Source: Agromyces sp. Root81
Lineage (GTDB): Bacteria; Actinomycetota; Actinomycetes; Actinomycetales; Microbacteriaceae
NCBI RefSeq assembly: GCF_001429165.1
Contig: NZ_LMIR01000002.1
Span: forward strand, 186,001-250,000
DNA length: 64,000 bases
Reading direction: 5' to 3'
Part shown: piece after piece, positions 1 to 64,000 of the stretch
How the letters are laid out: every line of letters begins with the position of its first letter
Numbering within the stretch: position 1 is the first letter of the stretch
Notes under the pieces: generated by a model
Seen by the model: only the letters and a program-made list of their open reading frames with translations
The model's database searches: none
What the model was told of the DNA's origin: nothing
Translations under genes and position numbers: made by a program

Positions 1-77
1 CCCACCGACTCCGCTCGACGCCAGACCGACGTGCCCGAAGCCGGCGCAACGCTCACCCTTTGGAGTCTTCGCTCACG

Positions 78-1439
78 ATGTCCACATCCACCGCGGCCAC
101 GGCCGCCCCCGCAGCCCCCGCGAATCCCCGCAGCCGCGTCATCCTCGCGAGCCTCATCGGCACGACGATCGAGTTCTACGACTTCTACGTCTACGCGACC
201 GCGGCCGTGCTCGTGTTCCCCCACCTCTTCTTCCCGACCGGCGACCCGACGACGGCGTTGCTCTCCTCGTTCGCCGTCTTCGGCGCCGCGATGGTCGCAC
301 GACCGCTCGGCGCCGTCATCTTCGGCCACCTCGGCGACAAGCACGGGCGCAAGGCCACGCTCGTCGGCGCTCTGCTCACGATGGGCGTCGCGACGTTCCT
401 CATCGGCCTGCTGCCGACCTACGCGATGGTGGGCTGGCTCGCGCCGCTCCTGCTCGTCCTCCTCCGCATCGCGCAGGGCTTCGCACTCGGCGGCGAGTGG
501 TCGGGCGCCGCGCTCGTCGCGACCGAGAACGCACCGAAGGGCAAGCGCGCCTGGTACGGCACGTTCCCGCAGCTCGGCGCGCCCATCGGATTCATCATCG
601 CCAACGGCCTGTTCCTCATCATCGCGGCAGTGCTCCCGTCCGACGACCCGACCATGCCGTCCCAGGCCTTCCTCGACTGGGGCTGGCGCATCCCGTTCCT
701 CTTCTCCGTCGTCATGGTCATCGTCGGCCTCTGGGTGCGCCTGCGCCTCGTCGAGTCGACGAGCTTCTCGAAGGCGTCGAAGGAGGGCAGGCTCAAGAAG
801 CTGCCGCTCGGCGAGGTCTTCAAGCACCACTGGAAGCAGCTCATCCTCGGCACGTTCTTCATGCTGGCGACCTACGTGCTCTTCTACCTGATGACCACGT
901 TCTCGCTCAGCTACGGCCGTGCGGCCGTCGAACCCGTCGACGGCGCCCTGCCCGGCCTCGGCTACTCGTACAGCACCTTCGTGCTGATGCTCATCGGCGG
1001 TGTCGTGTTCTTCGGCATCTTCACCCTGCTCTCCGGCCCGTGGGCCGACAAGTGGGGCCGCCGCAAGACGCTCATCTGGGTCACGCTCGCGATCATCGTG
1101 TTCGGCCTCATCTGGGTGCCGCTCCTCGGCGCCGGCTTCTGGGGCGTCATGCTCTGGCTCGTCGTGGGCTTCTCGCTCATGGGCATGACCTTCGGCCCGA
1201 TGGGTGCGCTGCTGCCCGAGCTGTTCCCGACGAACGTGCGCTACACGGGCTCCGGCATCTCGTACAACGTGTCGTCGATCCTCGGCGCAGCCGTCGCCCC
1301 GTTCATCGCGGTGGCGCTCTGGCAGGCCGGCGACGGCAGCCCGTTCTGGGTCGGCATCTACCTCTCGGCCATGGCCGTGCTCACGCTCATCGCGCTGCTC
1401 GTCTCGAAGGAGACGAAGGACGTCGACATGGACGCCTGA
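78..1439 (+). CDS. MFS transporter, metabolite:H+ symporter (MHS) type
   Basis: A 453-residue secondary transporter of the major facilitator superfamily, MHS branch, expected to carry an organic or aromatic acid with protons across the cytoplasmic membrane. Visible signatures are GTTIEFYDFYVY at residues 28-39, the loop 2-3 motif GHLGDKHGRK at 83-92 and a GGEWSGA segment, with about twelve hydrophobic spans. The ATG at 78 is chosen over an in-frame TTG at 60 because a TGGAG (61-65) lies upstream and the Ala/Pro-rich N-terminus then fits the family; the spacing to TGGAG is long. It stands alone and ends in a strong hairpin shared with the convergent ferredoxin operon. A related MHS protein lies at 47062-48450. 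Substrate is not deducible. Confidence 0.85.
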   Translation: MSTSTAATAAPAAPANPRSRVILASLIGTTIEFYDFYVYATAAVLVFPHLFFPTGDPTTALLSSFAVFGAAMVARPLGAVIFGHLGDKHGRKATLVGALLTMGVATFLIGLLPTYAMVGWLAPLLLVLLRIAQGFALGGEWSGAALVATENAPKGKRAWYGTFPQLGAPIGFIIANGLFLIIAAVLPSDDPTMPSQAFLDWGWRIPFLFSVVMVIVGLWVRLRLVESTSFSKASKEGRLKKLPLGEVFKHHWKQLILGTFFMLATYVLFYLMTTFSLSYGRAAVEPVDGALPGLGYSYSTFVLMLIGGVVFFGIFTLLSGPWADKWGRRKTLIWVTLAIIVFGLIWVPLLGAGFWGVMLWLVVGFSLMGMTFGPMGALLPELFPTNVRYTGSGISYNVSSILGAAVAPFIAVALWQAGDGSPFWVGIYLSAMAVLTLIALLVSKETKDVDMDA

Positions 1440-1453
1440 TCACGTCGTGACCA

Positions 1454-1485
1454 GAAGGGCGGATGCCGCGTGGCATCCGCCCTTC
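1454..1485. terminator. Bidirectional hairpin terminator between convergent transcripts
   Basis: Perfect 14-bp inverted repeat (1454-1467 with 1472-1485) around a GCGT loop. The arms contain GGATGCC and GGCATCC facing each other. It lies between the stop of the MFS gene (1439) and the end of the minus-strand ferredoxin gene (1538). No long T tract follows, as is common in high-GC genomes. Confidence 0.75.
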
Positions 1486-1537
1486 GTCGTCGGCGCGTGC
1501 GGCTCGCGTTCGCCGCCTGCGCCGCGCCGCCGCAGTC

Positions 1538-1885
1538 TCAGGCGTGCGCCGCCTGGGGCGGCAGCGCGGCGACGAGCGGGTGGTCGAAGTCGAGGGTGCC
1601 GGTCTTCGCCGCCCCGCCGGGCGAGCCGAGCGCCGACCTCGAGCCCGTCGACACCTCGAAGAACTCGACGTTGGCCTTGTAGTAGTCGGCCCAGACATCG
1701 GGCAGGTCGTCCTCGTAGTAGATCGCCTCGACCGGGCACACCGGTTCGCATGCGCCGCAGTCGACGCACTCGTCGGGGTTGATGTAGAGCGATCGCTCAC
1801 CCTCGTAGATGCAGTCGACCGGGCACTCGTCGATGCAGGCCCGATCCTTGACGTCGACGCACGGCAGCGCGATGACGTACGTCAC
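1538..1885 (-). CDS. fdxA: 7Fe ferredoxin (FdxA type)
   Basis: A 115-residue soluble [3Fe-4S][4Fe-4S] electron carrier. Cysteines 9, 17 and 50 match the 3Fe-cluster ligands of FdxA-type 7Fe ferredoxins, and 21, 40, 43 and 46 the 4Fe ligands; Cys25 matches the usual free cysteine. The region after about residue 75 is a less conserved acidic/aromatic tail. The start is GTG at 1885, overlapping the TGA of the ferredoxin reductase gene by four bases (GTGA), so the two are translationally coupled. As the last gene of the sulfate assimilation operon it is the obvious electron donor for the ferredoxin-dependent sulfite reductase encoded at 10013-11746; this partnership is inference from position. 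Confidence 0.93.
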   Translation of the reverse strand: MTYVIALPCVDVKDRACIDECPVDCIYEGERSLYINPDECVDCGACEPVCPVEAIYYEDDLPDVWADYYKANVEFFEVSTGSRSALGSPGGAAKTGTLDFDHPLVAALPPQAAHA

Positions 1886-3336
1886 GAGAGCGCCAGGGCG
1901 ACGTCGCGCGAGATCTCCACCTGCTCGTCACGGGGCACGACCTTCACGCGCTCGCGCACGACGCCGGCATGCGCGGCATCCGCCGGCTCCCACGCCTCGC
2001 CGAGTCCGCGCTCGTGCGCGTCGAGTCCGAGCCATCCGGTCCAGGTCGTGAAGCGGATGCCCCGCGCCTCGAGCAGTTCGAACACCTCATCGCCGTCGGC
2101 TCCCGCCGAGACGGACGGGGCGGGCAGCGCGCCCGCCGAGGCATCCGCCAGCAGGTTCGTGATGGTCTCGAGCGCGTCGCCCTTGGTGTGGCCGATGAGG
2201 CCGACGGGGCCGCGCTTGATCCAGCCCGTGGCGTAGACGCCGGGGATCGGAGCGCCGGCGGCATCCGTCACCCGGCCCCCGTCGTTGGGGATCACGGCCC
2301 TGCGCTCGTCGAACGGCACGCCGGCAACGGGCGAGCTCGCGTAGCCGACCGCGCGGTAGACCGCCTGCACGGGCACGTCGACGAACTCTCCGGTGCCCTC
2401 GACCGTGCCGTCGCCGACTGGGCGGGTCCGTTCGAACCGCACGCCCTCGACGCGGTCGGTGCCGAGCACCTCGACCGGTGCGTGCAGGAAGTGCAGATGC
2501 AGGCGACGCGACGCCGTGTACTCGTGGCCGGCGGGCTTCCGCCATCCGTTCAGCGTGCGGGTCATCACCTTGACCTGGTTGTTCGAGGCGAACAGCTGCT
2601 CGGCGTGCGGGTCGTCCGCAGCGCGCTCGAAGTCGTCGTCGTAGACGATCACGTCGACATCGGGGACCTCACCGAGTTCGCGCAGCTCGATCGGCGTGAA
2701 CTTCACGTGCGTGGGTCCGCGGCGGCCGAACACGTGCACGTCGGTCACGGGCGAGGACTCGAGCCCCGCGACGACGTTCGCCGGCACATCGGTCGACAGC
2801 AGGTCCTTCGGATGCTTCGCGAGCACCCGGGCGACGTCGAGGGCCACGTTGCCGTTGCCGATGACGGCGATCTGCTCGGCCTCGAGCGGCCACTCGCGCG
2901 ACACGTCGGGGTGGCCGTCGTACCACGCCACGACGTCGGCGGCGCCGTAGGATCCGGGCAGCTCGATGCCGGGGATGTCGAGCGGGGCGTCGCGCAATGC
3001 GCCGGTCGCGAAGACGACGGCGTCGTAGCGCTCGCGCAGCTCGTCGACGGTGATGTCGCGTCCGACCTCGACGTTGCCGATGAGCCGGATCGTGCCCGCG
3101 TCGAGCATCTCGTGCAATGAGTTCACGATGCCCTTGATGCGCGGGTGATCGGGCGCGACGCCGTAGCGGATGAGCCCGTACGGGGCGGGCAGCGACTCGA
3201 ACAGGTCGATCGCGACGTCGGACGCAGCCGGTTCCTGAGCCTGTCGAAGGGCGGCGACCTGACGGCTCAGGATGTTGCCGGCGTAGATGCCGGCGGGGCC
3301 GGCGCCGACGATCGCGACGCGGAGGGAACGGGTCAT
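1882..3336 (-). CDS. fpr: Ferredoxin--NADP+ reductase, FprA/adrenodoxin reductase type
   Basis: A 484-residue FAD-dependent flavoprotein that passes electrons from NADPH to ferredoxin. The N-terminal FAD fingerprint GAGPAG lies at residues 11-16, followed by the family block PAPYGLIRYGVAPDHP near 50-65, a second nucleotide-binding GNGNVALD motif in the middle, and the C-terminal GWIKRGPVGLIGHTKGDA block. Length matches the adrenodoxin-reductase-like family. Between the FAD motif and DLFE there is an extra segment (about residues 28-38, LRQAQEP) encoded by a dispersed-repeat-like sequence at 3230-3251. Start ATG at 3336 overlaps the stop of cobA (ATGA); the stop overlaps the GTG of fdxA. It probably recharges that ferredoxin for sulfite reduction. 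Confidence 0.92.
   Translation of the reverse strand: MTRSLRVAIVGAGPAGIYAGNILSRQVAALRQAQEPAASDVAIDLFESLPAPYGLIRYGVAPDHPRIKGIVNSLHEMLDAGTIRLIGNVEVGRDITVDELRERYDAVVFATGALRDAPLDIPGIELPGSYGAADVVAWYDGHPDVSREWPLEAEQIAVIGNGNVALDVARVLAKHPKDLLSTDVPANVVAGLESSPVTDVHVFGRRGPTHVKFTPIELRELGEVPDVDVIVYDDDFERAADDPHAEQLFASNNQVKVMTRTLNGWRKPAGHEYTASRRLHLHFLHAPVEVLGTDRVEGVRFERTRPVGDGTVEGTGEFVDVPVQAVYRAVGYASSPVAGVPFDERRAVIPNDGGRVTDAAGAPIPGVYATGWIKRGPVGLIGHTKGDALETITNLLADASAGALPAPSVSAGADGDEVFELLEARGIRFTTWTGWLGLDAHERGLGEAWEPADAAHAGVVRERVKVVPRDEQVEISRDVALALS
3230..3251. repeat. Dispersed-repeat-like 22-mer inside fpr
   Basis: The 22 bases begin GGTTCCTGAGC and end TGTCGAAGGG. From memory, close variants of this sequence (CTTCGACAGGCTCAGG on the other strand) are scattered in many actinobacterial genomes, usually between genes. 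Here it is read in frame as LRQAQEP within the ferredoxin reductase. Only one copy was seen in this window. Confidence 0.55.
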
Positions 3337-4124
3337 GGCTGCTGGGCCTTTCGGTGGGGGTCGAGCGCCGCGGGGGCGTACGGGCTGAGGGTCACGACGT
3401 CGCCGACGACGACGACCGCGGGCGAGCGGATGCCGCGGCGCGCCGCCTGCAGCGCGATCGTGTCGAGCGTGCCGACGGTGACGCGCTGGCGCGGCCCGTA
3501 GCCGTCTTCGATGATCGCGACGGGGCAGTCGCCGCCGCGTTCACCGCGGGCGAGGGTGATGGCGGAGTTCGCGAGCGTGCCGATGCCCATGAGCAGCACG
3601 ACCGTGTGGTCGCGACCGCCGCCGAGCGACCGGATCTGGTCGTGCCCGGTGACGACGGTGAACGTCGTCGCGAGACCGCGGTGGGTGAGCGGGATGCCGG
3701 CGATCGCGGGCACCGAGATGGCGCTCGTGATGCCGGGCACGACGTCGACGTCGACGCCGGCGTCGCGGCAGAATGCGAGTTCTTCACCGCCCCGGCCGAA
3801 GATGAACGGGTCGCCGCCCTTCAAGCGGACGACGCGCTTGCCGTCGCGGGCGAGGCTGACGAGCAGCTCGTTGATCGCGTCCTGCGGCACCGCGTGGTGG
3901 CCGGGGAGCTTGCCGACGTCGACGACCTCGGCGCGGAGCCGAACCCCCTCGGCCGCGAGGCCGTCGAGCACGCCGCGGGCACCGAGCCGGTCGGCGACGA
4001 TGACGTCGGCGGCCTCGAGCGCGCGGAGCCCCCTGATGGTGAGGAGCCCGGCGTCCCCGGGGCCGGCACCGACGAGCACGACGCTGCCGGTTGGTCGAGT
4101 CGCGTCCGGAGTGGTCTCGGTCAT
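3333..4124 (-). CDS. cobA: Uroporphyrinogen-III C-methyltransferase (SUMT)
   Basis: A 263-residue SAM-dependent methylase that converts uroporphyrinogen III to precorrin-2, the first committed step to siroheme. Signatures of the family are GAGPGDAGLLTIRGL near the N-terminus, RLKGGDPFIFGRGGEE in the middle and PGITSAISVPAIAGIPLTHRG. It is a stand-alone SUMT, lacking the CysG dehydrogenase/ferrochelatase half. The start ATG at 4124 overlaps the stop of the ABC permease (ATGA) and its own stop overlaps the fpr start. In this operon it most likely supplies siroheme to the sulfite reductase; the CbiX-like chelatase at 11903-12652 would insert iron. A separate precorrin-2 dehydrogenase is not visible here. 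Confidence 0.93.
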   Translation of the reverse strand: MTETTPDATRPTGSVVLVGAGPGDAGLLTIRGLRALEAADVIVADRLGARGVLDGLAAEGVRLRAEVVDVGKLPGHHAVPQDAINELLVSLARDGKRVVRLKGGDPFIFGRGGEELAFCRDAGVDVDVVPGITSAISVPAIAGIPLTHRGLATTFTVVTGHDQIRSLGGGRDHTVVLLMGIGTLANSAITLARGERGGDCPVAIIEDGYGPRQRVTVGTLDTIALQAARRGIRSPAVVVVGDVVTLSPYAPAALDPHRKAQQP

Positions 4125-5137
4125 CGGGTGCCTCCCTGCAGCAGTCCGCGGCGACGGAGCATCCGTCGCTCGAGCGGGGCGAAGACGACGAGCTCGATGA
4201 GGATGCCGATCGCGAGGATCACGAGGATCGTCGCGAGCACCCCGGCGAGATCGGCGAGCTCGCGGCTCTGGTCGAGCATCGAGCCGAGCCCGAAGCCGAT
4301 CGTGCCGCCGACCGCGATGATCTCGGCGGCCATGAGCGAGCGCCACGAGAACGCCCACCCCTGCTTGAGCCCGGCGACGTAGCCGGGCAGGGCGGCGGGC
4401 AGCACCACGAGCGTCGCGAGGCGGCCGGGGCCGGCGCCGAGCACCGTGCCGACGCGTCGCAACTGCGGCGGCACCTGGTCGACGCCGGCGACGAGGCCGT
4501 TGACGATCGACGGCACGGCGCCCATGAGCACGACGAAGTACACCGTGGCGTCCGTGAGGCCGAACCAGATGATCGCGGCGGGCACCCAGGCGACCGACGG
4601 CAGCACCTGCAGGCCCGAGATGATCGGCCCGATGGCGCGGCGCAGCGGTTTCACCTCGGCGAGCAGGAGCCCGAGGGGCGTGCCGACGACGACGGCGATG
4701 AGGAAGCCGACGACGCCGCGTTCGAGGCTCGTGACGACGGCGAGCTGCAGCCGGCCCGACTCCCAGCCCTCGGAGATGGCGGCGACGACGTCGAGCGGAC
4801 CCGGCACGATGTCGGGGCGGGGCTGGGCGATCACGACGTAGAGCTGCCAGGCCGCGACGAGCACGATGACGAAGACGATGGGCGGCAGCACGCTCGTGGT
4901 GAAGCGCCGCCACGCGCCCGGGGCGCGCTCGGGATCGGTCTGCAGGCGGTCGAGGCCGGCGGCGAGGCTGCGGAGCTCGTCGGCTCCGCCGGTGCTGTCG
5001 GTTCCGTCGGCGCCGTCAGCGCCCTCGGTCGAGTAGTGAGCGCCTGGGAGCGTATCGAGACCTTCCGGGGTCTCGACAGCAGAGGTCTCGATTCGCTCCT
5101 GCGTCGCTACTCGACCGGCGTCGGTGTCATGCGGCAT
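4121..5137 (-). CDS. ABC importer permease, sulfonate/nitrate/taurine (SsuC/TauC) type
   Basis: A 338-residue inner-membrane permease with about six hydrophobic spans and the binding-protein-dependent EAA-like loop around LMAAEIIAVGG, as in SsuC/TauC/NrtB. With the ATPase and lipoprotein upstream it forms an importer for a sulfur compound, probably sulfonate or taurine, judging by the sulfate assimilation neighbours. The ATG at 5137 overlaps the ATPase stop by 11 bases and has a good AAGGAG upstream. The first about 85 residues are a hydrophilic, low-complexity tail not expected in the family; residues about 8-37 are encoded by an inverted pair of repeat sequences (5027-5116). No better downstream start with a ribosome site is visible, so the tail appears to be translated. 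Confidence 0.85.
   Translation of the reverse strand: MPHDTDAGRVATQERIETSAVETPEGLDTLPGAHYSTEGADGADGTDSTGGADELRSLAAGLDRLQTDPERAPGAWRRFTTSVLPPIVFVIVLVAAWQLYVVIAQPRPDIVPGPLDVVAAISEGWESGRLQLAVVTSLERGVVGFLIAVVVGTPLGLLLAEVKPLRRAIGPIISGLQVLPSVAWVPAAIIWFGLTDATVYFVVLMGAVPSIVNGLVAGVDQVPPQLRRVGTVLGAGPGRLATLVVLPAALPGYVAGLKQGWAFSWRSLMAAEIIAVGGTIGFGLGSMLDQSRELADLAGVLATILVILAIGILIELVVFAPLERRMLRRRGLLQGGTR
5027..5116. repeat. Inverted pair of dispersed-repeat-like sequences in a coding region
   Basis: Arm one (5027-5062) begins GGTCGAGTAG and ends GTATCGAGACC. Arm two (5084-5116) begins GGTCTCGATTCGC and ends CTACTCGACC and is close to its reverse complement, with a 21-base loop. From memory, GGTCTCGATACGC...CTACTCGACC elements are common intergenic repeats in Microbacteriaceae. 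Here both copies lie inside the permease N-terminus and are read through in frame. Confidence 0.6.
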
Positions 5138-5870
5138 TTCGGCGGATCTCCTTCCGGAGCTGTTCCGTGATCTCGATCGAGAGCGCCGCGACCTCGGGCG
5201 ACTCGATGCGGCGGCCGGAGGTCTCGGCGATGCGCCACTCGCCCGCGACTCGCCCGGGACGGGACGACAGGAGGACGACCCGTTGCCCGAGCCGAGCAGC
5301 TTCGCGGACATTGTGTGTGACGAAGACGATGGTGCGACCGGTGCGGCGCCAGACCCGCTCGAGCTCCTCGTGGAGGAGGTCGCGGGTGATGGCGTCGAGC
5401 GCCGCGAAGGGTTCGTCCATCAGGAGCACGGGCCGGTCCTGCGCGAGGGCGCGCGCGAGGGCGACGCGTTGGCGCATGCCGCCCGAGAGCTCGTGGGGTC
5501 GCTTCTCCGCGGCATCCGAGAGGCCCACCGTGTCGAGGAGTTCCATCGCCTCGGCCCGGCGTGCCGACCGCGGAACCCCCCTGAGGCGCAGTGCGAGCTC
5601 GACGTTCTGACGGGCGGTCGACCACGGCATGAGCGCCGACTCCTGGAACATCACGGCGGCTCCCTCGGCCGGCACGTCGATCGCGCCCGTCGTTGGGCGG
5701 TCGAGGCCCGCGATGAGGTTCAGGAGCGTCGACTTGCCGCAGCCCGAGGCGCCGAGCAGGCAGACGAACTCCCCCGCCGCGACCGACAGGTTCACGTCGT
5801 CGAGCACGAGCGGGCCGGCGCCGAAGCGCTTGCCGAGGTGCTCGATGCGGATGGCCGTCTGCCCGCTCAT
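5127..5870 (-). CDS. ABC importer ATPase, SsuB/TauB type
   Basis: A 247-residue nucleotide-binding subunit. Walker A GASGCGKST is at 40-48, the signature LSGGMRQR at 128-135, Walker B ending LLMDEP at about 149-154, and the switch histidine in VTHNVREA. The FQESALMPW segment is the Q-loop typical of the nitrate/sulfonate/taurine subfamily. It powers the permease encoded immediately downstream (11-base overlap) and pairs with the lipoprotein upstream (six-base gap; the TAGGAC around the lipoprotein stop serves as ribosome site). Confidence 0.9.
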   Translation of the reverse strand: MSGQTAIRIEHLGKRFGAGPLVLDDVNLSVAAGEFVCLLGASGCGKSTLLNLIAGLDRPTTGAIDVPAEGAAVMFQESALMPWSTARQNVELALRLRGVPRSARRAEAMELLDTVGLSDAAEKRPHELSGGMRQRVALARALAQDRPVLLMDEPFAALDAITRDLLHEELERVWRRTGRTIVFVTHNVREAARLGQRVVLLSSRPGRVAGEWRIAETSGRRIESPEVAALSIEITEQLRKEIRRNAA

Positions 5871-5876
5871 GGCGTC

Positions 5877-6986
5877 CTACTCCTCGCCGAGGCCGCCGGC
5901 CGAGACCGGTTCGGCGCCGTCGCGTTCGAGCAGTGCGTTCAGCAGGCGCAGGTCGAACAGCCCCTCGATCGAGCCGTCCTTCTGCGTGCCGGCCTCGAGG
6001 CCGTTCGCGACGAGCGTCTCGAACGTCTCGGCGTGCGGGTCGACCCCGAAGCTCACGTGCTCGAGCGCCCGGGTGATGACGTCGTCGGCGAGCGGCTTGC
6101 CCGTGTCGGCCTCGAGCGCGGAGTTGATCACGGCCGGCGCTTCGCCGGCGTTCTCCTCGAGCCACGCGACGGAGGCCACGTGCCCCTCGAGCAGCGCCTG
6201 CACGGTCTCGGGGTGCTCCTCGAGGAATTCGGCACGCACGAGCAGCACGGTCGTCGGGAACGCACCGTCCTCCCAGAGCTCGGCCTCGTCGACCAGCACG
6301 TGCGCGCCGGCGTCGACGATGAGGCGGGAGACCCACGGCTCGGGCAGCCAGGCGCCGTCGAGGCCGCCCTGCTGGAAGAGGGTGAGGGTCTGCGCGTTCT
6401 CGGTGGGCGTGATGTGCACGTCGCCGCCGCCCGTCGTGTCGGTCTCGTAGCCTTCGCCCGCGAGCCACGAGCGCAGCGCCACGTCCTGCGTGTTGCCGAG
6501 CTGCGGGGTGGCGAGGGTCGTGCCCTCGAGGTCCTTCGCCGAGTCGATGCCGTCGCGCACGACGAGCGCCGCACCGCCGGTGGCGGCTCCGGCGACGATG
6601 TGCGCCGACTGCCCGCCCGACTGGATGAAGGTGTTGATCGACGGGTTCGGCCCGATGTACGTCGCGTCGATGGCACCCGCCGAGAGCGCCTCGATCGCGG
6701 CGGGGCCGGCGTTGAAGACCTGCGTCGTGAGTTTCGTGTCGCCGAGCGCGTCGGCGAAGAGCCCCTCCTGCACGCCGACGAGTGCCGGGGCGTGCGTGAC
6801 GTTCGCGAAGTAGCCGAGGCGCAGCTCCGCCGCGGGCTCCGTCGAAGCGGATGCCTCGGCGTCCTGCCCGGCGGCGGCTTGCGCGCAGCCGCTCAGGGCC
6901 AGCACGGCGGTCGTGACGATCGCGGCGGCGAGCATCATGCCCGCGACCAGGCCGAGGCGGGAACGGGCGCGTGATGGTGCGGTCAT
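5877..6986 (-). CDS. ABC importer substrate-binding lipoprotein, sulfonate/taurine type
   Basis: A 369-residue periplasmic-binding-protein-like lipoprotein. A hydrophobic signal ends in the lipobox LSGC at 31-34 with Cys34 as the lipidated residue. The mature part has the SsuA/NrtA/TauA pattern (RLGYFANVTHAPALVGVQEG near the start, then IGPNPSINTF and the EPWVSRL block). It would capture the sulfur compound for the permease and ATPase downstream. The ATG at 6986 overlaps the cysN stop (ATGA), tying expression to sulfate activation. The ligand (aliphatic sulfonate, taurine or sulfate) cannot be fixed from sequence alone. Confidence 0.85.
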   Translation of the reverse strand: MTAPSRARSRLGLVAGMMLAAAIVTTAVLALSGCAQAAAGQDAEASASTEPAAELRLGYFANVTHAPALVGVQEGLFADALGDTKLTTQVFNAGPAAIEALSAGAIDATYIGPNPSINTFIQSGGQSAHIVAGAATGGAALVVRDGIDSAKDLEGTTLATPQLGNTQDVALRSWLAGEGYETDTTGGGDVHITPTENAQTLTLFQQGGLDGAWLPEPWVSRLIVDAGAHVLVDEAELWEDGAFPTTVLLVRAEFLEEHPETVQALLEGHVASVAWLEENAGEAPAVINSALEADTGKPLADDVITRALEHVSFGVDPHAETFETLVANGLEAGTQKDGSIEGLFDLRLLNALLERDGAEPVSAGGLGEE

Positions 6987-8353
6987 GCTGCTACTCCTTC
7001 GGTATCGGTGGTCGTGCGGGTGGTGCTGGTGTTGCCGGCTCGGCCGGTGGTGGGCGTCACCGGTGCGGTGACGATCCCGGCAGCGAGCGTGGCGCCCGAC
7101 TGCGGGTCGATGACGAGGAATGCGCCGGCGCGACGATGCGCGACGTACTCCTCGACGGGCAGTTCGGCCGAGAGGCGCACGCGCACCTGGCCGATGTCGT
7201 TGATCTCGAGGTGCTCGGCCGGCTCGAGTTCGAGCGAGTCGAGGTCGCGGCGCCCGACGATCTCGGGCACGAGCGCCTGCACGGTGGTCGTGCCCGACTT
7301 CACGAGCACGCGGGCGCCGGGGCGCAGCGCCCGGCCGCCGAGCCAGAACAGCGCGGCGTCGAGCTCGCGACGCGGCTCGGGCAGCGCACCGGCGGCCGCG
7401 ATGACGGCGCCGCGTGCTGCATCGAGCTGGTCGGCGAGACGCAGCGAGACCGATTGCGGTGCGGATGCCGCGTCGAGCTCGCGCGGCCCGGCATCGATGC
7501 CGGTCACGACCGTCGTGGCGCCGCCCGGGAACACCTGCACCCGGTCGCCGACGCGCACGGTGCCCGAGGCGATGCGGCCGGCGAAGGCGCGGTAGTCGCG
7601 GAAGCGGTCGGGGTCGTCGACGCCGTGCGCCACGGCCCCCTGCGGGCGGATGACGAGCTGCACCGGCATCCGCAGCGCTTCGAGCTCGGTCTCGAGCTCG
7701 TCGAGCGACGGGAGGGTCTCGAGCAGCTCGAGCAGGGCCGGGCCGCGGTACCAGGGCGTGTTCGCCGAGCGATCGACGATGTTGTCGCCCGCGAGGGCCG
7801 AGACCGGCACGACGTGCGCCTCTGGCAGGCCGAGCTCGCCCACGAGGGTCGTGACCTCGTCGGCGACGGCGGTGTACGCGGCCTCGGAGTAGCCCAGCAG
7901 GTCGATCTTGTTGACCGCGATGATCACGTGCGGCACCCGGAGCAGGGCGACCACGGCGAGGTGGCGCCGGGTCTGCTCGAGCACGCCGTTGCGGGCGTCG
8001 ACGAGCACGACGACGGCGTCGGCGGTCGTCGCGCCGGTCACCATGTTGCGCGTGTACTGCACGTGGCCGGGGCAGTCGGCGAGGATGAACGAGCGCCGAC
8101 CGGTCGAGAAGTAGCGGTAGGCCACGTCGATCGTGATGCCCTGCTCGCGCTCGGCGCGCAGGCCGTCGGTGAGCAGCGCGAAGTCGATCGCGCCGGGCTC
8201 GCCGCCGAAGCCGCGCTCGGCGGAGGTGCGGGCGACCGACTCGAGCTGGTCGGCGAGGATCGCCTTCGAGTCGTGCAGCAGTCGACCGACGAGCGTCGAC
8301 TTGCCGTCGTCGACCGAGCCGGCCGTCGCGAAACGGAACAGTGCGTCGCCCAT
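6983..8353 (-). CDS. cysN: Sulfate adenylyltransferase subunit 1 (GTPase)
   Basis: A 456-residue elongation-factor-like GTPase that drives ATP sulfurylase. GTPase motifs are GSVDDGKST (12-20), DCPGH (93-97) and NKID (148-151), followed by beta-barrel domains. There is no C-terminal APS kinase (CysC) domain, which fits the APS-type reductase encoded at 9273-10016: PAPS is not needed. The last 40 residues are Thr-rich and variable. The ATG shares one base with the cysD stop (TGATG) and its stop overlaps the start of the binding lipoprotein. Confidence 0.95.
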   Translation of the reverse strand: MGDALFRFATAGSVDDGKSTLVGRLLHDSKAILADQLESVARTSAERGFGGEPGAIDFALLTDGLRAEREQGITIDVAYRYFSTGRRSFILADCPGHVQYTRNMVTGATTADAVVVLVDARNGVLEQTRRHLAVVALLRVPHVIIAVNKIDLLGYSEAAYTAVADEVTTLVGELGLPEAHVVPVSALAGDNIVDRSANTPWYRGPALLELLETLPSLDELETELEALRMPVQLVIRPQGAVAHGVDDPDRFRDYRAFAGRIASGTVRVGDRVQVFPGGATTVVTGIDAGPRELDAASAPQSVSLRLADQLDAARGAVIAAAGALPEPRRELDAALFWLGGRALRPGARVLVKSGTTTVQALVPEIVGRRDLDSLELEPAEHLEINDIGQVRVRLSAELPVEEYVAHRRAGAFLVIDPQSGATLAAGIVTAPVTPTTGRAGNTSTTRTTTDTEGVAA

Positions 8354-9276
8354 CAGAAGTACCCGTCCTTCTTGCGATCCTCCATGGCGGCCTCCGAGAT
8401 GCGGTCGTCGGCCCGAGTGGCGCCGCGTTCGGTCAGCGTCGAGGTCGCCACCTCGGCGACGACGTCGGCGACGGATGCCGCGGCCGACTCGACCGCCCCG
8501 GTGCAGCTCATGTCACCCACGGTGCGGTAGCGCACCGTGCGGCGCTCGACGACCTCGTCCGGCCTCGCCGGCGAGACCTCGCTCACCGCCCGCCACATGC
8601 CGTCGCGGCGGTAGACCTCGCGCTCGTGGGCGTAGTAGAGCGGCGGCAGCTCGATGCCCTCGCGCTCGATGTAGCGCCAGACGTCGAGTTCGGTCCAGTT
8701 CGAGATCGGGAAGGCGCGCACGTGCTGGCCCACCGTGTGGCGGCCGTTGTAGAGGTCCCAGAGCTCGGGGCGCTGGTTGCGCGGGTCCCACTGGCCGAAC
8801 TCGTCGCGGAGGCTGAGGATCCGCTCCTTCGCCCGTGCCTTGTCCTCGTCCCGGCGGGCGCCGCCGAAGACCGCGTCGTGGCGACCGGCTGCGATCGCGT
8901 CGAGCAGCGGCTGCGTCTGCAGCGGGTTGCGCGTGCCGTCCGCACGCTCCTGCAGGCGGCCGTCGTCGAGGTAGTCCTGCACGGATGCCACTTCGAGGCG
9001 GAGGCCGAGGCGGGCGACCGTGCGGTCGCGGAAGTCGATGACCTCTGGGAAGTTGTGCCCCGTGTCGACGTGCAGCACGGGGAACGGCACGCGTCCGGGC
9101 CAGAACGCCTTGGCGGCCAGGTGCAGCACGAGCACCGAGTCCTTGCCGCCCGAGAACAGCAGCACGGGCCGCTCGAACTCGGCGACGACCTCGCGGATGA
9201 TGTGGATCGACTCGGACTCCAGCGCGTCGAGCGTGTCGATGCCGGTCTCGAAGGGGATCGTGTCGATGGCGCTCAT
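8353..9276 (-). CDS. cysD: Sulfate adenylyltransferase subunit 2
   Basis: A 307-residue PP-loop ATPase that adenylylates sulfate to APS, acting in complex with CysN. The PP-loop SGGKDS is at 42-47; LHVDTGHNFPEVIDFRD and GGARRDEDKARAKER are family blocks, and the C-terminal DGYF ends the protein as in CysD. The ATG at 9276 is used rather than longer in-frame alternatives because it overlaps the cysH stop as ATGA, as most genes in this operon do. Confidence 0.96.
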   Translation of the reverse strand: MSAIDTIPFETGIDTLDALESESIHIIREVVAEFERPVLLFSGGKDSVLVLHLAAKAFWPGRVPFPVLHVDTGHNFPEVIDFRDRTVARLGLRLEVASVQDYLDDGRLQERADGTRNPLQTQPLLDAIAAGRHDAVFGGARRDEDKARAKERILSLRDEFGQWDPRNQRPELWDLYNGRHTVGQHVRAFPISNWTELDVWRYIEREGIELPPLYYAHEREVYRRDGMWRAVSEVSPARPDEVVERRTVRYRTVGDMSCTGAVESAAASVADVVAEVATSTLTERGATRADDRISEAAMEDRKKDGYF

Positions 9277-10016
9277 ACGTGAAGCCCGCATTCCGTCTTG
9301 TCGAGGCCCGCCCAGCGGCCGGCCCTGGGGTCTTCGCCCTCCGCCACCTTCCGGGTGCACGGTTCGCAGCCGATCGACGGGTAGCCCTGGCTCAGCAGGT
9401 CGTTCACGGGGACGCCGAAGGCGTTCGAGTAGTCGATCAGCTCGTCGAAGCTCCACGCCGCGAGCGGGTTGACCTTGACCAGCCCGTTGCGTTCGTCGAA
9501 CGTCACGAGCGGGGTGTTCGTGCGAGTGGGCGCCTCGTCGCGGCGCACGCCCGTGAACCACAGCTCGTAGCCCGTGAGCGCATCGTGCAGGGGTGCGACC
9601 TTGCGCATGGCGCAGCACTCGGCGGCGTCGCGGGCGAACAGGTCGAGCCCGTACTTCGCGTTCTGCTCGGCGACCGTGAGTTCGGGCAGCACGTCGACCA
9701 CGCGCACGTCGAGCGCCGAGGCGACCCGGTCCCGCGTCTCGTAGGTCTTCGCGAAGTGGTAGCCGGTGTCGAGGAAGAGCACGTCGACACCGGGCAACGA
9801 CTGGGCGACGACGTGCGGGAGCACGGCGTCGGCCATCGAGCAGGCGACGGCTGCGGCATCCGCATGGAAGTTGCGTGCGACCCAGGCGATGACCTCGTAG
9901 GCGGATGCCTCGTCGGCCGCGAGGCTCCGGAGTTCGACGTTTCCCGCCTCGGCCAGCGAGCGCAGCTCGTCATGGGTGCGCAGCGCCGTGGCGCGCGGAG
10001 CGAGGGAGACGCTCAT
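9273..10016 (-). CDS. cysH: Adenylylsulfate (APS) reductase, [4Fe-4S] assimilatory type
   Basis: A 247-residue enzyme that reduces APS to sulfite using thioredoxin. The catalytic cysteine lies in the C-terminal ECGLH motif (Cys243). The paired cysteines CC at 134-135 and CxxC at 217-220 are the [4Fe-4S] ligands that distinguish APS reductases from the cluster-free PAPS reductases of enterobacteria. This agrees with the absence of CysC. The start at 10016 overlaps the sulfite reductase stop (ATGA), and the stop overlaps the cysD start. Confidence 0.96.
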   Translation of the reverse strand: MSVSLAPRATALRTHDELRSLAEAGNVELRSLAADEASAYEVIAWVARNFHADAAAVACSMADAVLPHVVAQSLPGVDVLFLDTGYHFAKTYETRDRVASALDVRVVDVLPELTVAEQNAKYGLDLFARDAAECCAMRKVAPLHDALTGYELWFTGVRRDEAPTRTNTPLVTFDERNGLVKVNPLAAWSFDELIDYSNAFGVPVNDLLSQGYPSIGCEPCTRKVAEGEDPRAGRWAGLDKTECGLHV

Positions 10017-11746
10017 CGCAGTGCCTCCTCGTCGGCGCGGTGCGCCCATTCGGCGAACGTCTCGTCACTCGCGGTGTCGCGGTCGTCGAGGAATCGCTTG
10101 ACCACCCGCTCGACGTAGTCGGCGATGCCGTCGGCCGTGACCTTCAGGCCGCGGACGGTGCGGCCGAGGCCGGCCTCCTCGCGGTCGGCCGTCGCGAGCC
10201 CGCCGCCGAGGTGCACCTGGTAGCCGGGAACCTGCTCGCCGTGGTCGTCCATGATGAGCTGGCCCTTCAGGCCGATGTCGGCCGTCTGGATGCGCGCGCA
10301 CGAGTTCGGGCAGCCGTTGACGTGCAGGCTGATCGGGTGCGGCAGGTCGAAGCCGTCGAGCGTGCGCTCGAGGTCGAGCACCGCGGCCGTCGCGAACGCC
10401 TTGGTCTCGACGATCGCGAGCTTGCAGAACTCGATGCCCGTGCACGCGATCGTGCCGCGGCGGATGAGGCTCGGTCGGGCCGAGAGGCCGAGCTCGTCGA
10501 GGCCCGTGATGAGCGACTCGACGCGGTCTTCGGGGATGTCGAGGATCACGAGCTTCTGGTGCGGTGTCGTGCGCAGGCGCGAGGAGCCGTGCGCCTCGAC
10601 GAGGTCCGCGAGCTTCGCGAGCGCCGGGCCCGAGACCCGGCCGACGATCGGCGTCGCGCCGACGTAGAAGCGACCGTCCTTCTGGCGGTGCACGCCGACG
10701 TGGTCGCCGTGGGCGAGGGGCTTTGGAGCCGCGGGGCCGTCGGGCAGCGGGGTCGCGAGGTACTCGGTCTCGAGCACCTGGCGGAACTTCTCGGTGCCCC
10801 AGTCGGCGAGCAGGAATTTCAGGCGGGCCTTGTTGCGCAGGCGCCGGTAGCCGTAGTCGCGGAAGATCTGGGCGACTCCGTGCCAGGCCTCCGCCACACG
10901 CTCCGGGGCGACGAAGACGCCGAGGCGCTCGGCGAGCCGCGGGGTGGTCGAGAGTCCGCCGCCGACCCAGAGGTCGTAGCCCACGCCGAACTCGGGGTGT
11001 CGCACCGCCACGAACGCGACGTCGTTGATCTCGTGCACGACGTCTTGACTCGGGTGGCCGGTGATGGCCGTCTTGAACTTGCGGGGCAGGTTGGCGAGCG
11101 TCTCGTCGCCGATGAACCGGCTCGTGATCTCGTCGATCTGCGCGGTCGGGTCGATGAGCTCGTCGGCGGCGATGCCCGCGACGGGCGAGCCGAGCACGAC
11201 CCGCGGCACGTCGCCGCACGCCTCGGTCGTGCCGAGGCCGACCGCCTCGAGACGCCGCCAGATCTCGGGCACGTCCTCGACGCGGATCCAGTGGAGCTGG
11301 ATGTTCTGCCGGTCGGTCAGGTCGGCGGTGTCCCGGCCGAAGTCGATCGAGATGTCGGCGATCACCCGCAGCTGCTCGGTCGTGAGCTGCCCGCCGTCGA
11401 TGCGCACGCGGAGCATGAAGTACTCGTCTTCGAGTTCATGCGGTTCGAGCGTCGCGGTGCGACCGCCGTCGATGCCCGGCTTGCGCTGCGTGTAGAGGCC
11501 CCAGACGCGGAACCGCCCGTGCAGGTCGGTCGGGTCGATCGACGCGAAGCCGCCCTTCGAGTAGACGCGCTCGATGCGGTCGCGCACGCTCAGGCCGTTG
11601 TCGACCTGCTTCCACTCCTCGTTGCCGTTGAGCGGCGTCGTGCCGTCGACCTTCCACTGACCGTGCGGGCGGCTCGCCGGACGCGGCGGACGCTCGCCGG
11701 CACGGGCCGCCGGACGGTTCGGCGCCTCGATCGTCTCCTGCGTCAT
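10013..11746 (-). CDS. sir: Ferredoxin-dependent sulfite reductase (NirA/SirA family)
   Basis: A 577-residue siroheme/[4Fe-4S] enzyme that reduces sulfite to sulfide. The cluster and siroheme cysteines are about 433 and 439 (CTGIEFC) and 478 and 482 (NGCPNSC). Tyr85 and Cys177 are spaced as the Tyr-Cys crosslink pair described in M. tuberculosis NirA. Two ferredoxin-like half domains repeat the sulfite/nitrite reductase fold. The first about 50 residues are a Pro/Arg-rich tail. Nitrite reductase activity is the alternative for this family, but the cys gene context supports sulfite. GAGGAG precedes the ATG at 11746. It is the first gene of a tightly coupled nine-to-ten-gene run. Confidence 0.94.
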   Translation of the reverse strand: MTQETIEAPNRPAARAGERPPRPASRPHGQWKVDGTTPLNGNEEWKQVDNGLSVRDRIERVYSKGGFASIDPTDLHGRFRVWGLYTQRKPGIDGGRTATLEPHELEDEYFMLRVRIDGGQLTTEQLRVIADISIDFGRDTADLTDRQNIQLHWIRVEDVPEIWRRLEAVGLGTTEACGDVPRVVLGSPVAGIAADELIDPTAQIDEITSRFIGDETLANLPRKFKTAITGHPSQDVVHEINDVAFVAVRHPEFGVGYDLWVGGGLSTTPRLAERLGVFVAPERVAEAWHGVAQIFRDYGYRRLRNKARLKFLLADWGTEKFRQVLETEYLATPLPDGPAAPKPLAHGDHVGVHRQKDGRFYVGATPIVGRVSGPALAKLADLVEAHGSSRLRTTPHQKLVILDIPEDRVESLITGLDELGLSARPSLIRRGTIACTGIEFCKLAIVETKAFATAAVLDLERTLDGFDLPHPISLHVNGCPNSCARIQTADIGLKGQLIMDDHGEQVPGYQVHLGGGLATADREEAGLGRTVRGLKVTADGIADYVERVVKRFLDDRDTASDETFAEWAHRADEEALR

Positions 11747-11821
11747 GTCTGCTCCTCGGTCGCCGCTGAGTGCGGGTTTCGACCGAGGCTAGGCGTGTTG
11801 GCGGCGGGCCGGAGCGTGCGC

Positions 11822-11887
11822 CGTCACATCACGGCAAGGAAGGCAACACGGCGTCAATCACGGCAATGCGGCGTCACAATCCGTGAC
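11822..11887. promoter_or_regulatory. Repeat-rich control region upstream of the sulfite reductase operon
   Basis: A 15-bp direct repeat (GGCAAcaCGGCGTCA at 11842-11856, GGCAAtgCGGCGTCA at 11862-11876; 13 of 15 identical) has a 20-bp period, so copies fall on nearly the same face of the helix. A second repeat, ATCACGGCAA, is at 11828-11837 and 11857-11866. A perfect GTCAC-N5-GTGAC inverted repeat is at 11873-11887. Minus-strand TTGACG occurs here, but no convincing -10 pair was found. The regulator is not encoded in the window. Confidence 0.55.
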
Positions 11888-11902
11888 ACGGGGCGTACGG
11901 CG

Positions 11903-12652
11903 CTATGCTCCCTGCGCCGAGTCGGAGGCCTCCGCGGCTGCCTCAGTGGTCGCCTCCGCGAACCGGTCGAGCACGACCTCGACGAGCTCGTTCGGGGCAT
12001 CGTCCGGGGTCAGGAGCGGCTCGGTGACGAGATCGGCGCCAGCGGCGGCCGCGAGGTCCTGGAAGTACCCCGGTGCGAGCAGGTAGCTCGCCGCGACGAC
12101 CCGGCGGGTGCCCCCCGCGGCTCGCACCTGGGCGATCGCGTCGGCGAGCCGGGGCTCGGCCGCGGAGAGGAAGCCGACGGTCACCTGAGTGCCGAGTACG
12201 GCGCCGAGGCGCTCCCCCATGTCCCGGCAGTCGTCGACCGCACGCGCGTCGCTCGACCCCGCCACGGCGAGCACCACGAGGTCGTCGGGCGCGGCGCCCG
12301 CCTCGGCGAGGCGGCGGCGCAGCACCTCGGCGAGCCGGTCGTCGGGCCCGAGGGCCGCGGCGAGGCGCACGGTCCGGTGCTGCACCGCATCGATCTCCCG
12401 TCGTAGGTCGACGTGCACGTGGTACCCGGCCGAGAGCAGCAACGGCACGACGACCGCGGGCATCGCCGGCGGCAGCGAGGCGAGGGTCGCCGCGACATCC
12501 GGCTGCTGCACGTCGACGTGGCCGAGTCGCACCGCTGCCGAATCCTCGACCGACGCCGCGACGGCGTCGATGAGCCGCTGCACCGCGGCCTGTCCGTCGG
12601 GCGATGCGGTGCCGTGCGATATGCCGACGAGGGCGGCCGTGGTGAGGTCCAT
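11903..12652 (-). CDS. CbiX-type sirohydrochlorin ferro-/cobalto-chelatase
   Basis: A 249-residue protein of the CbiX/SirB class II chelatase family. The N-terminal LVGISHGTASPDG carries the conserved histidine near residue 14; a second His-containing segment (LLSAGYHVHVDL, around residues 75-86) fits the other half of the active site. It would insert Fe2+ into sirohydrochlorin to give siroheme for the sulfite reductase just downstream, complementing CobA. The ATG at 12652 has GGAGGG directly abutting it, so a GTG at 12664 is a possible alternative. A 156-base regulatory gap separates it from sir, so co-transcription is uncertain. Confidence 0.85.
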   Translation of the reverse strand: MDLTTAALVGISHGTASPDGQAAVQRLIDAVAASVEDSAAVRLGHVDVQQPDVAATLASLPPAMPAVVVPLLLSAGYHVHVDLRREIDAVQHRTVRLAAALGPDDRLAEVLRRRLAEAGAAPDDLVVLAVAGSSDARAVDDCRDMGERLGAVLGTQVTVGFLSAAEPRLADAIAQVRAAGGTRRVVAASYLLAPGYFQDLAAAAGADLVTEPLLTPDDAPNELVEVVLDRFAEATTEAAAEASDSAQGA

Positions 12653-12707
12653 CCCTCCATCGTGCACTGCCGTCGGAATGCTCGCGCGCGCAATACCGTC
12701 AACGGCT

Positions 12708-12736
12708 TTGACAACACTGTGGACACACCGTAGATT
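12708..12736 (+). promoter_or_regulatory. Near-consensus sigma-70 promoter of the esterase gene
   Basis: TTGACA (12708-12713), a 17-base spacer, then TAGATT (12731-12736). Transcription should begin near 12743, leaving a leader of about 16 bases that is almost entirely the ribosome site GAGGGAG (12748-12754) ahead of the ATG at 12759. This is the best-matching promoter seen in the window. Confidence 0.8.
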
Positions 12737-12758
12737 CCGGGAGACACGAGGGAGCAAC

Positions 12759-14336
12759 ATGACATCTGGGAGACTCGCCAAGGTCGCGTCGATCGCGATC
12801 GCGGCCACGGCCACGGCACTGCTGCTGAGCGGATGCATCGCCGGCGGCGCAGCCGACGACGACGCGCCTGCCGCCGCGCCGCAGGTCGAGATCGAGCAGG
12901 GGTCGCTGACGGGCGTCGCGACCGCCGATGGCGTCGAGTACCTCGGCGTCCCCTTCGCCAAGCCTCCGGTGGGCGACCTCCGCTGGCGCGAGCCCGAGGC
13001 CCCCGAGCCCTGGGAGGGCGTGCTCGACGCGTCCAAGCCCGGCCCCGACTGCGCGCAGACGGTGAACGGCGACTCCGACGGCTCGCTGAGCGAGAACTGC
13101 CTCTACCTGAACGTCTACGCCCCCGACGACGCCGCGACGGAGAAGCTGCCGGTCGTCGTCTTCCTGCACGGCGGCGGGTACACCGCGGGCACGCCGAACA
13201 TCTACGACGGCCGCAACTTCGCCGCGACCGGAGACGCCGTCACCGTCATCCCCGCATACCGTCTGGGTCTCTTCGGCTTCTTCGCCACCGCGGCGACGGC
13301 CGAGGAGGGCGAGTACGGCGCCCAGGGCAACTGGGGCATGCTCGACCAGCAGCAGGCGCTGCGCTGGGTGCAGGAGAACATCGAGTCCTTCGGCGGCGAC
13401 CCCGACAACGTCACCATCGTCGGCGAGTCCGCCGGCGGCGGCTCGGTCTGCTTCCAGCTCGCGTCGCCCACGGCTGACGGGCTCTTCGACAAGGCCGTGG
13501 TGCAGTCCATGGGCTGCGGCGCCGGCGCACCGGCATCCGACCCGACCGAGTTCACGACGCAGTGGGGCTGCGCGGCCGATGACGCCGAGTGCCTCCGCGC
13601 CGTGCCGACCTCGACGATCGTCGGAACGGCGACCGGGTTCGGCTTCGCCTCCCCCGCCAGCGGCGGCCCCGACCAACCGGTCGGCCCGCTCGAGGCGGCC
13701 GCCGACGGCACCCTCGCCGACGTGCCGATCATGATGGGCGTCACCCGCGACGAGTGGCTCGGCTTCGCCTCGGCGCAGTACCCGCTCGACCCCGCCGAGT
13801 ACGAGGCGGGCGTCACCGCCCAGTTCGGTGCGCTCGCCCCCGACGTGCTGGAGCTCTACCCCGCCGATGCCGGCGAGGACCCGATCTTCGCCTCGGGTTG
13901 GCTCAGCGGCGACTCGATGTTCGCCTGCCCGTCGGTCGTCGCCTCCGACACCTTCGCCGACGCCGGGCGCTCGGTGTACTTCTACGAGTTCGCCGACGAG
14001 ACGACCCCCGGGTGGCGCTCGCTCGGCGACCCGTTCCCGCCCTCGACGCTCGCCCTCGGCGCCACGCACACCACCGAGCTGCAGTACCTGTTCAACTACA
14101 CCGCCGCACAGCGCGGGTTGAACGACGAGCAGTCGGCCCTCGCCGACCAGATGGTCGCCCTGTGGTCGTCGTTCTTCGAGACCGGCACCCCGAGCATCGA
14201 CGGCGGCCCCGAGTGGACCGCGTTCGCCGACGGCCGCGGGGTGCTGGAGCTGAAGACCGAGGAGGCCGGCGGCCTCGAGATGATCGACACGTTCGAGACC
14301 GCGCACAACTGCGGGTTCTGGAACGGACTCGGCTGA
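12759..14336 (+). CDS. Type-B carboxylesterase, exported lipoprotein
   Basis: A 525-residue alpha/beta hydrolase of the carboxylesterase/lipase type-B family. The signal peptide ends in a lipobox with Cys26 (LLSGC), so it is probably anchored outside the membrane. The oxyanion loop HGGGYTAG, nucleophile Ser224 in GESAGG and the catalytic histidine near 437 (GATHTTELQYLF) are present; the acidic triad member is not certain. Several Cys pairs in the mature part are compatible with disulfides. It hydrolyses a carboxylic ester of unknown identity. Its own strong promoter and a terminator make it a single-gene unit, divergent from the chelatase gene. Confidence 0.88.
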   Translation: MTSGRLAKVASIAIAATATALLLSGCIAGGAADDDAPAAAPQVEIEQGSLTGVATADGVEYLGVPFAKPPVGDLRWREPEAPEPWEGVLDASKPGPDCAQTVNGDSDGSLSENCLYLNVYAPDDAATEKLPVVVFLHGGGYTAGTPNIYDGRNFAATGDAVTVIPAYRLGLFGFFATAATAEEGEYGAQGNWGMLDQQQALRWVQENIESFGGDPDNVTIVGESAGGGSVCFQLASPTADGLFDKAVVQSMGCGAGAPASDPTEFTTQWGCAADDAECLRAVPTSTIVGTATGFGFASPASGGPDQPVGPLEAAADGTLADVPIMMGVTRDEWLGFASAQYPLDPAEYEAGVTAQFGALAPDVLELYPADAGEDPIFASGWLSGDSMFACPSVVASDTFADAGRSVYFYEFADETTPGWRSLGDPFPPSTLALGATHTTELQYLFNYTAAQRGLNDEQSALADQMVALWSSFFETGTPSIDGGPEWTAFADGRGVLELKTEEAGGLEMIDTFETAHNCGFWNGLG

Positions 14337-14359
14337 TCCCGCACGGGCAGTGACGAGGA

Positions 14360-14393
14360 GGCGGGGCGGCTGGATCAGCCGCTCCGCCTTCTT
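14360..14393 (+). terminator. Rho-independent-type terminator after the esterase gene
   Basis: A 13-bp GC-rich stem (14360-14372 with 14376-14388, one G-T pair) with a GAT loop, followed by TTCTT. It begins 23 bases after the esterase stop. Confidence 0.7.
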
Positions 14394-14462
14394 CGTGCAT
14401 CGCACCGTCGCTTTTCTCGGACGCGCCGCGGCGACGTAAGCTGCAAGGCGGCGATTTGCGAA

Positions 14463-14489
14463 GACGAGCGGATGCGGCATCCGCTCGTC
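14463..14489. repeat. 27-bp palindrome in the leader of the ABC exporter gene
   Basis: Two perfect 13-base arms (14463-14475 and 14477-14489) around a single G; the core reads GGATGCGGCATCC. It ends 20 bases before the ATG at 14510, so it is either a transcript hairpin close to the ribosome site (GAAGAGGA) or a dimeric protein site. Confidence 0.6.
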
Positions 14490-14509
14490 GCGCGGACCAG
14501 GAAGAGGAC

Positions 14510-16387
14510 ATGAGCGACACCAGGACCCGACGATCCCCCTTCTCGAGGCGTGCAACGGCCACCGGGCCGCGCGCGACCTTCAGCCAGCTGCTGCCCTTCA
14601 TCTTCGAGCACCGGCCGGTGCTCATCTGGGTCGCGATCCTGTCGGTCATCGGCGCCCTCGCGAGCCTCGCCCAGCCGCTGCTCGTGAGCCAGGTCATCCA
14701 GATCGTCGAGGCCGGCGAACCGCTCGGCTGGATCGTCTGGGCGCTCATCGCACTCGTCATCATCAGCGGCGTGATCTCGGGCTACCAGCACTACCTGCTG
14801 CAGCGCACGGGCGAGGGCGTCGTGCTCTCGAGCCGAAAGCGACTCATCGGCAAGCTGCTCCGCCTGCCGATCGCCGAGTTCGACACCCGCCGCACAGGCG
14901 ACCTCGTCTCCCGCGTCGGCAGCGACACGACGATGCTGCGCGCCGTGCTCACCCAGGGCCTCGTCGAGGCGGTCGGCGGCACCGTGACCTTCGTCGGCGC
15001 CCTCATCGCGATGCTCATCATCGACCCGGTGCTGCTCGGACTCACCGTGCTCGTCATCGCGATCGCCGTCACGACCGTCACGCTGTTGTCGGGCCGCGTG
15101 CGCGAGGCCTCGCACCAGGCGCAGGAGAAGGTCGGCGACGTCGCAGCCTCCGTCGAACGCGCCATCGGAGCCGTCCGCACGATCCGTGCCGCCGGCGCCA
15201 CGGATCGCGAGATCCGCGACGTCGAGGTGCAGGCCGAGGGCGCATGGGAGATGGGCGTGAAGGTCGCGAAGATCTCGGCGCTCATCGTGCCGGTCGCCGG
15301 CATCGCGATGCAGGTCTCGTTCCTCGTCGTGCTCGGCGTGGGCGGCTTCCGCGTGGCATCCGGCGCCCTCTCGGTCGCGAACCTCGTCGCGTTCATCCTG
15401 TTCCTCTTCATGATGATCCTCCCGCTCGGGCAGGCGTTCGGCGCGATCACCTCGGTCAACCAGGCGCTCGGCGCACTCGGGCGCATCCAGGAGATCCTCG
15501 ACCTGCCCGATGAGGACGCGCACGATCGCGAACTCGCACCGCTCGCGCTCATGGTCGGCGACGCGAACGAGGGCGTGCTGCCGGAGGCCGCGGCGATCGC
15601 CTTCGACGACGTGCACTTCGCCTACGCGGCGACGCGTCAGGATCCGGCCGACCCGGCGAACGAGTCACCCGACGAGCACCTGCCCGAGCCCGATGTCACC
15701 GACCGGCAGCCGGTGCTGCGCGGCGTCTCCTTCCAGGTTCCGCGGGGTCGGCGCATCGCCCTCGTCGGCCCCTCCGGCGCAGGCAAGTCGACGATCCTCG
15801 CACTCATCGAGCGGTTCTACGACCCCTCGGTCGGCGCGGTCCGCATGGGCGGCCTCGACCTGCGCGCCCTCGATCGCGCAGAGCTCCGCGCCCAGATCGG
15901 CTACGTGGAGCAGGACGCCCCCGTGCTCGCGGGCAGCCTCCGCGACAACCTCAAGCTCGCGAGCCCCGACGCGAGCGACGAGGAATGCGAGCGCGTGCTG
16001 CGTGCGGTGAACCTCGGCGGCGTGCTCGATCGCGACCCTGCCGGCCTGGGCGCGGCGGTCGGGGACGACGGCATCATGCTCTCGGGCGGCGAGCGTCAGC
16101 GCCTGGCGATCGCGCGTGCACTGCTCTCGGCTCCCCCGATCCTGCTGCTCGACGAGTCGACGTCGTCGCTCGACGGCGTCAACGAGCGGATGATGCGCGA
16201 GGCGGTCGATGCGGTCTCCGAGGGGCGCACGCTCATCGTGATCGCGCACCGCCTGTCGACGGTCATCGACTCCGATCGCATCATCGTGATCGACGAGGGT
16301 CGGGTGATCGGCGAGGGCACGCACGCCGAGCTCGTCGAAGCGGTGCCGCTCTACCGCGATCTGGCCGCGCACCAGCTGCTCGTCTGA
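14510..16387 (+). CDS. ABC exporter, fused membrane and ATPase domains
   Basis: A 625-residue half-transporter of the type IV (MsbA/LmrA-like) ABC exporter class. Six hydrophobic spans lie in residues about 30-330. The ATPase domain has Walker A GPSGAGKS near 420, signature LSGGE, Walker B LLLLDES near 544 and the H-loop VIAHRLST. It would work as a homodimer, exporting an unknown lipid, drug or peptide. Unusual is an acidic, Pro-rich insertion of about 25 residues (roughly 375-398) inside the A-loop region just before QPVLRGVSF. GAAGAGGA precedes the ATG. Confidence 0.88.
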   Translation: MSDTRTRRSPFSRRATATGPRATFSQLLPFIFEHRPVLIWVAILSVIGALASLAQPLLVSQVIQIVEAGEPLGWIVWALIALVIISGVISGYQHYLLQRTGEGVVLSSRKRLIGKLLRLPIAEFDTRRTGDLVSRVGSDTTMLRAVLTQGLVEAVGGTVTFVGALIAMLIIDPVLLGLTVLVIAIAVTTVTLLSGRVREASHQAQEKVGDVAASVERAIGAVRTIRAAGATDREIRDVEVQAEGAWEMGVKVAKISALIVPVAGIAMQVSFLVVLGVGGFRVASGALSVANLVAFILFLFMMILPLGQAFGAITSVNQALGALGRIQEILDLPDEDAHDRELAPLALMVGDANEGVLPEAAAIAFDDVHFAYAATRQDPADPANESPDEHLPEPDVTDRQPVLRGVSFQVPRGRRIALVGPSGAGKSTILALIERFYDPSVGAVRMGGLDLRALDRAELRAQIGYVEQDAPVLAGSLRDNLKLASPDASDEECERVLRAVNLGGVLDRDPAGLGAAVGDDGIMLSGGERQRLAIARALLSAPPILLLDESTSSLDGVNERMMREAVDAVSEGRTLIVIAHRLSTVIDSDRIIVIDEGRVIGEGTHAELVEAVPLYRDLAAHQLLV

Positions 16388-16530
16388 GCGCAGGGCGGAG
16401 GCGCGCCACCTCAGTGCGAACCCGAGTGAAACTCAGTGCTCGCTCGGATGGCGCGCCGCAGCCGCCTTCGTAGCGTGGAATCCCGCATCCCCCACCGGAT
16501 GCGAGAGCCCATGCCCCACGGAGGACCACC

Positions 16531-17355
16531 ATGACCATCGCCACCGTCTCGAACGAGCGCGATCTCACCCGCCTCGACGAACTTCCCGTCGAGCTCATCG
16601 ACGAGCTGCCTGATTCGACGGACGCGGAGACCGCGACGACCCGCAGCGGACTCGGCAACTCCTTCGACCGCGTCCAGGCCGGCATCCAGGGCTGGCTCCG
16701 CCACTGGGAGCCGCAGCGCCTGCCCGCATTCACCGCGGTGCGCGACGTCATGCCCGCCGGCGATCGGGGCCGCTCCTCCCTGCTGGCCGCCCCGACGCAG
16801 CCCGACGGCGCCGTGCGACTGACCGCGAGCCTCTACGACCCACCGAACCGCGACGGCGACCCGCTCGCCTGGTCGCGCAACTGGGCGAGCCTCGCCGTGC
16901 TGCCACCGGCACGGGAATCGGGCCGGCTGTTCTACCGATTCCGTGTCTCGAGCCGGCTCGTGCTCGACGGGCAGGCCTCGCTCAGCCTCGTCTCGACGAG
17001 CGTGAACTTCGGCGTCGTCGCCGACGTCGGAAAGGCCAGCCCCTTCAACGTCACCGGCTTCGCCACGCCGATCGCGCGACCCCTCATGGGCGTGCAATGC
17101 CGCGCAGACCAGGATGCCTCGGCGTCGCAGGTCTTCGAGGGATCGATCGCCGTGCGCCAGGGCGAGACCCCTGCGATGGCGTTCGTCATCGGCACCGACC
17201 TGCTCTTCGAGAACGGGTGGGTGCGGATGCACGAGGGCTCCAGCACGTGGACCGGCCCGACCGAGCCCGGGGCGAGCGGCACGATCGAGTTCCGCTACGC
17301 GCCCGCCGCGATGCTGCGCCTGCTCGGCCGGCTCGACGAACCGCACGTCGCCTGA
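16531..17355 (+). CDS. Protein of unknown function
   Basis: A 274-residue protein I do not recognise. It has no signal peptide or membrane span. The N-terminal 45 residues are acidic (LDELPVELIDELPDS); the rest is rich in beta-branched and aromatic residues with Gly/Ser turns (for example GRLFYRFRVSSRLVLDG and GTIEFRYAPAAM), suggesting an all-beta fold. A good GGAGG site lies before the ATG, and base composition matches its neighbours, so it is very likely a real gene. The 143-base gap to the exporter gene shows no clear terminator or promoter. Confidence 0.7.
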   Translation: MTIATVSNERDLTRLDELPVELIDELPDSTDAETATTRSGLGNSFDRVQAGIQGWLRHWEPQRLPAFTAVRDVMPAGDRGRSSLLAAPTQPDGAVRLTASLYDPPNRDGDPLAWSRNWASLAVLPPARESGRLFYRFRVSSRLVLDGQASLSLVSTSVNFGVVADVGKASPFNVTGFATPIARPLMGVQCRADQDASASQVFEGSIAVRQGETPAMAFVIGTDLLFENGWVRMHEGSSTWTGPTEPGASGTIEFRYAPAAMLRLLGRLDEPHVA

Positions 17356-17415
17356 GTCCATTCGGCCACGGCTCCGGCCCTGTACGCCTCGGCCGAGGTG
17401 GACGAGAATCGGCTG

Positions 17416-17925
17416 ATGACGCACTTCGTCGTCGTGCTGCCGCTCTCGCCGCTCGCGGCAGACGAGTCGTTCACCGTCGCGGGCTGGCCGCTGCACGTCA
17501 CGCTCGTCGAGCCGTTCGCCACCGAACAGCCGAAGGAGGTCGTCGCGGCGGCGCTCAGCCGGGTGGCCTTCGGCGCTCGGACGATCAGCAGCACCGCGGG
17601 CGAGTCCGCCATGTTCGGTCGTCGACACGACGTTCCGGTGACCCTCATCCGCGACGGCGGTGAGATCTCCGCACTCCGAGCCGAGGCGCTCGCGGCCCTC
17701 GCCGCCGCAGAGATCGATGCCGGCCGCCTTCGCACCGACTTCCGCCCGCACGTCACCGTCAAACGCCACGGCGGTGTGAACCCCGGCGAGCGCGTGGTGC
17801 TCGGGCAACTCGCCCTCATCGACATGCGGCCGCCGACGGGCGCGCATCACCGCCGCGTGCTCGGCGCGTGGCCCCTCGGCGGGGCGACCCTCACCCGTTC
17901 GCCGCCCCTGACGACACGCGACTGA
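17416..17925 (+). CDS. 2H phosphoesterase / 2'-5' RNA ligase family protein
   Basis: A 169-residue protein of the 2H phosphoesterase superfamily, defined by two H-x-T-x motifs: HVTL at 27-30 and HVTV at 112-115. Members act on 2',3'-cyclic or 2',5'-linked phosphodiesters of RNA or nucleotides; the substrate here is unknown. The ATG at 17416 is preferred over an in-frame GTG at 17398 because GAGAA sits seven bases upstream and the protein then starts at the first strand. Its last 35 bases overlap the 3' end of the convergent alpha-mannosidase gene. Confidence 0.75.
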   Translation: MTHFVVVLPLSPLAADESFTVAGWPLHVTLVEPFATEQPKEVVAAALSRVAFGARTISSTAGESAMFGRRHDVPVTLIRDGGEISALRAEALAALAAAEIDAGRLRTDFRPHVTVKRHGGVNPGERVVLGQLALIDMRPPTGAHHRRVLGAWPLGGATLTRSPPLTTRD

Positions 17926-20900
17926 TGCGCACGGTCGCCAACTGGAACGGGCGGAGCTCGAGCCGCCAGGCGCCGGCGCTTCCCTGCACCTCGACGAGCC
18001 GGGCCCGCGACTCGGCGAGGGGACGCTCGAGGAGGTCGACCTCGGTCGCCACCGCTCCGGCGAGATCGGCGGAGAGCACGGCCTGCGCGCGCGCGCCGTG
18101 CGCCTCGTAGAGTCGCACCACGACGTCGCCCGAACGGTCTTCAGCGAGTTTGACCGCCTCGACGATGACCCCGTCGCCCGCGACGGCGATGAGCGGGTCG
18201 ATGCGATCGACCGCGGCGTCGAGCACGCGACGCGGCGGCACGTTGAGCCGGTATCCCTCGGCGACGGCCTCCGGGATCCCCGCGCCGGGCGCGATCGCCA
18301 CGCGGAAGACGTGCGACCCCTGGTCGGCCGTCGGATCGGGGTAGCGGGGGGCCCGCAGCAGCGACAGCCGCACGGTCGTCACCGTGGCGCCGTCGACGAC
18401 GGAGCGCGCGATGTCGTGCCCGTAGCTCGCGTCGTTGGCGACGGCGACGCCGTAGCCCGGCTCGCCGACGTGCACCCATCGGTGCGCGACGGACTCGAAG
18501 CGCGCCGCGTCCCACGAGGTGTTCGTGTGCGTCGGCCGATGGAGATGGCCGAACTGGATCTCGGACGTCGCCCGCTCGGCGTGCACGTCGAGCGGGAACG
18601 CGAGTTTCAGGAGCTTCTGCCGCTCGTGCCAGTCCACGTCGAGCCGCACGTCGAGCGCCCGTCCCATCGCATCGAGCGAGACGGTCTCGACGACCTCGGA
18701 CTCGCCGAACCGGCGGACGATGCGCACGACGACGCAGGCGGGGTCGTCGTCGAGGATCTCGATCGACTCGAGTTCGCGGAGTTCGACGACGTTGCGGCGG
18801 TCCTGGACGTCGATGTCCCAGGCGTCCCACTGGTTGGGCGTGTCGCGGAAGAGCTGCAGCAGCTTCGCCGCACCGCCCTCGGGGATCGCGTCGCGGCCGG
18901 TCCTCTGGTCGACGAGGGAGACGAGGAGGCCATGGTCGTCGAGCACGGCCTCGAGCCGGGCGTTCGCCAGCACGATCCGCTCGCCGTCGCGCCGCACGGT
19001 TGCCGCGGCATCCGTCACCGGTGCCACCGCCGCCGCGAGCGCGGCGACTCCGTCGAGCGCGAGCGGTCCGGCGTTCGCGACGACGCGCTGCTCGCCCGCG
19101 CCGACGAGCGAGCGCAGCGAACGCGCGATGATCGTCTCGAGCACCTCGGCGACCTCCGCGTAGCGGCGCTCCGCCTCGGCGTGCACCCAGGCGATCGACG
19201 ACCCGGGCAGGATGTCGTGGAACTGCTGGAGCAGCACCGTGTGCCAGGCGCCTTCCAGTTCCTCGTACGGGTACTGGAGTTCTCCGCGCACGGCCGCGGT
19301 GGCCGCCCACAGCTCGGCCTCCCGCAGGAGGTGCTCGCTGCGCCGGTTCCCCCGCTTCGTCCGCGCCTGCGAGGTGTACGTTCCGCGATGGAACTCGAGG
19401 TACAACTCGCCCGACCAGACGGGCGGCTTCGGCAGCTCCGCCTCCGCCGCCTCGAAGAACTCGCGCGGACTCGACAGGACGACCCGCGGCGACCCCTCGA
19501 GATCCGCCGTGCGCGCCGCCGCGGCGAGCATCTCCTCGGTGGGCCCGCCGCCGCCGTCGCCCCAGCCGAACGGCACGAGCGAGGTGTTGCCGGAGCCGTG
19601 CTCGGCGTACTGCCGCTCCGCGCGCGCGAGCTCGGCGCCCGAGAGTTCGGAGTTGTACGTGTCGACGGGAGGGAAGTGCGTGAAGATGCGCGTGCCGTCG
19701 ATGCCCTCCCAGTCGAAGGTGTGGTGGGGCATCACGTTCGTCTCATTCCAGGAGATCTTCTGCGTGAGGAACCAGCGACTGCCCGCCGCTCGGGCGATCT
19801 GCGGCAGCGCCCCCGAGTAGCCGAACGAATCCGGCAGCCACACCTCGAGCGGTTCGACGCCGAACTCCTCCATGAAGAAGCGCTTGCCAGCGACGAACTG
19901 GCGGGCGAGCGCCTCGCCGCCCGGCATGTTCGTGTCGGACTCGACCCACATGCCGCCGACCGGCACGAACGTCCCTTCGCGCACTCGCCGGCGAATCCGT
20001 TCGAACAGCTCGGGATAGCCCGCTTTCAGCCAGGCGAACTGCTGGGCGGATGACGCGGCGAACACGAAGCCCGGATTCCGCTCGATGAGCGCATCGACGT
20101 TCGAGAAGGTCCGCGCCACCTTCCGCACGGTCTCGCGGGTCGGCCACAGCCAGGCGCTGTCGATGTGCGCATGGCCGACGCCGTGCACCCGGTGCGAACT
20201 CGCCCACGCCGGAGCGGAGAGGGCAGGTGCCAGCATCTCACGCCCCAGCGCCGCGGTGCCCGAGACGTCGTCGGGATCCATCGCGTCGACGCATCGTTCG
20301 AGCGCCCGGAGGATCTGGGCTCGCCGTGGCAGCGCGTCGGGCAGTTCGGCGTGCAAGCCGCGCAGGGTCCAGAGGTCCTGTGCGAGCTCCCAGACCGGGA
20401 GGTCACGCAGCGCCAGCTCGAGTCGGCGCATCAGGTAGAGCGGCGCCTCCCCGGCCGTCGCGGGGTCGCCGAGCGGTGTCGGGGCGAAGGACCACCCGCC
20501 CTGGAGATCGGGGTTGGATGCCGCCTCGAGGTACAGCTCGAACTCCCGCCCGGGCTCGATCCGGAGCGGGACGGCGCGGTTCAACGGCTCGATCGCCTTC
20601 AGGATGACCCCGTCGGCGCTCCAGACCGTGCCTTCGGCCTGGAAGCCCGGTGCCGCACCGGTGAACCCGAGATCCACCACGAGTTCGACACGGGCATCGC
20701 GTTCGGCCGCCCACGCCTCGGGCACGCGGCCGCGGATGCGGAACCAGGTCGTGCCCCAGGGACGGCCCCACGGGACATCCATCGCGAAGGGCTCGAATCG
20801 CTGCGCGACCGCCTCGGCGAACGGCACCGGCTCGCCGGGCGCCACCCACTGCTCGATCGAGACGGGAGCGCTCCGGCGGTGGAGCGCCGGCTCGATGCGC

Positions 20901-20953
20901 TCGGCGACGAATCGTGCGATCCGCCGTTCGACCAGCCTGCTGTCATCGTGCAT
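17891..20953 (-). CDS. Alpha-mannosidase, glycoside hydrolase family 38
   Basis: A 1020-residue cytoplasmic exo-mannosidase. An N-terminal region of about 240 residues precedes the GH38 catalytic domain with GHAHIDSAWLWP around 258-268 and the nucleophile motif WLPDSFGYSG around 371-380, then the family's C-terminal beta domains. No signal peptide is visible, consistent with hydrolysis of mannosides imported by the adjacent ABC system. It is the last gene of the ROK-controlled operon, eight bases after the second permease gene. Its stop overlaps the convergent 2H gene by 35 bases. Confidence 0.93.
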   Translation of the reverse strand: MHDDSRLVERRIARFVAERIEPALHRRSAPVSIEQWVAPGEPVPFAEAVAQRFEPFAMDVPWGRPWGTTWFRIRGRVPEAWAAERDARVELVVDLGFTGAAPGFQAEGTVWSADGVILKAIEPLNRAVPLRIEPGREFELYLEAASNPDLQGGWSFAPTPLGDPATAGEAPLYLMRRLELALRDLPVWELAQDLWTLRGLHAELPDALPRRAQILRALERCVDAMDPDDVSGTAALGREMLAPALSAPAWASSHRVHGVGHAHIDSAWLWPTRETVRKVARTFSNVDALIERNPGFVFAASSAQQFAWLKAGYPELFERIRRRVREGTFVPVGGMWVESDTNMPGGEALARQFVAGKRFFMEEFGVEPLEVWLPDSFGYSGALPQIARAAGSRWFLTQKISWNETNVMPHHTFDWEGIDGTRIFTHFPPVDTYNSELSGAELARAERQYAEHGSGNTSLVPFGWGDGGGGPTEEMLAAAARTADLEGSPRVVLSSPREFFEAAEAELPKPPVWSGELYLEFHRGTYTSQARTKRGNRRSEHLLREAELWAATAAVRGELQYPYEELEGAWHTVLLQQFHDILPGSSIAWVHAEAERRYAEVAEVLETIIARSLRSLVGAGEQRVVANAGPLALDGVAALAAAVAPVTDAAATVRRDGERIVLANARLEAVLDDHGLLVSLVDQRTGRDAIPEGGAAKLLQLFRDTPNQWDAWDIDVQDRRNVVELRELESIEILDDDPACVVVRIVRRFGESEVVETVSLDAMGRALDVRLDVDWHERQKLLKLAFPLDVHAERATSEIQFGHLHRPTHTNTSWDAARFESVAHRWVHVGEPGYGVAVANDASYGHDIARSVVDGATVTTVRLSLLRAPRYPDPTADQGSHVFRVAIAPGAGIPEAVAEGYRLNVPPRRVLDAAVDRIDPLIAVAGDGVIVEAVKLAEDRSGDVVVRLYEAHGARAQAVLSADLAGAVATEVDLLERPLAESRARLVEVQGSAGAWRLELRPFQLATVRISRVSSGAANG

Positions 20954-20961
20954 CGGAATCC

Positions 20962-21837
20962 CTATCCCTTGATCGCGCCCTGCATGGCGAACGAGCCGCC
21001 GATGCCCTTCGACACGATGACGTAGAGCACCACCACCGGCAACGAGTAGATGAGCGAGTACGCCGCGAGCTCACCGTACGCGACGGTGCCGTACTGGCCG
21101 AAGAAGCTGAAGACGCTCACCGAGGCGGGTTGCTTCGAGGGCGAGAGCAGCAGGATGAACGGCACGAAGAAGTTCCCCCATGCCTGGATGAAGACGAAGA
21201 TGAAGACGACGGCGAGCCCCGGGCGCATGAGCGGGAGCACGATCAGACGGAGTGCACGCATCGCGGAGGCGCCGTCGACCCACGCCGCCTCCTCGAGCGA
21301 GACCGGCACCGAGTCCATGAAGTTCTTCGTCATCCAGATCGCCATCGGCAGGCTCGTCGCCGCGAGGAAGAAGGTCACGGCTGCGAGGTTGTCGAGCATT
21401 CCGAGGCGCACGAAGAGGCTGTAGACCGGCACCATGATCGCGGTGATCGGCAGGCAGGTGCCGAACAGGATCGCGGAGAGGTAGGGCGTGTTGAACCGCG
21501 AGTTGTACCGCGAGATCGGGTACGCGGCGAGCACCGCGACGATCACCGTCACGATGGCGGAGCCGGCCGACAGCAGCGTGCTGTTCCAGAGCGGCAGCAG
21601 GGTGCGCTCGGGGGTGAGCACGGCGGCGTAGTGCTCGAGGGTGAAGTCGGTGGGCACGCGCGTCTGCTGGCTCGGCGCGGTGTCGATCGAGGCGAGGATG
21701 AGCCAGGCGAGCGGCACGAGGAAGCACGCGCCGATGACGAGCAGCACGACGTTCGAGGCGAGGGCGGCGACTGCTCGGCGCGGCGCGGCCATGCTCAGGG
21801 GACGCGGGCGGGCGGGTGCCGCCGGCTGCCCGGTCAT
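20962..21837 (-). CDS. Carbohydrate ABC importer permease (MalG/CUT1 type)
   Basis: A 291-residue permease with about six transmembrane spans and the EAA loop LEEAAWVDGASAMRALRLIVLPL characteristic of CUT1 sugar importers (here residues near 190-215). Together with the other permease it forms the membrane channel for a probable mannose-containing oligosaccharide. The ATG at 21837 overlaps the partner's stop (ATGA). No ATPase is encoded nearby, so a shared MsiK-type ATPase elsewhere is likely, as in other actinobacteria. Confidence 0.9.
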   Translation of the reverse strand: MTGQPAAPARPRPLSMAAPRRAVAALASNVVLLVIGACFLVPLAWLILASIDTAPSQQTRVPTDFTLEHYAAVLTPERTLLPLWNSTLLSAGSAIVTVIVAVLAAYPISRYNSRFNTPYLSAILFGTCLPITAIMVPVYSLFVRLGMLDNLAAVTFFLAATSLPMAIWMTKNFMDSVPVSLEEAAWVDGASAMRALRLIVLPLMRPGLAVVFIFVFIQAWGNFFVPFILLLSPSKQPASVSVFSFFGQYGTVAYGELAAYSLIYSLPVVVLYVIVSKGIGGSFAMQGAIKG

Positions 21838-22784
21838 GCGTCCCTCCCGGGCCGGATGGTGCGCAGGTAGAGCACCGAGAACACGGCCCCGATCAGGATC
21901 ATGACGACCGCGATCGCCGATCCGTAGCCGATCTCCTGGAACTTGAAGGCCTCCTGGTAGGCGAGGATCGGCAGCGTCGTGCTGCTGATGCCCGGGCCGC
22001 CCTTCGTCATCACCCAGATCAGCGTGAAGACGGCGAGCGTCTGCAGGGTGATCAGCATGAGGTTGGTGGCGATGCTCCCCCGGATCATCGGGATCGTCAC
22101 CCAGACGAGTCGCTTGAGCCCGCCGGCCCCGTCGATGACGGCGGCCTCGGTGATCTCGGGAGGCACATCGTTCAGCGCGGCCTCGTAGACCATCATCGAG
22201 AACGCCGTGCCGCGCCAGATGTTCGCGAGGATCACGGCCAGCATCGGGAACTCGTAGAGCCAGTTCGCTCCGTCGATGCCGATCCCTGCGAGCAGCTGGT
22301 TGAGGGTTCCGTCGTCGGCGAAGTAGGCGTACGCGGCGAAGGCCGCGACGATCTCGGGCAGCACCCACGCGCCGACCACGATCGTCGTCACGATGGCGCG
22401 CGTCGCCCGAGTGACCCGGCCGAGGAGCAGCGCGATCGCGAGCCCCAGCGCGTTCTGGCCGATGACCGCCGACGCGATGACGAAGACGACGGTCAGCCAG
22501 ACGGAGATCGGGAAGCCCGGGTCCTGGAGGAGTCGCGTGTAGTTCTCGAACCCGACCCAGGACGGGTCCTTGGCCTCACGGCCGGTGAGCGCGGTGTTCG
22601 TGAAGGAGATCGTGATCGACCAGATGACCGGGCCCGCCATGAACAGCGCGAGCAGCAGAATCGACGGGACGACGGGGAGGAATCGAGCGATCGAGGCGCG
22701 CGATGACCGGCCGACGCGGGAGTTCGGGTCTTCCCGCGACGGCCGGACGGCGCCGTCACGCAGTGCCGAAGTGGATGCCACCAC
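21834..22784 (-). CDS. Carbohydrate ABC importer permease (MalF/CUT1 type)
   Basis: A 316-residue permease. A basic cytoplasmic tail of about 35 residues leads into six or so membrane spans, with the EAA loop PPEITEAAVIDGAGGLKRLVWVTIP. It pairs with the MalG-type protein downstream (four-base overlap). It starts three bases after the binding-protein gene ends, so the three are co-transcribed. Confidence 0.9.
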   Translation of the reverse strand: MVASTSALRDGAVRPSREDPNSRVGRSSRASIARFLPVVPSILLLALFMAGPVIWSITISFTNTALTGREAKDPSWVGFENYTRLLQDPGFPISVWLTVVFVIASAVIGQNALGLAIALLLGRVTRATRAIVTTIVVGAWVLPEIVAAFAAYAYFADDGTLNQLLAGIGIDGANWLYEFPMLAVILANIWRGTAFSMMVYEAALNDVPPEITEAAVIDGAGGLKRLVWVTIPMIRGSIATNLMLITLQTLAVFTLIWVMTKGGPGISSTTLPILAYQEAFKFQEIGYGSAIAVVMILIGAVFSVLYLRTIRPGRDA

Positions 22785-22787
22785 CCG

Positions 22788-24134
22788 TCACTGCGTCACA
22801 TTCTCATCGCCGACGATGCCGATCACGGCGTCGTCGTATGCCGCGGCGGCCTCTTCGGGGCTCATCTGGCCGGTCATGACCGCCTCGGTGGCAGCCTGGA
22901 TCTCGGCCGAGATCTGCGGGTAGTCGGCGGTCGCCGGGCGGAAGTGCGTGACGCTCACGAGGTCGGTGAAGAAGCCGATGAACGGGTTCGCCTCGAGGTA
23001 CGCGGGGTCTTCGGCGACGTCGGCGCGAACCGCGATCTGCGAGTTGGCGATGTTGTACTCGAGCGCGTTCTCCCGATCGAGCGCCATGGCGAGGAAGTCG
23101 AACGACGCATCGGGGTTCTGGCTCTGAGCACCGACCGCGAGGGTCCATCCACCCGAGAGGCTCACCGCCCCGTCGCCCTGGCCGTTCTGCGTCGGGAAGG
23201 CGGCGACTCCGATGTCGTCGACGTACTCGGGCCATTCGTACGATCCGTCCTGCTTCCAGAACGAGGGTGACCACGATCCTTCGATCGTGCCCGCGATCTG
23301 CCCGCCGGGGAACCACTCGCCGAACAGCTTCTGCCACATCGAGCCGTCGAGCGCGACGTCGGGGGCCGGAGCGAGGCCCTCGCCGTAGAGGGTCTCGATG
23401 AAGGCGAGCGAGTCGACGAAGCCCTGCGAGCCGGTGACCCACTTCTGGTCTTCGGCGTCGTAGAGCGTGTCGTCGGTGCCGTACATGAGCATGCCGAAGC
23501 CCTGCATGACCGACCCCTCGCCTGCCGGCTTGCCGGAGTACACGTTGAACGCGACCTTGTCGGGCGACGCCGCCTTGACAGCACGGGCGGTCTCGAGGAT
23601 CTCCTCCCAGCTCTTCGGCTCCCACGGGAGCGGCACCCCTGCCGCCTCCAGCACCGACTTGGAGTACCAGATTCCGCGAGTGTCGGTGCCGAGCGGCACC
23701 GCGTAGACGCTGCCGTCGTCGGCCCGCCCGGCCTCCTTCGCCCCGTCGTTGAACTGCTCCCAGTCCTCCCACTCGGCGAGGTATTCGTCGAGGTTCAGGA
23801 GGTAGCCGGCGTCGACGTCGCTCCGCACGCGGAACGTGTCCTCGTAGAACACGTCGGGCGCGGTCTCTGCGCTCTGCTGCATGAGTGCGAGCTTCGTGGC
23901 GTAGTCGCCCTCGTCGGCGACGATGGGTTCGAGCTCGACGGTGATGCCGGGGTTGGCGGCCTCGAACTCGGGCTTGACCTTCTGGAAGAGCTCGTCGAGC
24001 GCGACGAAGCCGTCGGTCTTCTGGTAGACGACCGTGATCGTCTTGGACTCGTCCGCCGCCGGGCTGCACCCGGCGAAGGCGAGAGCCGCCGCAGAGACGG
24101 TCGCCACGCCGGCGAGTACGCGAGAGAAACGCAT
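22788..24134 (-). CDS. Carbohydrate ABC importer substrate-binding lipoprotein
   Basis: A 448-residue extracytoplasmic solute-binding protein, family 1. The signal peptide ends in a lipobox with Cys23 (FAGC). The mature domain has the sugar-binding pattern of this family (VYQKTDGFVALDELFQ, later SGGWTLAVGAQSQNPDA). It would capture the sugar for the two permeases downstream. AGGAG precedes the ATG at 24134. Because the operon ends in a GH38 alpha-mannosidase, a mannoside is the most likely ligand; that is inference. Confidence 0.9.
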   Translation of the reverse strand: MRFSRVLAGVATVSAAALAFAGCSPAADESKTITVVYQKTDGFVALDELFQKVKPEFEAANPGITVELEPIVADEGDYATKLALMQQSAETAPDVFYEDTFRVRSDVDAGYLLNLDEYLAEWEDWEQFNDGAKEAGRADDGSVYAVPLGTDTRGIWYSKSVLEAAGVPLPWEPKSWEEILETARAVKAASPDKVAFNVYSGKPAGEGSVMQGFGMLMYGTDDTLYDAEDQKWVTGSQGFVDSLAFIETLYGEGLAPAPDVALDGSMWQKLFGEWFPGGQIAGTIEGSWSPSFWKQDGSYEWPEYVDDIGVAAFPTQNGQGDGAVSLSGGWTLAVGAQSQNPDASFDFLAMALDRENALEYNIANSQIAVRADVAEDPAYLEANPFIGFFTDLVSVTHFRPATADYPQISAEIQAATEAVMTGQMSPEEAAAAYDDAVIGIVGDENVTQ

Positions 24135-24181
24135 GGTGCTCCTTTGCTCCAGCTGGATCGAACGCGGTCGCGTCTGTCGAA

Positions 24182-24210
24182 ATAGTAAATCGAATGGAAT
24201 TACTCTGCAA
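24182..24210 (-). promoter_or_regulatory. Promoter with overlapping palindromic operator, mannoside operon
   Basis: On the minus strand TTGCAG (24210-24205), a 17-base spacer, then TACTAT (24187-24182). A 21-bp imperfect palindrome centred at 24194 (AGTAAATCGA / TGGAATTACT, 8 of 10 pairs) fills the spacer and touches the -10, the position expected for a repressor site. The ROK regulator encoded just upstream is the natural candidate. Confidence 0.7.
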
Positions 24211-24241
24211 GCCCCCGCTCCCACCCGAGCCGAACCCGCCG

Positions 24242-25507
24242 TCAGGCGTCGAGCATCAGGCGCGCCGCCGACGGCCCGAGCGTGCGCTCGAGCACCAGGC
24301 AGGCCGCCCCGACGGCAGCCACGTCCTCGCCGGCCGATGTGCCGACGACCGGCACCCGCCGGATCGACCGGGTGACGCTCAATTCGTCGAGCAGCGCGGG
24401 AATGCGCTCGAGGTGATACGGGCGGAATCGCTGCCAGAAGGGCCCGCCGAACACGACCCGGTCGACATCGAGCAGGTCGGAGAGCACGGCGACGGCCTTC
24501 GCCGTCCGAGCCGACGAGCGCTCGAGGATCTGACGCGCCCCGGCGTCTCCGTCGGCGGCGAGGTCGCAGAGCGCCGAGAAGCGCACATCGACGTCGTGCG
24601 CACCGCTGCGCAGTCGCGTGTCTTCGAGCACGCCGAGCCGTTCGGCTTCGGTCACGAGGGCCTCGGGGGTGCACGTGGCGGCGATGCATCCGTGCAGGCC
24701 GCACGTGCACACGGCCCCGCCCGGGTCCACGACGATGTGACCGACCTCGCCGGCGTTGCCCGTGGCTCCGCGCACGACCTCGTCGTCGAGCACCAGGCCG
24801 GCGCCGATCCCGGTGCCGAGGTAGAAGAACACGAAGCTGCCGACCCCGTTGGCGCCCCCGGTCCACATCTCGGCGACCGCCGCCGCCGTGACGTCCTTGT
24901 CGACCAGCACCGGCAGGCCCGTGGATTCGGCGAGCGCATCGCGGAGCGGCACCCGGTGCCAGCCGAGCAGGTGGGGCGGATCGACGATGGTGCCGCGCTC
25001 GGCGTCGATCGGGCCGGGCGCGGCGACTCCGAGCCCCACGATCTTCTCGCGGCGCACGCCGGATTCGGCGATCAGCCGGTCGAGTCCGTCATGGATGCTC
25101 GACATCACGAGTCGGGGGTCGTTCGCGATGGGGGTGCGCCGGCGCGCGTGCGCGACCACGGTCCCCTCGAGATCGAGCACGACGAACGTCATCACGGCCG
25201 GATCGATGTGCACCCCGGCCGCATACGCGCCGCCGGGGTTCAGCCGGAGCAGCGTTCGCGGCTTTCCGGGGCCGGAACTGGCCTTGCCCGCCTCCACCAC
25301 GAGGTCGCCGTCGAGCAGTCGTCGCACGACGTTCGAGATCGTCTGCGCCGAGAGTCCGGTCGCCGCGACCAGTTCCACACGACTGCAGCCGCCACTCGAC
25401 CGTCGGATCGCGTCGAAGACGACCGACTGGTTGAAATCGCCCATGCGCGGCAGGTTCGTCCCGCGCCGCGCGCCTGTCGGATCACCCACCCAGTCTCCTC
25501 GACTCAT
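24242..25507 (-). CDS. ROK family transcriptional regulator
   Basis: A 421-residue sugar-responsive repressor. A winged helix-turn-helix lies at about residues 25-85 (SRVELVAATGLSAQTISNVVRRL), followed by the ROK sugar-kinase-like domain with GLGVAAPGPID, a phosphate-loop LGTGIGAGL and a zinc-type cysteine cluster CTCGLHGC. The residue after GC that is usually Glu is Ala in this protein. The start ATG at 25507 sits inside a perfect inverted repeat (25505-25529). It most likely represses the downstream mannoside operon through the palindrome at 24184-24204. Confidence 0.88.
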   Translation of the reverse strand: MSRGDWVGDPTGARRGTNLPRMGDFNQSVVFDAIRRSSGGCSRVELVAATGLSAQTISNVVRRLLDGDLVVEAGKASSGPGKPRTLLRLNPGGAYAAGVHIDPAVMTFVVLDLEGTVVAHARRRTPIANDPRLVMSSIHDGLDRLIAESGVRREKIVGLGVAAPGPIDAERGTIVDPPHLLGWHRVPLRDALAESTGLPVLVDKDVTAAAVAEMWTGGANGVGSFVFFYLGTGIGAGLVLDDEVVRGATGNAGEVGHIVVDPGGAVCTCGLHGCIAATCTPEALVTEAERLGVLEDTRLRSGAHDVDVRFSALCDLAADGDAGARQILERSSARTAKAVAVLSDLLDVDRVVFGGPFWQRFRPYHLERIPALLDELSVTRSIRRVPVVGTSAGEDVAAVGAACLVLERTLGPSAARLMLDA

Positions 25508-25529
25508 TTCTCACGACGTTGGAGAAATG
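25505..25529. promoter_or_regulatory. Inverted repeat at the ROK regulator start codon
   Basis: Perfect 8-bp arms CATTTCTC (25505-25512) and GAGAAATG (25522-25529) with a 9-base spacer. The start codon of the regulator is the first three bases of one arm. It could be an autoregulatory operator or an mRNA hairpin that covers the start. Confidence 0.6.
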
Positions 25530-25558
25530 CTACTCCGCGCGGGCGCGGGCGGCCGAGG

Positions 25559-25939
25559 TCAGCCGGCGTCGGTCTGCGCGAGTGACGGTTCGTCATCGGG
25601 CGAGCTGCGCTTCTGCCACGGCCAGCGACCGGAGACCTCGAGCTCGAGCGACCAGCTGAGGAACGTTCGGATGAGCACGATCATCGCGAGCACGAGCACC
25701 GACTCCACAGTGGGCGTGACGGCGACGGTCTTGATGATGTCGGCGGCCACGAGCAGCTCGAGGCCCAGCAGGATCGCCCGGCCGAGCACGCGGCGGAAGC
25801 GCTCGTAGATCGGGGACTTCCGGCGAAGCCCCCGGAGACCGGCATCGAGGCTCGCGTAGACGACGCCGACCACGATCGCCAGCACGCCGACGAAGTCGAT
25901 GACCCCGCCGATCGTCTCGATGACCGTGCTGAACTCCAT
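25559..25939 (-). CDS. DUF1622 family membrane protein
   Basis: A 126-residue protein with about three hydrophobic spans (DFVGVLAIVVGVVYASL, then ILLGLELLVAADIIKTVAV and VLVLAMIVLIRTFLSWSLELE). The GLELLVAADIIKT and RTFLSWSLE patterns match the DUF1622 family of small membrane proteins of unknown function. GGGAGG lies four bases before the ATG at 25939. It lies 51 bases upstream of the ROK gene on the same strand, but there is no functional reason to link them. Confidence 0.75.
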   Translation of the reverse strand: MEFSTVIETIGGVIDFVGVLAIVVGVVYASLDAGLRGLRRKSPIYERFRRVLGRAILLGLELLVAADIIKTVAVTPTVESVLVLAMIVLIRTFLSWSLELEVSGRWPWQKRSSPDDEPSLAQTDAG

Positions 25940-26010
25940 CGCGCCTCCCTGCGGCACACGCTAGCGCGGTGGCGGACGGCTCGGCGCGCGACGTGCCGAA
26001 ATGCCGTCGA

Positions 26011-26062
26011 CGGATGCCGCGGGCGCGAGGACCTTCCCGAGCGCCGGCGTCCGCGGCATCCG
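26011..26062. terminator. Long hairpin built from paired CGGATGCC/GGCATCCG
   Basis: Perfect 12-base arms (26011-26022 CGGATGCCGCGG, 26051-26062) with a 28-base loop that can itself pair. It lies between the end of the PEPCK gene and the start of the DUF1622 gene, both on the minus strand. Confidence 0.55.
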
Positions 26063-26075
26063 CAGGCGGCACGGC

Positions 26076-26105
26076 GATGCGCCCCGCGCGATCGCAGGGC
26101 GCATC
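26076..26105 (-). terminator. Hairpin terminator after the PEPCK gene
   Basis: Nine-base perfect arms GATGCGCCC (26076-26084) and GGGCGCATC (26097-26105) with a 12-base loop, nine bases beyond the PEPCK stop on the minus strand. Confidence 0.6.
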
Positions 26106-26114
26106 TCCGTCGGG

Positions 26115-27980
26115 CTACGCCTCCTGGTGCTGCAGGTGGTAGCGCAGGCTCGCGAGTTCGGCGCGCAGTGCCGCGGGCACGCGGTCGCCGAACAGGTCGA
26201 AGTACTCGTCGGTGAGCTCGCACTCGGCGAGCCACGAGTCGCGGTCGACGTCGAAGAGCTGCTCGAGCACGGAGTCCTCGATCTCGAGGCCGTCGAGGTC
26301 CAGCGAACCGGATGCCGGGAGCAGGCCGATCGGCGTCTCGACGGCGTCGCTGACACCCTCGATGCGGCCGACGATCCACTCGAGCACGCGCGAGTTCTCG
26401 CCGAACCCGGGCCACAGGAACGAGCCGTCGGCACCCTTGCGGAACCAGTTGACCTGGTAGATCTTCGGGGCGTTCTCGCCGAGCACGCGGCCCATCTTGA
26501 CCCAGTGGCCCCAGTAGTCGGCCATGTTGTACCCGCAGAACGGGAGCATCGCGAAGGGGTCGCGGCGGAGCTCGCCGACCGTGCCCTCGGCGGCGGCGGT
26601 CTTCTCCGACGAGATCGTCGCGCCCATGAAAACGCCGTGCTTCCAGCTGCGCGCCTCGGCGACGAGCGGCACGTTCGTCGCGCGGCGTCCGCCGAAGAGG
26701 ATCGCGTCGATCGGCACGCCGTCGTGGGCGTCCCAGTCGTCGGAGATCTGCGGGCACTGGGCCGCGGCCACGGTGAAGCGCGAGTTCGGGTGGGCGGCCG
26801 GGCGACCGGAGTCGGGCGTCCACGGCTTGCCCTGCCAGTCGGTGAGCTCGGCGGGCGTCTCGTCGGTCAGGCCCTCCCACCAGATGTCGCCGTCGGGGCG
26901 CAGTGCCACGTTCGTGAAGATCGTGTTGCCCCAGAGGGTCTGCACGGCCGTCGGGTTCGTGGTCTCGCCGGTGCCGGGCGCAACGCCGAAGAAGCCCGCC
27001 TCGGGGTTGATCGCGTAGAGACGGCCGTCGGCGCCGGGACGCATCCAGGCGATGTCGTCGCCGATCGTCTCGACCTTCCAGCCGGGGATCGTCGGGCGCA
27101 GCATCGCGAGGTTGGTCTTGCCGCACGCCGAGGGGAATGCCGCGGCGACGTGGTACGAACGGCCCTCGGGCGACGTGATCTTGATGAGCAGCATGTGCTC
27201 GGCGAGCCAGCCCTCATCGCGTGCCATGACGCTCGCGATGCGCAGCGCGAAGCACTTCTTCGCGAGCAGCGCGTTGCCGCCGTAGCCGGAGCCGTACGAC
27301 CAGATCTCCCGCGAGTCGGGGAACTGCACGATGTACTTGGTGTCGCTGCACGGCCACTCGACCTCGGCGCGGTGGTGACCGACGCCGTCGATGAGCGGGT
27401 AGCCGACCGAGTGCACGGTGCGCACCCAGGGCTCGCCCGCCTCGATGAGGCGGTAGACGGCGTCGCCCATGCGGGTCATGATGCCCATCGAGAGCACGAC
27501 GTAGGGCGAGTCGGTGATCTCGACGCCGAGCTGCGAGATGGGGCCGCCGAGCGGGCCCATCGAGAAGGGCACGACGTACATCGTGCGGCCCTTCATCGAG
27601 CCGTCGAAGACGTCGGTCAGCTCAGCGCGCATCTCGCGCGGGTCGCGCCAGTTGTTCGTGGGGCCCGCGTCCTCTTCGTAGGTCGAGCAGATGAAGGTGC
27701 GGTCCTCGACGCGCGCCACATCCTGCGGGTCGGTGCGCGCGAGGAAGCTGTTGGGGCGCCACTCGGGGTTCAGCTTGATGAGCTTGCCCTCGGCGACGAG
27801 CTGCTTCGTCAGCAGGTCGGCCTCGTGCTGCGAACCGTCGCACCAGACGATCTCATCGGGCTTGGTGAGGCCGGCGATCTCGTCGACCCACGCGCGCAGT
27901 GCTGCGTCGGTGGTGCCGCGACGGATGCTGCCGGCCGAGTCGGATGCCTCTGTGCCGATCGAAAACTCGGAGATGGTCAT
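26115..27980 (-). CDS. pckG: Phosphoenolpyruvate carboxykinase (GTP)
   Basis: A 621-residue cytoplasmic enzyme that converts oxaloacetate and GTP to PEP, CO2 and GDP, the gateway to gluconeogenesis. The nucleotide-binding loop PSACGKTN is near residues 282-289, with the GTP-PEPCK hyperreactive cysteine; [17 protein letters not shown] and the FGGRR segment are further family blocks. Length fits the GTP-dependent class. The start ATG at 27980 is preceded by AAGGGA; a longer upstream reading frame is rejected. It is divergent from a RamB-like regulator of acetate and gluconeogenic metabolism, which probably controls it. Confidence 0.97.
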
Positions 27981-28075
27981 CGTCGTCCCTTCTGAAGTGG
28001 TGCCGGCGAGTGCCAGAACCGGTTCGTACTTCAAGAATGCGTGCTGTTGAGGCATCCGTTCGGCAATTCGCGGTG

Positions 28076-28106
28076 TTAAGAACCTGTGATCTTTCGCTAT
28101 TCTTAA
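28076..28106. promoter_or_regulatory. Inverted repeat and leaderless promoter between pckG and the RamB-like gene
   Basis: TTAAGAA (28076-28082) and TTCTTAA (28100-28106) form a perfect 7-bp inverted repeat 17 bases apart. A TATTCT -10 (28098-28103) lies six bases before the ATG at 28110, which has no ribosome site, so the regulator mRNA probably starts at its own start codon. Binding at the repeat would block that promoter and could also act on pckG. Confidence 0.6.
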
Positions 28107-28109
28107 GCC

Positions 28110-29552
28110 ATGAAGGCAGGCTCCCCCGATCTCGCTACCCTCGGCCAGCGCATCCGCCACTTCCGGGGCGAGCGAGCGCTCACGCTCGACCAGCTCGGCG
28201 AAGCGGTGGGCATGGCGGGCAGTCAGCTCTCCCTCATCGAGAACGGCAAGCGCGAACCGAAACTCTCACTGCTCGACTCGCTCGCCGCGGCGCTCGACGT
28301 CGAACTCGCCGACCTCCTCTCCCGCGAGGCCCCGAGCCGCCGCGCCGCCCTCGAACTCGAGCTCGGGCGCGCACAGTCGAGCCCCCTCTACGCGAGCCTC
28401 GGGCTCCCCGCGATCCGGCCCGGCCGCGGCATCACCGACGAGTCGCTCGCGGCGATCGTCGGCCTCCACCATGAGTTGCAACGGCGGGCGAGCGAGGCCA
28501 TCGCCACCCCCGAGGAGGCCCGCCGGGCCAACACCGAACTGCGCGAGCGCATGCGCGAGCGCGACAACTACCTCGGCGACATCGAGCAGCTCGCCGAAGA
28601 CCAGGTCCGCGCCTCGGGCCACCGCTCGGGCGCGCTCACGCACCGAGAGGTGAGCGTCATGGCCGAGCGGCTCGGCTTCCAGCTCATCTACGTCGACGAC
28701 CTGCCCGACTCGACGCGGTCGATCACCGACATCGCGAACGGCCGCATCTACCTGCCGCCGGCCTCGATCCCCGGCGGTCACGGCCTGCGCTCGATGGCGC
28801 TGCAGGCCATGGCGCACCGGTTGCTCGGGCACGAGCGGCCCGCGAGCTACGCGGAGTTCCTCTGGCAGCGGCTCGAGATCAACTACTTCGCCGCGGCGTG
28901 CCTGATGCCGCGCGAGGCATCCGTCTCGTTCCTCCAGGCCGCCAAGAAGGAGAAGCGGCTCGCCATCGAGGACTTCCGCGACGCGTTCGGCGTCACCCAC
29001 GAGGCCGCTGCGCTGCGCTTCACGAACCTCGCGACGAGCCACCTCGACATGACCCTGCACTTCCTCCGCGTCGCGGGCGACGGCGCCCTGCTGAAGGGCT
29101 ACGAGAACGACGGGCTGCCGCTGCCGTCCGATGTCACCGGTTCGATCGAGGGCCAGTGGGTCTGCAAGAAGTGGAGCGCTCGCACCGCGTTCGGCCACAC
29201 CAACCGCACGACCGAGAACTACCAGTACACCGACACCCCCGCCGGCACGTTCTGGTGCGCGACCCAGACCGGGCGCACGGATGCCGCGGAGTTCTCGATC
29301 TCGGTCGGCGTGCCGTTCAGCCAGGCCAAGTGGTTCCGCGGGCGGGAGACCACGCATCGCGCCGTCTCGACCTGTCCCGACGAGGCGTGCTGCCGCCGCG
29401 CGCCGTCCGAGCTGGCCGAGCGCTGGGCCGGGCGGGCGTGGCCGAGCGCCCGACTGCACGCGCACGTGCTGTCGCCGCTGCCGTCCGGCACCTTCCCCGG
29501 GGTCGACGACTCCGCGGTCTACCGCTTCCTCGAGGCGCACGCCGAGCAGTAG
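28110..29552 (+). CDS. ramB: RamB-like regulator: XRE helix-turn-helix plus IrrE-like and DUF2083 domains
   Basis: A 480-residue transcription factor. An XRE helix-turn-helix occupies about residues 10-70 ([27 protein letters not shown]). A middle region contains a degenerate IrrE/ImmA peptidase-like domain ([21 protein letters not shown], where the usual HExxH is altered), followed by a Cys-containing DUF2083-type C-terminal domain ([11 protein letters not shown]). Domain order and length match RamB of Corynebacterium and mycobacteria, which controls acetate, glyoxylate and propionate metabolism. The ortholog label is by architecture only. It is divergent from pckG and seems to be translated from a leaderless mRNA. 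Confidence 0.75.
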
Positions 29553-29616
29553 CCGCGACGGCCCACCCGCCCCCCTCCTTCCGGCACCGAGTCACCTCGT
29601 CACCGGCCGGTCACAA

Positions 29617-29686
29617 CTGCGGATATACGATCCGGCGCGCCGTCGATCAGTGGCGAGTCACGGCGTGGCGGATCGTATATCCGCAG
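29617..29686. repeat. 18-bp perfect inverted repeat with a 34-base loop
   Basis: Arm CTGCGGATATACGATCCG at 29617-29634 and its exact reverse complement at 29669-29686. Each arm contains ATATACGAT, the motif also found at the control regions near 48.5 and 50.2 kb. It lies in the gap between the RamB-like gene and the PadR gene (29553-29780), where I see no gene. It could be a pair of operator sites or a hairpin. Confidence 0.7.
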
Positions 29687-29744
29687 GAATGAGGCGAGAT
29701 CGCACTCGTCTCGCCAGCACGAACGCTGCACTATGAAGTTTCTG

Positions 29745-29781
29745 TTGCATTAGTGTGTGACGCACAGTATCGTGTGACGCA
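29745..29781 (+). promoter_or_regulatory. Leaderless promoter with direct-repeat operator, PadR gene
   Basis: TTGCAT (29745-29750), 17 bases, TATCGT (29768-29773), with the predicted transcript start at the ATG (29781). A perfect 10-bp direct repeat GTGTGACGCA at 29755-29764 and 29772-29781 flanks the -10 with a 17-base period, a likely site for the PadR protein itself. Confidence 0.65.
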
Positions 29782-30122
29782 TGAGCACCGAAGAGACGAC
29801 CGCAGGGCACCTGCAGGAGCTGAGGCGCGGCACCGTCGTGCTCGCGTGCCTGGTGCGGCTGCGCACGCCCGACTACGGCTACGCGCTGCTCGAGTCGCTG
29901 AACGGCCTCGGCATCCTCGTCGACGCGAACACCCTGTACCCGCTGCTGCGGCGACTCGAGAAGCAGGGACTCCTCACGAGCGAGTGGAACACCGACGAGG
30001 CCCGGCCCCGCAAGTTCTATCGCACGAGCCCGACCGGCGAACACCTCGCCGACGCCCTCACGACCGACTGGCGACGCATCGACGACGCGCTCGCCGGACT
30101 CACGACCGGAGACGAATCATGA
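29781..30122 (+). CDS. PadR family transcriptional regulator
   Basis: A 113-residue winged helix-turn-helix protein of the PadR family: LRRGTVVLACLVRL, then TPDYGYALLESLN and the wing NTLYPLLRRLEKQGLLTSEW. Small PadR proteins of this kind usually repress their own gene and an adjacent membrane protein gene. Here the next gene starts in its stop codon (ATGA at 30119-30122), so the two form a coupled pair. There is no ribosome site, fitting a leaderless message. Confidence 0.88.
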   Translation: MSTEETTAGHLQELRRGTVVLACLVRLRTPDYGYALLESLNGLGILVDANTLYPLLRRLEKQGLLTSEWNTDEARPRKFYRTSPTGEHLADALTTDWRRIDDALAGLTTGDES

Positions 30123-31102
30123 CCACCCTGACCGACCGCTACGTGTGGGCCGCCGCCCGCACCCTCCCCGAGACGCAGCGCGCCGACTTCGACCGCGAAC
30201 TCCGCGAGCGCATCGGCGACGCGACCGACGCCCTCGTCGAGGCGGGCAGCTCCCCCGTCGACGCCGAACGCTCCGCCCTCACCGAACTCGGCGACCCGGC
30301 GGCGCTCGCCGCGCAGTACGTCGACCGGCCGCTGCAGCTCATCGGGCCCCGCTACTACCTCATGTGGTGGCGCCTGCTGAAGGTGCTCTACTCGATCGTG
30401 CTGCCGATCGGGGCTGCCGGTGTGCTGCTCGGGCAGTTGCTCTCAGGTGCCGACATCGGCGAGGCGATCGGGTCGACCGTCACCACCGCGATCTCCATCG
30501 CCGTGAACCTCGGATTCTGGACGACCCTCGTCTTCGCGGTCCTCGAGCGGACCACGGCCGGGGCCGGTCAGCCCGGCATCGCCGCGGTGTGGACGCTCGA
30601 CATGCTGCCCGCCCTGCCCGAACCCGCGAAGACGTCGCGCCTCGGCGAACTCATCGGTTCGCTCGTCTTCCTCGGCATCTTCGCCGCGGCAATCGTGTGG
30701 CAGCAGTTCGGCGTCGTGTTCCATGACGGCGTGCGCGAGCCGATCCCCCTGCTCGAGCCCGCACTGTGGTCGTTCTGGCTGCCGTACTTCCTCGCGCTGA
30801 TCGCCCTCGAGATCCTCTTCGCGATCGCCCTCTACGCGTGGGGGTGGAACTGGTGGCTCGCACTCGCGAACCTCGTGCTGAACGTCGCGTTCACCGTGCC
30901 GGCGCTCTGGCTGTTCCTGACCGGACAGCTCATCAGCGACGAAGCGCTCGCGGCGATGCAATGGCCGTGGGGCAGCTCCGGGCCCGTCATCGTCGCGATC
31001 ATCGTCGTGGTCGTGATCGGCGCCGCGACGTGGGACGTCATCGACGGCGGCATCAAGGCCTGGCGGGCGACCCGTGCACGCCGAGCGGCGAGCATCGCCT
31101 GA
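30119..31102 (+). CDS. Membrane protein with HAAS-like N-terminal domain, partner of PadR
   Basis: A 327-residue protein. The first about 75 residues are a charged helical HAAS/permease-prefix-like domain (LPETQRADFDRELRERIGDA, then ALTELGDPAALAAQYVDRP), followed by about six hydrophobic spans. This architecture commonly follows a PadR regulator. Its function is unknown; membrane stress sensing or modulation of a transporter are possibilities. Start overlaps the padR stop by four bases. It ends at a strong symmetrical terminator. Confidence 0.75.
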   Translation: MTTLTDRYVWAAARTLPETQRADFDRELRERIGDATDALVEAGSSPVDAERSALTELGDPAALAAQYVDRPLQLIGPRYYLMWWRLLKVLYSIVLPIGAAGVLLGQLLSGADIGEAIGSTVTTAISIAVNLGFWTTLVFAVLERTTAGAGQPGIAAVWTLDMLPALPEPAKTSRLGELIGSLVFLGIFAAAIVWQQFGVVFHDGVREPIPLLEPALWSFWLPYFLALIALEILFAIALYAWGWNWWLALANLVLNVAFTVPALWLFLTGQLISDEALAAMQWPWGSSGPVIVAIIVVVVIGAATWDVIDGGIKAWRATRARRAASIA

Positions 31103-31117
31103 CGCAGCGCGACGACG

Positions 31118-31147
31118 GGAGGGCGGGGCCGATCGGCCCCGCCCTCC
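31118..31147. terminator. Bidirectional terminator
   Basis: A 30-base perfect palindrome, practical stem 13 bp with a GATC loop, lying between the convergent membrane protein gene (ends 31102) and SDR gene (ends 31181). Confidence 0.75.
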
Positions 31148-31180
31148 TTGCGTGCTCAGCGTCTGCTGCAGCCGCGCAGG

Positions 31181-31972
31181 CTACTTCGGCTGCATGCGGA
31201 TCGCGCCGTCGAGGCGGATCGTCTCGCCGTTCAGCAGCGGGTTCTCGACGATGTGCCGAACGAGCGCCGCGTACTCGGCGGGCGTGCCCATGCGCGACGG
31301 GTGCGGGATCGCCTCCTCGAGCGAGGCCTGCACCTCCGGCGGCATGCCGGCCATCATCGGCGTCTGCATGATGCCGGGGGCGATCGTCACGACCCTGACG
31401 AGCAGCTTCGAGAGGTCGCGGGCGAGCGGCAGGGTCATCGCGGCGACGCCGCCCTTCGAGGCCGAGTAGGCGGCCTGCCCGATCTGACCGTCGAATGCCG
31501 CGACCGAAGCGGTGTTCACGATGACGCCGCGCTCTGCCGTCTCGGGCACGCCGGGCAGCGACTGGGCCACGATCGGATCGTTCGCCGCCATCGCCGCGGC
31601 CGCGAGTCGGGCGACGTTGAACGTGCCGATGAGGTTGATCCTGATCGTCCGCTCGAACGCGTCGAGCGCCAGCGGGCCGTCGCGGCCGACCGTGCGCCCT
31701 GCGGTCGCGATGCCCGCGCAGCTCACTGCGACGCGGAGCGGCGCGCGCTCCTGCAGGAGGTCGATCGCGGCCTGCACGGATGCCTCGTCCGTGACGTCCG
31801 CCGGTGCGAAGCGCACGTGCTCGCCGAGTTCGCGCGCGGTCTGCTCGCCGGGTGAGCCGGGGAGGTCGACGATGACGACCTCGGCGCCCGCGGCGGCGAG
31901 CACGGCGGCCGTGCCCCGGCCGAGCCCCGACGCGCCGCCCGTGACGATGGCGCCTGTTCCGTTCAACTGCAT
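31181..31972 (-). CDS. Short-chain dehydrogenase, 3-hydroxyacyl-CoA dehydrogenase type II-like
   Basis: A 263-residue NAD(P)-dependent oxidoreductase. The cofactor motif [10 protein letters not shown] is at 11-20, the acidic residue in VDLP (about 36) suggests NAD, and the catalytic Ser156, Tyr169 and Lys173 are in place. The sequence pattern ([24 protein letters not shown], and [10 protein letters not shown]) resembles HSD17B10-type 3-hydroxyacyl-CoA dehydrogenases. It lies about 100 bases downstream of a thiolase gene on the same strand, so the two probably do the last two steps of a beta-oxidation-like cycle. GAGAGGA precedes the ATG at 31972. Confidence 0.85.
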
Positions 31973-32072
31973 GTGGTGCGTCCTCTCCGTTCTGGCGAAG
32001 GTGTGGTCGAAATCCGCGATGCCCTGTGGCCGTGGCCGCAGACGTCGCCCACCCGCTCGCGGTGTCTGTGCG

Positions 32073-33248
32073 TCAGATGCGTTCGATGATCGTGGCGTTG
32101 GCCATGCCGCCGCCCTCGCACATCGTCTGCAGGCCGTAGCGGCCGCCGGTGGCCTCGAGCTGGTTGACGAGCGTCGTGAGCAGGCGCGTGCCCGAGGAGC
32201 CGAGCGCGTGCCCGAGGGCGATGGCGCCGCCGCGGGGGTTGAGCTTCGCGGCATCCGCCCCGGTCTCGGCGAGCCACGCGAGCGGCACGGACGCGAACGC
32301 CTCGTTGACCTCGTAGGCGTCGATGTCGTCGTGCGTGAGACCGGCACGCGTGAGCACCTTCTCGGTCGCGGGGATCACGCCGGTCAGCATGTAGAGCGGG
32401 TCGCTGCCGACGACCGTGAACGACCGGAACCGCGCCCGCGGCGTGAGGCCGAGCTGCTCGGCGCGCTCGGCGCTCATGATGAGGGCGGCGGAGGCGCCGT
32501 CGGTGAGCGGCGAGGAGTTGCCGGGCGTGATGCGCCAGTCGAGCTCGGGGAACCGCTCGGCGAGTTCGTCGGTGCGGAACGCGGCGTTCAGGCCGCCGAG
32601 CGACTCCGCCGACGTGCCCGGGCGCACGGTCTCGTCGGTCAGCGAGTCGACACCGGGAACCGGCACGACCTCGCTCGCGAACGCACCCGCCTCCTGAGCG
32701 GCCGCGGCCAGCTCGTGCGAATGAGCGGCGAACGCGTCGAGCTCGTCACGGGCGAAACCCCACTTCGCGGCGATGAGCTCGGCGGAGACGCCCTGATTCA
32801 CGAGCCCGTCGGGGTACCGGGTGCGGATGCGCGAACCGTAAGGGTCGGCGCCCGCCGCGCTCGAGCCGAGCCGCACGCGGCTCATCGACTCGACGCCGCA
32901 GGCGATCACGATGTCGGCCTGCCCGGCGAGCACGGCCTGCGCGGCGAACGTCGCTGCCTGCTGGCTCGAGCCGCACTGCCGGTCGATCGTGGTGCCCGGC
33001 ACGTGCTCGGGGAAGCCGGCCGCGAGCACGGCGTTGCGGGTGATGTTGTAGCTCTGCTCGCCGATCTGGCTGACGCAGCCGCCGATCACGTCGTCGATCA
33101 GTGCGGGGTCGAGGTCGTTGCGGTTCACGAGGGTGTCGAGCACCCCGGCGAGGAGGTCGACCGGGTGGATCCCCGACAGGAGACCCCCGGGCTTGCCTCG
33201 CCCCACGGGCGTGCGTACGACGTCGACGATGACGGCTTCTCTGCTCAT
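32073..33248 (-). CDS. Thiolase (acetyl-CoA acyltransferase/acetyltransferase)
   Basis: A 391-residue thiolase. The acylated nucleophile is Cys92 (DRQCGSS); the second half carries NEAFA, the [14 protein letters not shown] histidine block and the CEGGGM cysteine near the C-terminus. It cleaves 3-ketoacyl-CoA or condenses acetyl-CoA. With the SDR downstream it forms a small fatty-acyl-CoA module. Chain-length preference is not visible. Confidence 0.92.
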
Positions 33249-33280
33249 GCAGACAGCCTACGACGGCCCGAGAGACACGA

Positions 33281-33310
33281 ATGCCCCGGGCGCTCGTGCG
33301 CACGGGGCAT
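33281..33310 (-). terminator. Hairpin after gapB
   Basis: ATGCCCCG (33281-33288) and CGGGGCAT (33303-33310), 8 bp with a 14-base loop, 15 bases beyond the gapB stop and upstream of the thiolase gene on the same strand. Confidence 0.5.
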
Positions 33311-33324
33311 CCGTCGTCCGCGGC

Positions 33325-34818
<1,494 letters not shown>

Positions 34819-35021
34819 GATCTTCCTTCTCGGTCGAACGTGCGGAGGGCGTCGTCGACCAGGTCCTCGCGGGCGAGCCTGCCGGTGGGCAGCATCGGCC
34901 GCATTCTCTTCCGGGGATGGGTCGATTCTACGGATGTCTCGCTGCGGATGCCCTGTACACGGCGTCGAGTGGGGCGGCGGCGACCCGACGCGGCGGCTGC
35001 GAACCCCGTCCGAGGCGTTCG

Positions 35022-35034
35022 TAGACTCTCGGAG
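35022..35034 (+). promoter_or_regulatory. -10 box placing the transcript start on a GTG start codon
   Basis: TAGACT at 35022-35027 followed by six bases and the GTG at 35034. No ribosome site precedes the GTG, so a leaderless mRNA is likely. No convincing -35 was found. Confidence 0.5.
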
Positions 35035-36128
35035 TGGATCGCATCATGCCGGGGGTCATCGCCGTGCTGTTCGGCTCGATGGCGCTCATGGTGGCCTTCG
35101 TGCCGCTCGTCGTACTCAGCTACCGTCGCAGGGGCGGATTCTCGGCCCTGCGGATGACCGCGTGGGTCGCCCTGCTCTTCTCCGTGATGGGCCTCTGGGC
35201 GTACACGCTCCTGCCGCTGCCCGACGGCGACGACTTCCGATGCGTCGGGGTGGTGCCGAACCCGTTCGAGGATGTCGTCGACATCGCCCGCCTGCAGGCC
35301 GAGCACGGCGGCTCGCTGCTCGCGAACGCGGCCGTGCAGCAGCTCGCGCTCAACGTGCTGCTCTTCCTGCCGCTCGGGTTCTTCGTGCGCGCATTGTTCG
35401 ACCGCGGCATCGCCGTCGCGATCGGCGCCGGGGCGCTCGTGTCGCTCTCGATCGAGCTCACCCAGCTGACCGGGGTCTGGGGCCTCTTCCACTGCGCGTA
35501 CCGCGTGTTCGACACGGGCGATCTCGTGTCGAACACGGTCGGCGCGGCACTGGGGTCGCTCGCAGCGCTCCTGGTGGTGCGTCGCGGCCGCGGCGGCGGC
35601 TCGGCCACCGCCGCCCGCCCCGTCACGTCGGGCCGACGGCTGCTCGCGATGCTCGTCGACCTCGCGACCGTGTCACTCACGGCCGCCGGCCTGTCGGTGC
35701 TCGTGAACACCGCGATCCTCGCGCTGGTGGGCGACGAGGCGGTGCTCGCGGTGTCGGACGCGGTCGCGGCGGGTGCGACCCTGGTCGCGATCGGCGCCCA
35801 GGCGGTGTCGGTCATGGCCGGCGGCGTCACCCTCGGGGAACGCGCGGTGCTGATCGACGTCCGCGAGCACCGCGCACCCCGATGGCCCTGGCGCGCCGTG
35901 CGCTTCCTCGCGGGCATCGGCGGCTACAGCCTGCTCGCGCTCCTCGGTGCGGCGGGTGGAGCGGCCGCCGCCGTGCTCGCCGTCGCGAGCCTCGTGGCCG
36001 CATTCACGACTCGAGGACACCGCGGCCTCGCGCAGGCGGTGGCGGGTATGGACGCGGTCGATCGGAACGCGGCCCGCGAGTCGGTGCCGGTCGTCGGCGG
36101 GTCGGAGCCGGTCAGTACGTCTCGATGA
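35034..36128 (+). CDS. VanZ-like / RDD-domain membrane protein
   Basis: A 364-residue polytopic membrane protein. The N-terminal half has the VanZ-like pattern (TLLPLPD, then LNVLLFLPLGFFVRALF and SIELTQL, and FDTGDLVSNTVGAALG). The C-terminal part has RDD-type features (RRLLAMLVDLATV and the GVTLGERAVLIDVRE block). VanZ proteins are linked to glycopeptide tolerance and envelope functions, but the role is unproven. It starts at GTG (35034; ATG at 35046 is an alternative). Its last 17 bases overlap the convergent NIPSNAP-like gene. Confidence 0.78.
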   Translation: MDRIMPGVIAVLFGSMALMVAFVPLVVLSYRRRGGFSALRMTAWVALLFSVMGLWAYTLLPLPDGDDFRCVGVVPNPFEDVVDIARLQAEHGGSLLANAAVQQLALNVLLFLPLGFFVRALFDRGIAVAIGAGALVSLSIELTQLTGVWGLFHCAYRVFDTGDLVSNTVGAALGSLAALLVVRRGRGGGSATAARPVTSGRRLLAMLVDLATVSLTAAGLSVLVNTAILALVGDEAVLAVSDAVAAGATLVAIGAQAVSVMAGGVTLGERAVLIDVREHRAPRWPWRAVRFLAGIGGYSLLALLGAAGGAAAAVLAVASLVAAFTTRGHRGLAQAVAGMDAVDRNAARESVPVVGGSEPVSTSR

Positions 36129-36408
36129 ACGAGAGCTGCATCGTCGCGACGCGGTCGGGCAGCCCCTCGAAGACGGCCGCACGCTCGGGCGAGATCTTGT
36201 AGGCGGCATCCACCCGCTCGAACTCGGCGGCGTCGCCCGGCACGCTCACGGCCCACGTGAACTCGTTCGCCTCCGGAGAGCCGTAGGCGAACTCGATGGC
36301 GAATCCCATCGCGGGGCGCAGCACCGGCATGGTCTCCCGCCACCACGCGACGAACTCCTCGTAGAGTCCGTCGACGATCACGTAGTGGCGCAGCTGGGTG
36401 GTCTTCAT
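36112..36408 (-). CDS. NIPSNAP-like small protein
   Basis: A 98-residue protein with the NIPSNAP/dimeric alpha-beta barrel pattern: an N-terminal strand TTQLRHYVI, FVAWWRETMPVLRPAMGF, FTWAVSVPGDAAEFERVDAAY, and a C-terminal strand. Function unknown; members often act on small aromatic or acyl substrates. No ribosome site is visible; CAGAAT six bases before the ATG could place the transcript start at the start codon. Its stop overlaps the convergent VanZ-like gene by 17 bases. Confidence 0.65.
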   Translation of the reverse strand: MKTTQLRHYVIVDGLYEEFVAWWRETMPVLRPAMGFAIEFAYGSPEANEFTWAVSVPGDAAEFERVDAAYKISPERAAVFEGLPDRVATMQLSFIETY

Positions 36409-36481
36409 GCGACCATTCTGCCGTGCGCCGGCCGCCGGTGACGCCGGGATGTCGGCGCGAACCGGACACGCCGACCGGCGC

Positions 36482-36746
36482 TCAGCCGAGCGGCATCGCG
36501 AGCGCCATGCAGGCCATGGCCACGGCCATGAGCGGATGCCCCCATCGCGACCATCCCGAGGCCGACCGCCCTCCTCGTCGACGTGGTGCAGCGCACGACG
36601 TGCGGCGAGCACCGCGAGCGCGGCGGCCGCGACGAGGACCGCCGCGGCGAGCGGAGGACCGCCGTGGGACGCATGGCCAGCGCCGTCAGGGCCAGCGCGA
36701 CCGCGGCGCACCCGGCGCCCAGCCACTCGTGCAGGGTCGAGAGCAT
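36482..36746 (-). pseudogene. Frameshifted small membrane protein, three predicted spans
   Basis: Reading from ATG 36746 gives one clear membrane span (LHEWLGAGCAAVALALTALAM). The frame then turns into Arg/Ser-rich sequence, while a second span (LAAAVLVAAAALAVLAARRALHH by position, about 36640-36580) continues in another frame and a third (HPLMAVAMACMALAMPLG) ends at a TGA (36484-36482) in yet another. Joining them by two frameshifts gives a plausible protein of about 88 residues. A TAGCGT box six bases before the ATG suggests a leaderless promoter. Either a decayed gene or two sequencing errors in GC-rich DNA. Confidence 0.5.
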
Positions 36747-36913
36747 GCCGCAACGCTAGGGGCCGGGCGGGCCCGACCGGCACTGCCGCGAGCGCACGAC
36801 GCTTGACGCGCACGGCACGATCGATCGCCCGAACCACTCCAACGGGAGACTGATAAGCTCGCGCTCGGATCGTCCACAGTGCCGTCACGCTCCGATCATC
36901 CCGAGGTGAGCCC

Positions 36914-37897
36914 ATGCCCGTCGCATCGTCTACCCGCCAGCGCCCCAGCGCACAGGTGCACACCATCCGCGCGCGCGATCTCAACGAGTTCCGCAACGGC
37001 GCCTCCGAGGCGTTCGTACCGTTGCAGGTCACGAGCCCCCGTCCCGACCGGTTCCGCGGCGTCATCCGCACCGCCGGCATCGACGAGGTGCACGTGAGCG
37101 ACCTCCATGCCACCGGCCATGTGGTCGAACGCACCCCCGAGCTCATCAGCCGCGGCAATCGTCCGTTCTTCAAGCTGAGCCTCATGCTCGCCGGAACCGG
37201 GCTGCTCATCCAGGACGACCGGGAGGCGGTGCTGCAGCCCGGCGACCTCGCCGTCTACGACACGAACCGGCCGTACTCGCTCGTCTTCGACGAGGAGTTC
37301 CGCACCATGGTCGTCATGTTCCCGAAGCACCTCATCGATCTGCCCGCCGAGGTCGTCGGCCAGCTCACCGCGGTGCGGATGTCGGGATCCGAGGGACTCG
37401 GCGGGGTCATCGGCCCCTACCTCGCCCAGCTCGCCGGCAACCTCGAGCAGCTCTCGGGGCCCACGGGAATGCGGCTCGCGCACTCCGCACTCGACCTCAT
37501 CACCACGCTGTTCGCCGGAGAGCTCGACCTCGATCGCGCGGCGGCGGACCCGCACCATGCGCTCATGCAGCGCATCAGGGGGTACATCGAGGAGCATCTC
37601 GCCTCGACCGAACTCGGTCCGGCCTCGATCGCCGCCGCGCATTTCATCTCGACGCGCCACCTGCACGGTCTCTTCCACGAGCAGGGCACGACCGTGTCGA
37701 CGTGGATCCGCACACGACGGCTCGAGAACTGCCGGCGCGATCTCGTGAATCCGCTGCACGCCGACCGCGCGGTCTCCGTCATCGCCGCCCGCTGGGGATT
37801 CGTGGACGCCGCGCATTTCAGCCGCGCATACAAGTCGCAGTTCGGGCATGCGCCGAGCGAGGCACGGGCGCTGGCCGGGGTCGCCGTGCGGCGATGA
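36914..37897 (+). CDS. AraC family transcriptional activator, NphR/FeaR-like
   Basis: A 327-residue regulator. The N-terminal about 190 residues form an AraC-binding-like sensor domain (FKLSLMLAGTGLLIQDDREAVLQPGDLAVYDTNRPY), and the C-terminal about 100 residues carry two helix-turn-helix motifs (ASIAAAHFISTRHLHGLF and VSVIAARWGFVDAAHFSRAYK). The type resembles activators of aromatic amine and phenol catabolism such as FeaR and NphR. It stands beside an amine permease and amine oxidase genes, so activation of that cluster is a reasonable inference. GAGGTG precedes the ATG. Confidence 0.88.
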   Translation: MPVASSTRQRPSAQVHTIRARDLNEFRNGASEAFVPLQVTSPRPDRFRGVIRTAGIDEVHVSDLHATGHVVERTPELISRGNRPFFKLSLMLAGTGLLIQDDREAVLQPGDLAVYDTNRPYSLVFDEEFRTMVVMFPKHLIDLPAEVVGQLTAVRMSGSEGLGGVIGPYLAQLAGNLEQLSGPTGMRLAHSALDLITTLFAGELDLDRAAADPHHALMQRIRGYIEEHLASTELGPASIAAAHFISTRHLHGLFHEQGTTVSTWIRTRRLENCRRDLVNPLHADRAVSVIAARWGFVDAAHFSRAYKSQFGHAPSEARALAGVAVRR

Positions 37898-37901
37898 CGA
37901 G

Positions 37902-37927
37902 GTGCCCGGGCGCGCACGGCCGGGCAC
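37902..37927. terminator. Bidirectional terminator
   Basis: GTGCCCGG (37902-37909) and CCGGGCAC (37920-37927) with a 10-base loop, between the convergent araC-type gene (ends 37897) and permease gene (ends 37935). Confidence 0.6.
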
Positions 37928-37934
37928 GTCCGGA

Positions 37935-39467
37935 TCACCGACCGGCGCCGGGTGCGCCGAACTCGGCCGTGCCGAGCTGCTCCGCGGTCTCGTCGCCGCC
38001 GTGGCCGATGCGGGCGTAGACGTCGGGCCGACTCCGCCGCAGGCGGTAGCCCCACATGACGCCGATCACTCCTGGCACGATGGCGATCGCGGGCAGCAGG
38101 TAGGTCGTGAGGTCTGGCTCGGCCTGGCCGAGGAGCACCGTGAAGTTCGTGAGGATGAGCACGAACACGATGGCGAGCGCGATCGCCGCGACGATCGGCG
38201 CGACGAGGCGGCTGCCGACGCCGACACCGCGGTGGTCGCGACGGAAGTACCCGACGACGGCGACCGAGACCACGGCCATCAGCAGCACGAGGCCGAGCGC
38301 ACCGGTGTTGGTGAGCCAGGTGAAGAGCGTGATGACGGGGTAGGGACCGGCCGCCGGGTCCCAACCGACCTCGGCGACCGCGAAGAGCGCGACCACCACG
38401 AGCGCGAGCACCGACTGCGCGACCGAGCCGGCCCACGGCGCGCCGTTGCGCCCGACCGCGGCGAGCTTCGCGGGCAGCACGCCCTCGCGCCCGAGCGAGA
38501 ACAGGTAGCGCGCCACCGCGTTGTGGAAGCTCACGAGCGCGGCGAAGATGCTCGTGATGAACAGGAGCGACATGATGTCGACCCAGACGACGCCGAGCCG
38601 TTCGGCGACGAAGCCGAAGAAGAGCGGCGGACCGGCCTCCTCAGGCGTGATGCCGGCGGGATCGACGATCTTGTCGACGCCGATCGCGAGCGCGAGCGCC
38701 CACGACGAGATCGCGTAGAACACGCCGATCACCGCGACGGCGAGGAACGTCGCGCGCGGGATCGTGCGGCGCGGGTCCTTCGACTCCTCGCTGTAGATCG
38801 CGGCCGACTCGAATCCCATGAAGCCGGCGATGCCGAACGCGAGCACGGCACCGACCCCTGGCACGAAGAGCGAGGAAGGCTCGATCGGCACGGTCGAGAA
38901 GCCGGCGGCCGGCTCGGCGAACGCCACGACGTCGAACACGATGACGACGACGAACTCGGCGGCGACGAGCACACCGAGCACCTTGGCCGAGAGGTCGACG
39001 CGGTTCACTCCCATCCAGCCGACGATGACGATGCCGACCACGACGCCGACCCACCAGGGGATGTCGGCGCCCGTCTTCTCGGCGATGAACATCGACACCT
39101 GGAAGCCGAACATGCCCCAGATGCCGATCTGCATCAGGTTGTAGGCGACGAGCGCCACGACCGATGCGCCCACGCCCGCGGGTCGCCCGATGCCCTGCGC
39201 CACGTAGGCGTAGAACGCCCCCGCATTCGTGACGAAGCGGCTCATCGCGGCGTAGCCGATCGCGAAGACGGCGAGCGCGGCGGCGAGCAGGATGAATGCG
39301 ACCGGCATGCCAGCGACGTGGGTCACCGAGAAGGTCGAGGTCACCCCGCCAGCGATGACGGTGAGCGGTGCGGATGCCGCGACGATGAGGAACGCGACGC
39401 CGATGACGCCGAGCCGACGGCGAACGGCTGCGGGCGCCGGTGGGGCGTCGGTGCGTGGGGTGGTCAT
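37935..39467 (-). CDS. APC family amino acid/amine permease
   Basis: A 510-residue transporter of the amino acid-polyamine-organocation superfamily, with about twelve membrane spans. Typical features are the broken first helix AASAPLTVIAGG, FAIGYAAMSRFVTNAGAFYAYVAQGIGR and GFMGFESAAIYSEESKDPRRTIPRA. The substrate is probably an amino acid or primary amine; the divergent amine oxidase cluster favours an amine. AAGGAG is six bases before the ATG at 39467. It lies 131 bases downstream of the TetR gene on the same strand. Confidence 0.88.
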   Translation of the reverse strand: MTTPRTDAPPAPAAVRRRLGVIGVAFLIVAASAPLTVIAGGVTSTFSVTHVAGMPVAFILLAAALAVFAIGYAAMSRFVTNAGAFYAYVAQGIGRPAGVGASVVALVAYNLMQIGIWGMFGFQVSMFIAEKTGADIPWWVGVVVGIVIVGWMGVNRVDLSAKVLGVLVAAEFVVVIVFDVVAFAEPAAGFSTVPIEPSSLFVPGVGAVLAFGIAGFMGFESAAIYSEESKDPRRTIPRATFLAVAVIGVFYAISSWALALAIGVDKIVDPAGITPEEAGPPLFFGFVAERLGVVWVDIMSLLFITSIFAALVSFHNAVARYLFSLGREGVLPAKLAAVGRNGAPWAGSVAQSVLALVVVALFAVAEVGWDPAAGPYPVITLFTWLTNTGALGLVLLMAVVSVAVVGYFRRDHRGVGVGSRLVAPIVAAIALAIVFVLILTNFTVLLGQAEPDLTTYLLPAIAIVPGVIGVMWGYRLRRSRPDVYARIGHGGDETAEQLGTAEFGAPGAGR

Positions 39468-39598
39468 GATTCTCCTTCGAATCGACGGCGAAAGCCGGTG
39501 CAGCAGTCGGGGGCTGCCATGATTCTCCGATCGACCCACCGCCGCGACTGTGCTGAGCGTGCACGATGCTTGTCCGGGCGGGAACTCCCCGGCCGGAC

Positions 39599-40195
39599 CT
39601 ACCGTTCGCGGGCGAGTCCGGCGAGGAGGTTCTCGAGCGCGCTGCGTTGACGCCGGGCCGTCGCGAGCTCGGGTGCCAGTCGGCACATGGCCTGCAGTCC
39701 CGTCATCATCCAGATGAGCTGGTCGACGATCTCCGCATCGCTGTCGGGTGTCGTGATCTGCCCGTCGGCACGCCCCTCGGCGAGCCGACGCTCGAGCTCG
39801 GCCATCCAGAGCTTCGTATGGCGGCGGTAGACCGTCGCCATCCGGTCGTTGCCGACGGCCCGCTCCCAGAAGGCCACGACGATGCGCGCCTCGGTGCGCC
39901 GTTCCTCGTCGAGCGGCATGATCTCGAGGCAGAGGCGACGCACGGCCTCGATGCCGCGCACCGCACCGATGGCCGCGACGGCGCGTTCGTTGGTTCGCTC
40001 GAACGCCCGCTGGTAGGCGGCCTGCAGCAGTTCATCCTTGCTCGCGAAGTACGGCTTGACCGCCCCGTTCGCGAGTCCCTGCTCTGCCGCGACCCGTCGC
40101 AGCGTGACCGCGTCGACGCCCTCGTGCTCGATGATGCGCCAGGTGACATCGATCACGGCGTCCCGCCTGGCCGACTTGTCGACGATCTTCGGCAT
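39599..40195 (-). CDS. TetR family transcriptional regulator
   Basis: A 198-residue regulator with an N-terminal helix-turn-helix (residues about 10-55: AVIDVTWRIIEHEGVDAVTLRRVAAEQGLANGAVKPYFASKDEL by position) and a helical ligand domain. It is divergent from the copper amine oxidase gene, and GGGGGAGAG precedes the ATG at 40195. It probably represses the amine oxidase operon, its own gene and the permease, responding to an amine or aldehyde; that is inference from arrangement. The CTCCCACGGGAG palindrome at 40277-40288 is a candidate site. Confidence 0.87.
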   Translation of the reverse strand: MPKIVDKSARRDAVIDVTWRIIEHEGVDAVTLRRVAAEQGLANGAVKPYFASKDELLQAAYQRAFERTNERAVAAIGAVRGIEAVRRLCLEIMPLDEERRTEARIVVAFWERAVGNDRMATVYRRHTKLWMAELERRLAEGRADGQITTPDSDAEIVDQLIWMMTGLQAMCRLAPELATARRQRSALENLLAGLARER

Positions 40196-40276
40196 GTGCG
40201 TCTCTCCCCCGTCGACGCCCAGGCGGTGCCGACGTTCGAATGCTAGCGACACCCGGGCCGAGCCGTGTACGTTGTT

Positions 40277-40288
40277 CTCCCACGGGAG
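40277..40288. promoter_or_regulatory. Palindrome in the divergent tetR / amine oxidase control region
   Basis: CTCCC-AC-GGGAG, a perfect 5-bp inverted repeat, in the 197-base gap 40196-40392. A GATACT box near 40359-40364 could be the amine oxidase -10 and a minus-strand TAGCAT (40245-40240) the tetR -10; both lack good -35 partners. Confidence 0.45.
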
Positions 40289-40392
40289 GGTTTTACCGAT
40301 GTGCCGGTCAGTCCAAGGACGGCGCACTCCTCGACAAGACCCGATCGCGGCCTGCCGCCGATACTGAACGAAGACACGATCCCGAGGTTCCG

Positions 40393-42396
40393 ATGACGCA
40401 CCACCACGACACGCACCAGCACGACACGTACCGCCACGATGCAGGCGGCGCCGCCGTCGCCCACCCGCTCGACCCGCTGTCGGCCGAAGAGATCGCCGCG
40501 GCACGTGAGATCCTCACGGGCGCCGGGATCATGACGGAGACAACGCGCGTTCCGCAGTTGCTGCCGGTGGAGCCGCCGAAGGAGGAGCTCGCCGAGTGGA
40601 CGCCGGGCGCCCCCGTCGACCGGCGCATCGCCGTGACACTGCTCGAGCCCGCGACCGGCCGTTCCAGCGAGGCCGTCGTCTCCGTGACACGGCGCGAGGT
40701 GCTCGAGCACCATGGACTCGAGACCGGCGCCGCCCCCTACGGGCAGCCGCAGTACCTCTTCGAGGAGTACGACGCGGCGGCCGCGATCGCGAAGGCCTCG
40801 CCCGACTGGCGGGCCGCGATGACCCGCCGCGGGCTCGAGGATCGCATCGAGCTCGCGTTCTGCGCACCGCTCGCCCCGGGGTTCTTCAACCGCCCCGAGG
40901 AGGTCGGGCGCCGGGTCATCCGCTCGCTCACCTTCCTGCGCGACAGCCCGACCGACAGCCCCTGGGCGCACCCGGTCGAGGGACTCATCGTGCACATCGA
41001 CCTCACCGAGGGCCGCGTCATCGGCGTCGAGGACGAGGGCGACGTGCCGGTGCCCGCCGAGCACGGCAACTACACCCCGGATGCCACCGGCCGGGCCCGC
41101 ACGAGCCTGAAGCCCATCGAGATCACCCAGCCCGAGGGGCCGAGCTTCGCCGTCGACGGCAACGCCGTCGAGTGGGAGAACTGGAAGTTCCGCGTGGGCT
41201 TCAACGCCCGCGAGGGGCTCGTGCTGAACCAGCTCACCTTCCGCGACGGCGACGAGGACCGCTCCGTGATCCACCGCGCGAGCGTGCCCGAGATGGTGGT
41301 GCCCTACGGCGACACCACCTCGACGCGGTTCTGGATCAGCTATTTCGACGCGGGCGAGTACCTGCTCGGCAAGAACGCCAACCCGCTCTCGCTCGGCTGC
41401 GACTGCCTCGGCGTCATCCACTACTTCGACGGCTTCGTCGCCGACGACCGCGGCAACCCCGTCAAGATCCCGCAGGTCGTCTGCATGCACGAGGAGGACT
41501 ACGGCATCCTCTGGAAGCACACCGACCTCGACGGCGATTCCGAGGTGCGCCGCAGCCGCCGCCTCGTGATCTCGTACTTCTCGACGATCGGCAACTACGA
41601 CTACGGGTTCTTCTGGTACCTCTACCTCGACGGCACCATCCAGGTCGAGGCGAAGGCCACCGGCATCGTCTTCGCCGGCGCCGGACACCCCGGCGAGCAG
41701 AACCCGCACGCCCCCGAGATCGCCCCCGGACTCTACGCGCCGGTGCACCAGCACCTGTTCTGCGCCCGCCTCGACATGGCGATCGACGGCGAGGACAACA
41801 CGGTGCACGAGATCGACGCCGTCGGCATCCCCACGGGGCCGGCGAACCCCATGGGCAACGCGTTCACGTGGACGTCGACACAGCTCGCCCGCGAATCCGA
41901 GGCGCAGCGACTCGCCGACACCTCGAAGGCCCGCACCTGGGAGGTCGCGAGCGCGAGCCGCGTGAACCGGCTCGGTAAGCCGACCGCCTACCACCTGCTC
42001 CCCCAGCCCGGCCCGACCCTGCTCGCGCAGCCCGACTCGACCGTCTCCGGCCGCGCCACGTTCGCGACGAAACACCTCTGGGCCACGGCGTTCGACCCGG
42101 CCGAGCGCTTCCCAGCCGGCGACTACCCGAACGCCCACGCCGGCGGCGCTGGCCTGCCGGCATGGACGGCAGCCGACCGCGACCTCGACGGCGCCGACAT
42201 CGTGCTCTGGCACGTCTTCGGCCCGACGCACATCCCCCGCCCAGAGGACTGGCCGATCATGCCCGTCGACTACTCGGGCTTCGTGCTGAAGCCCTACGGC
42301 TTCCTCGACCGCAACCCCGCGCTCGACCTGCCGGACTGGAGCCGGCACGGCGAGGCATCCTGCTGCACGGGCGGCAGCTGCACCTGCGACCACTGA
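40393..42396 (+). CDS. Copper-containing primary amine oxidase (TPQ cofactor)
   Basis: A 667-residue homodimeric quinoenzyme that oxidises primary amines to aldehydes, releasing NH3 and H2O2. The precursor of the TPQ cofactor is Tyr402 in the NYD motif, the catalytic base Asp319 (YFDAGEY) and the copper ligands His452, His454 (HQHLF) and His613. Length matches the Arthrobacter phenethylamine/histamine oxidase class. Unusual are a His-rich N-terminus built from HDTHQ/HDTYR repeats and a C-terminus ending CCTGGSCTCDH, both potential metal-binding tails. With MoaF-like and aldehyde dehydrogenase genes following, it is the entry enzyme for aryl-ethylamines. Confidence 0.95.
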   Translation: MTHHHDTHQHDTYRHDAGGAAVAHPLDPLSAEEIAAAREILTGAGIMTETTRVPQLLPVEPPKEELAEWTPGAPVDRRIAVTLLEPATGRSSEAVVSVTRREVLEHHGLETGAAPYGQPQYLFEEYDAAAAIAKASPDWRAAMTRRGLEDRIELAFCAPLAPGFFNRPEEVGRRVIRSLTFLRDSPTDSPWAHPVEGLIVHIDLTEGRVIGVEDEGDVPVPAEHGNYTPDATGRARTSLKPIEITQPEGPSFAVDGNAVEWENWKFRVGFNAREGLVLNQLTFRDGDEDRSVIHRASVPEMVVPYGDTTSTRFWISYFDAGEYLLGKNANPLSLGCDCLGVIHYFDGFVADDRGNPVKIPQVVCMHEEDYGILWKHTDLDGDSEVRRSRRLVISYFSTIGNYDYGFFWYLYLDGTIQVEAKATGIVFAGAGHPGEQNPHAPEIAPGLYAPVHQHLFCARLDMAIDGEDNTVHEIDAVGIPTGPANPMGNAFTWTSTQLARESEAQRLADTSKARTWEVASASRVNRLGKPTAYHLLPQPGPTLLAQPDSTVSGRATFATKHLWATAFDPAERFPAGDYPNAHAGGAGLPAWTAADRDLDGADIVLWHVFGPTHIPRPEDWPIMPVDYSGFVLKPYGFLDRNPALDLPDWSRHGEASCCTGGSCTCDH

Positions 42397-42419
42397 CGCG
42401 GCATCGGAAGGCGAATCGA

Positions 42420-43241
42420 ATGACGGCACTCACCCCCACCGACACGACCACCTGGCTGCCGCTCGACGGGCTGGCACCGGGCTTCGACGCGAACAGGGCG
42501 CCGCACTCGACGGCGCTCGCCGGGCGGATCCTCACCACGCTCGACGACCGCGGCACCCGCATCGCGCACACCTTCACCGAGCAGACGGTCACGTGGACGG
42601 TCGAACCCGGGGCCGGCGACGCCACCGCGGCGTCCACCGCGACCGACGACTACGAGGCGTTCGAGGTCGACGACGAGCTGTACTTCGTGCAGTTCCACCA
42701 CCGCACCCGGCCTCACGAGGCCGTCTCCCTCGTGCTCGACCTGCGCGCGGGCCGTGCGCTCGCGGTCGTGCAGACCCTCGGCGATGCGGCGCCCGGGCGC
42801 ACCGCCGTGCAGCAGGCGTTCGTACCGTCGGTGATCGAGGAGCTCGAGACCTCGGGCAGGCCGGCGGCACCGACGAACTCGCTCATCGGCCGCCGCGTGA
42901 TGTGGGTCTACAGCACCGAGCACGCCTACGAGCACGTCTACCTCTCGCCCCAGTGGTACACGTGGCAGTGCCTCGCCGGCCCCGAGCGCGGCCTCGCCGA
43001 CACCGACGAGCACACCACGTTCGAGGTGCGCCCCGGCATCAACGTCTTCGCCTGGCGCGAGAAGGTGATCCCGTGCGGCTCGGTCACGATCGCCGACCAC
43101 CGGGACGCGCGGGCGATCCGCTCGCACGGCGTGCTCTTCGGCGAGAACGAGGCGGGCGGCTGGACCCATTTCACGTTCGGCGCCCACGGGCGACTCATCT
43201 CCGCCACCGTGCACCCCGACGAATACGACCCGGCGCGCTGA
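42420..43241 (+). CDS. moaF: MoaF family protein (monoamine-induced)
   Basis: A 273-residue protein with the two-part MoaF pattern: the N-terminal half includes DDYEAFEVDDELYFVQFHH, and the C-terminal half STEHAYEHVYLSPQWYTWQCLAGPE and CDYFKI-like variants such as VFAWREKVIPCGSV. MoaF was found as a monoamine-regulated gene in enteric bacteria; its biochemical role is unclear and the molybdenum label in databases is probably misleading. Its place between amine oxidase and aldehyde dehydrogenase supports a role in amine catabolism. GGAAGG lies seven bases before the ATG. The stop codon lies inside a 13-bp tandem repeat. Confidence 0.8.
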   Translation: MTALTPTDTTTWLPLDGLAPGFDANRAPHSTALAGRILTTLDDRGTRIAHTFTEQTVTWTVEPGAGDATAASTATDDYEAFEVDDELYFVQFHHRTRPHEAVSLVLDLRAGRALAVVQTLGDAAPGRTAVQQAFVPSVIEELETSGRPAAPTNSLIGRRVMWVYSTEHAYEHVYLSPQWYTWQCLAGPERGLADTDEHTTFEVRPGINVFAWREKVIPCGSVTIADHRDARAIRSHGVLFGENEAGGWTHFTFGAHGRLISATVHPDEYDPAR

Positions 43242-43279
43242 CCCGGCGCGCTGACCCGGCGCGCTGCCCCTGCGCGCTG
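43228..43279 (+). repeat. 13-bp tandem repeat across the moaF stop codon
   Basis: Three perfect copies of ACCCGGCGCGCTG (43228-43240, 43241-43253, 43254-43266) and a fourth diverged copy (43267-43279). The moaF TGA (43239-43241) is formed at the junction of copies one and two. A 13-bp unit is not a multiple of three. Confidence 0.85.
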
Positions 43280-43402
43280 ACCCTGCGGTCGATCGGGCCG
43301 GTCCGGACCGGCGGCCTTCGCGCTCGGTCAAGCACCGTGCCGCCGCAGACAACCCGATGCACCGGCACGGGGAGAGACTGTCCGAACCAGCTTGGAGGCT
43401 TC

Positions 43403-44812
43403 ATGGAACAGTACGAAACGCTCCTCGCCGCCGTCGCCGCACCCGCGGGCGACGGCCGCGAGGTCTTCGACCCGGCGACCGGCGATCTCATCGCCGCCGC
43501 ACCCGCCGACACGACCGCGGCGCTCGACGACGCCGTCGCGCGCGCCGTGGCCGCGCAGCCCGCGTGGGCTGCGCGGAGCGACGAGGAGCGACGTCAGGCG
43601 CTGCACCGCATGGCCGACGCGGTCGAGCGTTCGGCCGACGCCCTCGCCGAACTGCTGTCGCGCGAGCAGGGAAAGCCCCTGAACGGCCCGAACGCCCGCT
43701 TCGAGGTGGGCGCGTGCGCGACCTGGCTGCGCGTCACCGCCGACACTCCCCTGCCGACCGAGGTCGTCGTCGACGACGGCACCGACTACGCCGAGCTGCA
43801 CTACCGGCCGATCGGCGTCGTCGGCGTGATCACCCCGTGGAACTGGCCGATGCTGATCGCGATCTGGCAGATCGCCCCGTCGCTGCGCATGGGCAACACC
43901 GTCGTCGCCAAGCCCTCCGAGTACACGACGCTCTCGGGCCTCGCGCTGCTCGCCGTCCTGAACCAGGAGCTCCCCGAGGGCGTGCTGAACCCCGTCGCCG
44001 GCGCCGGCGACCTCGGCGCCGCCCTCGTCGTGAAGCCCGAGCTCGGCAAGATCATGTTCACCGGCTCGACCGCGACGGGCAAGCGCATCATCGAGGCATC
44101 CGCCGGGAACGTCACCCGCCTCACGCTCGAGCTCGGCGGCAACGACGCCGGCATCGTGCTGCCCGATGCCGACCCGGTCGCGATCGCCGAGAACCTCTTC
44201 TGGGGCGCGTTCATCAACACCGGCCAGACGTGCGCGGCGCTGAAGCGCCTCTACGTGCACGACTCGGTCTACGACGCGGTCTGCCTCGCTCTCGTCGAGG
44301 TCGCGAAGGCGATGCCGATGGGCGTCGGCCTCGACGAGCAGAACGTGCTCGGCCCGTTGCAGAACCGCATGCAGTTCGGCGTCGTCGACCGCCTCGTCGA
44401 AGCGGCCAAGGCGTCGGGCGCCCGCGTGCTGCTCGGCGGCGAGCCCGATCGCGACCAGCCGGGCAACTTCTACCCGACGACGCTCATCGCCGACATCGAC
44501 CCGCAGAATCCCCTCGTCGTCGAGGAGCAGTTCGGTCCGGCCCTGCCGATCGTGCGGTACAGCGACGTCGAGGAGGCGATCGCCCTCGCGAATGCCGCAG
44601 ACGTCGGCCTCGGCGCCTCCGTCTGGTCGGGCGACCGCGACGCCGCGCGCGCCATCGCAGCGCGCGTGCAGGCCGGCACGGTGTGGATCAACTCGCACGG
44701 CGGCGTGCACCCGATGATCCCCTTCGGCGGCGTCAAGCAGTCGGGCTACGGCCTGGAGTTCGGCACCGAGGGCCTGAAGTCGGTCTCGGCTCCCCAGGTC
44801 GTCAACGGCTGA
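43403..44812 (+). CDS. Aldehyde dehydrogenase, aryl acetaldehyde type
   Basis: A 469-residue NAD(P)-dependent aldehyde dehydrogenase. The general base Glu243 (TLELGG) and nucleophile Cys277 (NTGQTC) are present, as are the cofactor motif FTGSTATGK and the C-terminal PFGGVKQSGYG. As the third gene after amine oxidase it should oxidise the aldehyde product, for example phenyl-, 4-hydroxyphenyl- or 3,4-dihydroxyphenyl-acetaldehyde, to the acid. GGAGG is five to six bases from the ATG. A hairpin terminator follows at 44828-44861. Confidence 0.92.
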   Translation: MEQYETLLAAVAAPAGDGREVFDPATGDLIAAAPADTTAALDDAVARAVAAQPAWAARSDEERRQALHRMADAVERSADALAELLSREQGKPLNGPNARFEVGACATWLRVTADTPLPTEVVVDDGTDYAELHYRPIGVVGVITPWNWPMLIAIWQIAPSLRMGNTVVAKPSEYTTLSGLALLAVLNQELPEGVLNPVAGAGDLGAALVVKPELGKIMFTGSTATGKRIIEASAGNVTRLTLELGGNDAGIVLPDADPVAIAENLFWGAFINTGQTCAALKRLYVHDSVYDAVCLALVEVAKAMPMGVGLDEQNVLGPLQNRMQFGVVDRLVEAAKASGARVLLGGEPDRDQPGNFYPTTLIADIDPQNPLVVEEQFGPALPIVRYSDVEEAIALANAADVGLGASVWSGDRDAARAIAARVQAGTVWINSHGGVHPMIPFGGVKQSGYGLEFGTEGLKSVSAPQVVNG

Positions 44813-44827
44813 GCCCAGACGCCCGCC

Positions 44828-44861
44828 GAGGTGCCGCGAGTCCGCCAGGGCTCGCGGCACC
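44828..44861 (+). terminator. Terminator of the amine oxidase operon
   Basis: Twelve-base perfect stem (44828-44839 with 44850-44861), 10-base loop, followed by TCGTCTTC. Confidence 0.7.
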
Positions 44862-44898
44862 TTCGTCTTCAGCTTCCTCCCAGTCCGGCGCATGGAAG

Positions 44899-44915
44899 AA
44901 TACCCCAGGGGTATT
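44899..44915. promoter_or_regulatory. CsoR-family-type operator over a -10 box
   Basis: AATACCCC-A-GGGGTATT, a perfect 8-bp inverted repeat, with the TACCCC/GGGGTA pattern of CsoR/FrmR (DUF156) repressor sites. TATTTT at 44912-44917 could be the -10 of the small Cys-rich gene, so a bound repressor would cover the promoter. Confidence 0.65.
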
Positions 44916-44979
44916 TTCCCCACCGTGCCCGCTCCGCTCCGCGCCCCAGTCGCGGCCAGACGAATCGAGGAACCCGACC

Positions 44980-45144
44980 ATGTGCCGAGCAGTGACCTGC
45001 AAGAAGTGCGGCAAGACCACCTGGGCCGGCTGCGGCCAGCACGTCGACTCGGTCATGCGCGGCGTTCCGCGGGGCGACCGGTGCGGCGGCCACGAGAACG
45101 ACCCGTCCGAGCCCGGCTTCTTCGCGCGACTCTTCGGCCGCTGA
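44980..45144 (+). CDS. Small Cys-rich protein under a CsoR-type site
   Basis: A 54-residue protein that begins MCRAVTCKKCGKTTWAGCGQ. Four cysteines (2, 7, 10, 18) and His21 sit in a compact zinc-ribbon-like N-terminus, a fifth cysteine follows at about 35, and the C-terminus is short and ends in an aromatic-basic tail. I recall very similar small proteins in many actinobacteria without assigned function. The upstream CsoR-type operator suggests induction by copper, persulfide or formaldehyde-like stress. No clear ribosome site other than CGAGGAA about seven bases before the ATG. Confidence 0.75.
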   Translation: MCRAVTCKKCGKTTWAGCGQHVDSVMRGVPRGDRCGGHENDPSEPGFFARLFGR

Positions 45145-45254
45145 GTCCGCCGCGGTCACGATAGACTGCTTCTCGTCCAGGCGCTCTGCTGCGCCGGTGC
45201 TCGAAAAATGGGCACGAAGCCGAACCGCGGGTGATCCCCGCCGCCGCGCGAGAC

Positions 45255-45263
45255 ATATACGGA
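45255..45263 (+). promoter_or_regulatory. Possible weak ATATACGAT-type site upstream of the ThDP enzyme gene
   Basis: ATATACGGA (7 of 9 matches to ATATACGAT). The 143-base gap 45145-45287 also contains a TAGACT box near 45161 and an eight-codon open frame at 45208-45234, but nothing convincing as a gene. Confidence 0.35.
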
Positions 45264-45287
45264 ATCCGCATCCGTCTTCGTCTCGAA

Positions 45288-46955
45288 ATGGACACCGCCA
45301 TGCCTTCGGTCTCCGCGCACGTCGCGCACGCCCTCTCCGCCCACGTCGACCACATCTTCGGCGTCATGGGAAACGGCAACGCCTACTTCCTCGACGCGAT
45401 CGAACGCGCCACGGATGCCTCGTTCACCGCCGTTCGCCACGAGGCGGGCGGCGTCGTGGCCGCCGACGCGCACTATCGCGCCTCGAACCGCATCGCCGCG
45501 GCGACCTCGACGTACGGCGCCGGGTTCACGAACACCCTCACGTCGCTCGCCGAGGCGGCGCAGGCCCGGGTCCCCCTCGTCCTCGTGGTCGGCGACGAGC
45601 CGACCTCCGGCCCGCGCCCCTGGGACGTCGACCAGATCGCCCTCGCTTCGGCGGTCGGCGCCCGCACCTATACGGTCGGCCGCACCGACGCGCAGGCGAC
45701 GACGGTCATCGCGATCGAGCACGCGCTGCAGTATCGGATGCCGGTCGTCCTCGCGATCCCCTACGACGTCGCCGCTGTTGAAGCCGGCCCGCTGCATGAG
45801 ACGACGAGCCCGCGACGTCCCGCGCCGCTCGCGCCGGCCGGGGAGTTCGCGCACCGCCAGATCACCGAGATCGCGCTCGCGCTCGCGGGCGCGAGCCGGC
45901 CGTTCCTGCTCGCCGGACGCGGTGCATGGCTCTCCGGCGCCGGAGAGGTGCTCGGCGAGCTCGCCGCCGCCATCGGCGCAGTGACCGCCTCGACCGCGCT
46001 CGGCCGCGGCGTGTTCCCCGAGACCCGCTACGACCTCGGCGTCTCGGGCGGATTCGGCGCCGACGGCGCGATGGAGCTCGTGCGCGAGGCCGACGTAGCC
46101 GTCGTGTTCGGCGCGTCGCTCAACCAGTTCACGATGCGTTTCGGCGAGCTGTTCGCGCCGGGTACCCGCGTGTTCCAGGTCGATGTCGCCGCCTCCGCGA
46201 CCCACCCGAACGTGGGCGGTTACGTGCGCGGGGACGCCTCGCTCGCGGCCCGCGCGATCGTCGACGAGCTCGAGGCGCTCGGCGCAGCGGCATCCGGCTG
46301 GCGCGATTCGATCGACGCGCCGGCCCTGCGGGCGTACGAGCCGGGCGATGCGCTCGCCGCCGACGGCCGACTCGACCCGCGCAGCACCGCGCGCCGCATC
46401 GCCGAGCTGCTGCCCGAGGATCGGGTCGTCGTCTCCGACGGCGGGCACTTCATCGGGTGGGCGAACATGTACTGGCCGGTCGCCTCTCCCGACCGCATGA
46501 TGATGGTCGGCACGGCGTTCCAGTCGATCGGGCAGGGGTTCCCGAGCGTCGCGGGAGCCGCGGCGGCCAAGCCCGAGGCCACGGTCGTGCTCACCACCGG
46601 AGACGGCGGCGGGCTCATGGCGATCGCCGACCTCGAGACGGCGGTGCGCACCGCCGGAGGTCGCGGTGTCGCGGTCGTCTGGAACGACGCCGCGTACGGC
46701 GCCGAGGTGAACCTCTACGGCCTCAAGGGCCTCGCCGAGGCCCCGATGCTGATCCCCGAGGTCGACTTCGCGGCCGCGGCCGCGGCGTTCGGCGCCGAAG
46801 GCGTCGTCGTGCGAGGGCTCGCCGACCTCGACCGGCTCGCCGAATGGGCGGCGACCCCCGTGGCGGAGCGCCGCTTCCTGCTGCTCGACTGCCGCATCTC
46901 GGGCACCGTCGTCGCGCCCTACCAGGAGGAGATCGTGCGCGTGAACTCGCGCTGA
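45288..46955 (+). CDS. Thiamine diphosphate-dependent 2-oxoacid decarboxylase/synthase family enzyme
   Basis: A 555-residue ThDP enzyme with the three-domain layout of acetolactate synthase, benzoylformate and indolepyruvate decarboxylases. The cofactor-activating Glu lies in VRHEAGG (near residue 49), and the C-terminal ThDP/Mg motif runs from GDGGG to ND (about residues 440-470). The product cannot be fixed by eye. Beside an aryl acetaldehyde dehydrogenase and homoprotocatechuate genes, an arylpyruvate decarboxylase is attractive, but a synthase role is possible. Two ATGs fit (45288, 45300); neither has a clear ribosome site. Confidence 0.75.
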   Translation: MDTAMPSVSAHVAHALSAHVDHIFGVMGNGNAYFLDAIERATDASFTAVRHEAGGVVAADAHYRASNRIAAATSTYGAGFTNTLTSLAEAAQARVPLVLVVGDEPTSGPRPWDVDQIALASAVGARTYTVGRTDAQATTVIAIEHALQYRMPVVLAIPYDVAAVEAGPLHETTSPRRPAPLAPAGEFAHRQITEIALALAGASRPFLLAGRGAWLSGAGEVLGELAAAIGAVTASTALGRGVFPETRYDLGVSGGFGADGAMELVREADVAVVFGASLNQFTMRFGELFAPGTRVFQVDVAASATHPNVGGYVRGDASLAARAIVDELEALGAAASGWRDSIDAPALRAYEPGDALAADGRLDPRSTARRIAELLPEDRVVVSDGGHFIGWANMYWPVASPDRMMMVGTAFQSIGQGFPSVAGAAAAKPEATVVLTTGDGGGLMAIADLETAVRTAGGRGVAVVWNDAAYGAEVNLYGLKGLAEAPMLIPEVDFAAAAAAFGAEGVVVRGLADLDRLAEWAATPVAERRFLLLDCRISGTVVAPYQEEIVRVNSR

Positions 46956-47009
46956 CGACTCGGCTCCGGCGCGGCCTGCGCGGCCACCGGACGACGTCGC
47001 CACGAACGA

Positions 47010-47047
47010 CGGATGCCCCGGCCGGAAGGTTCCCGCCGGGGCATCCG
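47010..47047. terminator. Bidirectional terminator built on paired CGGATGCC/GGCATCCG
   Basis: Perfect 13-base arms (47010-47022, 47035-47047) with a 12-base loop, between the convergent ThDP enzyme gene and MHS transporter gene. Confidence 0.75.
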
Positions 47048-47061
47048 TGTCTTCGGAACGG

Positions 47062-48450
47062 CTACTTCACGCCGTAGATGGCGCTCGCCGACTGCTCCGC
47101 CTCGTGGTCGGGGCCGAGCGGGATGCCCGTGCGGTCCTTCAGCAGCAGGGTCGCGATGAAGGCGACGACCATGATGCCCGCGATGTAGAACGCGACGGAG
47201 GTCGCGGTGCCGGTGGCCTGCACGAGCGCCGCCGAGATCATCGGAGCGAAGGCGCCGCCGAGGATCGCGCCGAGAGCGTAGGTGATGGAGACGCCCGAGT
47301 AGCGGATCGACGCAGGGAACAGCTCGGTGAAGTACGCGGCCTGCTGCCCGTAGGTGAAGCCGTTGCCGATCGTGAAGAGCGCGAGCCCGGCGAAGAGCAG
47401 CCAGACGTTGCCGGTGTTCACGAGAGGGAACAGCAGGAAGACCGTGGCGAGGAAGGCGATCCAGCCGATGATGTACGTGTTGCGGCGGCCGATCCGGTCG
47501 GAGACCGAGCCGGCGATCCACGTGACGATCAACCAGACGACGGCGGACCCTGCGACCGCGAGCAGCACGGGGGTGCGCTCCATGCCGACGAGGCCGCCGT
47601 CGGCGATCGGCGTGGTGGCGTAGTTCTGGATGTAGCCGCCGGTCGTCATGTAGCCCGCGGCGTTGTTGCCGGCGAAGGTGAGCGCGGCGAGGAGCACGAG
47701 CAGCCAGTGCCGCTTGAAGAGCTGGGCGATGGGCGTCTTCGTCTGCTCCTTGCGGGCGGCGATCTCGGTGAAGACGGGGCTCTCGTCCACGGACCGGCGC
47801 ACGATCATGCCGACGATGATGAGCACGAAGCTCAGCAGGAACGGGATGCGCCAGCCCCACTCGAGGAACGCTTCGCCGGGCGAGATGACACCCGTCATGA
47901 GGGCGAGCACGCCCGAGGCGAGGAGGAGTCCGATCGGCACGCCGATCTGCGGGAAGGCGCCGTAGCGGCCGCGCTTGCCGTCGGGCGCGTGCTCGACCGC
48001 CATGAGCACGGCGCCGCCCCACTCGCCGCCCGTCGAGAGGCCCTGCAGGATGCGCAGGAGCACGAGGAGGAGCGGCGCGAGGATGCCGACCTGCTCGTAG
48101 GTGGGCAGCACGCCGATGAGGGTCGTCGCAGCACCCATGAGCACGAGCGTCACGACGAGCATCGCCTTGCGGCCGATCTTGTCTCCGAAGTGTCCGGCGA
48201 GGAACGCGCCGAGCGGCCGGAACAGGAAGCTCACGCCGATCGTCGCGAACGACAGGATCGTGGCGAACTCGGGGCCGGCGGGTGCGAAGAAGAGCACCTG
48301 GAAGACGAGGCCGGCGGCGCTCGCATACAGGAAGAAGTCGTACCACTCGATGGTGGTGCCGATCACGGTGGCGAAGGCGACGCGGCGGAGTTCCCGTCGT
48401 CTCGCCTTGCTCTGGGCGGGGGCGGGGGCGGGGGCGGATGTCGTGGTCAT
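47062..48450 (-). CDS. MFS transporter, MHS family, probable aromatic acid uptake
   Basis: A 462-residue MHS-type proton symporter: GTTIEWYDFFLY near residue 31, GHFGDKIGRK in loop 2-3, GGEWGGA and FPQIGVPIG, with about twelve spans. It is divergent from the HpaH gene and the shared control region carries two ATATACGAT-like sites, so it is probably co-regulated with homoprotocatechuate breakdown and takes up an aryl acetate. GAGGAG is nine bases before the ATG at 48450. The N-terminal APAPAP run is encoded by a GGGGGC triplicate (48418-48435) prone to slippage in six-base steps. Confidence 0.88.
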   Translation of the reverse strand: MTTTSAPAPAPAQSKARRRELRRVAFATVIGTTIEWYDFFLYASAAGLVFQVLFFAPAGPEFATILSFATIGVSFLFRPLGAFLAGHFGDKIGRKAMLVVTLVLMGAATTLIGVLPTYEQVGILAPLLLVLLRILQGLSTGGEWGGAVLMAVEHAPDGKRGRYGAFPQIGVPIGLLLASGVLALMTGVISPGEAFLEWGWRIPFLLSFVLIIVGMIVRRSVDESPVFTEIAARKEQTKTPIAQLFKRHWLLVLLAALTFAGNNAAGYMTTGGYIQNYATTPIADGGLVGMERTPVLLAVAGSAVVWLIVTWIAGSVSDRIGRRNTYIIGWIAFLATVFLLFPLVNTGNVWLLFAGLALFTIGNGFTYGQQAAYFTELFPASIRYSGVSITYALGAILGGAFAPMISAALVQATGTATSVAFYIAGIMVVAFIATLLLKDRTGIPLGPDHEAEQSASAIYGVK

Positions 48451-48523
48451 GCGGGGGCGACTCCTCTGTCGTATCCGCGGTCAGGGGCAGCTCGTCGTCG
48501 AGCCCGAGACGAGCTATCCGGTC

Positions 48524-48547
48524 ATAATATACGATTTGAAATACGAA
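48524..48547. promoter_or_regulatory. Operator and promoter of the MHS transporter gene
   Basis: ATATACGAT at 48527-48535 followed by a second partial copy (ATACGAA, 48541-48547). On the minus strand TATTAT (48529-48524) fits the transporter -10, so a protein on the motif would block it. Confidence 0.6.
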
Positions 48548-48579
48548 GAAGACTCGGCGACGCCCCCGACCGCGGACCG

Positions 48580-48590
48580 TCGTATACGAT
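48580..48590. promoter_or_regulatory. Operator upstream of hpaH
   Basis: TCGTATACGA is a perfect 10-bp palindrome (48580-48589) that contains GTATACGAT (8 of 9 to the shared motif). It overlaps the likely -10 (TATACG/TACGAT) about 35 bases before the hpaH start. Confidence 0.65.
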
Positions 48591-48625
48591 CACCTCGGAA
48601 CCCCCTCGATGACGAAGTGGAGCAC

Positions 48626-49414
48626 ATGTTGCTGGACCAGACCCGGATCGAAGAGATCGCCGACGAACTCGTCGCGGCTCACCACGATCGAAGCACCGTG
48701 CCGCTCCTCACCGCCAGGAACCCCGGCATGACCGTCGACGACGCCTACGCCGTGCAGAGCGTCTGGGCGAAGCGACGCCAGGCCGACGGCGCACGCCTCG
48801 TGGGCCGCAAGATCGGCCTCACCTCGAAGGTCATGCAGGTGGCCACCGGTATCACCGAGCCCGACTATGGTGTCATCTTCGACGACATGGTCGTCGAGTC
48901 CGGGGCATCCGTCGAGTTCGACCGCTTCTCGAACGTGCGCATCGAGGTCGAGCTCGCCTTCGTGCTCGCCAAGCCCTTGCAGGGCCCGGATGTCACGATC
49001 TTCGACGTGCTCGACGCCACCGCCTACGTCGTGCCGGCGCTCGAGATCCTGAACTCGCACATCGAGATGCAGGGCCGCACGATCGTCGACACCATCTCGG
49101 ACAACGCCGCGATGGGCGCCATGGTGGTCGGCGGCCGGCCCGTGAAGGTCGACGACGTGGACCTCCGCTGGATCTCCGCCCTGCTGTACCGCAACCAGAC
49201 GATCGAGGAGTCGGGCGTCGCCGCCGCGGTGCTCGGCCACCCCGCCATGGGCGTCGCCTGGCTCGCGAACAAGCTCGCCCAGCACGACCAGTCGCTCGAG
49301 GCCGGCGAGATCATCCTCGCCGGATCGTTCACCCGGCCCATGTGGGTCGAGCGCGGCGACACCGTGCACGCCGACTACGGACAGCTGGGAGCCGTGACAT
49401 GCCGATTCGAATGA
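48626..49414 (+). CDS. hpaH: 2-oxo-hept-4-ene-1,7-dioate hydratase (HpaH family)
   Basis: A 262-residue hydratase of the FAH-superfamily MhpD/HpaH group, adding water to 2-oxohept-4-ene-1,7-dioate in the homoprotocatechuate pathway. Family blocks are GRKIGLTSKVMQ, VRIEVELAFVLAKPLQGP (metal-binding Glu pair) and the C-terminal AGEIILAGSFTRPM. The next gene is the HpaI-type aldolase that cleaves the product, starting 16 bases before this stop. Start ATG at 48626 has GGAG only three bases away; an in-frame GTG at 48617 is an alternative. Confidence 0.9.
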   Translation: MLLDQTRIEEIADELVAAHHDRSTVPLLTARNPGMTVDDAYAVQSVWAKRRQADGARLVGRKIGLTSKVMQVATGITEPDYGVIFDDMVVESGASVEFDRFSNVRIEVELAFVLAKPLQGPDVTIFDVLDATAYVVPALEILNSHIEMQGRTIVDTISDNAAMGAMVVGGRPVKVDDVDLRWISALLYRNQTIEESGVAAAVLGHPAMGVAWLANKLAQHDQSLEAGEIILAGSFTRPMWVERGDTVHADYGQLGAVTCRFE

Positions 49415-50205
49415 ACCTCCCCGCGACCCTCACGGCCCGCGTCGCGGCATCCGATCGCCCGCTCGTGGGCATGTGGGTGTGCTCGGGCAGCCCGATCATG
49501 GCCGAGCTCGCCGCAGGCAGCGGCCTCGACTGGGTGCTCATCGACGCCGAGCACTCCCCCAACGGCCTCGAGTCGATCCTCGCGCAGCTCTACGCCGTGT
49601 CGGCCTACCCGGTCGCGCCCGTCGTGCGCCCGCCGATCGGCGACACCGTGCTGATCAAGCAGTACCTCGACCTCGGTGTGCAGAACCTGCTCGTGCCGAT
49701 GGTCGACTCGGCCGCGCAGGCCGCCGAGCTCGCGCGCGCGGTGCGCTACCCCGCCGACGGCGTACGCGGCGTCGGCGCCGCCCTCGCCCGGTCGTCGCGC
49801 TGGAACCGGGTCGACCGGTACCTGCACGACGCCGCGTCGACGATCAGCCTCACCGTGCAGATCGAGTCGGCGACCGCCGTCGCGGCCGTCGAGGAGATCG
49901 CCGCGGTCGACGGCGTCGACGCCCTGTTCATCGGCCCCGCCGACCTCGCGGCCTCGATGGGGCTGCTCGGCCAGCAGTCGCACCCCGACGTCGTCGAGGG
50001 CGTGCTGCGGTCGATCCGCGCGGGAGTCGCGGCGGGCAAGCCCGTCGGCGTCAACGCCTTCGTGCCCGCCGACGCGGAGCGCTACCTCGCTGCCGGCGCG
50101 TCGTTCGTCTCCGTCGGCGCGGATGTCGCGATCGTCGCCCGCGCCTCCGAGGCGCTCGCCGATCGGTTCATCCCGGCGGATGGTTCGACCCGCGCGAGCT
50201 ACTGA
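49399..50205 (+). CDS. hpaI: 4-hydroxy-2-oxo-heptane-1,7-dioate aldolase (HpaI family)
   Basis: A 268-residue class II pyruvate aldolase that splits 4-hydroxy-2-oxoheptane-1,7-dioate into pyruvate and succinic semialdehyde. His52, Arg77, Glu156 and Asp182 line up, at a constant offset of seven, with His45, Arg70, Glu149 and Asp175 of E. coli HpaI (catalytic His/Arg and metal ligands). The ATG at 49399 has GGGAG seven bases upstream and overlaps hpaH by 16 bases; an ATG at 49411 (ATGA overlap) is the alternative. A hairpin follows at 50212-50240. Confidence 0.93.
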   Translation: MPIRMNLPATLTARVAASDRPLVGMWVCSGSPIMAELAAGSGLDWVLIDAEHSPNGLESILAQLYAVSAYPVAPVVRPPIGDTVLIKQYLDLGVQNLLVPMVDSAAQAAELARAVRYPADGVRGVGAALARSSRWNRVDRYLHDAASTISLTVQIESATAVAAVEEIAAVDGVDALFIGPADLAASMGLLGQQSHPDVVEGVLRSIRAGVAAGKPVGVNAFVPADAERYLAAGASFVSVGADVAIVARASEALADRFIPADGSTRASY

Positions 50206-50211
50206 CGATCC

Positions 50212-50240
50212 GGCGCGAGCACCGCTCGACAGCTCGCGCC
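50212..50240 (+). terminator. Hairpin between hpaI and the FAH-RraA gene
   Basis: GGCGCGAGC (50212-50220) and GCTCGCGCC (50232-50240) with an 11-base loop. It directly precedes the operator at 50243, so it may end or attenuate the hpaHI transcript. Confidence 0.55.
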
Positions 50241-50242
50241 AG

Positions 50243-50251
50243 ATCGTATAT
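50243..50251. promoter_or_regulatory. ATATACGAT operator upstream of the FAH-RraA gene
   Basis: ATCGTATAT, the exact reverse complement of ATATACGAT, 31 bases before the ATG at 50282. Further AT-rich bases (GATATCTAG, 50259-50267) can supply the -10. Confidence 0.6.
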
Positions 50252-50281
50252 CATTTCAGATATCTAGAGACGAGGACGTCA

Positions 50282-51784
50282 ATGACCGACGGCATCCCCA
50301 CCCCCGGCAAGATCATCGCCGTGCACCTCAACTACCCGTCGAGGGCAGCGCAGCGCGGTCGCACGCCCGCCCAGCCGAGCTACTTCCTGAAGCCCGCCTC
50401 CTCGCTCGCCCCGACCGGCGCAACGCTCGAACGCCCCACGGGCACCGAGCTGCTCGCCTTCGAGGGCGAGATCGCGATCGTCATCGGCGAGCCCGCCCGG
50501 CGCGTCTCCCCTGCCGACGGCTGGAAGCACGTGGCATCCGTCACCGCGGCCAACGACTTCGGCCTCTACGACCTGCGCGCCGCGGACAAGGGCTCCAACG
50601 TGCGTTCGAAGGGCGGCGACGGCTTCACCCCGCTCGGTCCGGCCGCGATCCCCGCAGCTGGCATCGGCGAGGGCGACTGGCGCGTTCGCACCTGGGTGAA
50701 CGGGCGCCTCGTGCAGGAGGACACCTCCGACACCCTGCTCTTCCCGTTCGGCCGGCTCGTCGCCGACCTCTCCCAGCTGATGACCCTCGAGACCGGCGAT
50801 GTGATCCTCACGGGCACGCCCGCCGGCTCCTCGGTCGTGCTGCCCGGCGATGTCGTCGAGGTCGAGGTCGACGCCCCGGGCGCCCCCGGCGCGCCGAGCA
50901 CCGGACGGCTCGTCACGACGATCACCCAGGGCACCGCCGAGTTCGGCGACTTCGGTACGAAGCCCGCAACCGACGACCTCCAGCGCGTCGAGGCATGGGG
51001 CAGCGACGAGGAGCTCGCCGCTGCCGTCGCCGTCGGCCGCGCATCGGCACCCGCCTCGACCACCGCAGCGGATGCCTCGAGCCCCGCATTCGAGCTCACC
51101 GACGAGCTGCGCGCCGACTTCGGCCGCGTCGCCGTCGCGACGCTCTCGGTCGCGCTCCGCAAGCGCGGCTACCACGACATCTTCATCGAGGGCGTCGCCG
51201 CCAACCACCCCGGCGACCGCATCGTCGGCCGCGCGAAGACGCTCCGGTTCATCCCCTTCCGCCCCGACCTCTTCCAGAGCCACGGCGGCGGCTTCAACGC
51301 GCAGAAGCTCGCCTTCGACACGGTGGCACCCGGTGAGGTGCTCGTCGTCGAGGCCCGCGGCGAGCGCGGCACCGGCACCGTGGGCGACGTGCTGGCCCTC
51401 CGCGCCCAGGTGCGCGGCGCCGTCGGCATCGTCACCGACGGCGGCGTCCGCGACTTCGACGCGGTCGCCGGATTCGAGATCCCCGTCTTCTCGCAGGGCG
51501 CGCACCCCTCCGTGCTCGGCCGGCGTCACGTGCCCTGGGAGGTCGACGTCACGATCGCCTGCGGCGGTGCAGCAGTGCAGCCCGGCGACGTCATCGTCGG
51601 CGACGGCGACGGCGTCATCGTCATCCCGCCGCAGCTCGTCGAGGAGGTGCTGGCCGAAGCGCTCGAACAGGAGCGGCAGGACGCGTACGTGGCCGAGCAG
51701 GTCGCGGCCGGGGCATCCGTCGACGGGCTCTTCCCCATGAACGCCGAGTGGCTCGCGCGGTATCGCGCCGCACAGGGGGCGTGA
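50282..51784 (+). CDS. Fumarylacetoacetate hydrolase-like domain fused to an RraA-like domain
   Basis: A 500-residue two-domain protein. Residues about 10-230 form an FAH-fold domain with metal ligands Glu61, Glu63 and Asp92 (FEGEIA, NDFG), like the HpaG family. After an Ala/Ser linker (about 245-270), residues 275-480 form an RraA/HMG-aldolase-like domain with GDVLALRA (369-376), TDGGVRD (385-391) and GDGDGVIVIP. HpaG normally consists of two FAH-type halves giving OPET decarboxylase and HHDD isomerase. Here the RraA half may replace the decarboxylase half, since RraA relatives decarboxylate oxaloacetate. That assignment is inference. The stop shares one base with the GntR gene start. Confidence 0.85.
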   Translation: MTDGIPTPGKIIAVHLNYPSRAAQRGRTPAQPSYFLKPASSLAPTGATLERPTGTELLAFEGEIAIVIGEPARRVSPADGWKHVASVTAANDFGLYDLRAADKGSNVRSKGGDGFTPLGPAAIPAAGIGEGDWRVRTWVNGRLVQEDTSDTLLFPFGRLVADLSQLMTLETGDVILTGTPAGSSVVLPGDVVEVEVDAPGAPGAPSTGRLVTTITQGTAEFGDFGTKPATDDLQRVEAWGSDEELAAAVAVGRASAPASTTAADASSPAFELTDELRADFGRVAVATLSVALRKRGYHDIFIEGVAANHPGDRIVGRAKTLRFIPFRPDLFQSHGGGFNAQKLAFDTVAPGEVLVVEARGERGTGTVGDVLALRAQVRGAVGIVTDGGVRDFDAVAGFEIPVFSQGAHPSVLGRRHVPWEVDVTIACGGAAVQPGDVIVGDGDGVIVIPPQLVEEVLAEALEQERQDAYVAEQVAAGASVDGLFPMNAEWLARYRAAQGA

Positions 51785-52491
51785 TGACCCCGCAGACCGA
51801 GCGTTCGACAGAGAGCAAGTCGCAGCAGGCGTACCGCTTCATCCGCACGCGCATCGACGACGGCCGCTACGTGCCGGGCTATCGACTCGTGCTCGGCGCT
51901 ATCGCGCGCGAACTCGACGTCTCCGTGGTGCCGGTGCGCGAGGCGATCCGACTGCTCGAGGCCGAGGGACTCGTCACCTTCGAGCGCAACGTCGGCGCGC
52001 AGGTCGCCCTCGTGAAGGAGACCGAGTACCTGCACACGATGGAGACGCTCGCGCTCGTCGAGGGCGCGGCGACGGCGCTCTCTGCACCGTTCATCTCCCC
52101 CGACCACATCCGTCGGGCCCGCGAGGTCAACGAACGGATGCGGCGCACCCTCGACGACTTCGAACCGCACCGCTTCACCGAGCTCAACCTCGAGTTCCAC
52201 TCGGTGCTCTTCGAGGAATGCCCGAACCCGCACATCCTCGACCTCGTGCACCGCGGCTGGAACCGCATGACGGTGCTGCGCGACTCCTCGTTCAGCTTCG
52301 TGCCCGGGCGCGCGCACGAGTCGGTCGAGGAGCACGAGCGCATCCTGCAGCTCATCGAGCAGGGCGGCGACGCCCTCGAGGTCGAGCTCACCGCTCGTCG
52401 CCACCGCACCGCGACGCTCGACGCGGTGCTCGCCTACCAATCACGGCAATCGCACCCCGCAGCGGAGGCCGCGGAGGCGCCGCTCGGCTGA
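51784..52491 (+). CDS. GntR family regulator, FCD subgroup
   Basis: A 235-residue regulator. The N-terminal winged helix-turn-helix (about 15-75: QQAYRFIRTRIDDGRY, then GAIARELDVSVVPVREAIRLLEAEGLV by position) is GntR-type, and the helical C-terminal domain has the FCD pattern with metal-type histidines (NLEFHSVLF, EHERILQLIE). It begins in the stop of the FAH-RraA gene (TGATG). It probably binds the ATATACGAT sites at 48.5 and 50.2 kb and responds to homoprotocatechuate or a ring-cleavage product. Confidence 0.9.
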   Translation: MTPQTERSTESKSQQAYRFIRTRIDDGRYVPGYRLVLGAIARELDVSVVPVREAIRLLEAEGLVTFERNVGAQVALVKETEYLHTMETLALVEGAATALSAPFISPDHIRRAREVNERMRRTLDDFEPHRFTELNLEFHSVLFEECPNPHILDLVHRGWNRMTVLRDSSFSFVPGRAHESVEEHERILQLIEQGGDALEVELTARRHRTATLDAVLAYQSRQSHPAAEAAEAPLG

Positions 52492-52572
52492 GCCGACTCC
52501 TGTCCGCCTCGCACCGACATCCACGACCCGGGACCTGAACGGTCCGACCCGCACCGACCGAAGGAAGACCGC

Positions 52573-54069
52573 ATGACGCACTACATCCCCGAGGACCTGC
52601 CCGACCGCATCCGCCACTTCATCGACGGCGAGTTCGTCGACTCCGTCGGCGGCGAGACGTTCGACGTGCTCGACCCCGTGTCGAACGAGACGTACGTGCA
52701 GGCCGCCGCGGGCCAGCAGGCCGACATCGACCTCGCCGTCGCCGCAGCGAAGCGCGCGTTCGACGACGGCCCCTGGCCCCGCATGCTCCCCCGCCAGCGC
52801 TCGCGCGTGCTGCACCGCATCGCCGACCTCATCGAGGCGCGCGACGCCCGGCTCGCCGAACTCGAGACCTTCGACACCGGCCTGCCGATCACGCAGGCCC
52901 TCGGCCAGGCGCAGCGCGCCGCCGAGAACTTCCGGTTCTTCGCCGACCTCATCGTCGCCCAGCGCGACGACACCTACAAGGTGCCCGGTCGTCAGGTGAA
53001 CTACGTGAACCGCAAGCCGATCGGCGTCGCCGGGCTCATCACGCCGTGGAACACGCCCTTCATGCTCGAGTCGTGGAAGCTCGCCCCCGCGCTCGCGACC
53101 GGCAACACCGTCGTGCTGAAGCCCGCCGAGTTCACGCCCCTGTCGGCGTCGCTCTGGGCCGAGATCTTCCGCGAGGCCGGCGTGCCCGACGGCGTCTTCA
53201 ACCTCGTCAACGGACTCGGCGAAGAGGCCGGCGACGCGCTCGTCAAGCACCCCGACGTGCCCCTCATCTCCTTCACCGGCGAGAGCCGCACCGGCCAGAT
53301 CATCTTCGGCAACGCCGCGCCGTTCCTGAAGGGCCTCTCGATGGAGCTCGGCGGCAAGTCGCCCGCCGTCGTCTTCGCCGACGCCGACCTCGACTCCGCG
53401 CTCGACGCGACCGTCTTCGGCGTCTTCTCGCTGAACGGCGAGCGCTGCACCGCCGGCTCCCGCGTGCTCGTCGAGCGCCCGATCTACGACGACTTCGTCG
53501 CCCGCTACGCCGAGCGCGCGAAGAACATCGTGGTCGGCGACCCGCACGACCCGAAGACCGAGGTCGGGGCGCTCGTGCACCCCGAGCACTACGAGAAGGT
53601 CATGTCCTACGTCGAGATCGGCAAGACCGAGGGCCGCCTCGTCGCCGGCGGCGGCCGCCCCGAGGGCTTGGAGACCGGCAACTACGTGGCCCCCACGGTG
53701 TTCGCGGATGTCTCGCCCGACGCCCGCATCTTCCAGGAGGAGATCTTCGGACCCGTCGTCGCGATCACGCCGTTCGACACCGACGAGGAGGCGCTCGAGC
53801 TCGCGAACAACACGCGCTACGGGCTCGCCGCCTACATCTGGACCAACAACCTCAAGCGCGCCCACAACTTCGCCCAGTCGGTCGAGGCCGGCATGGTGTG
53901 GCTGAACTCGAACAACGTGCGCGACCTCCGCACCCCCTTCGGCGGCGTCAAGGCGTCGGGCCTCGGGCACGAGGGCGGCTACCGCTCGATCGACTTCTAC
54001 ACCGACCAGCAGGCCGTGCACATCACCCTCAACGAGGCGCACTCGCCGCGCTTCGGCACCAACAAATAG
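52573..54069 (+). CDS. hpaE: 5-carboxymethyl-2-hydroxymuconate semialdehyde dehydrogenase
   Basis: A 498-residue NAD-dependent aldehyde dehydrogenase. Glu258 (MELGGK) and Cys292 (GERCTAGSR) are the catalytic pair; the NTPFMLESWKLAPALATGNT and SFTGESRTGQ blocks match the HpaE/HpcC group. It oxidises the semialdehyde made by HpaD, encoded next. AAGGAAG precedes the ATG. The 81-base gap from the GntR gene has a small GGACC/GGTCC hairpin but no copy of the shared motif. Confidence 0.93.
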   Translation: MTHYIPEDLPDRIRHFIDGEFVDSVGGETFDVLDPVSNETYVQAAAGQQADIDLAVAAAKRAFDDGPWPRMLPRQRSRVLHRIADLIEARDARLAELETFDTGLPITQALGQAQRAAENFRFFADLIVAQRDDTYKVPGRQVNYVNRKPIGVAGLITPWNTPFMLESWKLAPALATGNTVVLKPAEFTPLSASLWAEIFREAGVPDGVFNLVNGLGEEAGDALVKHPDVPLISFTGESRTGQIIFGNAAPFLKGLSMELGGKSPAVVFADADLDSALDATVFGVFSLNGERCTAGSRVLVERPIYDDFVARYAERAKNIVVGDPHDPKTEVGALVHPEHYEKVMSYVEIGKTEGRLVAGGGRPEGLETGNYVAPTVFADVSPDARIFQEEIFGPVVAITPFDTDEEALELANNTRYGLAAYIWTNNLKRAHNFAQSVEAGMVWLNSNNVRDLRTPFGGVKASGLGHEGGYRSIDFYTDQQAVHITLNEAHSPRFGTNK

Positions 54070-54113
54070 CGGCGACCCCCGCGACATCCGCTCAGAGAAG
54101 AGAAAGCACCACC

Positions 54114-55256
54114 ATGAACGAACCCATCATCACCCCAGACGCACCGGAGCCCGTCGTGACCGCTGCCGACCCGGTGCCCGCGCCGGTGAACCGCATCCCG
54201 ACGCCGAAGGCGCCCGCGCCCGACATCCTGCGCTGCGCGTACATGGAGCTCGTCGTCACCGACCTCGAGGCCAGCCGCAAGTTCTACGTCGACGTGCTCG
54301 ACCTCGTCGTGACCGAGGAGGACGAGAACACCGTCTACCTCCGCTCCTTCGAGGAGTTCATCCACCACAACCTCGTGCTGCGCAAGGGCCCCGTCGCCGC
54401 GGTCGCCGCGTTCAGCTACCGCGTGCGCAGCCCAGAAGAACTCGACAAGGCCGTCGCCTTCTACGAGGAGCTCGGCTGCCGCGTCGAGCGCCGCTCGGAG
54501 GGCTGGACCAAGGGCATCGGCGACTCGGTGCGCGTCGAGGACCCGCTGGGCTTCCCCTACGAGTTCTTCTACGACGTCGAGCACGTCGAGCGGCTCGCGT
54601 GGCGCTACGACCTCTACACGCCGGGCGCGCTCGTGCGCCTCGACCACTTCAACCAGGTCACCCCCGACGTGCCCCGCGCGGTCGCCTACATGGAGGACCT
54701 CGGCTTCCGCGTCACGGAGGACATCCAGGACGAGGCCGGCACCACCTACGCCGCGTGGATGCGCCGCAAGCCCACCGTGCACGACACCGCCATGACCGGT
54801 GGCGACGGCCCGCGCATGCACCACGTCGCATTCGCCACGCACGAGAAGCACAACATCATCGCGATCTGCGACAAGCTCGGCGCGCTCCGCCGCTCCGACG
54901 CGATCGAGCGCGGCCCGGGCCGCCACGGCGTCTCGAACGCCTTCTACCTGTACCTGCGCGACCCCGACGGCCACCGCGTCGAGATCTACACGCAGGACTA
55001 CTACACGGGCGACCCCGACAACCCCGTCGTCACGTGGGACGTGCACGACAACCAGCGCCGCGACTGGTGGGGCAACCCCGTCGTGCCGAGCTGGTACACG
55101 GATGCCTCGCTGGTGCTCGACCTCGACGGCAACCCGAAGGAGCTCGTCTCGCGCATCGACGACTCCGAGATGGACGTCACGATCGGCGCCGACGGCTTCT
55201 CGTACACGCGCAAGGGCGATGAGGAGCAGGGCTTCAAGCTCGGCAACACGCTGTAG
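54114..55256 (+). CDS. hpaD: 3,4-dihydroxyphenylacetate (homoprotocatechuate) 2,3-dioxygenase
   Basis: A 380-residue extradiol dioxygenase of the two-domain VOC class that opens the homoprotocatechuate ring. His178, His237 and Glu290 match, with a constant offset of 23, the metal ligands His155, His214 and Glu267 of Brevibacterium fuscum HPCD; His223 and Tyr280 match catalytic His200 and Tyr257. The offset reflects an Ala/Pro/Val-rich N-terminal extension; a GTG at 54186 would give the usual length but has no ribosome site. Fe versus Mn use (as in Arthrobacter MndD) cannot be told from sequence. Confidence 0.96.
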   Translation: MNEPIITPDAPEPVVTAADPVPAPVNRIPTPKAPAPDILRCAYMELVVTDLEASRKFYVDVLDLVVTEEDENTVYLRSFEEFIHHNLVLRKGPVAAVAAFSYRVRSPEELDKAVAFYEELGCRVERRSEGWTKGIGDSVRVEDPLGFPYEFFYDVEHVERLAWRYDLYTPGALVRLDHFNQVTPDVPRAVAYMEDLGFRVTEDIQDEAGTTYAAWMRRKPTVHDTAMTGGDGPRMHHVAFATHEKHNIIAICDKLGALRRSDAIERGPGRHGVSNAFYLYLRDPDGHRVEIYTQDYYTGDPDNPVVTWDVHDNQRRDWWGNPVVPSWYTDASLVLDLDGNPKELVSRIDDSEMDVTIGADGFSYTRKGDEEQGFKLGNTL

Positions 55257-55279
55257 TCGCTCAGCACGGCAGTCGACGA

Positions 55280-55317
55280 CGCCGCCCTGCGCCCGGATCT
55301 CCGGGCGCAGGGCGGCG
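55280..55317. terminator. Bidirectional terminator
   Basis: Perfect 18-base arms (55280-55297, 55300-55317) with a minimal loop, between convergent hpaD and the GH36 gene. Confidence 0.8.
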
Positions 55318-55372
55318 TTCGCGTGTTCCGGGCCCCCTGAGCGCTGCAGGGATCCGGGGGCTCGGAGCCGCC

Positions 55373-57118
55373 TCAGGCGATCGTGAGCTCCGCGATCGAC
55401 CACGGCGGGATCGGCAGGAAGCCCCGCGCCGTCAGCTCCACCCGGATCGGCGCTCCGCCGATCGCATCGCCCGTGACGATCGAGAGCGAGGCCGCCGACG
55501 GCGACGGCGTGCTGCACCGGTAGGCGAGCTGCCCCGAGCCCGACGCGTTCAGGACGAAGAGTCGGCGCACCCCGTCGAGCTCGAGGCCGACGACGCTGCC
55601 GCCGTACGCCGCGACGACGAGGGTGTCGCCGAGTCGCGCGGCCGCCGACGGGTAACCGTCGACGGGCAGGCCCGCCGTGATCTCGCCGTCGAGCAGCACC
55701 CCGCTGAGCTCGCGCCAGACCCCGAGCACGGCAGCGACCTCTGCACGATGCGCCGCCGGAAGCTGCGCGAGCGGCATCGAGATCTGCGGAACTCCGAAGA
55801 AGGCGCCGAACAGCTGCCGCGCGGCAGCGGCGGGCGTCGCCGTGGGGTCCCACATGATGGGGTCGGCGTGCACGATCTGCCCGCTCGCCAGCAGGCGCAG
55901 GTCGAGGATCGACCGACGGTTCTGGACCGCATCAGCCGGGCAATCATCGGCCCGCACCACATCGGCGAACGACGCGACGGCCGGCGAGACGTACGGCTGG
56001 CGGAACTCGATCAACGCGCCGGGACGCTCGAGGTCCACGGCATCGGCGACACCGCTGAGCAGCACGGTCATCGCCTCGCCCACGTCGACGACGTCGCCGG
56101 TCGACGGTTCGCCCGCGTACACCATGGCGTTGTTCAGGAAGTCGATCTTGAGCCCGTCGAGGTCGTAGTCGCGCATCAGCCGAGCGCAGGTCTCGACGAG
56201 GTGCGCGCGCACTTCGGGATGTCTCGGGTCGAGCACCCAGGCCCGCAGGCCTTCGGAGTAGTGCGTGGCGAAGCGGCGCAGGCGCTCGAACGCCTCGCTC
56301 TGCTCGCCGAGCAGGAGCGGCGCGATCCACAGCACGACGTCGAGGCCCTGCGCATGAAGCCGGCCCGAGAGTGCGGCGAGGTCGGGGAACTTGGCCTGAT
56401 CCGGCACCCAGTCCCCGCAGCCCGCGTACCAACGACCGTCGCCGAATCGCTGCCAACCGTCGTCGACGAAGACCGAGCGGCAGCCGAGTTCGGCCGCGAC
56501 GGCGACGTCGGACTCGATGAGCTGCTCGGAGATGCGCTGCGAGTAGGCGTACCAGGTCGAGTACACCGGCTCGCGCGACGCCGTCGACGCAGGCCGCACG
56601 GGCAGCTCGGCACGCACGGCCTCGGAGACCGCGCGGACCGCGCGAGCGTACGGCATCGTCTCGCCGACGATCACGAGATCGAGTCCGGACTCGAGTTCGG
56701 CGAGCCGCCCCTCGATCGGCAGGCGCACGACGAAGGTCTTCTCCTCCTCGGAGACGCCGTACTGCAGCTCGCCCTCGTGCACGAGGCAGTCGAAGCCGAA
56801 GGCGAGCCGGCTCGCGCCGTCGGCGTCGTAGAGCGCTCCGATCGGGGCGGACCTCACCGCGCTGAAGCGGTCACGCCCCTTCCAGTCGGCGGGGAGGCCG
56901 CGATCGCTCGAGAGACCCGGATTCCAGTACCCGGCGGCGTTGCCCAAGGGCAGTTCGAGCACGACCTGGCCCTCACCCTGCACCGCGAGGCGGATCCGGA
57001 CGAGCCCGCCGCCCTCGCCCAGCTCGGACACCCGGACTGCGCCCCCGGTGCCGAGGCGGATGCCTCTGGGGAGCTCGGTCCACTCGATGAGCGAGAGGTG
57101 GTGGTCTTCAAGTAGCAC
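55373..57118 (-). CDS. Alpha-galactosidase-like glycoside hydrolase, GH36 type
   Basis: A 581-residue cytoplasmic TIM-barrel hydrolase of the GH36/clan D group. Barrel motifs include STWYAYSQRISEQ, VDDGWQRFGDG, the nucleophile Asp near 326 (GLKIDFLNN) and the probable acid/base Asp near 388 (RADDCPAD). It is more divergent than the GH36 enzyme at 60427. The start is GTG at 57118: a TAGGAG site formed by the stop of the upstream permease lies eight bases before it. As the last gene of a sugar import operon it should hydrolyse the imported alpha-galactoside or a related sugar. Confidence 0.82.
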   Translation of the reverse strand: MLLEDHHLSLIEWTELPRGIRLGTGGAVRVSELGEGGGLVRIRLAVQGEGQVVLELPLGNAAGYWNPGLSSDRGLPADWKGRDRFSAVRSAPIGALYDADGASRLAFGFDCLVHEGELQYGVSEEEKTFVVRLPIEGRLAELESGLDLVIVGETMPYARAVRAVSEAVRAELPVRPASTASREPVYSTWYAYSQRISEQLIESDVAVAAELGCRSVFVDDGWQRFGDGRWYAGCGDWVPDQAKFPDLAALSGRLHAQGLDVVLWIAPLLLGEQSEAFERLRRFATHYSEGLRAWVLDPRHPEVRAHLVETCARLMRDYDLDGLKIDFLNNAMVYAGEPSTGDVVDVGEAMTVLLSGVADAVDLERPGALIEFRQPYVSPAVASFADVVRADDCPADAVQNRRSILDLRLLASGQIVHADPIMWDPTATPAAAARQLFGAFFGVPQISMPLAQLPAAHRAEVAAVLGVWRELSGVLLDGEITAGLPVDGYPSAAARLGDTLVVAAYGGSVVGLELDGVRRLFVLNASGSGQLAYRCSTPSPSAASLSIVTGDAIGGAPIRVELTARGFLPIPPWSIAELTIA

Positions 57119-57129
57119 GTGCAGGACTC

Positions 57130-57975
57130 CTATTGCTTGACTGCGCCGGCGAGGATGCCGGCGACGAAATGACGCTGCAGGAACAGGAACAGCACCAGGA
57201 TCGGCAGCACCGACAGGAGGGTTCCCGTCATCAGCTGCCCGTAGTCCGTGGTACCGATGCCCTGCAACGAGGCGAGCGAGACGGGGATGGTGAACGACTC
57301 TGGCGTGCGCAGCACGACGAGCGGGTAGACGAACTCGTTCCACTGGCCGAGGAACAGGAAGATCGCGAGGGCCGCGATCGCAGGACGTACCGTGGGCAGC
57401 ACGATCCGGCTGAACACCCGGAACTCCCCCGCCCCGTCGACCCGAGCGGCCTGGAGCAGCTCATCGGGTACGGCCAGCATCGTCTGGCGCATGAGGAAGA
57501 TGCCGAACGGCATCGCGAGGCTCGGCAGGATGAGGGCCTGATAGGTGTCGAGCCAGCCGAGGGTCACCATGATCTGGAACAGGGGCACGAGCGTCACCTG
57601 CGAGGGCAGCGCGAGGGTGACGAGCACGGCGCCGAACAGCACGCCGCGCCCACGGAACTCGAACTTCGCGAACGCATAGCCTGCTGCGGTGCAGACGACG
57701 AGGCCCAACACGGTGTACACGGATGCGACGAGCACCGAGTTCCCGATCGCCCGGCCGAACAGGGTCTCGGTCAACAGGCCCGAGAGGTTGTCGAAGAACG
57801 CGGGGCCGGGCAGCAGGTTCGGCGGCGAGGAGAAGATCTCGCTCGAGGGATAGGTCGTCGCGATGATGAGCCAGTAGAACGGCAGGATCATCACGATGCT
57901 TCCCGCTGCGATCACCGTCGTCAGTACGAGTGATCTGGTGCGTCGGCCGCGGACTCCGACCAGTGCGTCGGTCAT
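57130..57975 (-). CDS. Carbohydrate ABC importer permease (MalG/CUT1 type)
   Basis: A 281-residue permease with about six spans and the EAA loop PDELLQAARVDGAGEFRVFSRIVLPTVRP (by position near residues 170-200). It pairs with the MalF-type permease whose stop overlaps its ATG (57972-57975). The imported sugar is probably an alpha-galactoside, given GH36 enzymes on both sides. Confidence 0.9.
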   Translation of the reverse strand: MTDALVGVRGRRTRSLVLTTVIAAGSIVMILPFYWLIIATTYPSSEIFSSPPNLLPGPAFFDNLSGLLTETLFGRAIGNSVLVASVYTVLGLVVCTAAGYAFAKFEFRGRGVLFGAVLVTLALPSQVTLVPLFQIMVTLGWLDTYQALILPSLAMPFGIFLMRQTMLAVPDELLQAARVDGAGEFRVFSRIVLPTVRPAIAALAIFLFLGQWNEFVYPLVVLRTPESFTIPVSLASLQGIGTTDYGQLMTGTLLSVLPILVLFLFLQRHFVAGILAGAVKQ

Positions 57976-58913
57976 CGGGTCTTCTCCTTGAAGAGGCGGA
58001 ACTGGATGAGCGAGATCACGGCGATGATGAGCGTGAGGGCATAGCCGATCGCCGAGGCGTAGCCGAAGTCGAAGTACCGGAACCCGTTCTGGTAGAGGTA
58101 CATGCCGATCGTCAGCGTCGCGTTGTCGGGTCCGCCGTTCGTCAGCACGTACGGCTCGTCGAAGAGCTGGAGCGTGCCGATGGTCGAGAGGATCACGGTG
58201 AGCAGCAGGGCGGGTTTCAGCCCGGGCATCGTGATGTTCCAGAACCGCTGCCACCCGTTGGCGCCGTCGACCTGGGCGGCTTCGTAGAGTTCGCCCGGGA
58301 TCGACTGCAACTGCGCGAGGTAGATGATCGCGTTCTGTCCCGTGTAGTGCCAGGTCATCGCGAGCACGATCGAGATCTTCGCCCAGAACGGGTCGACGAG
58401 CCATGGGATCGGACCGATGCCGATCACGCCGAGCATCTCGTTCACGATGCCGTCGCCCGAATCGAACAACGCCCTGAAGAGGATGCCGTAGGCGACGAGG
58501 CCCATGACGATCGGCACGAAGTACGTGGTGCGCCAGAAGGCCCGCCACTTGAGCAGCATCGAATTGAACGCGACCGACAGCACGATGCCGAGGGCGAGCA
58601 TGAGCGGCACCTGCACGACGAGGATGAGGACCGTGTTTCCGAGCGCGGTGTAGAACAGAGGGTCCTGCGCGAGGCGGATGTAGTTGTCGAGGCCGACGAA
58701 GGCGGTGACGCCGCCGACGTTCTGCGTCAGGCTCACCCAGAATGCGGAGAGGTACGGATAGAGCTTGAAGGCCAGGAACAACAGGATCGTGGGCAGCAGG
58801 AACAGGTACGGCGTGAGCCGGGGATGGCCGATCGATGATCGGCGGCGGCGCGACGGCGGACGGCGGCGGTCGGTCGCCGGTCGTTCGTCGATGGTCTCGA
58901 GGAGTGCGTTCAC
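57972..58913 (-). CDS. Carbohydrate ABC importer permease (MalF/CUT1 type)
   Basis: A 313-residue permease: a basic N-terminal tail, about six spans and the EAA loop PGELYEAAQVDGANGWQRFWNITMPGL. The start is uncertain: GTG at 58913 gives a tail typical of the family and is preferred, while a GTG at 58961 would add 16 residues; neither has a good ribosome site. It lies 56 bases after the binding-protein gene. No ATPase gene is near, implying a shared one elsewhere. Confidence 0.87.
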   Translation of the reverse strand: MNALLETIDERPATDRRRPPSRRRRSSIGHPRLTPYLFLLPTILLFLAFKLYPYLSAFWVSLTQNVGGVTAFVGLDNYIRLAQDPLFYTALGNTVLILVVQVPLMLALGIVLSVAFNSMLLKWRAFWRTTYFVPIVMGLVAYGILFRALFDSGDGIVNEMLGVIGIGPIPWLVDPFWAKISIVLAMTWHYTGQNAIIYLAQLQSIPGELYEAAQVDGANGWQRFWNITMPGLKPALLLTVILSTIGTLQLFDEPYVLTNGGPDNATLTIGMYLYQNGFRYFDFGYASAIGYALTLIIAVISLIQFRLFKEKTR

Positions 58914-58969
58914 GTTGGGTCGCTTCGTCAGGGGGTGCGCCGGCGGGTCGCACCGGCGCACCCGGCCGG

Positions 58970-60319
58970 TCAGTCGGACGCGAGCTTGCGGTTCGTCTGC
59001 TGCGCCACCTGTTCGGCGGCCTCATCCAGCGCGTCCTGGGGATCGGCCCCCGAGAGCAGCACGCGCGTCTGCGCGTCGGTGAGGGCCTTCAACGCCCGTG
59101 CGTAGTCGCTCGTGAAGTTGACCACGGGGGTGTCCTGCGCCAGCTCGGCGATGAAGATCGCATTCGGCGACTGCCCGTTGAAGTACTCGCTCGGTTCGGC
59201 GAAGCCCTCGGATTCGAGCATCGGCTTGTAGCCGGGGAACATGCCTCCGCCGTCGTAGACGACCTTCTGGCCCTCGAGCGTGCCGAGCGCGAAGTTCACG
59301 AACTCCCACGCCGTGCGCTGGTTCTTGCTCTCGGTCGGGATCGAGAGGTACGTGCCGCCGTTCACCGCCGCGGTGATGCCGCCGGCCTCGACGGCCGGTG
59401 GGAGGCGAACGCCCCAGTTTCCAGCCATATCGGGCGCCTCGTTCTCCATGACACCGGCCATCCAGCCGCCGGAAGGCATGATCGCGACATCGGTCTCGCC
59501 GCGGAGCGACGCGAGCAGCGTGTCCCAGCTGCCCTGCTCGTCACCGACGATGCCGAGGTCGTTCGCCTTCTTGATGAGCTCGAGGGCGTGCACGCCCGCC
59601 TCGTCGTTCATCGTGATCTCGCCCTTCTCATCGAAGTAGAACGAGCCCTGCAATGCTGTGAGGAGCTGCCAGAGTCCGGCGGAATCGGCCGCTGTCGCCG
59701 CCTTGTCCTGGTTGTAGAGGTTGACGCCCGTCTTCTCCTTGATCGTGACGCCCGCCTCGAGCAGCTGGTCCCACGTCTCGATCGAGTCGATGTCGACGCC
59801 GGCCTGTTCGAAGATGTCGGTGCGATAGAAGAAGCCGGTGGCGTTGACCTCGTACGGGATGCCGTAGACGGCACCGTCAGCGCCCGAGCCGCTCTTCCAC
59901 GCTCCCGACGGGAACTCGTCGGCGAGCTTGTCTGCGCCGAAGTCGCGCAGGTCCACGAGCTCGCCGGGGAACTTCTCGACGTAGTTGCCCATGTAGTCGA
60001 TACCGATGTTCAGCACGTCGGGCAGGCCGGAGCCTCCGGCGGCCATGCCGGTCGTGATCTTCTCCCAGATCGCCGGGTTGCCGACGTCCTGCACGTCGAT
60101 CTCGACATCGGGGTAGAGCTCCTGGAAGGCGGGGATCGCCGCCTTGAGCCCGTCACCCGGAGCATCCCACGTCCAGATCGTGATCTTGCCCGACACGTCA
60201 CCATCAGTCGCGCCGTTGTCGGCGGAGGAGGCCGAGCATCCGACGAGTGCAGCAACGCTCGCGATGGCGGCTGCTGTGACCGCCACCCCGCGTGATCGCT
60301 TGTTCAACGTGAACCTCAT
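58970..60319 (-). CDS. Carbohydrate ABC importer substrate-binding lipoprotein
   Basis: A 449-residue solute-binding protein, family 1. The signal ends in a lipobox with Cys28 (LVGC). The mature part begins KITIWTWDAPGDGLKAAIPAF and has the sugar-binder pattern with many aromatic residues. AAAGGA lies about ten bases before the ATG. It captures the substrate for the two permeases downstream; with GH36 enzymes flanking, an alpha-galactoside such as melibiose or raffinose is the best guess. Confidence 0.9.
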   Translation of the reverse strand: MRFTLNKRSRGVAVTAAAIASVAALVGCSASSADNGATDGDVSGKITIWTWDAPGDGLKAAIPAFQELYPDVEIDVQDVGNPAIWEKITTGMAAGGSGLPDVLNIGIDYMGNYVEKFPGELVDLRDFGADKLADEFPSGAWKSGSGADGAVYGIPYEVNATGFFYRTDIFEQAGVDIDSIETWDQLLEAGVTIKEKTGVNLYNQDKAATAADSAGLWQLLTALQGSFYFDEKGEITMNDEAGVHALELIKKANDLGIVGDEQGSWDTLLASLRGETDVAIMPSGGWMAGVMENEAPDMAGNWGVRLPPAVEAGGITAAVNGGTYLSIPTESKNQRTAWEFVNFALGTLEGQKVVYDGGGMFPGYKPMLESEGFAEPSEYFNGQSPNAIFIAELAQDTPVVNFTSDYARALKALTDAQTRVLLSGADPQDALDEAAEQVAQQTNRKLASD

Positions 60320-60376
60320 TGTTCGCAGTCCTTTCTCGGTGAGTCGCGTCATCGGCGACTCGGCGACAGTAACATA

Positions 60377-60414
60377 TTGCGTGTATATATGCAGCAAGAG
60401 TCTGCAAACTTGCA
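60377..60414. promoter_or_regulatory. Divergent control region of the galactoside genes
   Basis: An AT-rich island (GTGTATATAT, 60381-60390) flanked by TTGC (60377-60380) and GCAA (60394-60397), followed by the perfect palindrome TGCAA-AC-TTGCA (60403-60414). It lies between the divergent binding-protein and alpha-galactosidase genes. The TTGCA half-sites look like those of LacI-family repressors; no such regulator is in the window. Confidence 0.55.
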
Positions 60415-60426
60415 ACGGAGGCGATT

Positions 60427-62571
60427 ATGGCTCAATCGGTGTTCCATCTGCGCGCGGGAGGCGTGAGCGTCGTCATCGAGGCATCCGGCACCACCCTGCC
60501 GGTGATCTGCCACTGGGGACGCGACCTCGGACCGCTCGACGAGAGCGCCCTCGCCCGCGTCGCCGAGCACGCGCACGGCACTCGCGTGACGAGCGAACCG
60601 GATCAGCCGCTCGCGGTCGGAGTACTGCCCGAGCCGAAGCAGGCGTGGATGGGCCCGCCCGGACTCACCGGCGATCGCAACGGGAGTGCAGGGTTCCCCG
60701 ACTTCGATGCCGTGGTCGCCGACCTCGAGCCGGTCGATTCGGCGACGATCGCGCAGCGGCTCGTCGCCACCGCGACGGATGCCTCGAATCGGCTCGCTGT
60801 CCGCTTGGAGTTCGAGCTGCTCCGCTCCGGCCTCCTGCGCCTGCATGCCGCCGTCCGCAATGACGGTGAGGAGCGGTACCGGCTCGACGGGCTCGACCTC
60901 GCCCTCCCGGTGCCCGGCCGCACGGCGGAACTGCTCGACTTCTCGGGCCGGCACAACGGCGAACGCCGCCCGCAGCGCACGACGATCACCGACGGCACCC
61001 ACCTGCGCGAGCAGCGCCGCGGACGCCCCGGGCCGGACGCGGCGACCCTGCTCGTCGCCGGGACCGACGGCTTCGACTTCGGCAGCGGTGAGGTCTGGGC
61101 GGTGCACCTCGGCTGGTCGGGCAACCAGCGCCTGTGGGCGCACCGCACGAACGGCGGACGCACCGCCCTCGGCGGCGGCGAGCTGCTGCTGCCGGGCGAG
61201 GTCGAGCTCGATCCCGGCGAGGAGTACGAGATGCCCTGGCTGTACGCCGCCTACGGCGACGGCCTCGACGATGCATCCGCTCGCATCCACGAGGCGCTGC
61301 GCGCTCGGCCGACGCATCCCGTCGTCGGCCGGCCGGTGACGCTGAACACCTGGGAGGCGGTGTACTTCGACCACACGCTCGAACCGCTCCACGAACTCGC
61401 CGAACTCGCGGCCGAGGTCGGCGTCGAACGGTTCGTGCTCGACGACGGCTGGTTCCTCGGCCGCCGGCACGACCGCGCCGGGCTCGGCGACTGGGTCGTC
61501 GACCCCGAGGTGTGGCCGCACGGACTCGCACCGCTCGTCGATCGCGTCCGCGAACACGGCATGCAGTTCGGCATCTGGTTCGAGCCTGAGATGGTCAACC
61601 CCGATTCAGAGCTCGCCCGCGCCCACCCCGATTGGATCCTCGCGCCTCAGCACCGGGACGCCCCGCTCGCCAGGCAGCAACTGGTGCTCAACGTCGGTCA
61701 CCCCGACGCGCGCGCCCACTTGCGCGATCGCATCGTGGAGCTCGTCTCCGAGCACCGCGTCGACTACATCAAGTGGGATCACAATCGCGACCTCGTCGAA
61801 CCCGTCGACCGCGTGACGGGCCGGGCCGGCGTGCATCGCCAGACGCAGGCGGTCTACACCCTCATCGACGAGATCCGCGCGGCCTGCCCCTGGCTCGAGA
61901 TCGAATCGTGCTCGGCCGGCGGCGGCCGCATCGACCTCGGCATCGCCGAACGCACCGACCGGTTCTGGACGAGCGACTCGAACGACCCGCTCGAGCGCCA
62001 GCGCATCCAGCGCTGGACGAGCCTCCTGATGCCGCCCGAGCTGCTGGGAGCGCACGTGGGCGCTGCGACCGCCCATGTGACCGGTCGTTCCAGCTCGATC
62101 GACTTCCGCGCGATCACCGCCATGATCGGCAGTTTCGGCATCGAGTGGGACCTGCGCGATGCGACCGTCCACGAGCGTGCCGCACTGGCCGGGTGGATCT
62201 CCGAGTTCGTGCGCCTGCGCCCGCTCATCGAACGCGGCAGGCTGCACCGTCTCGAGAGCGAGCCGGCGATCATCGCCCAGACCGTCGTCTCCGCCGACCG
62301 TCGGCATGCGATCGCGACGATCGCGACGATCGACTCCCCCGCCCACCTGCCCGGACCCGCACTCCGGCTCGCCGGGCTCGACCCCGCGGCGAGCTATCGC
62401 GTGGCCCGTGTGCGACCCGACGTGGCCGCCGACCCGACGTCGACCCGGCGGCAGCCGGCCTGGTGGACGGAGGCGGGCGTCTGGCCCGGCGCCGTCCTCG
62501 CCGAGGTGGGGCTGCCGATGCCGATCCTCCGCCCCCAGGAGGCCGGCCTGATCGAACTGGTCGCCCGATGA
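60427..62571 (+). CDS. Alpha-galactosidase, GH36
   Basis: A 714-residue cytoplasmic enzyme that removes terminal alpha-1,6-galactose from melibiose- and raffinose-type sugars. An N-terminal beta-sandwich precedes the TIM barrel with NTWEAVYFDHT, LDDGWFLGRRHD, the nucleophile Asp451 (YIKWDHN) and the acid/base Asp517 (WTSDSND). Length and motifs are those of classical bacterial GH36. GGAGG lies five bases before the ATG. It is divergent from the ABC importer operon, sharing a control region, and is followed by a coupled second hydrolase gene. Confidence 0.95.
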   Translation: MAQSVFHLRAGGVSVVIEASGTTLPVICHWGRDLGPLDESALARVAEHAHGTRVTSEPDQPLAVGVLPEPKQAWMGPPGLTGDRNGSAGFPDFDAVVADLEPVDSATIAQRLVATATDASNRLAVRLEFELLRSGLLRLHAAVRNDGEERYRLDGLDLALPVPGRTAELLDFSGRHNGERRPQRTTITDGTHLREQRRGRPGPDAATLLVAGTDGFDFGSGEVWAVHLGWSGNQRLWAHRTNGGRTALGGGELLLPGEVELDPGEEYEMPWLYAAYGDGLDDASARIHEALRARPTHPVVGRPVTLNTWEAVYFDHTLEPLHELAELAAEVGVERFVLDDGWFLGRRHDRAGLGDWVVDPEVWPHGLAPLVDRVREHGMQFGIWFEPEMVNPDSELARAHPDWILAPQHRDAPLARQQLVLNVGHPDARAHLRDRIVELVSEHRVDYIKWDHNRDLVEPVDRVTGRAGVHRQTQAVYTLIDEIRAACPWLEIESCSAGGGRIDLGIAERTDRFWTSDSNDPLERQRIQRWTSLLMPPELLGAHVGAATAHVTGRSSSIDFRAITAMIGSFGIEWDLRDATVHERAALAGWISEFVRLRPLIERGRLHRLESEPAIIAQTVVSADRRHAIATIATIDSPAHLPGPALRLAGLDPAASYRVARVRPDVAADPTSTRRQPAWWTEAGVWPGAVLAEVGLPMPILRPQEAGLIELVAR

Positions 62572-63986
62572 CCGGGCTCCGCATCGAGACCGACGACGCG
62601 ATGCTCGCCGAGATGTTCGGCTGGGCCGTGCGGACGGCCGCCGGTTTCGTCGTCCCCGATGGTCGACGCGGGCCGCTCGACGTGTCCGAAGCCGACCCCG
62701 GCCCGTACCGCACGGCCGACTACCGGGAGAGTTACCACGCCGGCTACAAGTTCCGCAGCGGCTACTACCTCCGCGACTTCGCGCATCAGGCGGTCGGTGC
62801 GCAGCTGCTCGGGCTGGCCCGGCACAACGCCTCCATGCTCGAGAGCTTCGTCCGCACTGCGACCCCCGAGCACGGCGGTTGGCCGGTGTGGGCGCTGAAC
62901 TTCGACCGGGTCACCCCGCTCGCCATCGACTACCACGGCCCCGATCACTTCGTGCGGGAGCTGCCCGCCGTGTTCGAGCTCGTCGAACTCGTGCACGTGC
63001 TCTACCGCTGGACGGGCGACCGCTCGCTCCTCGAGCATCACGGGTACTGGCGACGCACCCTGACCGACTTCGTCGCAGCCCACGACCGGGTCCTCCCGAA
63101 CGGCGTGGCGGAAGCCGACGGTCCCGGCATCTTCGACGGCGCAGCGAGCTACAACGAGCGGCCCGCTGGAGCACTATTGGAAGCCGGCGATGCGTTCGCG
63201 GCCCAGTACGCGGCCAACCGCCACGCCGCGGGCCTCGAGGCAGCCCTCGGCGAGCATGAAGCGGCCGGCCGGTTCGCAGTGGCCGCCGAGCGACTCGCCG
63301 CGGTCTTCGCCGCCGAGTGGGGCCCTGCGGATCGATCAGCCGGTGAACTGGTCTCCGCTCGGGATGCCGAAGGGAACCCGGTGAGAGAATGGCTGAAGGA
63401 GGCGAACTGGTTCCCACCCCTCAAGGGTCTCGTCGACACCGACCACCCGAACCGCGCCGCGGTGCTCGAACACATCGATCGCACGTGCCGTCTCGACGCC
63501 ACCGCGCCGCGCAACGTGGAGGCCCTCAGCTACGTGCCCGAGGTGTTCCTGCGGCACGGACGCCCCGACACCGCGTACGAGTGGATGCGCACCGTGTACG
63601 ACGCGCGCGCCGAGCAGCACGAGGTCGCCGCGCAGGGAGCGAACGGCGACTACCCGGAAGTGTCGTTCACCCTCATCGCGCAGATCGTCGCAGGGTTCCT
63701 GGGCCTCGAGCCGGACGCGGCCGCCTCGGCGGTGACGACCCGGCACGCGCTGCCGCGCGGCGTCGGCCGCCTCGCCGCATTCGACGTCCCCTTCGGCGAC
63801 GGAGGCATCAGCGTCGGCGTGCAGCTCGACGACGAGCTGTGGCTCGAGAACCTCACCTCGCGCGAGCTCGAGTGGACGCCGGTCGTCGCCCGCGACGACC
63901 GGTTCCACGATCCGCACCTCGGCCCGCCGCGCTCCGAGGACGCCCACCGTGTCGGGCCCGGCGAGCGCCGCACGATCCCCCTCTGA
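62568..63986 (+). CDS. Probable (alpha/alpha)6-barrel glycosidase of unknown specificity
   Basis: A 472-residue protein without signal peptide. Repeated aromatic, acidic helix patterns (YKFRSGYYLRDFAHQAVGAQLLGLARHN, WPVWALNFDRVTPLAIDYHGPDHFVREL, EWLKEANWFPPLKGLVDTDHP, by position) resemble six-hairpin glycosidases, but I cannot assign a family. The start ATG overlaps the alpha-galactosidase stop (ATGA), so the two are made together and it probably acts on the same oligosaccharide. It is complete, ending 14 bases before the window edge. Confidence 0.65.
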   Translation: MTGLRIETDDAMLAEMFGWAVRTAAGFVVPDGRRGPLDVSEADPGPYRTADYRESYHAGYKFRSGYYLRDFAHQAVGAQLLGLARHNASMLESFVRTATPEHGGWPVWALNFDRVTPLAIDYHGPDHFVRELPAVFELVELVHVLYRWTGDRSLLEHHGYWRRTLTDFVAAHDRVLPNGVAEADGPGIFDGAASYNERPAGALLEAGDAFAAQYAANRHAAGLEAALGEHEAAGRFAVAAERLAAVFAAEWGPADRSAGELVSARDAEGNPVREWLKEANWFPPLKGLVDTDHPNRAAVLEHIDRTCRLDATAPRNVEALSYVPEVFLRHGRPDTAYEWMRTVYDARAEQHEVAAQGANGDYPEVSFTLIAQIVAGFLGLEPDAAASAVTTRHALPRGVGRLAAFDVPFGDGGISVGVQLDDELWLENLTSRELEWTPVVARDDRFHDPHLGPPRSEDAHRVGPGERRTIPL

Positions 63987-64000
63987 CTCGGGGGCGAGCG

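Follow-up and report, generated by a model that had tools for sequence, protein, structure and literature searches.

The type of the enterobacterial hpa operon is that of Escherichia coli W. A 3,4-DHPA catabolon of Pseudomonas putida U, in which tyn and hpa genes serve tyramine and dopamine, was reportedly described by Arcos et al. in 2010. For Gram-positive bacteria, excerpts of two reports indicate that tyrosine catabolism proceeds via 4-hydroxyphenylacetate (4-HPA) (PMC2991359, PMC3534580). One of them describes growth of Arthrobacter sp. Rue61a on 4-HPA and tyrosine and proposes a homoprotocatechuate meta pathway (PMC3534580); the hydroxylase may already have an assignment in its supplementary Table S3.6. 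The excerpt of the other states that no gene was located in Arthrobacter arilaitensis Re117 for 4-hydroxyphenylpyruvate (4-HPP) oxidase or 4-HPA 3-monooxygenase (PMC2991359). According to an excerpt of its description, GapMind does not include a route through 4-HPP oxidase because too little is known about it (PMC9007349).

We analyzed a 64,000-nt stretch of the genome of the soil-type actinobacterium Agromyces sp. Root81 (the window), in which genes for amine oxidation adjoin hpa genes. We consider it probable that this island is an actinobacterial catabolic unit for homoprotocatechuate (3,4-dihydroxyphenylacetate [DOPAC]) with amine entry, a hydroxylase other than HpaB, and a FAH-RraA enzyme. 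The analysis establishes gene identities (through homology), co-occurrence, linkage, recurrent synteny, and conserved residues; every substrate, together with the roles of the hydroxylase, the ThDP-dependent enzyme, and the FAH-RraA fusion, is one that we infer.

Organization of the island

A first-pass annotation of positions 36914..55256 had located all of its named genes correctly, as judged by coordinates and homology, but its list was incomplete, the ThDP-dependent enzyme, the MHS/MFS transporter, and a Cys-rich open reading frame (ORF) having been overlooked (Table 1). A near-identical contiguous island was found in two other genera (loci L140 and L148).

Table 1. Features of the island (positions in the window)
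Feature	Position	Strand	Remarks
AraC-type regulator	36914..37897	+	nearest NCBIfam model FeaR, 157 bits, below cut-off 199
APC-family permease, candidate amine/amino-acid importer	37935..39467	-	
TetR-family regulator	39599..40195	-	
Copper/TPQ primary-amine oxidase	40393..42396	+	nearest solved relative phenylethylamine oxidase, PDB 1rjo
MoaF protein, MoaF N + C domains	42420..43241	+	
Aldehyde dehydrogenase, probable aryl-acetaldehyde dehydrogenase	43403..44812	+	67% identity to TC1 gene annotated maoB/feaB
Cys-rich ORF, 54 aa	44980..45144	+	without Pfam match
ThDP-dependent enzyme, acetolactate synthase/pyruvate oxidase type	45288..46955	+	start may be 45300
MHS-type MFS transporter, candidate aromatic-acid importer	47062..48450	-	TIGR00883 398 bits, below cut-off 443
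HpaH, 2-oxo-hept-4-ene-1,7-dioate hydratase	48626..49414	+	360.7 bits, cut-off 351.5
HpaI-type aldolase	49399..50205	+	295.7 bits, below cut-off 368.8
FAH-RraA fusion	50282..51784	+	PRK12764, 792.8 bits, cut-off 444
GntR/FCD regulator	51784..52491	+	
HpaE, CHMS dehydrogenase	52573..54069	+	675 bits, cut-off 638.35
HpaD, homoprotocatechuate 2,3-dioxygenase	54114..55256	+	430 bits, cut-off 321.4

Ring cleavage and the FAH-RraA fusion

HpaH, HpaE, and HpaD passed the NCBIfam equivalog cut-offs and HpaI did not; the identity of HpaI comes partly from gene context because its score lies under the cut-off. HpaD scored above the curated cut-off for 3,4-dihydroxyphenylacetate 2,3-dioxygenase, its residues 26 to 378 aligned with the solved enzyme 1q0c, and the CHMS dehydrogenase, hydratase, and aldolase of the homoprotocatechuate pathway were all present in the island. 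The CHM isomerase of the pathway, HpaF, was not found in the 64,000-nt window with the Erwinia HpaF protein, which is recognized by Pfam and matched the Pantoea control. The HpaF model PF02962 had no match genome-wide, an absence that is uncontrolled because the PF02962 control also matched nowhere. The FAH-RraA fusion, aligned with ORFs of 470 to 620 residues only (58 plus that of the window), is a candidate OPET decarboxylase/isomerase that may replace both HpaG and HpaF. Decarboxylation without CHMI is possible in vitro, according to an excerpt of one study (PMC12718150).

A candidate hydroxylase encoded outside the island

Profile and protein searches bore out the first-pass observation that HpaB is missing from the window and extended it to the genome. 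The HpaB N- and C-domain models (PF11794 and PF03241) matched nowhere in the whole genome, both having matched in control genomes, and the Erwinia HpaB and HpaC proteins had no match in the 64,000-nt window; as a control, the Erwinia HpaB query recovered six of six tested Microbacteriaceae HpaB loci and the Pantoea locus. The step from this absence to the lack of any ring hydroxylase, and hence to dopamine as the substrate, did not hold, since the genome encodes an intact flavin hydroxylase of 635 residues (FMO) that tracks HpaD. This single-component enzyme of the 3-hydroxybenzoate hydroxylase type, with FAD_binding_3 and Phe_hydrox_dim domains, is encoded 1.16 Mb from the island (G000:C2:1399519-1401432), so that the island is not self-contained, as had been proposed, if FMO is used. 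Residues D75, H135, K247, and Y271 of 2dkh, which we take to be active-site residues, are kept in the alignment of FMO with this 3-hydroxybenzoate hydroxylase, its nearest solved structure. An IclR gene adjoins the FMO gene, as in 14 of the 32 FMO loci examined.

HpaD matches of at least 392 bits were counted as strong, a limit that was set, like that between close and distant amine oxidases (see below), after the lists were seen; it retained 108 of the 112 Microbacteriaceae genomes above the HpaD cut-off. Among the matches listed for 299 genomes of the family, FMO was present in 103/108 strong-HpaD genomes versus 3/191 others. The four genomes dropped for weak HpaD matches (G010, G086, G132, and G276; 331 to 336 bits) have no FMO ortholog, G086 having HpaB, and their inclusion gives 103/112. 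Three FMO genomes without HpaD (G008, G074, and G219) showed lower FMO identities (51 to 57%). All five strong-HpaD genomes lacking FMO carry HpaB, located within 8 kb of hpaD in four of them, and none of the 108 lacks both enzymes. HpaB above the cut-off was missing from 85 of the 108, every one of which has the flavin hydroxylase (85/85); lack of HpaB should not be taken as lack of 4-HPA hydroxylation. The FMO and HpaD states agreed in 78 of 78 genomes belonging to 15 genera with both states; apart from the within-genus comparison, the co-occurrence p-values ignore phylogeny. Outside the Microbacteriaceae, in an order-level sample, FMO was present, among the matches listed, in 31/31 strong-HpaD genomes versus 1/122 others (31/34 if the dropped weak-match genomes G378, G404, and G430 are included) and lay within 20 kb of HpaD in 28 of the 31. 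Counts of HpaD, FMO, and ThDP genes concern the matches listed, those used being well inside the listed part. Four of the 103 Microbacteriaceae FMO genes appear in pieces (G201, G205, G218, and G285).

These results suggest that the island's apparently missing hydroxylase is probably an enzyme of another kind, with its gene at a distant site in the genome, and that FMO would hydroxylate 4-HPA to DOPAC. The genome also has seven PF08028 matches (acyl-CoA-dehydrogenase-like), from among which a C2-type 4-HPA hydroxylase may come, perhaps as an extra enzyme; the flavin hydroxylase by itself accounts for the observed profile.

An island dedicated to dopamine, converted via DOPAL to DOPAC for ring cleavage with the hydroxylation step unused, would fit a window without a hydroxylase of the two kinds searched, a genome without HpaB, and the adjacency of the genes for the remaining steps. 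We regard such dedication as unlikely, because the genome carries a hydroxylase that tracks HpaD in two genome samples and because the amine oxidase is paired with a hydroxylase in two plasmid relatives (see below); the use of 4-HPA and tyrosine by Arthrobacter sp. Rue61a, with the meta pathway proposed in the excerpt (PMC3534580), also argues against it. The island is thus probably not dedicated to dopamine, which could nonetheless be a substrate; tyramine and 4-HPA, which we consider more likely, are again candidate substrates because the intact FMO of this genome belongs to the HpaD-tracking group. FMO could also be a 3-hydroxyphenylacetate (3-HPA) 4-hydroxylase, as its relationship to 2dkh would suggest, and the island would then serve m-tyramine and 3-HPA, or dopamine, rather than tyramine. 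We give this reading little credence, since HpaB, found in the five HpaD genomes lacking FMO, is the 4-HPA 3-hydroxylase family, and Gram-positive tyrosine catabolism passes through 4-HPA in the excerpts cited above (PMC2991359, PMC3534580).

Amine oxidase and amine entry

The amine oxidase contains a Cu_amine_oxid domain (498 bits), and its NYDY and HQH motifs, presumably the TPQ and copper sites, respectively, aligned with those of phenylethylamine oxidase. The catalytic domain, the TPQ motif, and the copper-binding histidines identify it as a TPQ copper amine oxidase, and its predicted substrate is a hydroxylated phenethylamine, tyramine and/or dopamine. The aldehyde dehydrogenase reached no NCBIfam equivalog cut-off. 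For the survey of amine oxidases, 90 of 96 matching genomes were kept, four fragment matches and five matches of 24 to 27% identity being omitted. The close amine-oxidase subfamily is accompanied by HpaD in 30 of the 31 Microbacteriaceae genomes carrying it; in 17 of these 30 the two genes are no more than 60 kb apart (about 3% expected by chance), whereas distant Cu amine oxidases showed no association with HpaD (p = 0.88). Only one of seven sampled genomes of the window's genus, its own, has the close enzyme. This co-occurrence and linkage, together with the recurrent gene set, support the earlier proposal that the amine oxidase, the aldehyde dehydrogenase, and homoprotocatechuate cleavage form one functional unit. 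That two unrelated clusters are simply neighbors, one for phenethylamine oxidation that supplies phenylacetate for use elsewhere and the other an hpa cluster for hydroxyphenylacetates, could explain the phenylethylamine oxidase as nearest relative, the different regulators (FeaR-like, TetR, and GntR), the mixed strands, and the 12 genomes, among the 30 that have both genes, in which no HpaD, FMO, or ThDP gene was seen within 60 kb of the close amine oxidase (on contigs separate from HpaD in 6 of the 12), but is unlikely given the near confinement of the close subfamily to HpaD genomes and its linkage to hpaD.

The ThDP-dependent enzyme

The ThDP-dependent enzyme, whose nearest solved relatives are acetolactate synthases, is a candidate 4-HPP oxidase (which we take to be EC 1.2.3.13) or decarboxylase. 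Among the matches listed for the Microbacteriaceae, its gene was present in 83/108 strong-HpaD genomes versus 7/191 others at a threshold of at least 291 bits (at least 43% identity), a boundary that is not clean: the next match has 280 bits and 39% identity, and the seven genomes without HpaD include three at 43 to 44%. It was missing from 25 of the 108.

Related loci

Two plasmids, one from Rhodococcus sp. NBC_00297 and one from P. aurescens TC1, group an amine oxidase, FMO, FAH-RraA, GntR, HpaE, HpaD, HpaH, HpaI, and the aldehyde dehydrogenase, FMO having the amine oxidase on one side and the hpa genes on the other; a succinate-semialdehyde dehydrogenase is annotated separately. Their amine oxidases are of a more distant kind (52 to 55%), and no ThDP gene was found in the 26 kb examined of these clusters. 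Two further HpaD loci on actinobacterial plasmids (L164 and L165) showed no FMO in the 25 kb examined. Erwinia HpaF, HpaB, and HpaC had no match in the sequence examined (less than 20 kb for 18 of the loci) of 80 actinobacterial-type HpaD loci, which are the best scoring of a longer scan rather than a random sample. The homoprotocatechuate cluster of Rhodococcus ruber is listed, in an excerpt, with a 4-HPA 3-monooxygenase and a tautomerase (PMC6498646); therefore, the FMO variant is not universal among actinobacteria.

Proposed pathway

If the island is a homoprotocatechuate catabolic unit, the amine oxidase would convert tyramine and/or dopamine to the aryl-acetaldehyde and the aldehyde dehydrogenase would yield the aryl acetate. 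Where the latter is 4-HPA, FMO, as a single-component FAD monooxygenase, would form DOPAC. HpaD would cleave the DOPAC ring, HpaE would oxidize the semialdehyde, and the FAH-RraA fusion would perform the isomerization and decarboxylation carried out by HpaF and HpaG in enterobacteria, leaving HpaH and HpaI to produce pyruvate and succinic semialdehyde. The ThDP-dependent enzyme probably converts 4-HPP to 4-HPA, which would join tyrosine to the pathway. We extend this proposal tentatively, at somewhat less than even chances, to many Actinomycetales, in which FMO, a hydroxylase not homologous to HpaB, would be the unlocated 4-HPA 3-monooxygenase, the ThDP-dependent enzyme the unlocated 4-HPP oxidase, and FAH-RraA the replacement of HpaF and HpaG. 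The comparative evidence offers a concrete candidate gene for each of these two unlocated enzymes of Gram-positive tyrosine catabolism.

Comparison with known systems

The P. putida U catabolon resembles the island in that amine oxidation and aldehyde dehydrogenation feed homoprotocatechuate cleavage, and reportedly differs by its HpaBC-type hydroxylase and other amine-oxidation genes. The enterobacterial hpa operons on plasmids of Erwinia sp. E602 and Pantoea piersonii share HpaE, HpaH, and HpaI with the island, and their HpaD is about 80% identical to that of the window. In contrast, they have HpaR, HpaF, HpaG with two FAH stretches, HpaX, HpaA, and HpaBC, in place of which the island has GntR, FAH-RraA, and the MHS/MFS transporter. 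The clusters of P. aurescens TC1 plasmid pTC2 and strain NBC_00297 have the actinobacterial enzyme set, the amine oxidase, and the aldehyde dehydrogenase in common with the island; unlike it, they contain the flavin hydroxylase within the cluster and an amine oxidase of the distant type. Arthrobacter sp. Rue61a and A. arilaitensis Re117 share with it Gram-positive homoprotocatechuate meta cleavage, as far as the excerpts describe it (PMC3534580, PMC2991359). The genes for 4-HPP oxidase and 4-HPA 3-monooxygenase are given as unlocated in the excerpt on Re117 (PMC2991359), whereas the genome of the window has candidates for both.

Gene content of the island

Pfam and NCBIfam models placed every gene named in the first-pass annotation where it had been drawn and revealed two mid-island genes missing from it, encoding a ThDP-dependent enzyme and a transporter (see the table). 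The assignment of HpaD as a homoprotocatechuate 2,3-dioxygenase is based on an equivalog model and on alignment to the solved enzyme. The amine oxidase, whose nearest relative is phenylethylamine oxidase, retains the NYDY and HQH motifs, which we take to be the TPQ site and the copper ligands, respectively. A Cys-rich 54-residue open reading frame with no Pfam match (window positions 44980 to 45144) lies between the aldehyde dehydrogenase (ALDH) and ThDP genes, and sugar utilization genes (two Melibiase-type genes and one for a solute-binding protein) are located downstream (positions 55373 to 62571). The genome comprises 4.16 Mb in five contigs. Among the fetched loci, the closest named relative was Agromyces fucosus (L017), with 89 to 99% identity for the eight island genes found there.

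Features located in the genome of Agromyces sp. Root81 (window positions unless a contig or locus is named)
Feature	Position	Remark
ThDP-dependent enzyme	45288-46955	between the two halves of the island
MHS/MFS transporter	47062-48450	mid-island
Flavin hydroxylase	G000:C2:1399519-1401432 (contig 2 of this genome) = L136:9026-10933 (fetched locus)	intact, 635 aa

A candidate ring hydroxylase outside the HpaB family

The absence of HpaB, from which the first-pass annotation had deduced that only dopamine could flow straight through the island, was confirmed, as HpaB models found no match in this genome in searches whose controls worked. This is the rule in the family, with HpaD above the model cutoff in 112 of 299 genomes and HpaB in 27. 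Clustering of the open reading frames around the 80 best-scoring named HpaD loci revealed a conserved flavin hydroxylase of ~640 residues in 24 of them, often a few kilobases from the FAH-RraA gene. Among NCBIfam models, this hydroxylase scores best with PRK08294 (phenol 2-monooxygenase subfamily); of the solved structures, 3-hydroxybenzoate hydroxylase is the nearest. Conservation of D75, H135, K247, and Y271 of structure 2dkh, presumably active-site residues, favors a hydroxyaryl-carboxylate as the substrate, since phenol hydroxylase has an arginine in place of K247. The copy in the genome under study is 1.16 Mb away from hpaD and adjoins an IclR gene, a homolog of which flanks the hydroxylase in 14 of the 32 fetched loci that carry it.

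The hydroxylase (matches with 51% identity or more to the query, none of the further matches listed exceeding 38%) was present in 103 of the 108 family genomes with a strong HpaD match (at least 392 bits) versus 3 of the 191 others. All five exceptions have HpaB, within 8 kb of hpaD in four genomes and on another contig in one; none of the 108 genomes lacked both enzymes, and 18 had both. In the 15 genera mixed for HpaD presence, the hydroxylase and HpaD were concordant in 78 of 78 genomes. Outside the family, an order-level draw gave 31 of 31 strong-HpaD genomes versus 1 of 122 others, with the two genes at most 20 kb apart in 28 of the 31; HpaB exceeded the cutoff in only 5 of the 165 genomes of that draw. 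Counting weaker HpaD matches changed the proportions to 103/112 within and 31/34 outside the family. A second HpaD-like group (~325 to 336 bits; e.g., G131:C1:595213 and G092:C7:135446 in two sampled genomes) also occurred in genomes without strong HpaD.

The unlinked 3-hydroxybenzoate-hydroxylase-like FAD monooxygenase encoded beside the IclR gene is probably the hydroxylase of this pathway. Because the genome encodes this candidate of another family, exclusivity for dopamine is not supported; dopamine is still a possible substrate of the island.

Linkage of amine oxidation to ring cleavage

The proposal that amine oxidation is joined to ring cleavage was supported by co-occurrence, linkage, and recurrent gene sets. 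Of the 31 genomes with an amine oxidase that shares 59% identity or more with that of the window, 30 also have HpaD (Fisher P = 6e-14); in 17 of these 30, the amine oxidase gene was within 60 kb of hpaD, versus ~3% expected by chance. More distant amine oxidases, in 63 genomes, showed no association with HpaD (P = 0.88). Nearly the same set (AraC, APC permease, amine oxidase, ALDH, HpaH, HpaI, FAH-RraA, GntR, HpaE, and HpaD) occupies one stretch in two genomes of two other genera, G165 (L140) and G021 (L148), in neither of which were the TetR and MoaF genes detected. The ThDP gene lies between the HpaI and FAH-RraA genes in G165, rather than before HpaH, and elsewhere (C1:85408) in G021, where the APC match is weak (37%). 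A further genome, G142 (L145), groups a distant-type amine oxidase (51%), the hydroxylase, the ThDP enzyme, and hpa genes within 20 kb. Against the proposal, a close amine oxidase was found in only one of seven sampled genomes of the genus, that of the window itself, and an amine oxidase was within the examined stretch of only 5 of the 80 best-scoring named HpaD loci.

Candidates for two gaps in tyrosine catabolism

Orthologs of the ThDP enzyme (at least 291 bits and 43% identity, thresholds with no clean gap below them) were present in 83 of the 108 strong-HpaD genomes versus 7 of the 191 others. In 51 of the 83 genomes, the ThDP gene is at most 20 kb from hpaD or the hydroxylase gene, and it lies in the examined stretch of 23 of the 80 named loci. 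Its nearest solved relatives, with remote scores, are of the acetolactate synthase and pyruvate oxidase type. For Arthrobacter sp. Rue61a, 4-hydroxyphenylacetate (4-HPA), homoprotocatechuate, and tyrosine are reported as growth substrates (PMC3534580). A. arilaitensis also uses tyrosine, yet its genome paper states that no gene was located for either 4-hydroxyphenylpyruvate oxidase or 4-HPA 3-monooxygenase (PMC2991359). The GapMind text on tyrosine degradation indicates that the 4-hydroxyphenylpyruvate oxidase route was left out for lack of knowledge (PMC9007349). The flavin hydroxylase and the ThDP enzyme fit as candidates for the two genes unlocated in A. arilaitensis: the former is probably the 4-HPA 3-monooxygenase, whereas assignment of the latter to the oxidase is tentative.

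Comparison with known clusters

Plasmid-borne operons of Erwinia (L162) and Pantoea (L163) encode HpaF, a two-FAH HpaG, HpaX, and HpaBC. Their HpaD is ~80% identical to the actinobacterial enzyme although the neighboring genes differ, which suggests horizontal exchange of hpaD. Erwinia HpaF, HpaB, and HpaC had no matches in the stretches examined of the 80 actinobacterial-type loci, 18 of which were covered over less than 20 kb, and 74 of the 80 encode the FAH-RraA fusion. Alignment of 59 fusions revealed near-invariant residues, which we assume to be catalytic, in both the FAH (E61, E63, and D92) and RraA (R390 and D391) halves; both domains may thus be catalytic. The RraA half is plausibly an OPET decarboxylase, since the HMG/CHA aldolase, of the RraA fold, is described as having oxaloacetate decarboxylase activity (PMC5065237). 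A 2025 study reports that decarboxylation in vitro can proceed without CHMI and that CHMS dehydrogenase can oxidize succinic semialdehyde (PMC12718150). Other actinobacterial versions exist, since the description of the Rhodococcus ruber homoprotocatechuate cluster lists 4-HPA 3-monooxygenase and 4-oxalocrotonate tautomerase (PMC6498646).

Plasmid HpaD loci of Arthrobacter sp. StoSoilB13 (L164) and Embleya sp. NBC_00888 (L165) carry an FAH-type gene; neither the flavin hydroxylase nor HpaB was detected in the 25 kb examined. Clusters that combine amine oxidase, flavin hydroxylase, and hpa genes are on pTC2 of Paenarthrobacter aurescens TC1 (CP000476.1; L160), typed as conjugative in PLSDB, and on a plasmid of Rhodococcus sp. 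NBC_00297 (NZ_CP108042.1; L161). Both encode FAH-RraA, GntR, HpaE, HpaD (unannotated in pTC2 and found by tblastn), HpaH, and HpaI, together with an amine oxidase (52 to 55% identity to that of the window), an ALDH (67 to 70%), and the flavin hydroxylase (65 to 66%). A separate succinate-semialdehyde dehydrogenase is annotated on each plasmid, and its pairing with this ALDH favors an aryl-acetaldehyde rather than a succinic semialdehyde substrate for the enzyme of the window. On these two plasmids, the genes for amine oxidation and ring hydroxylation form one block.
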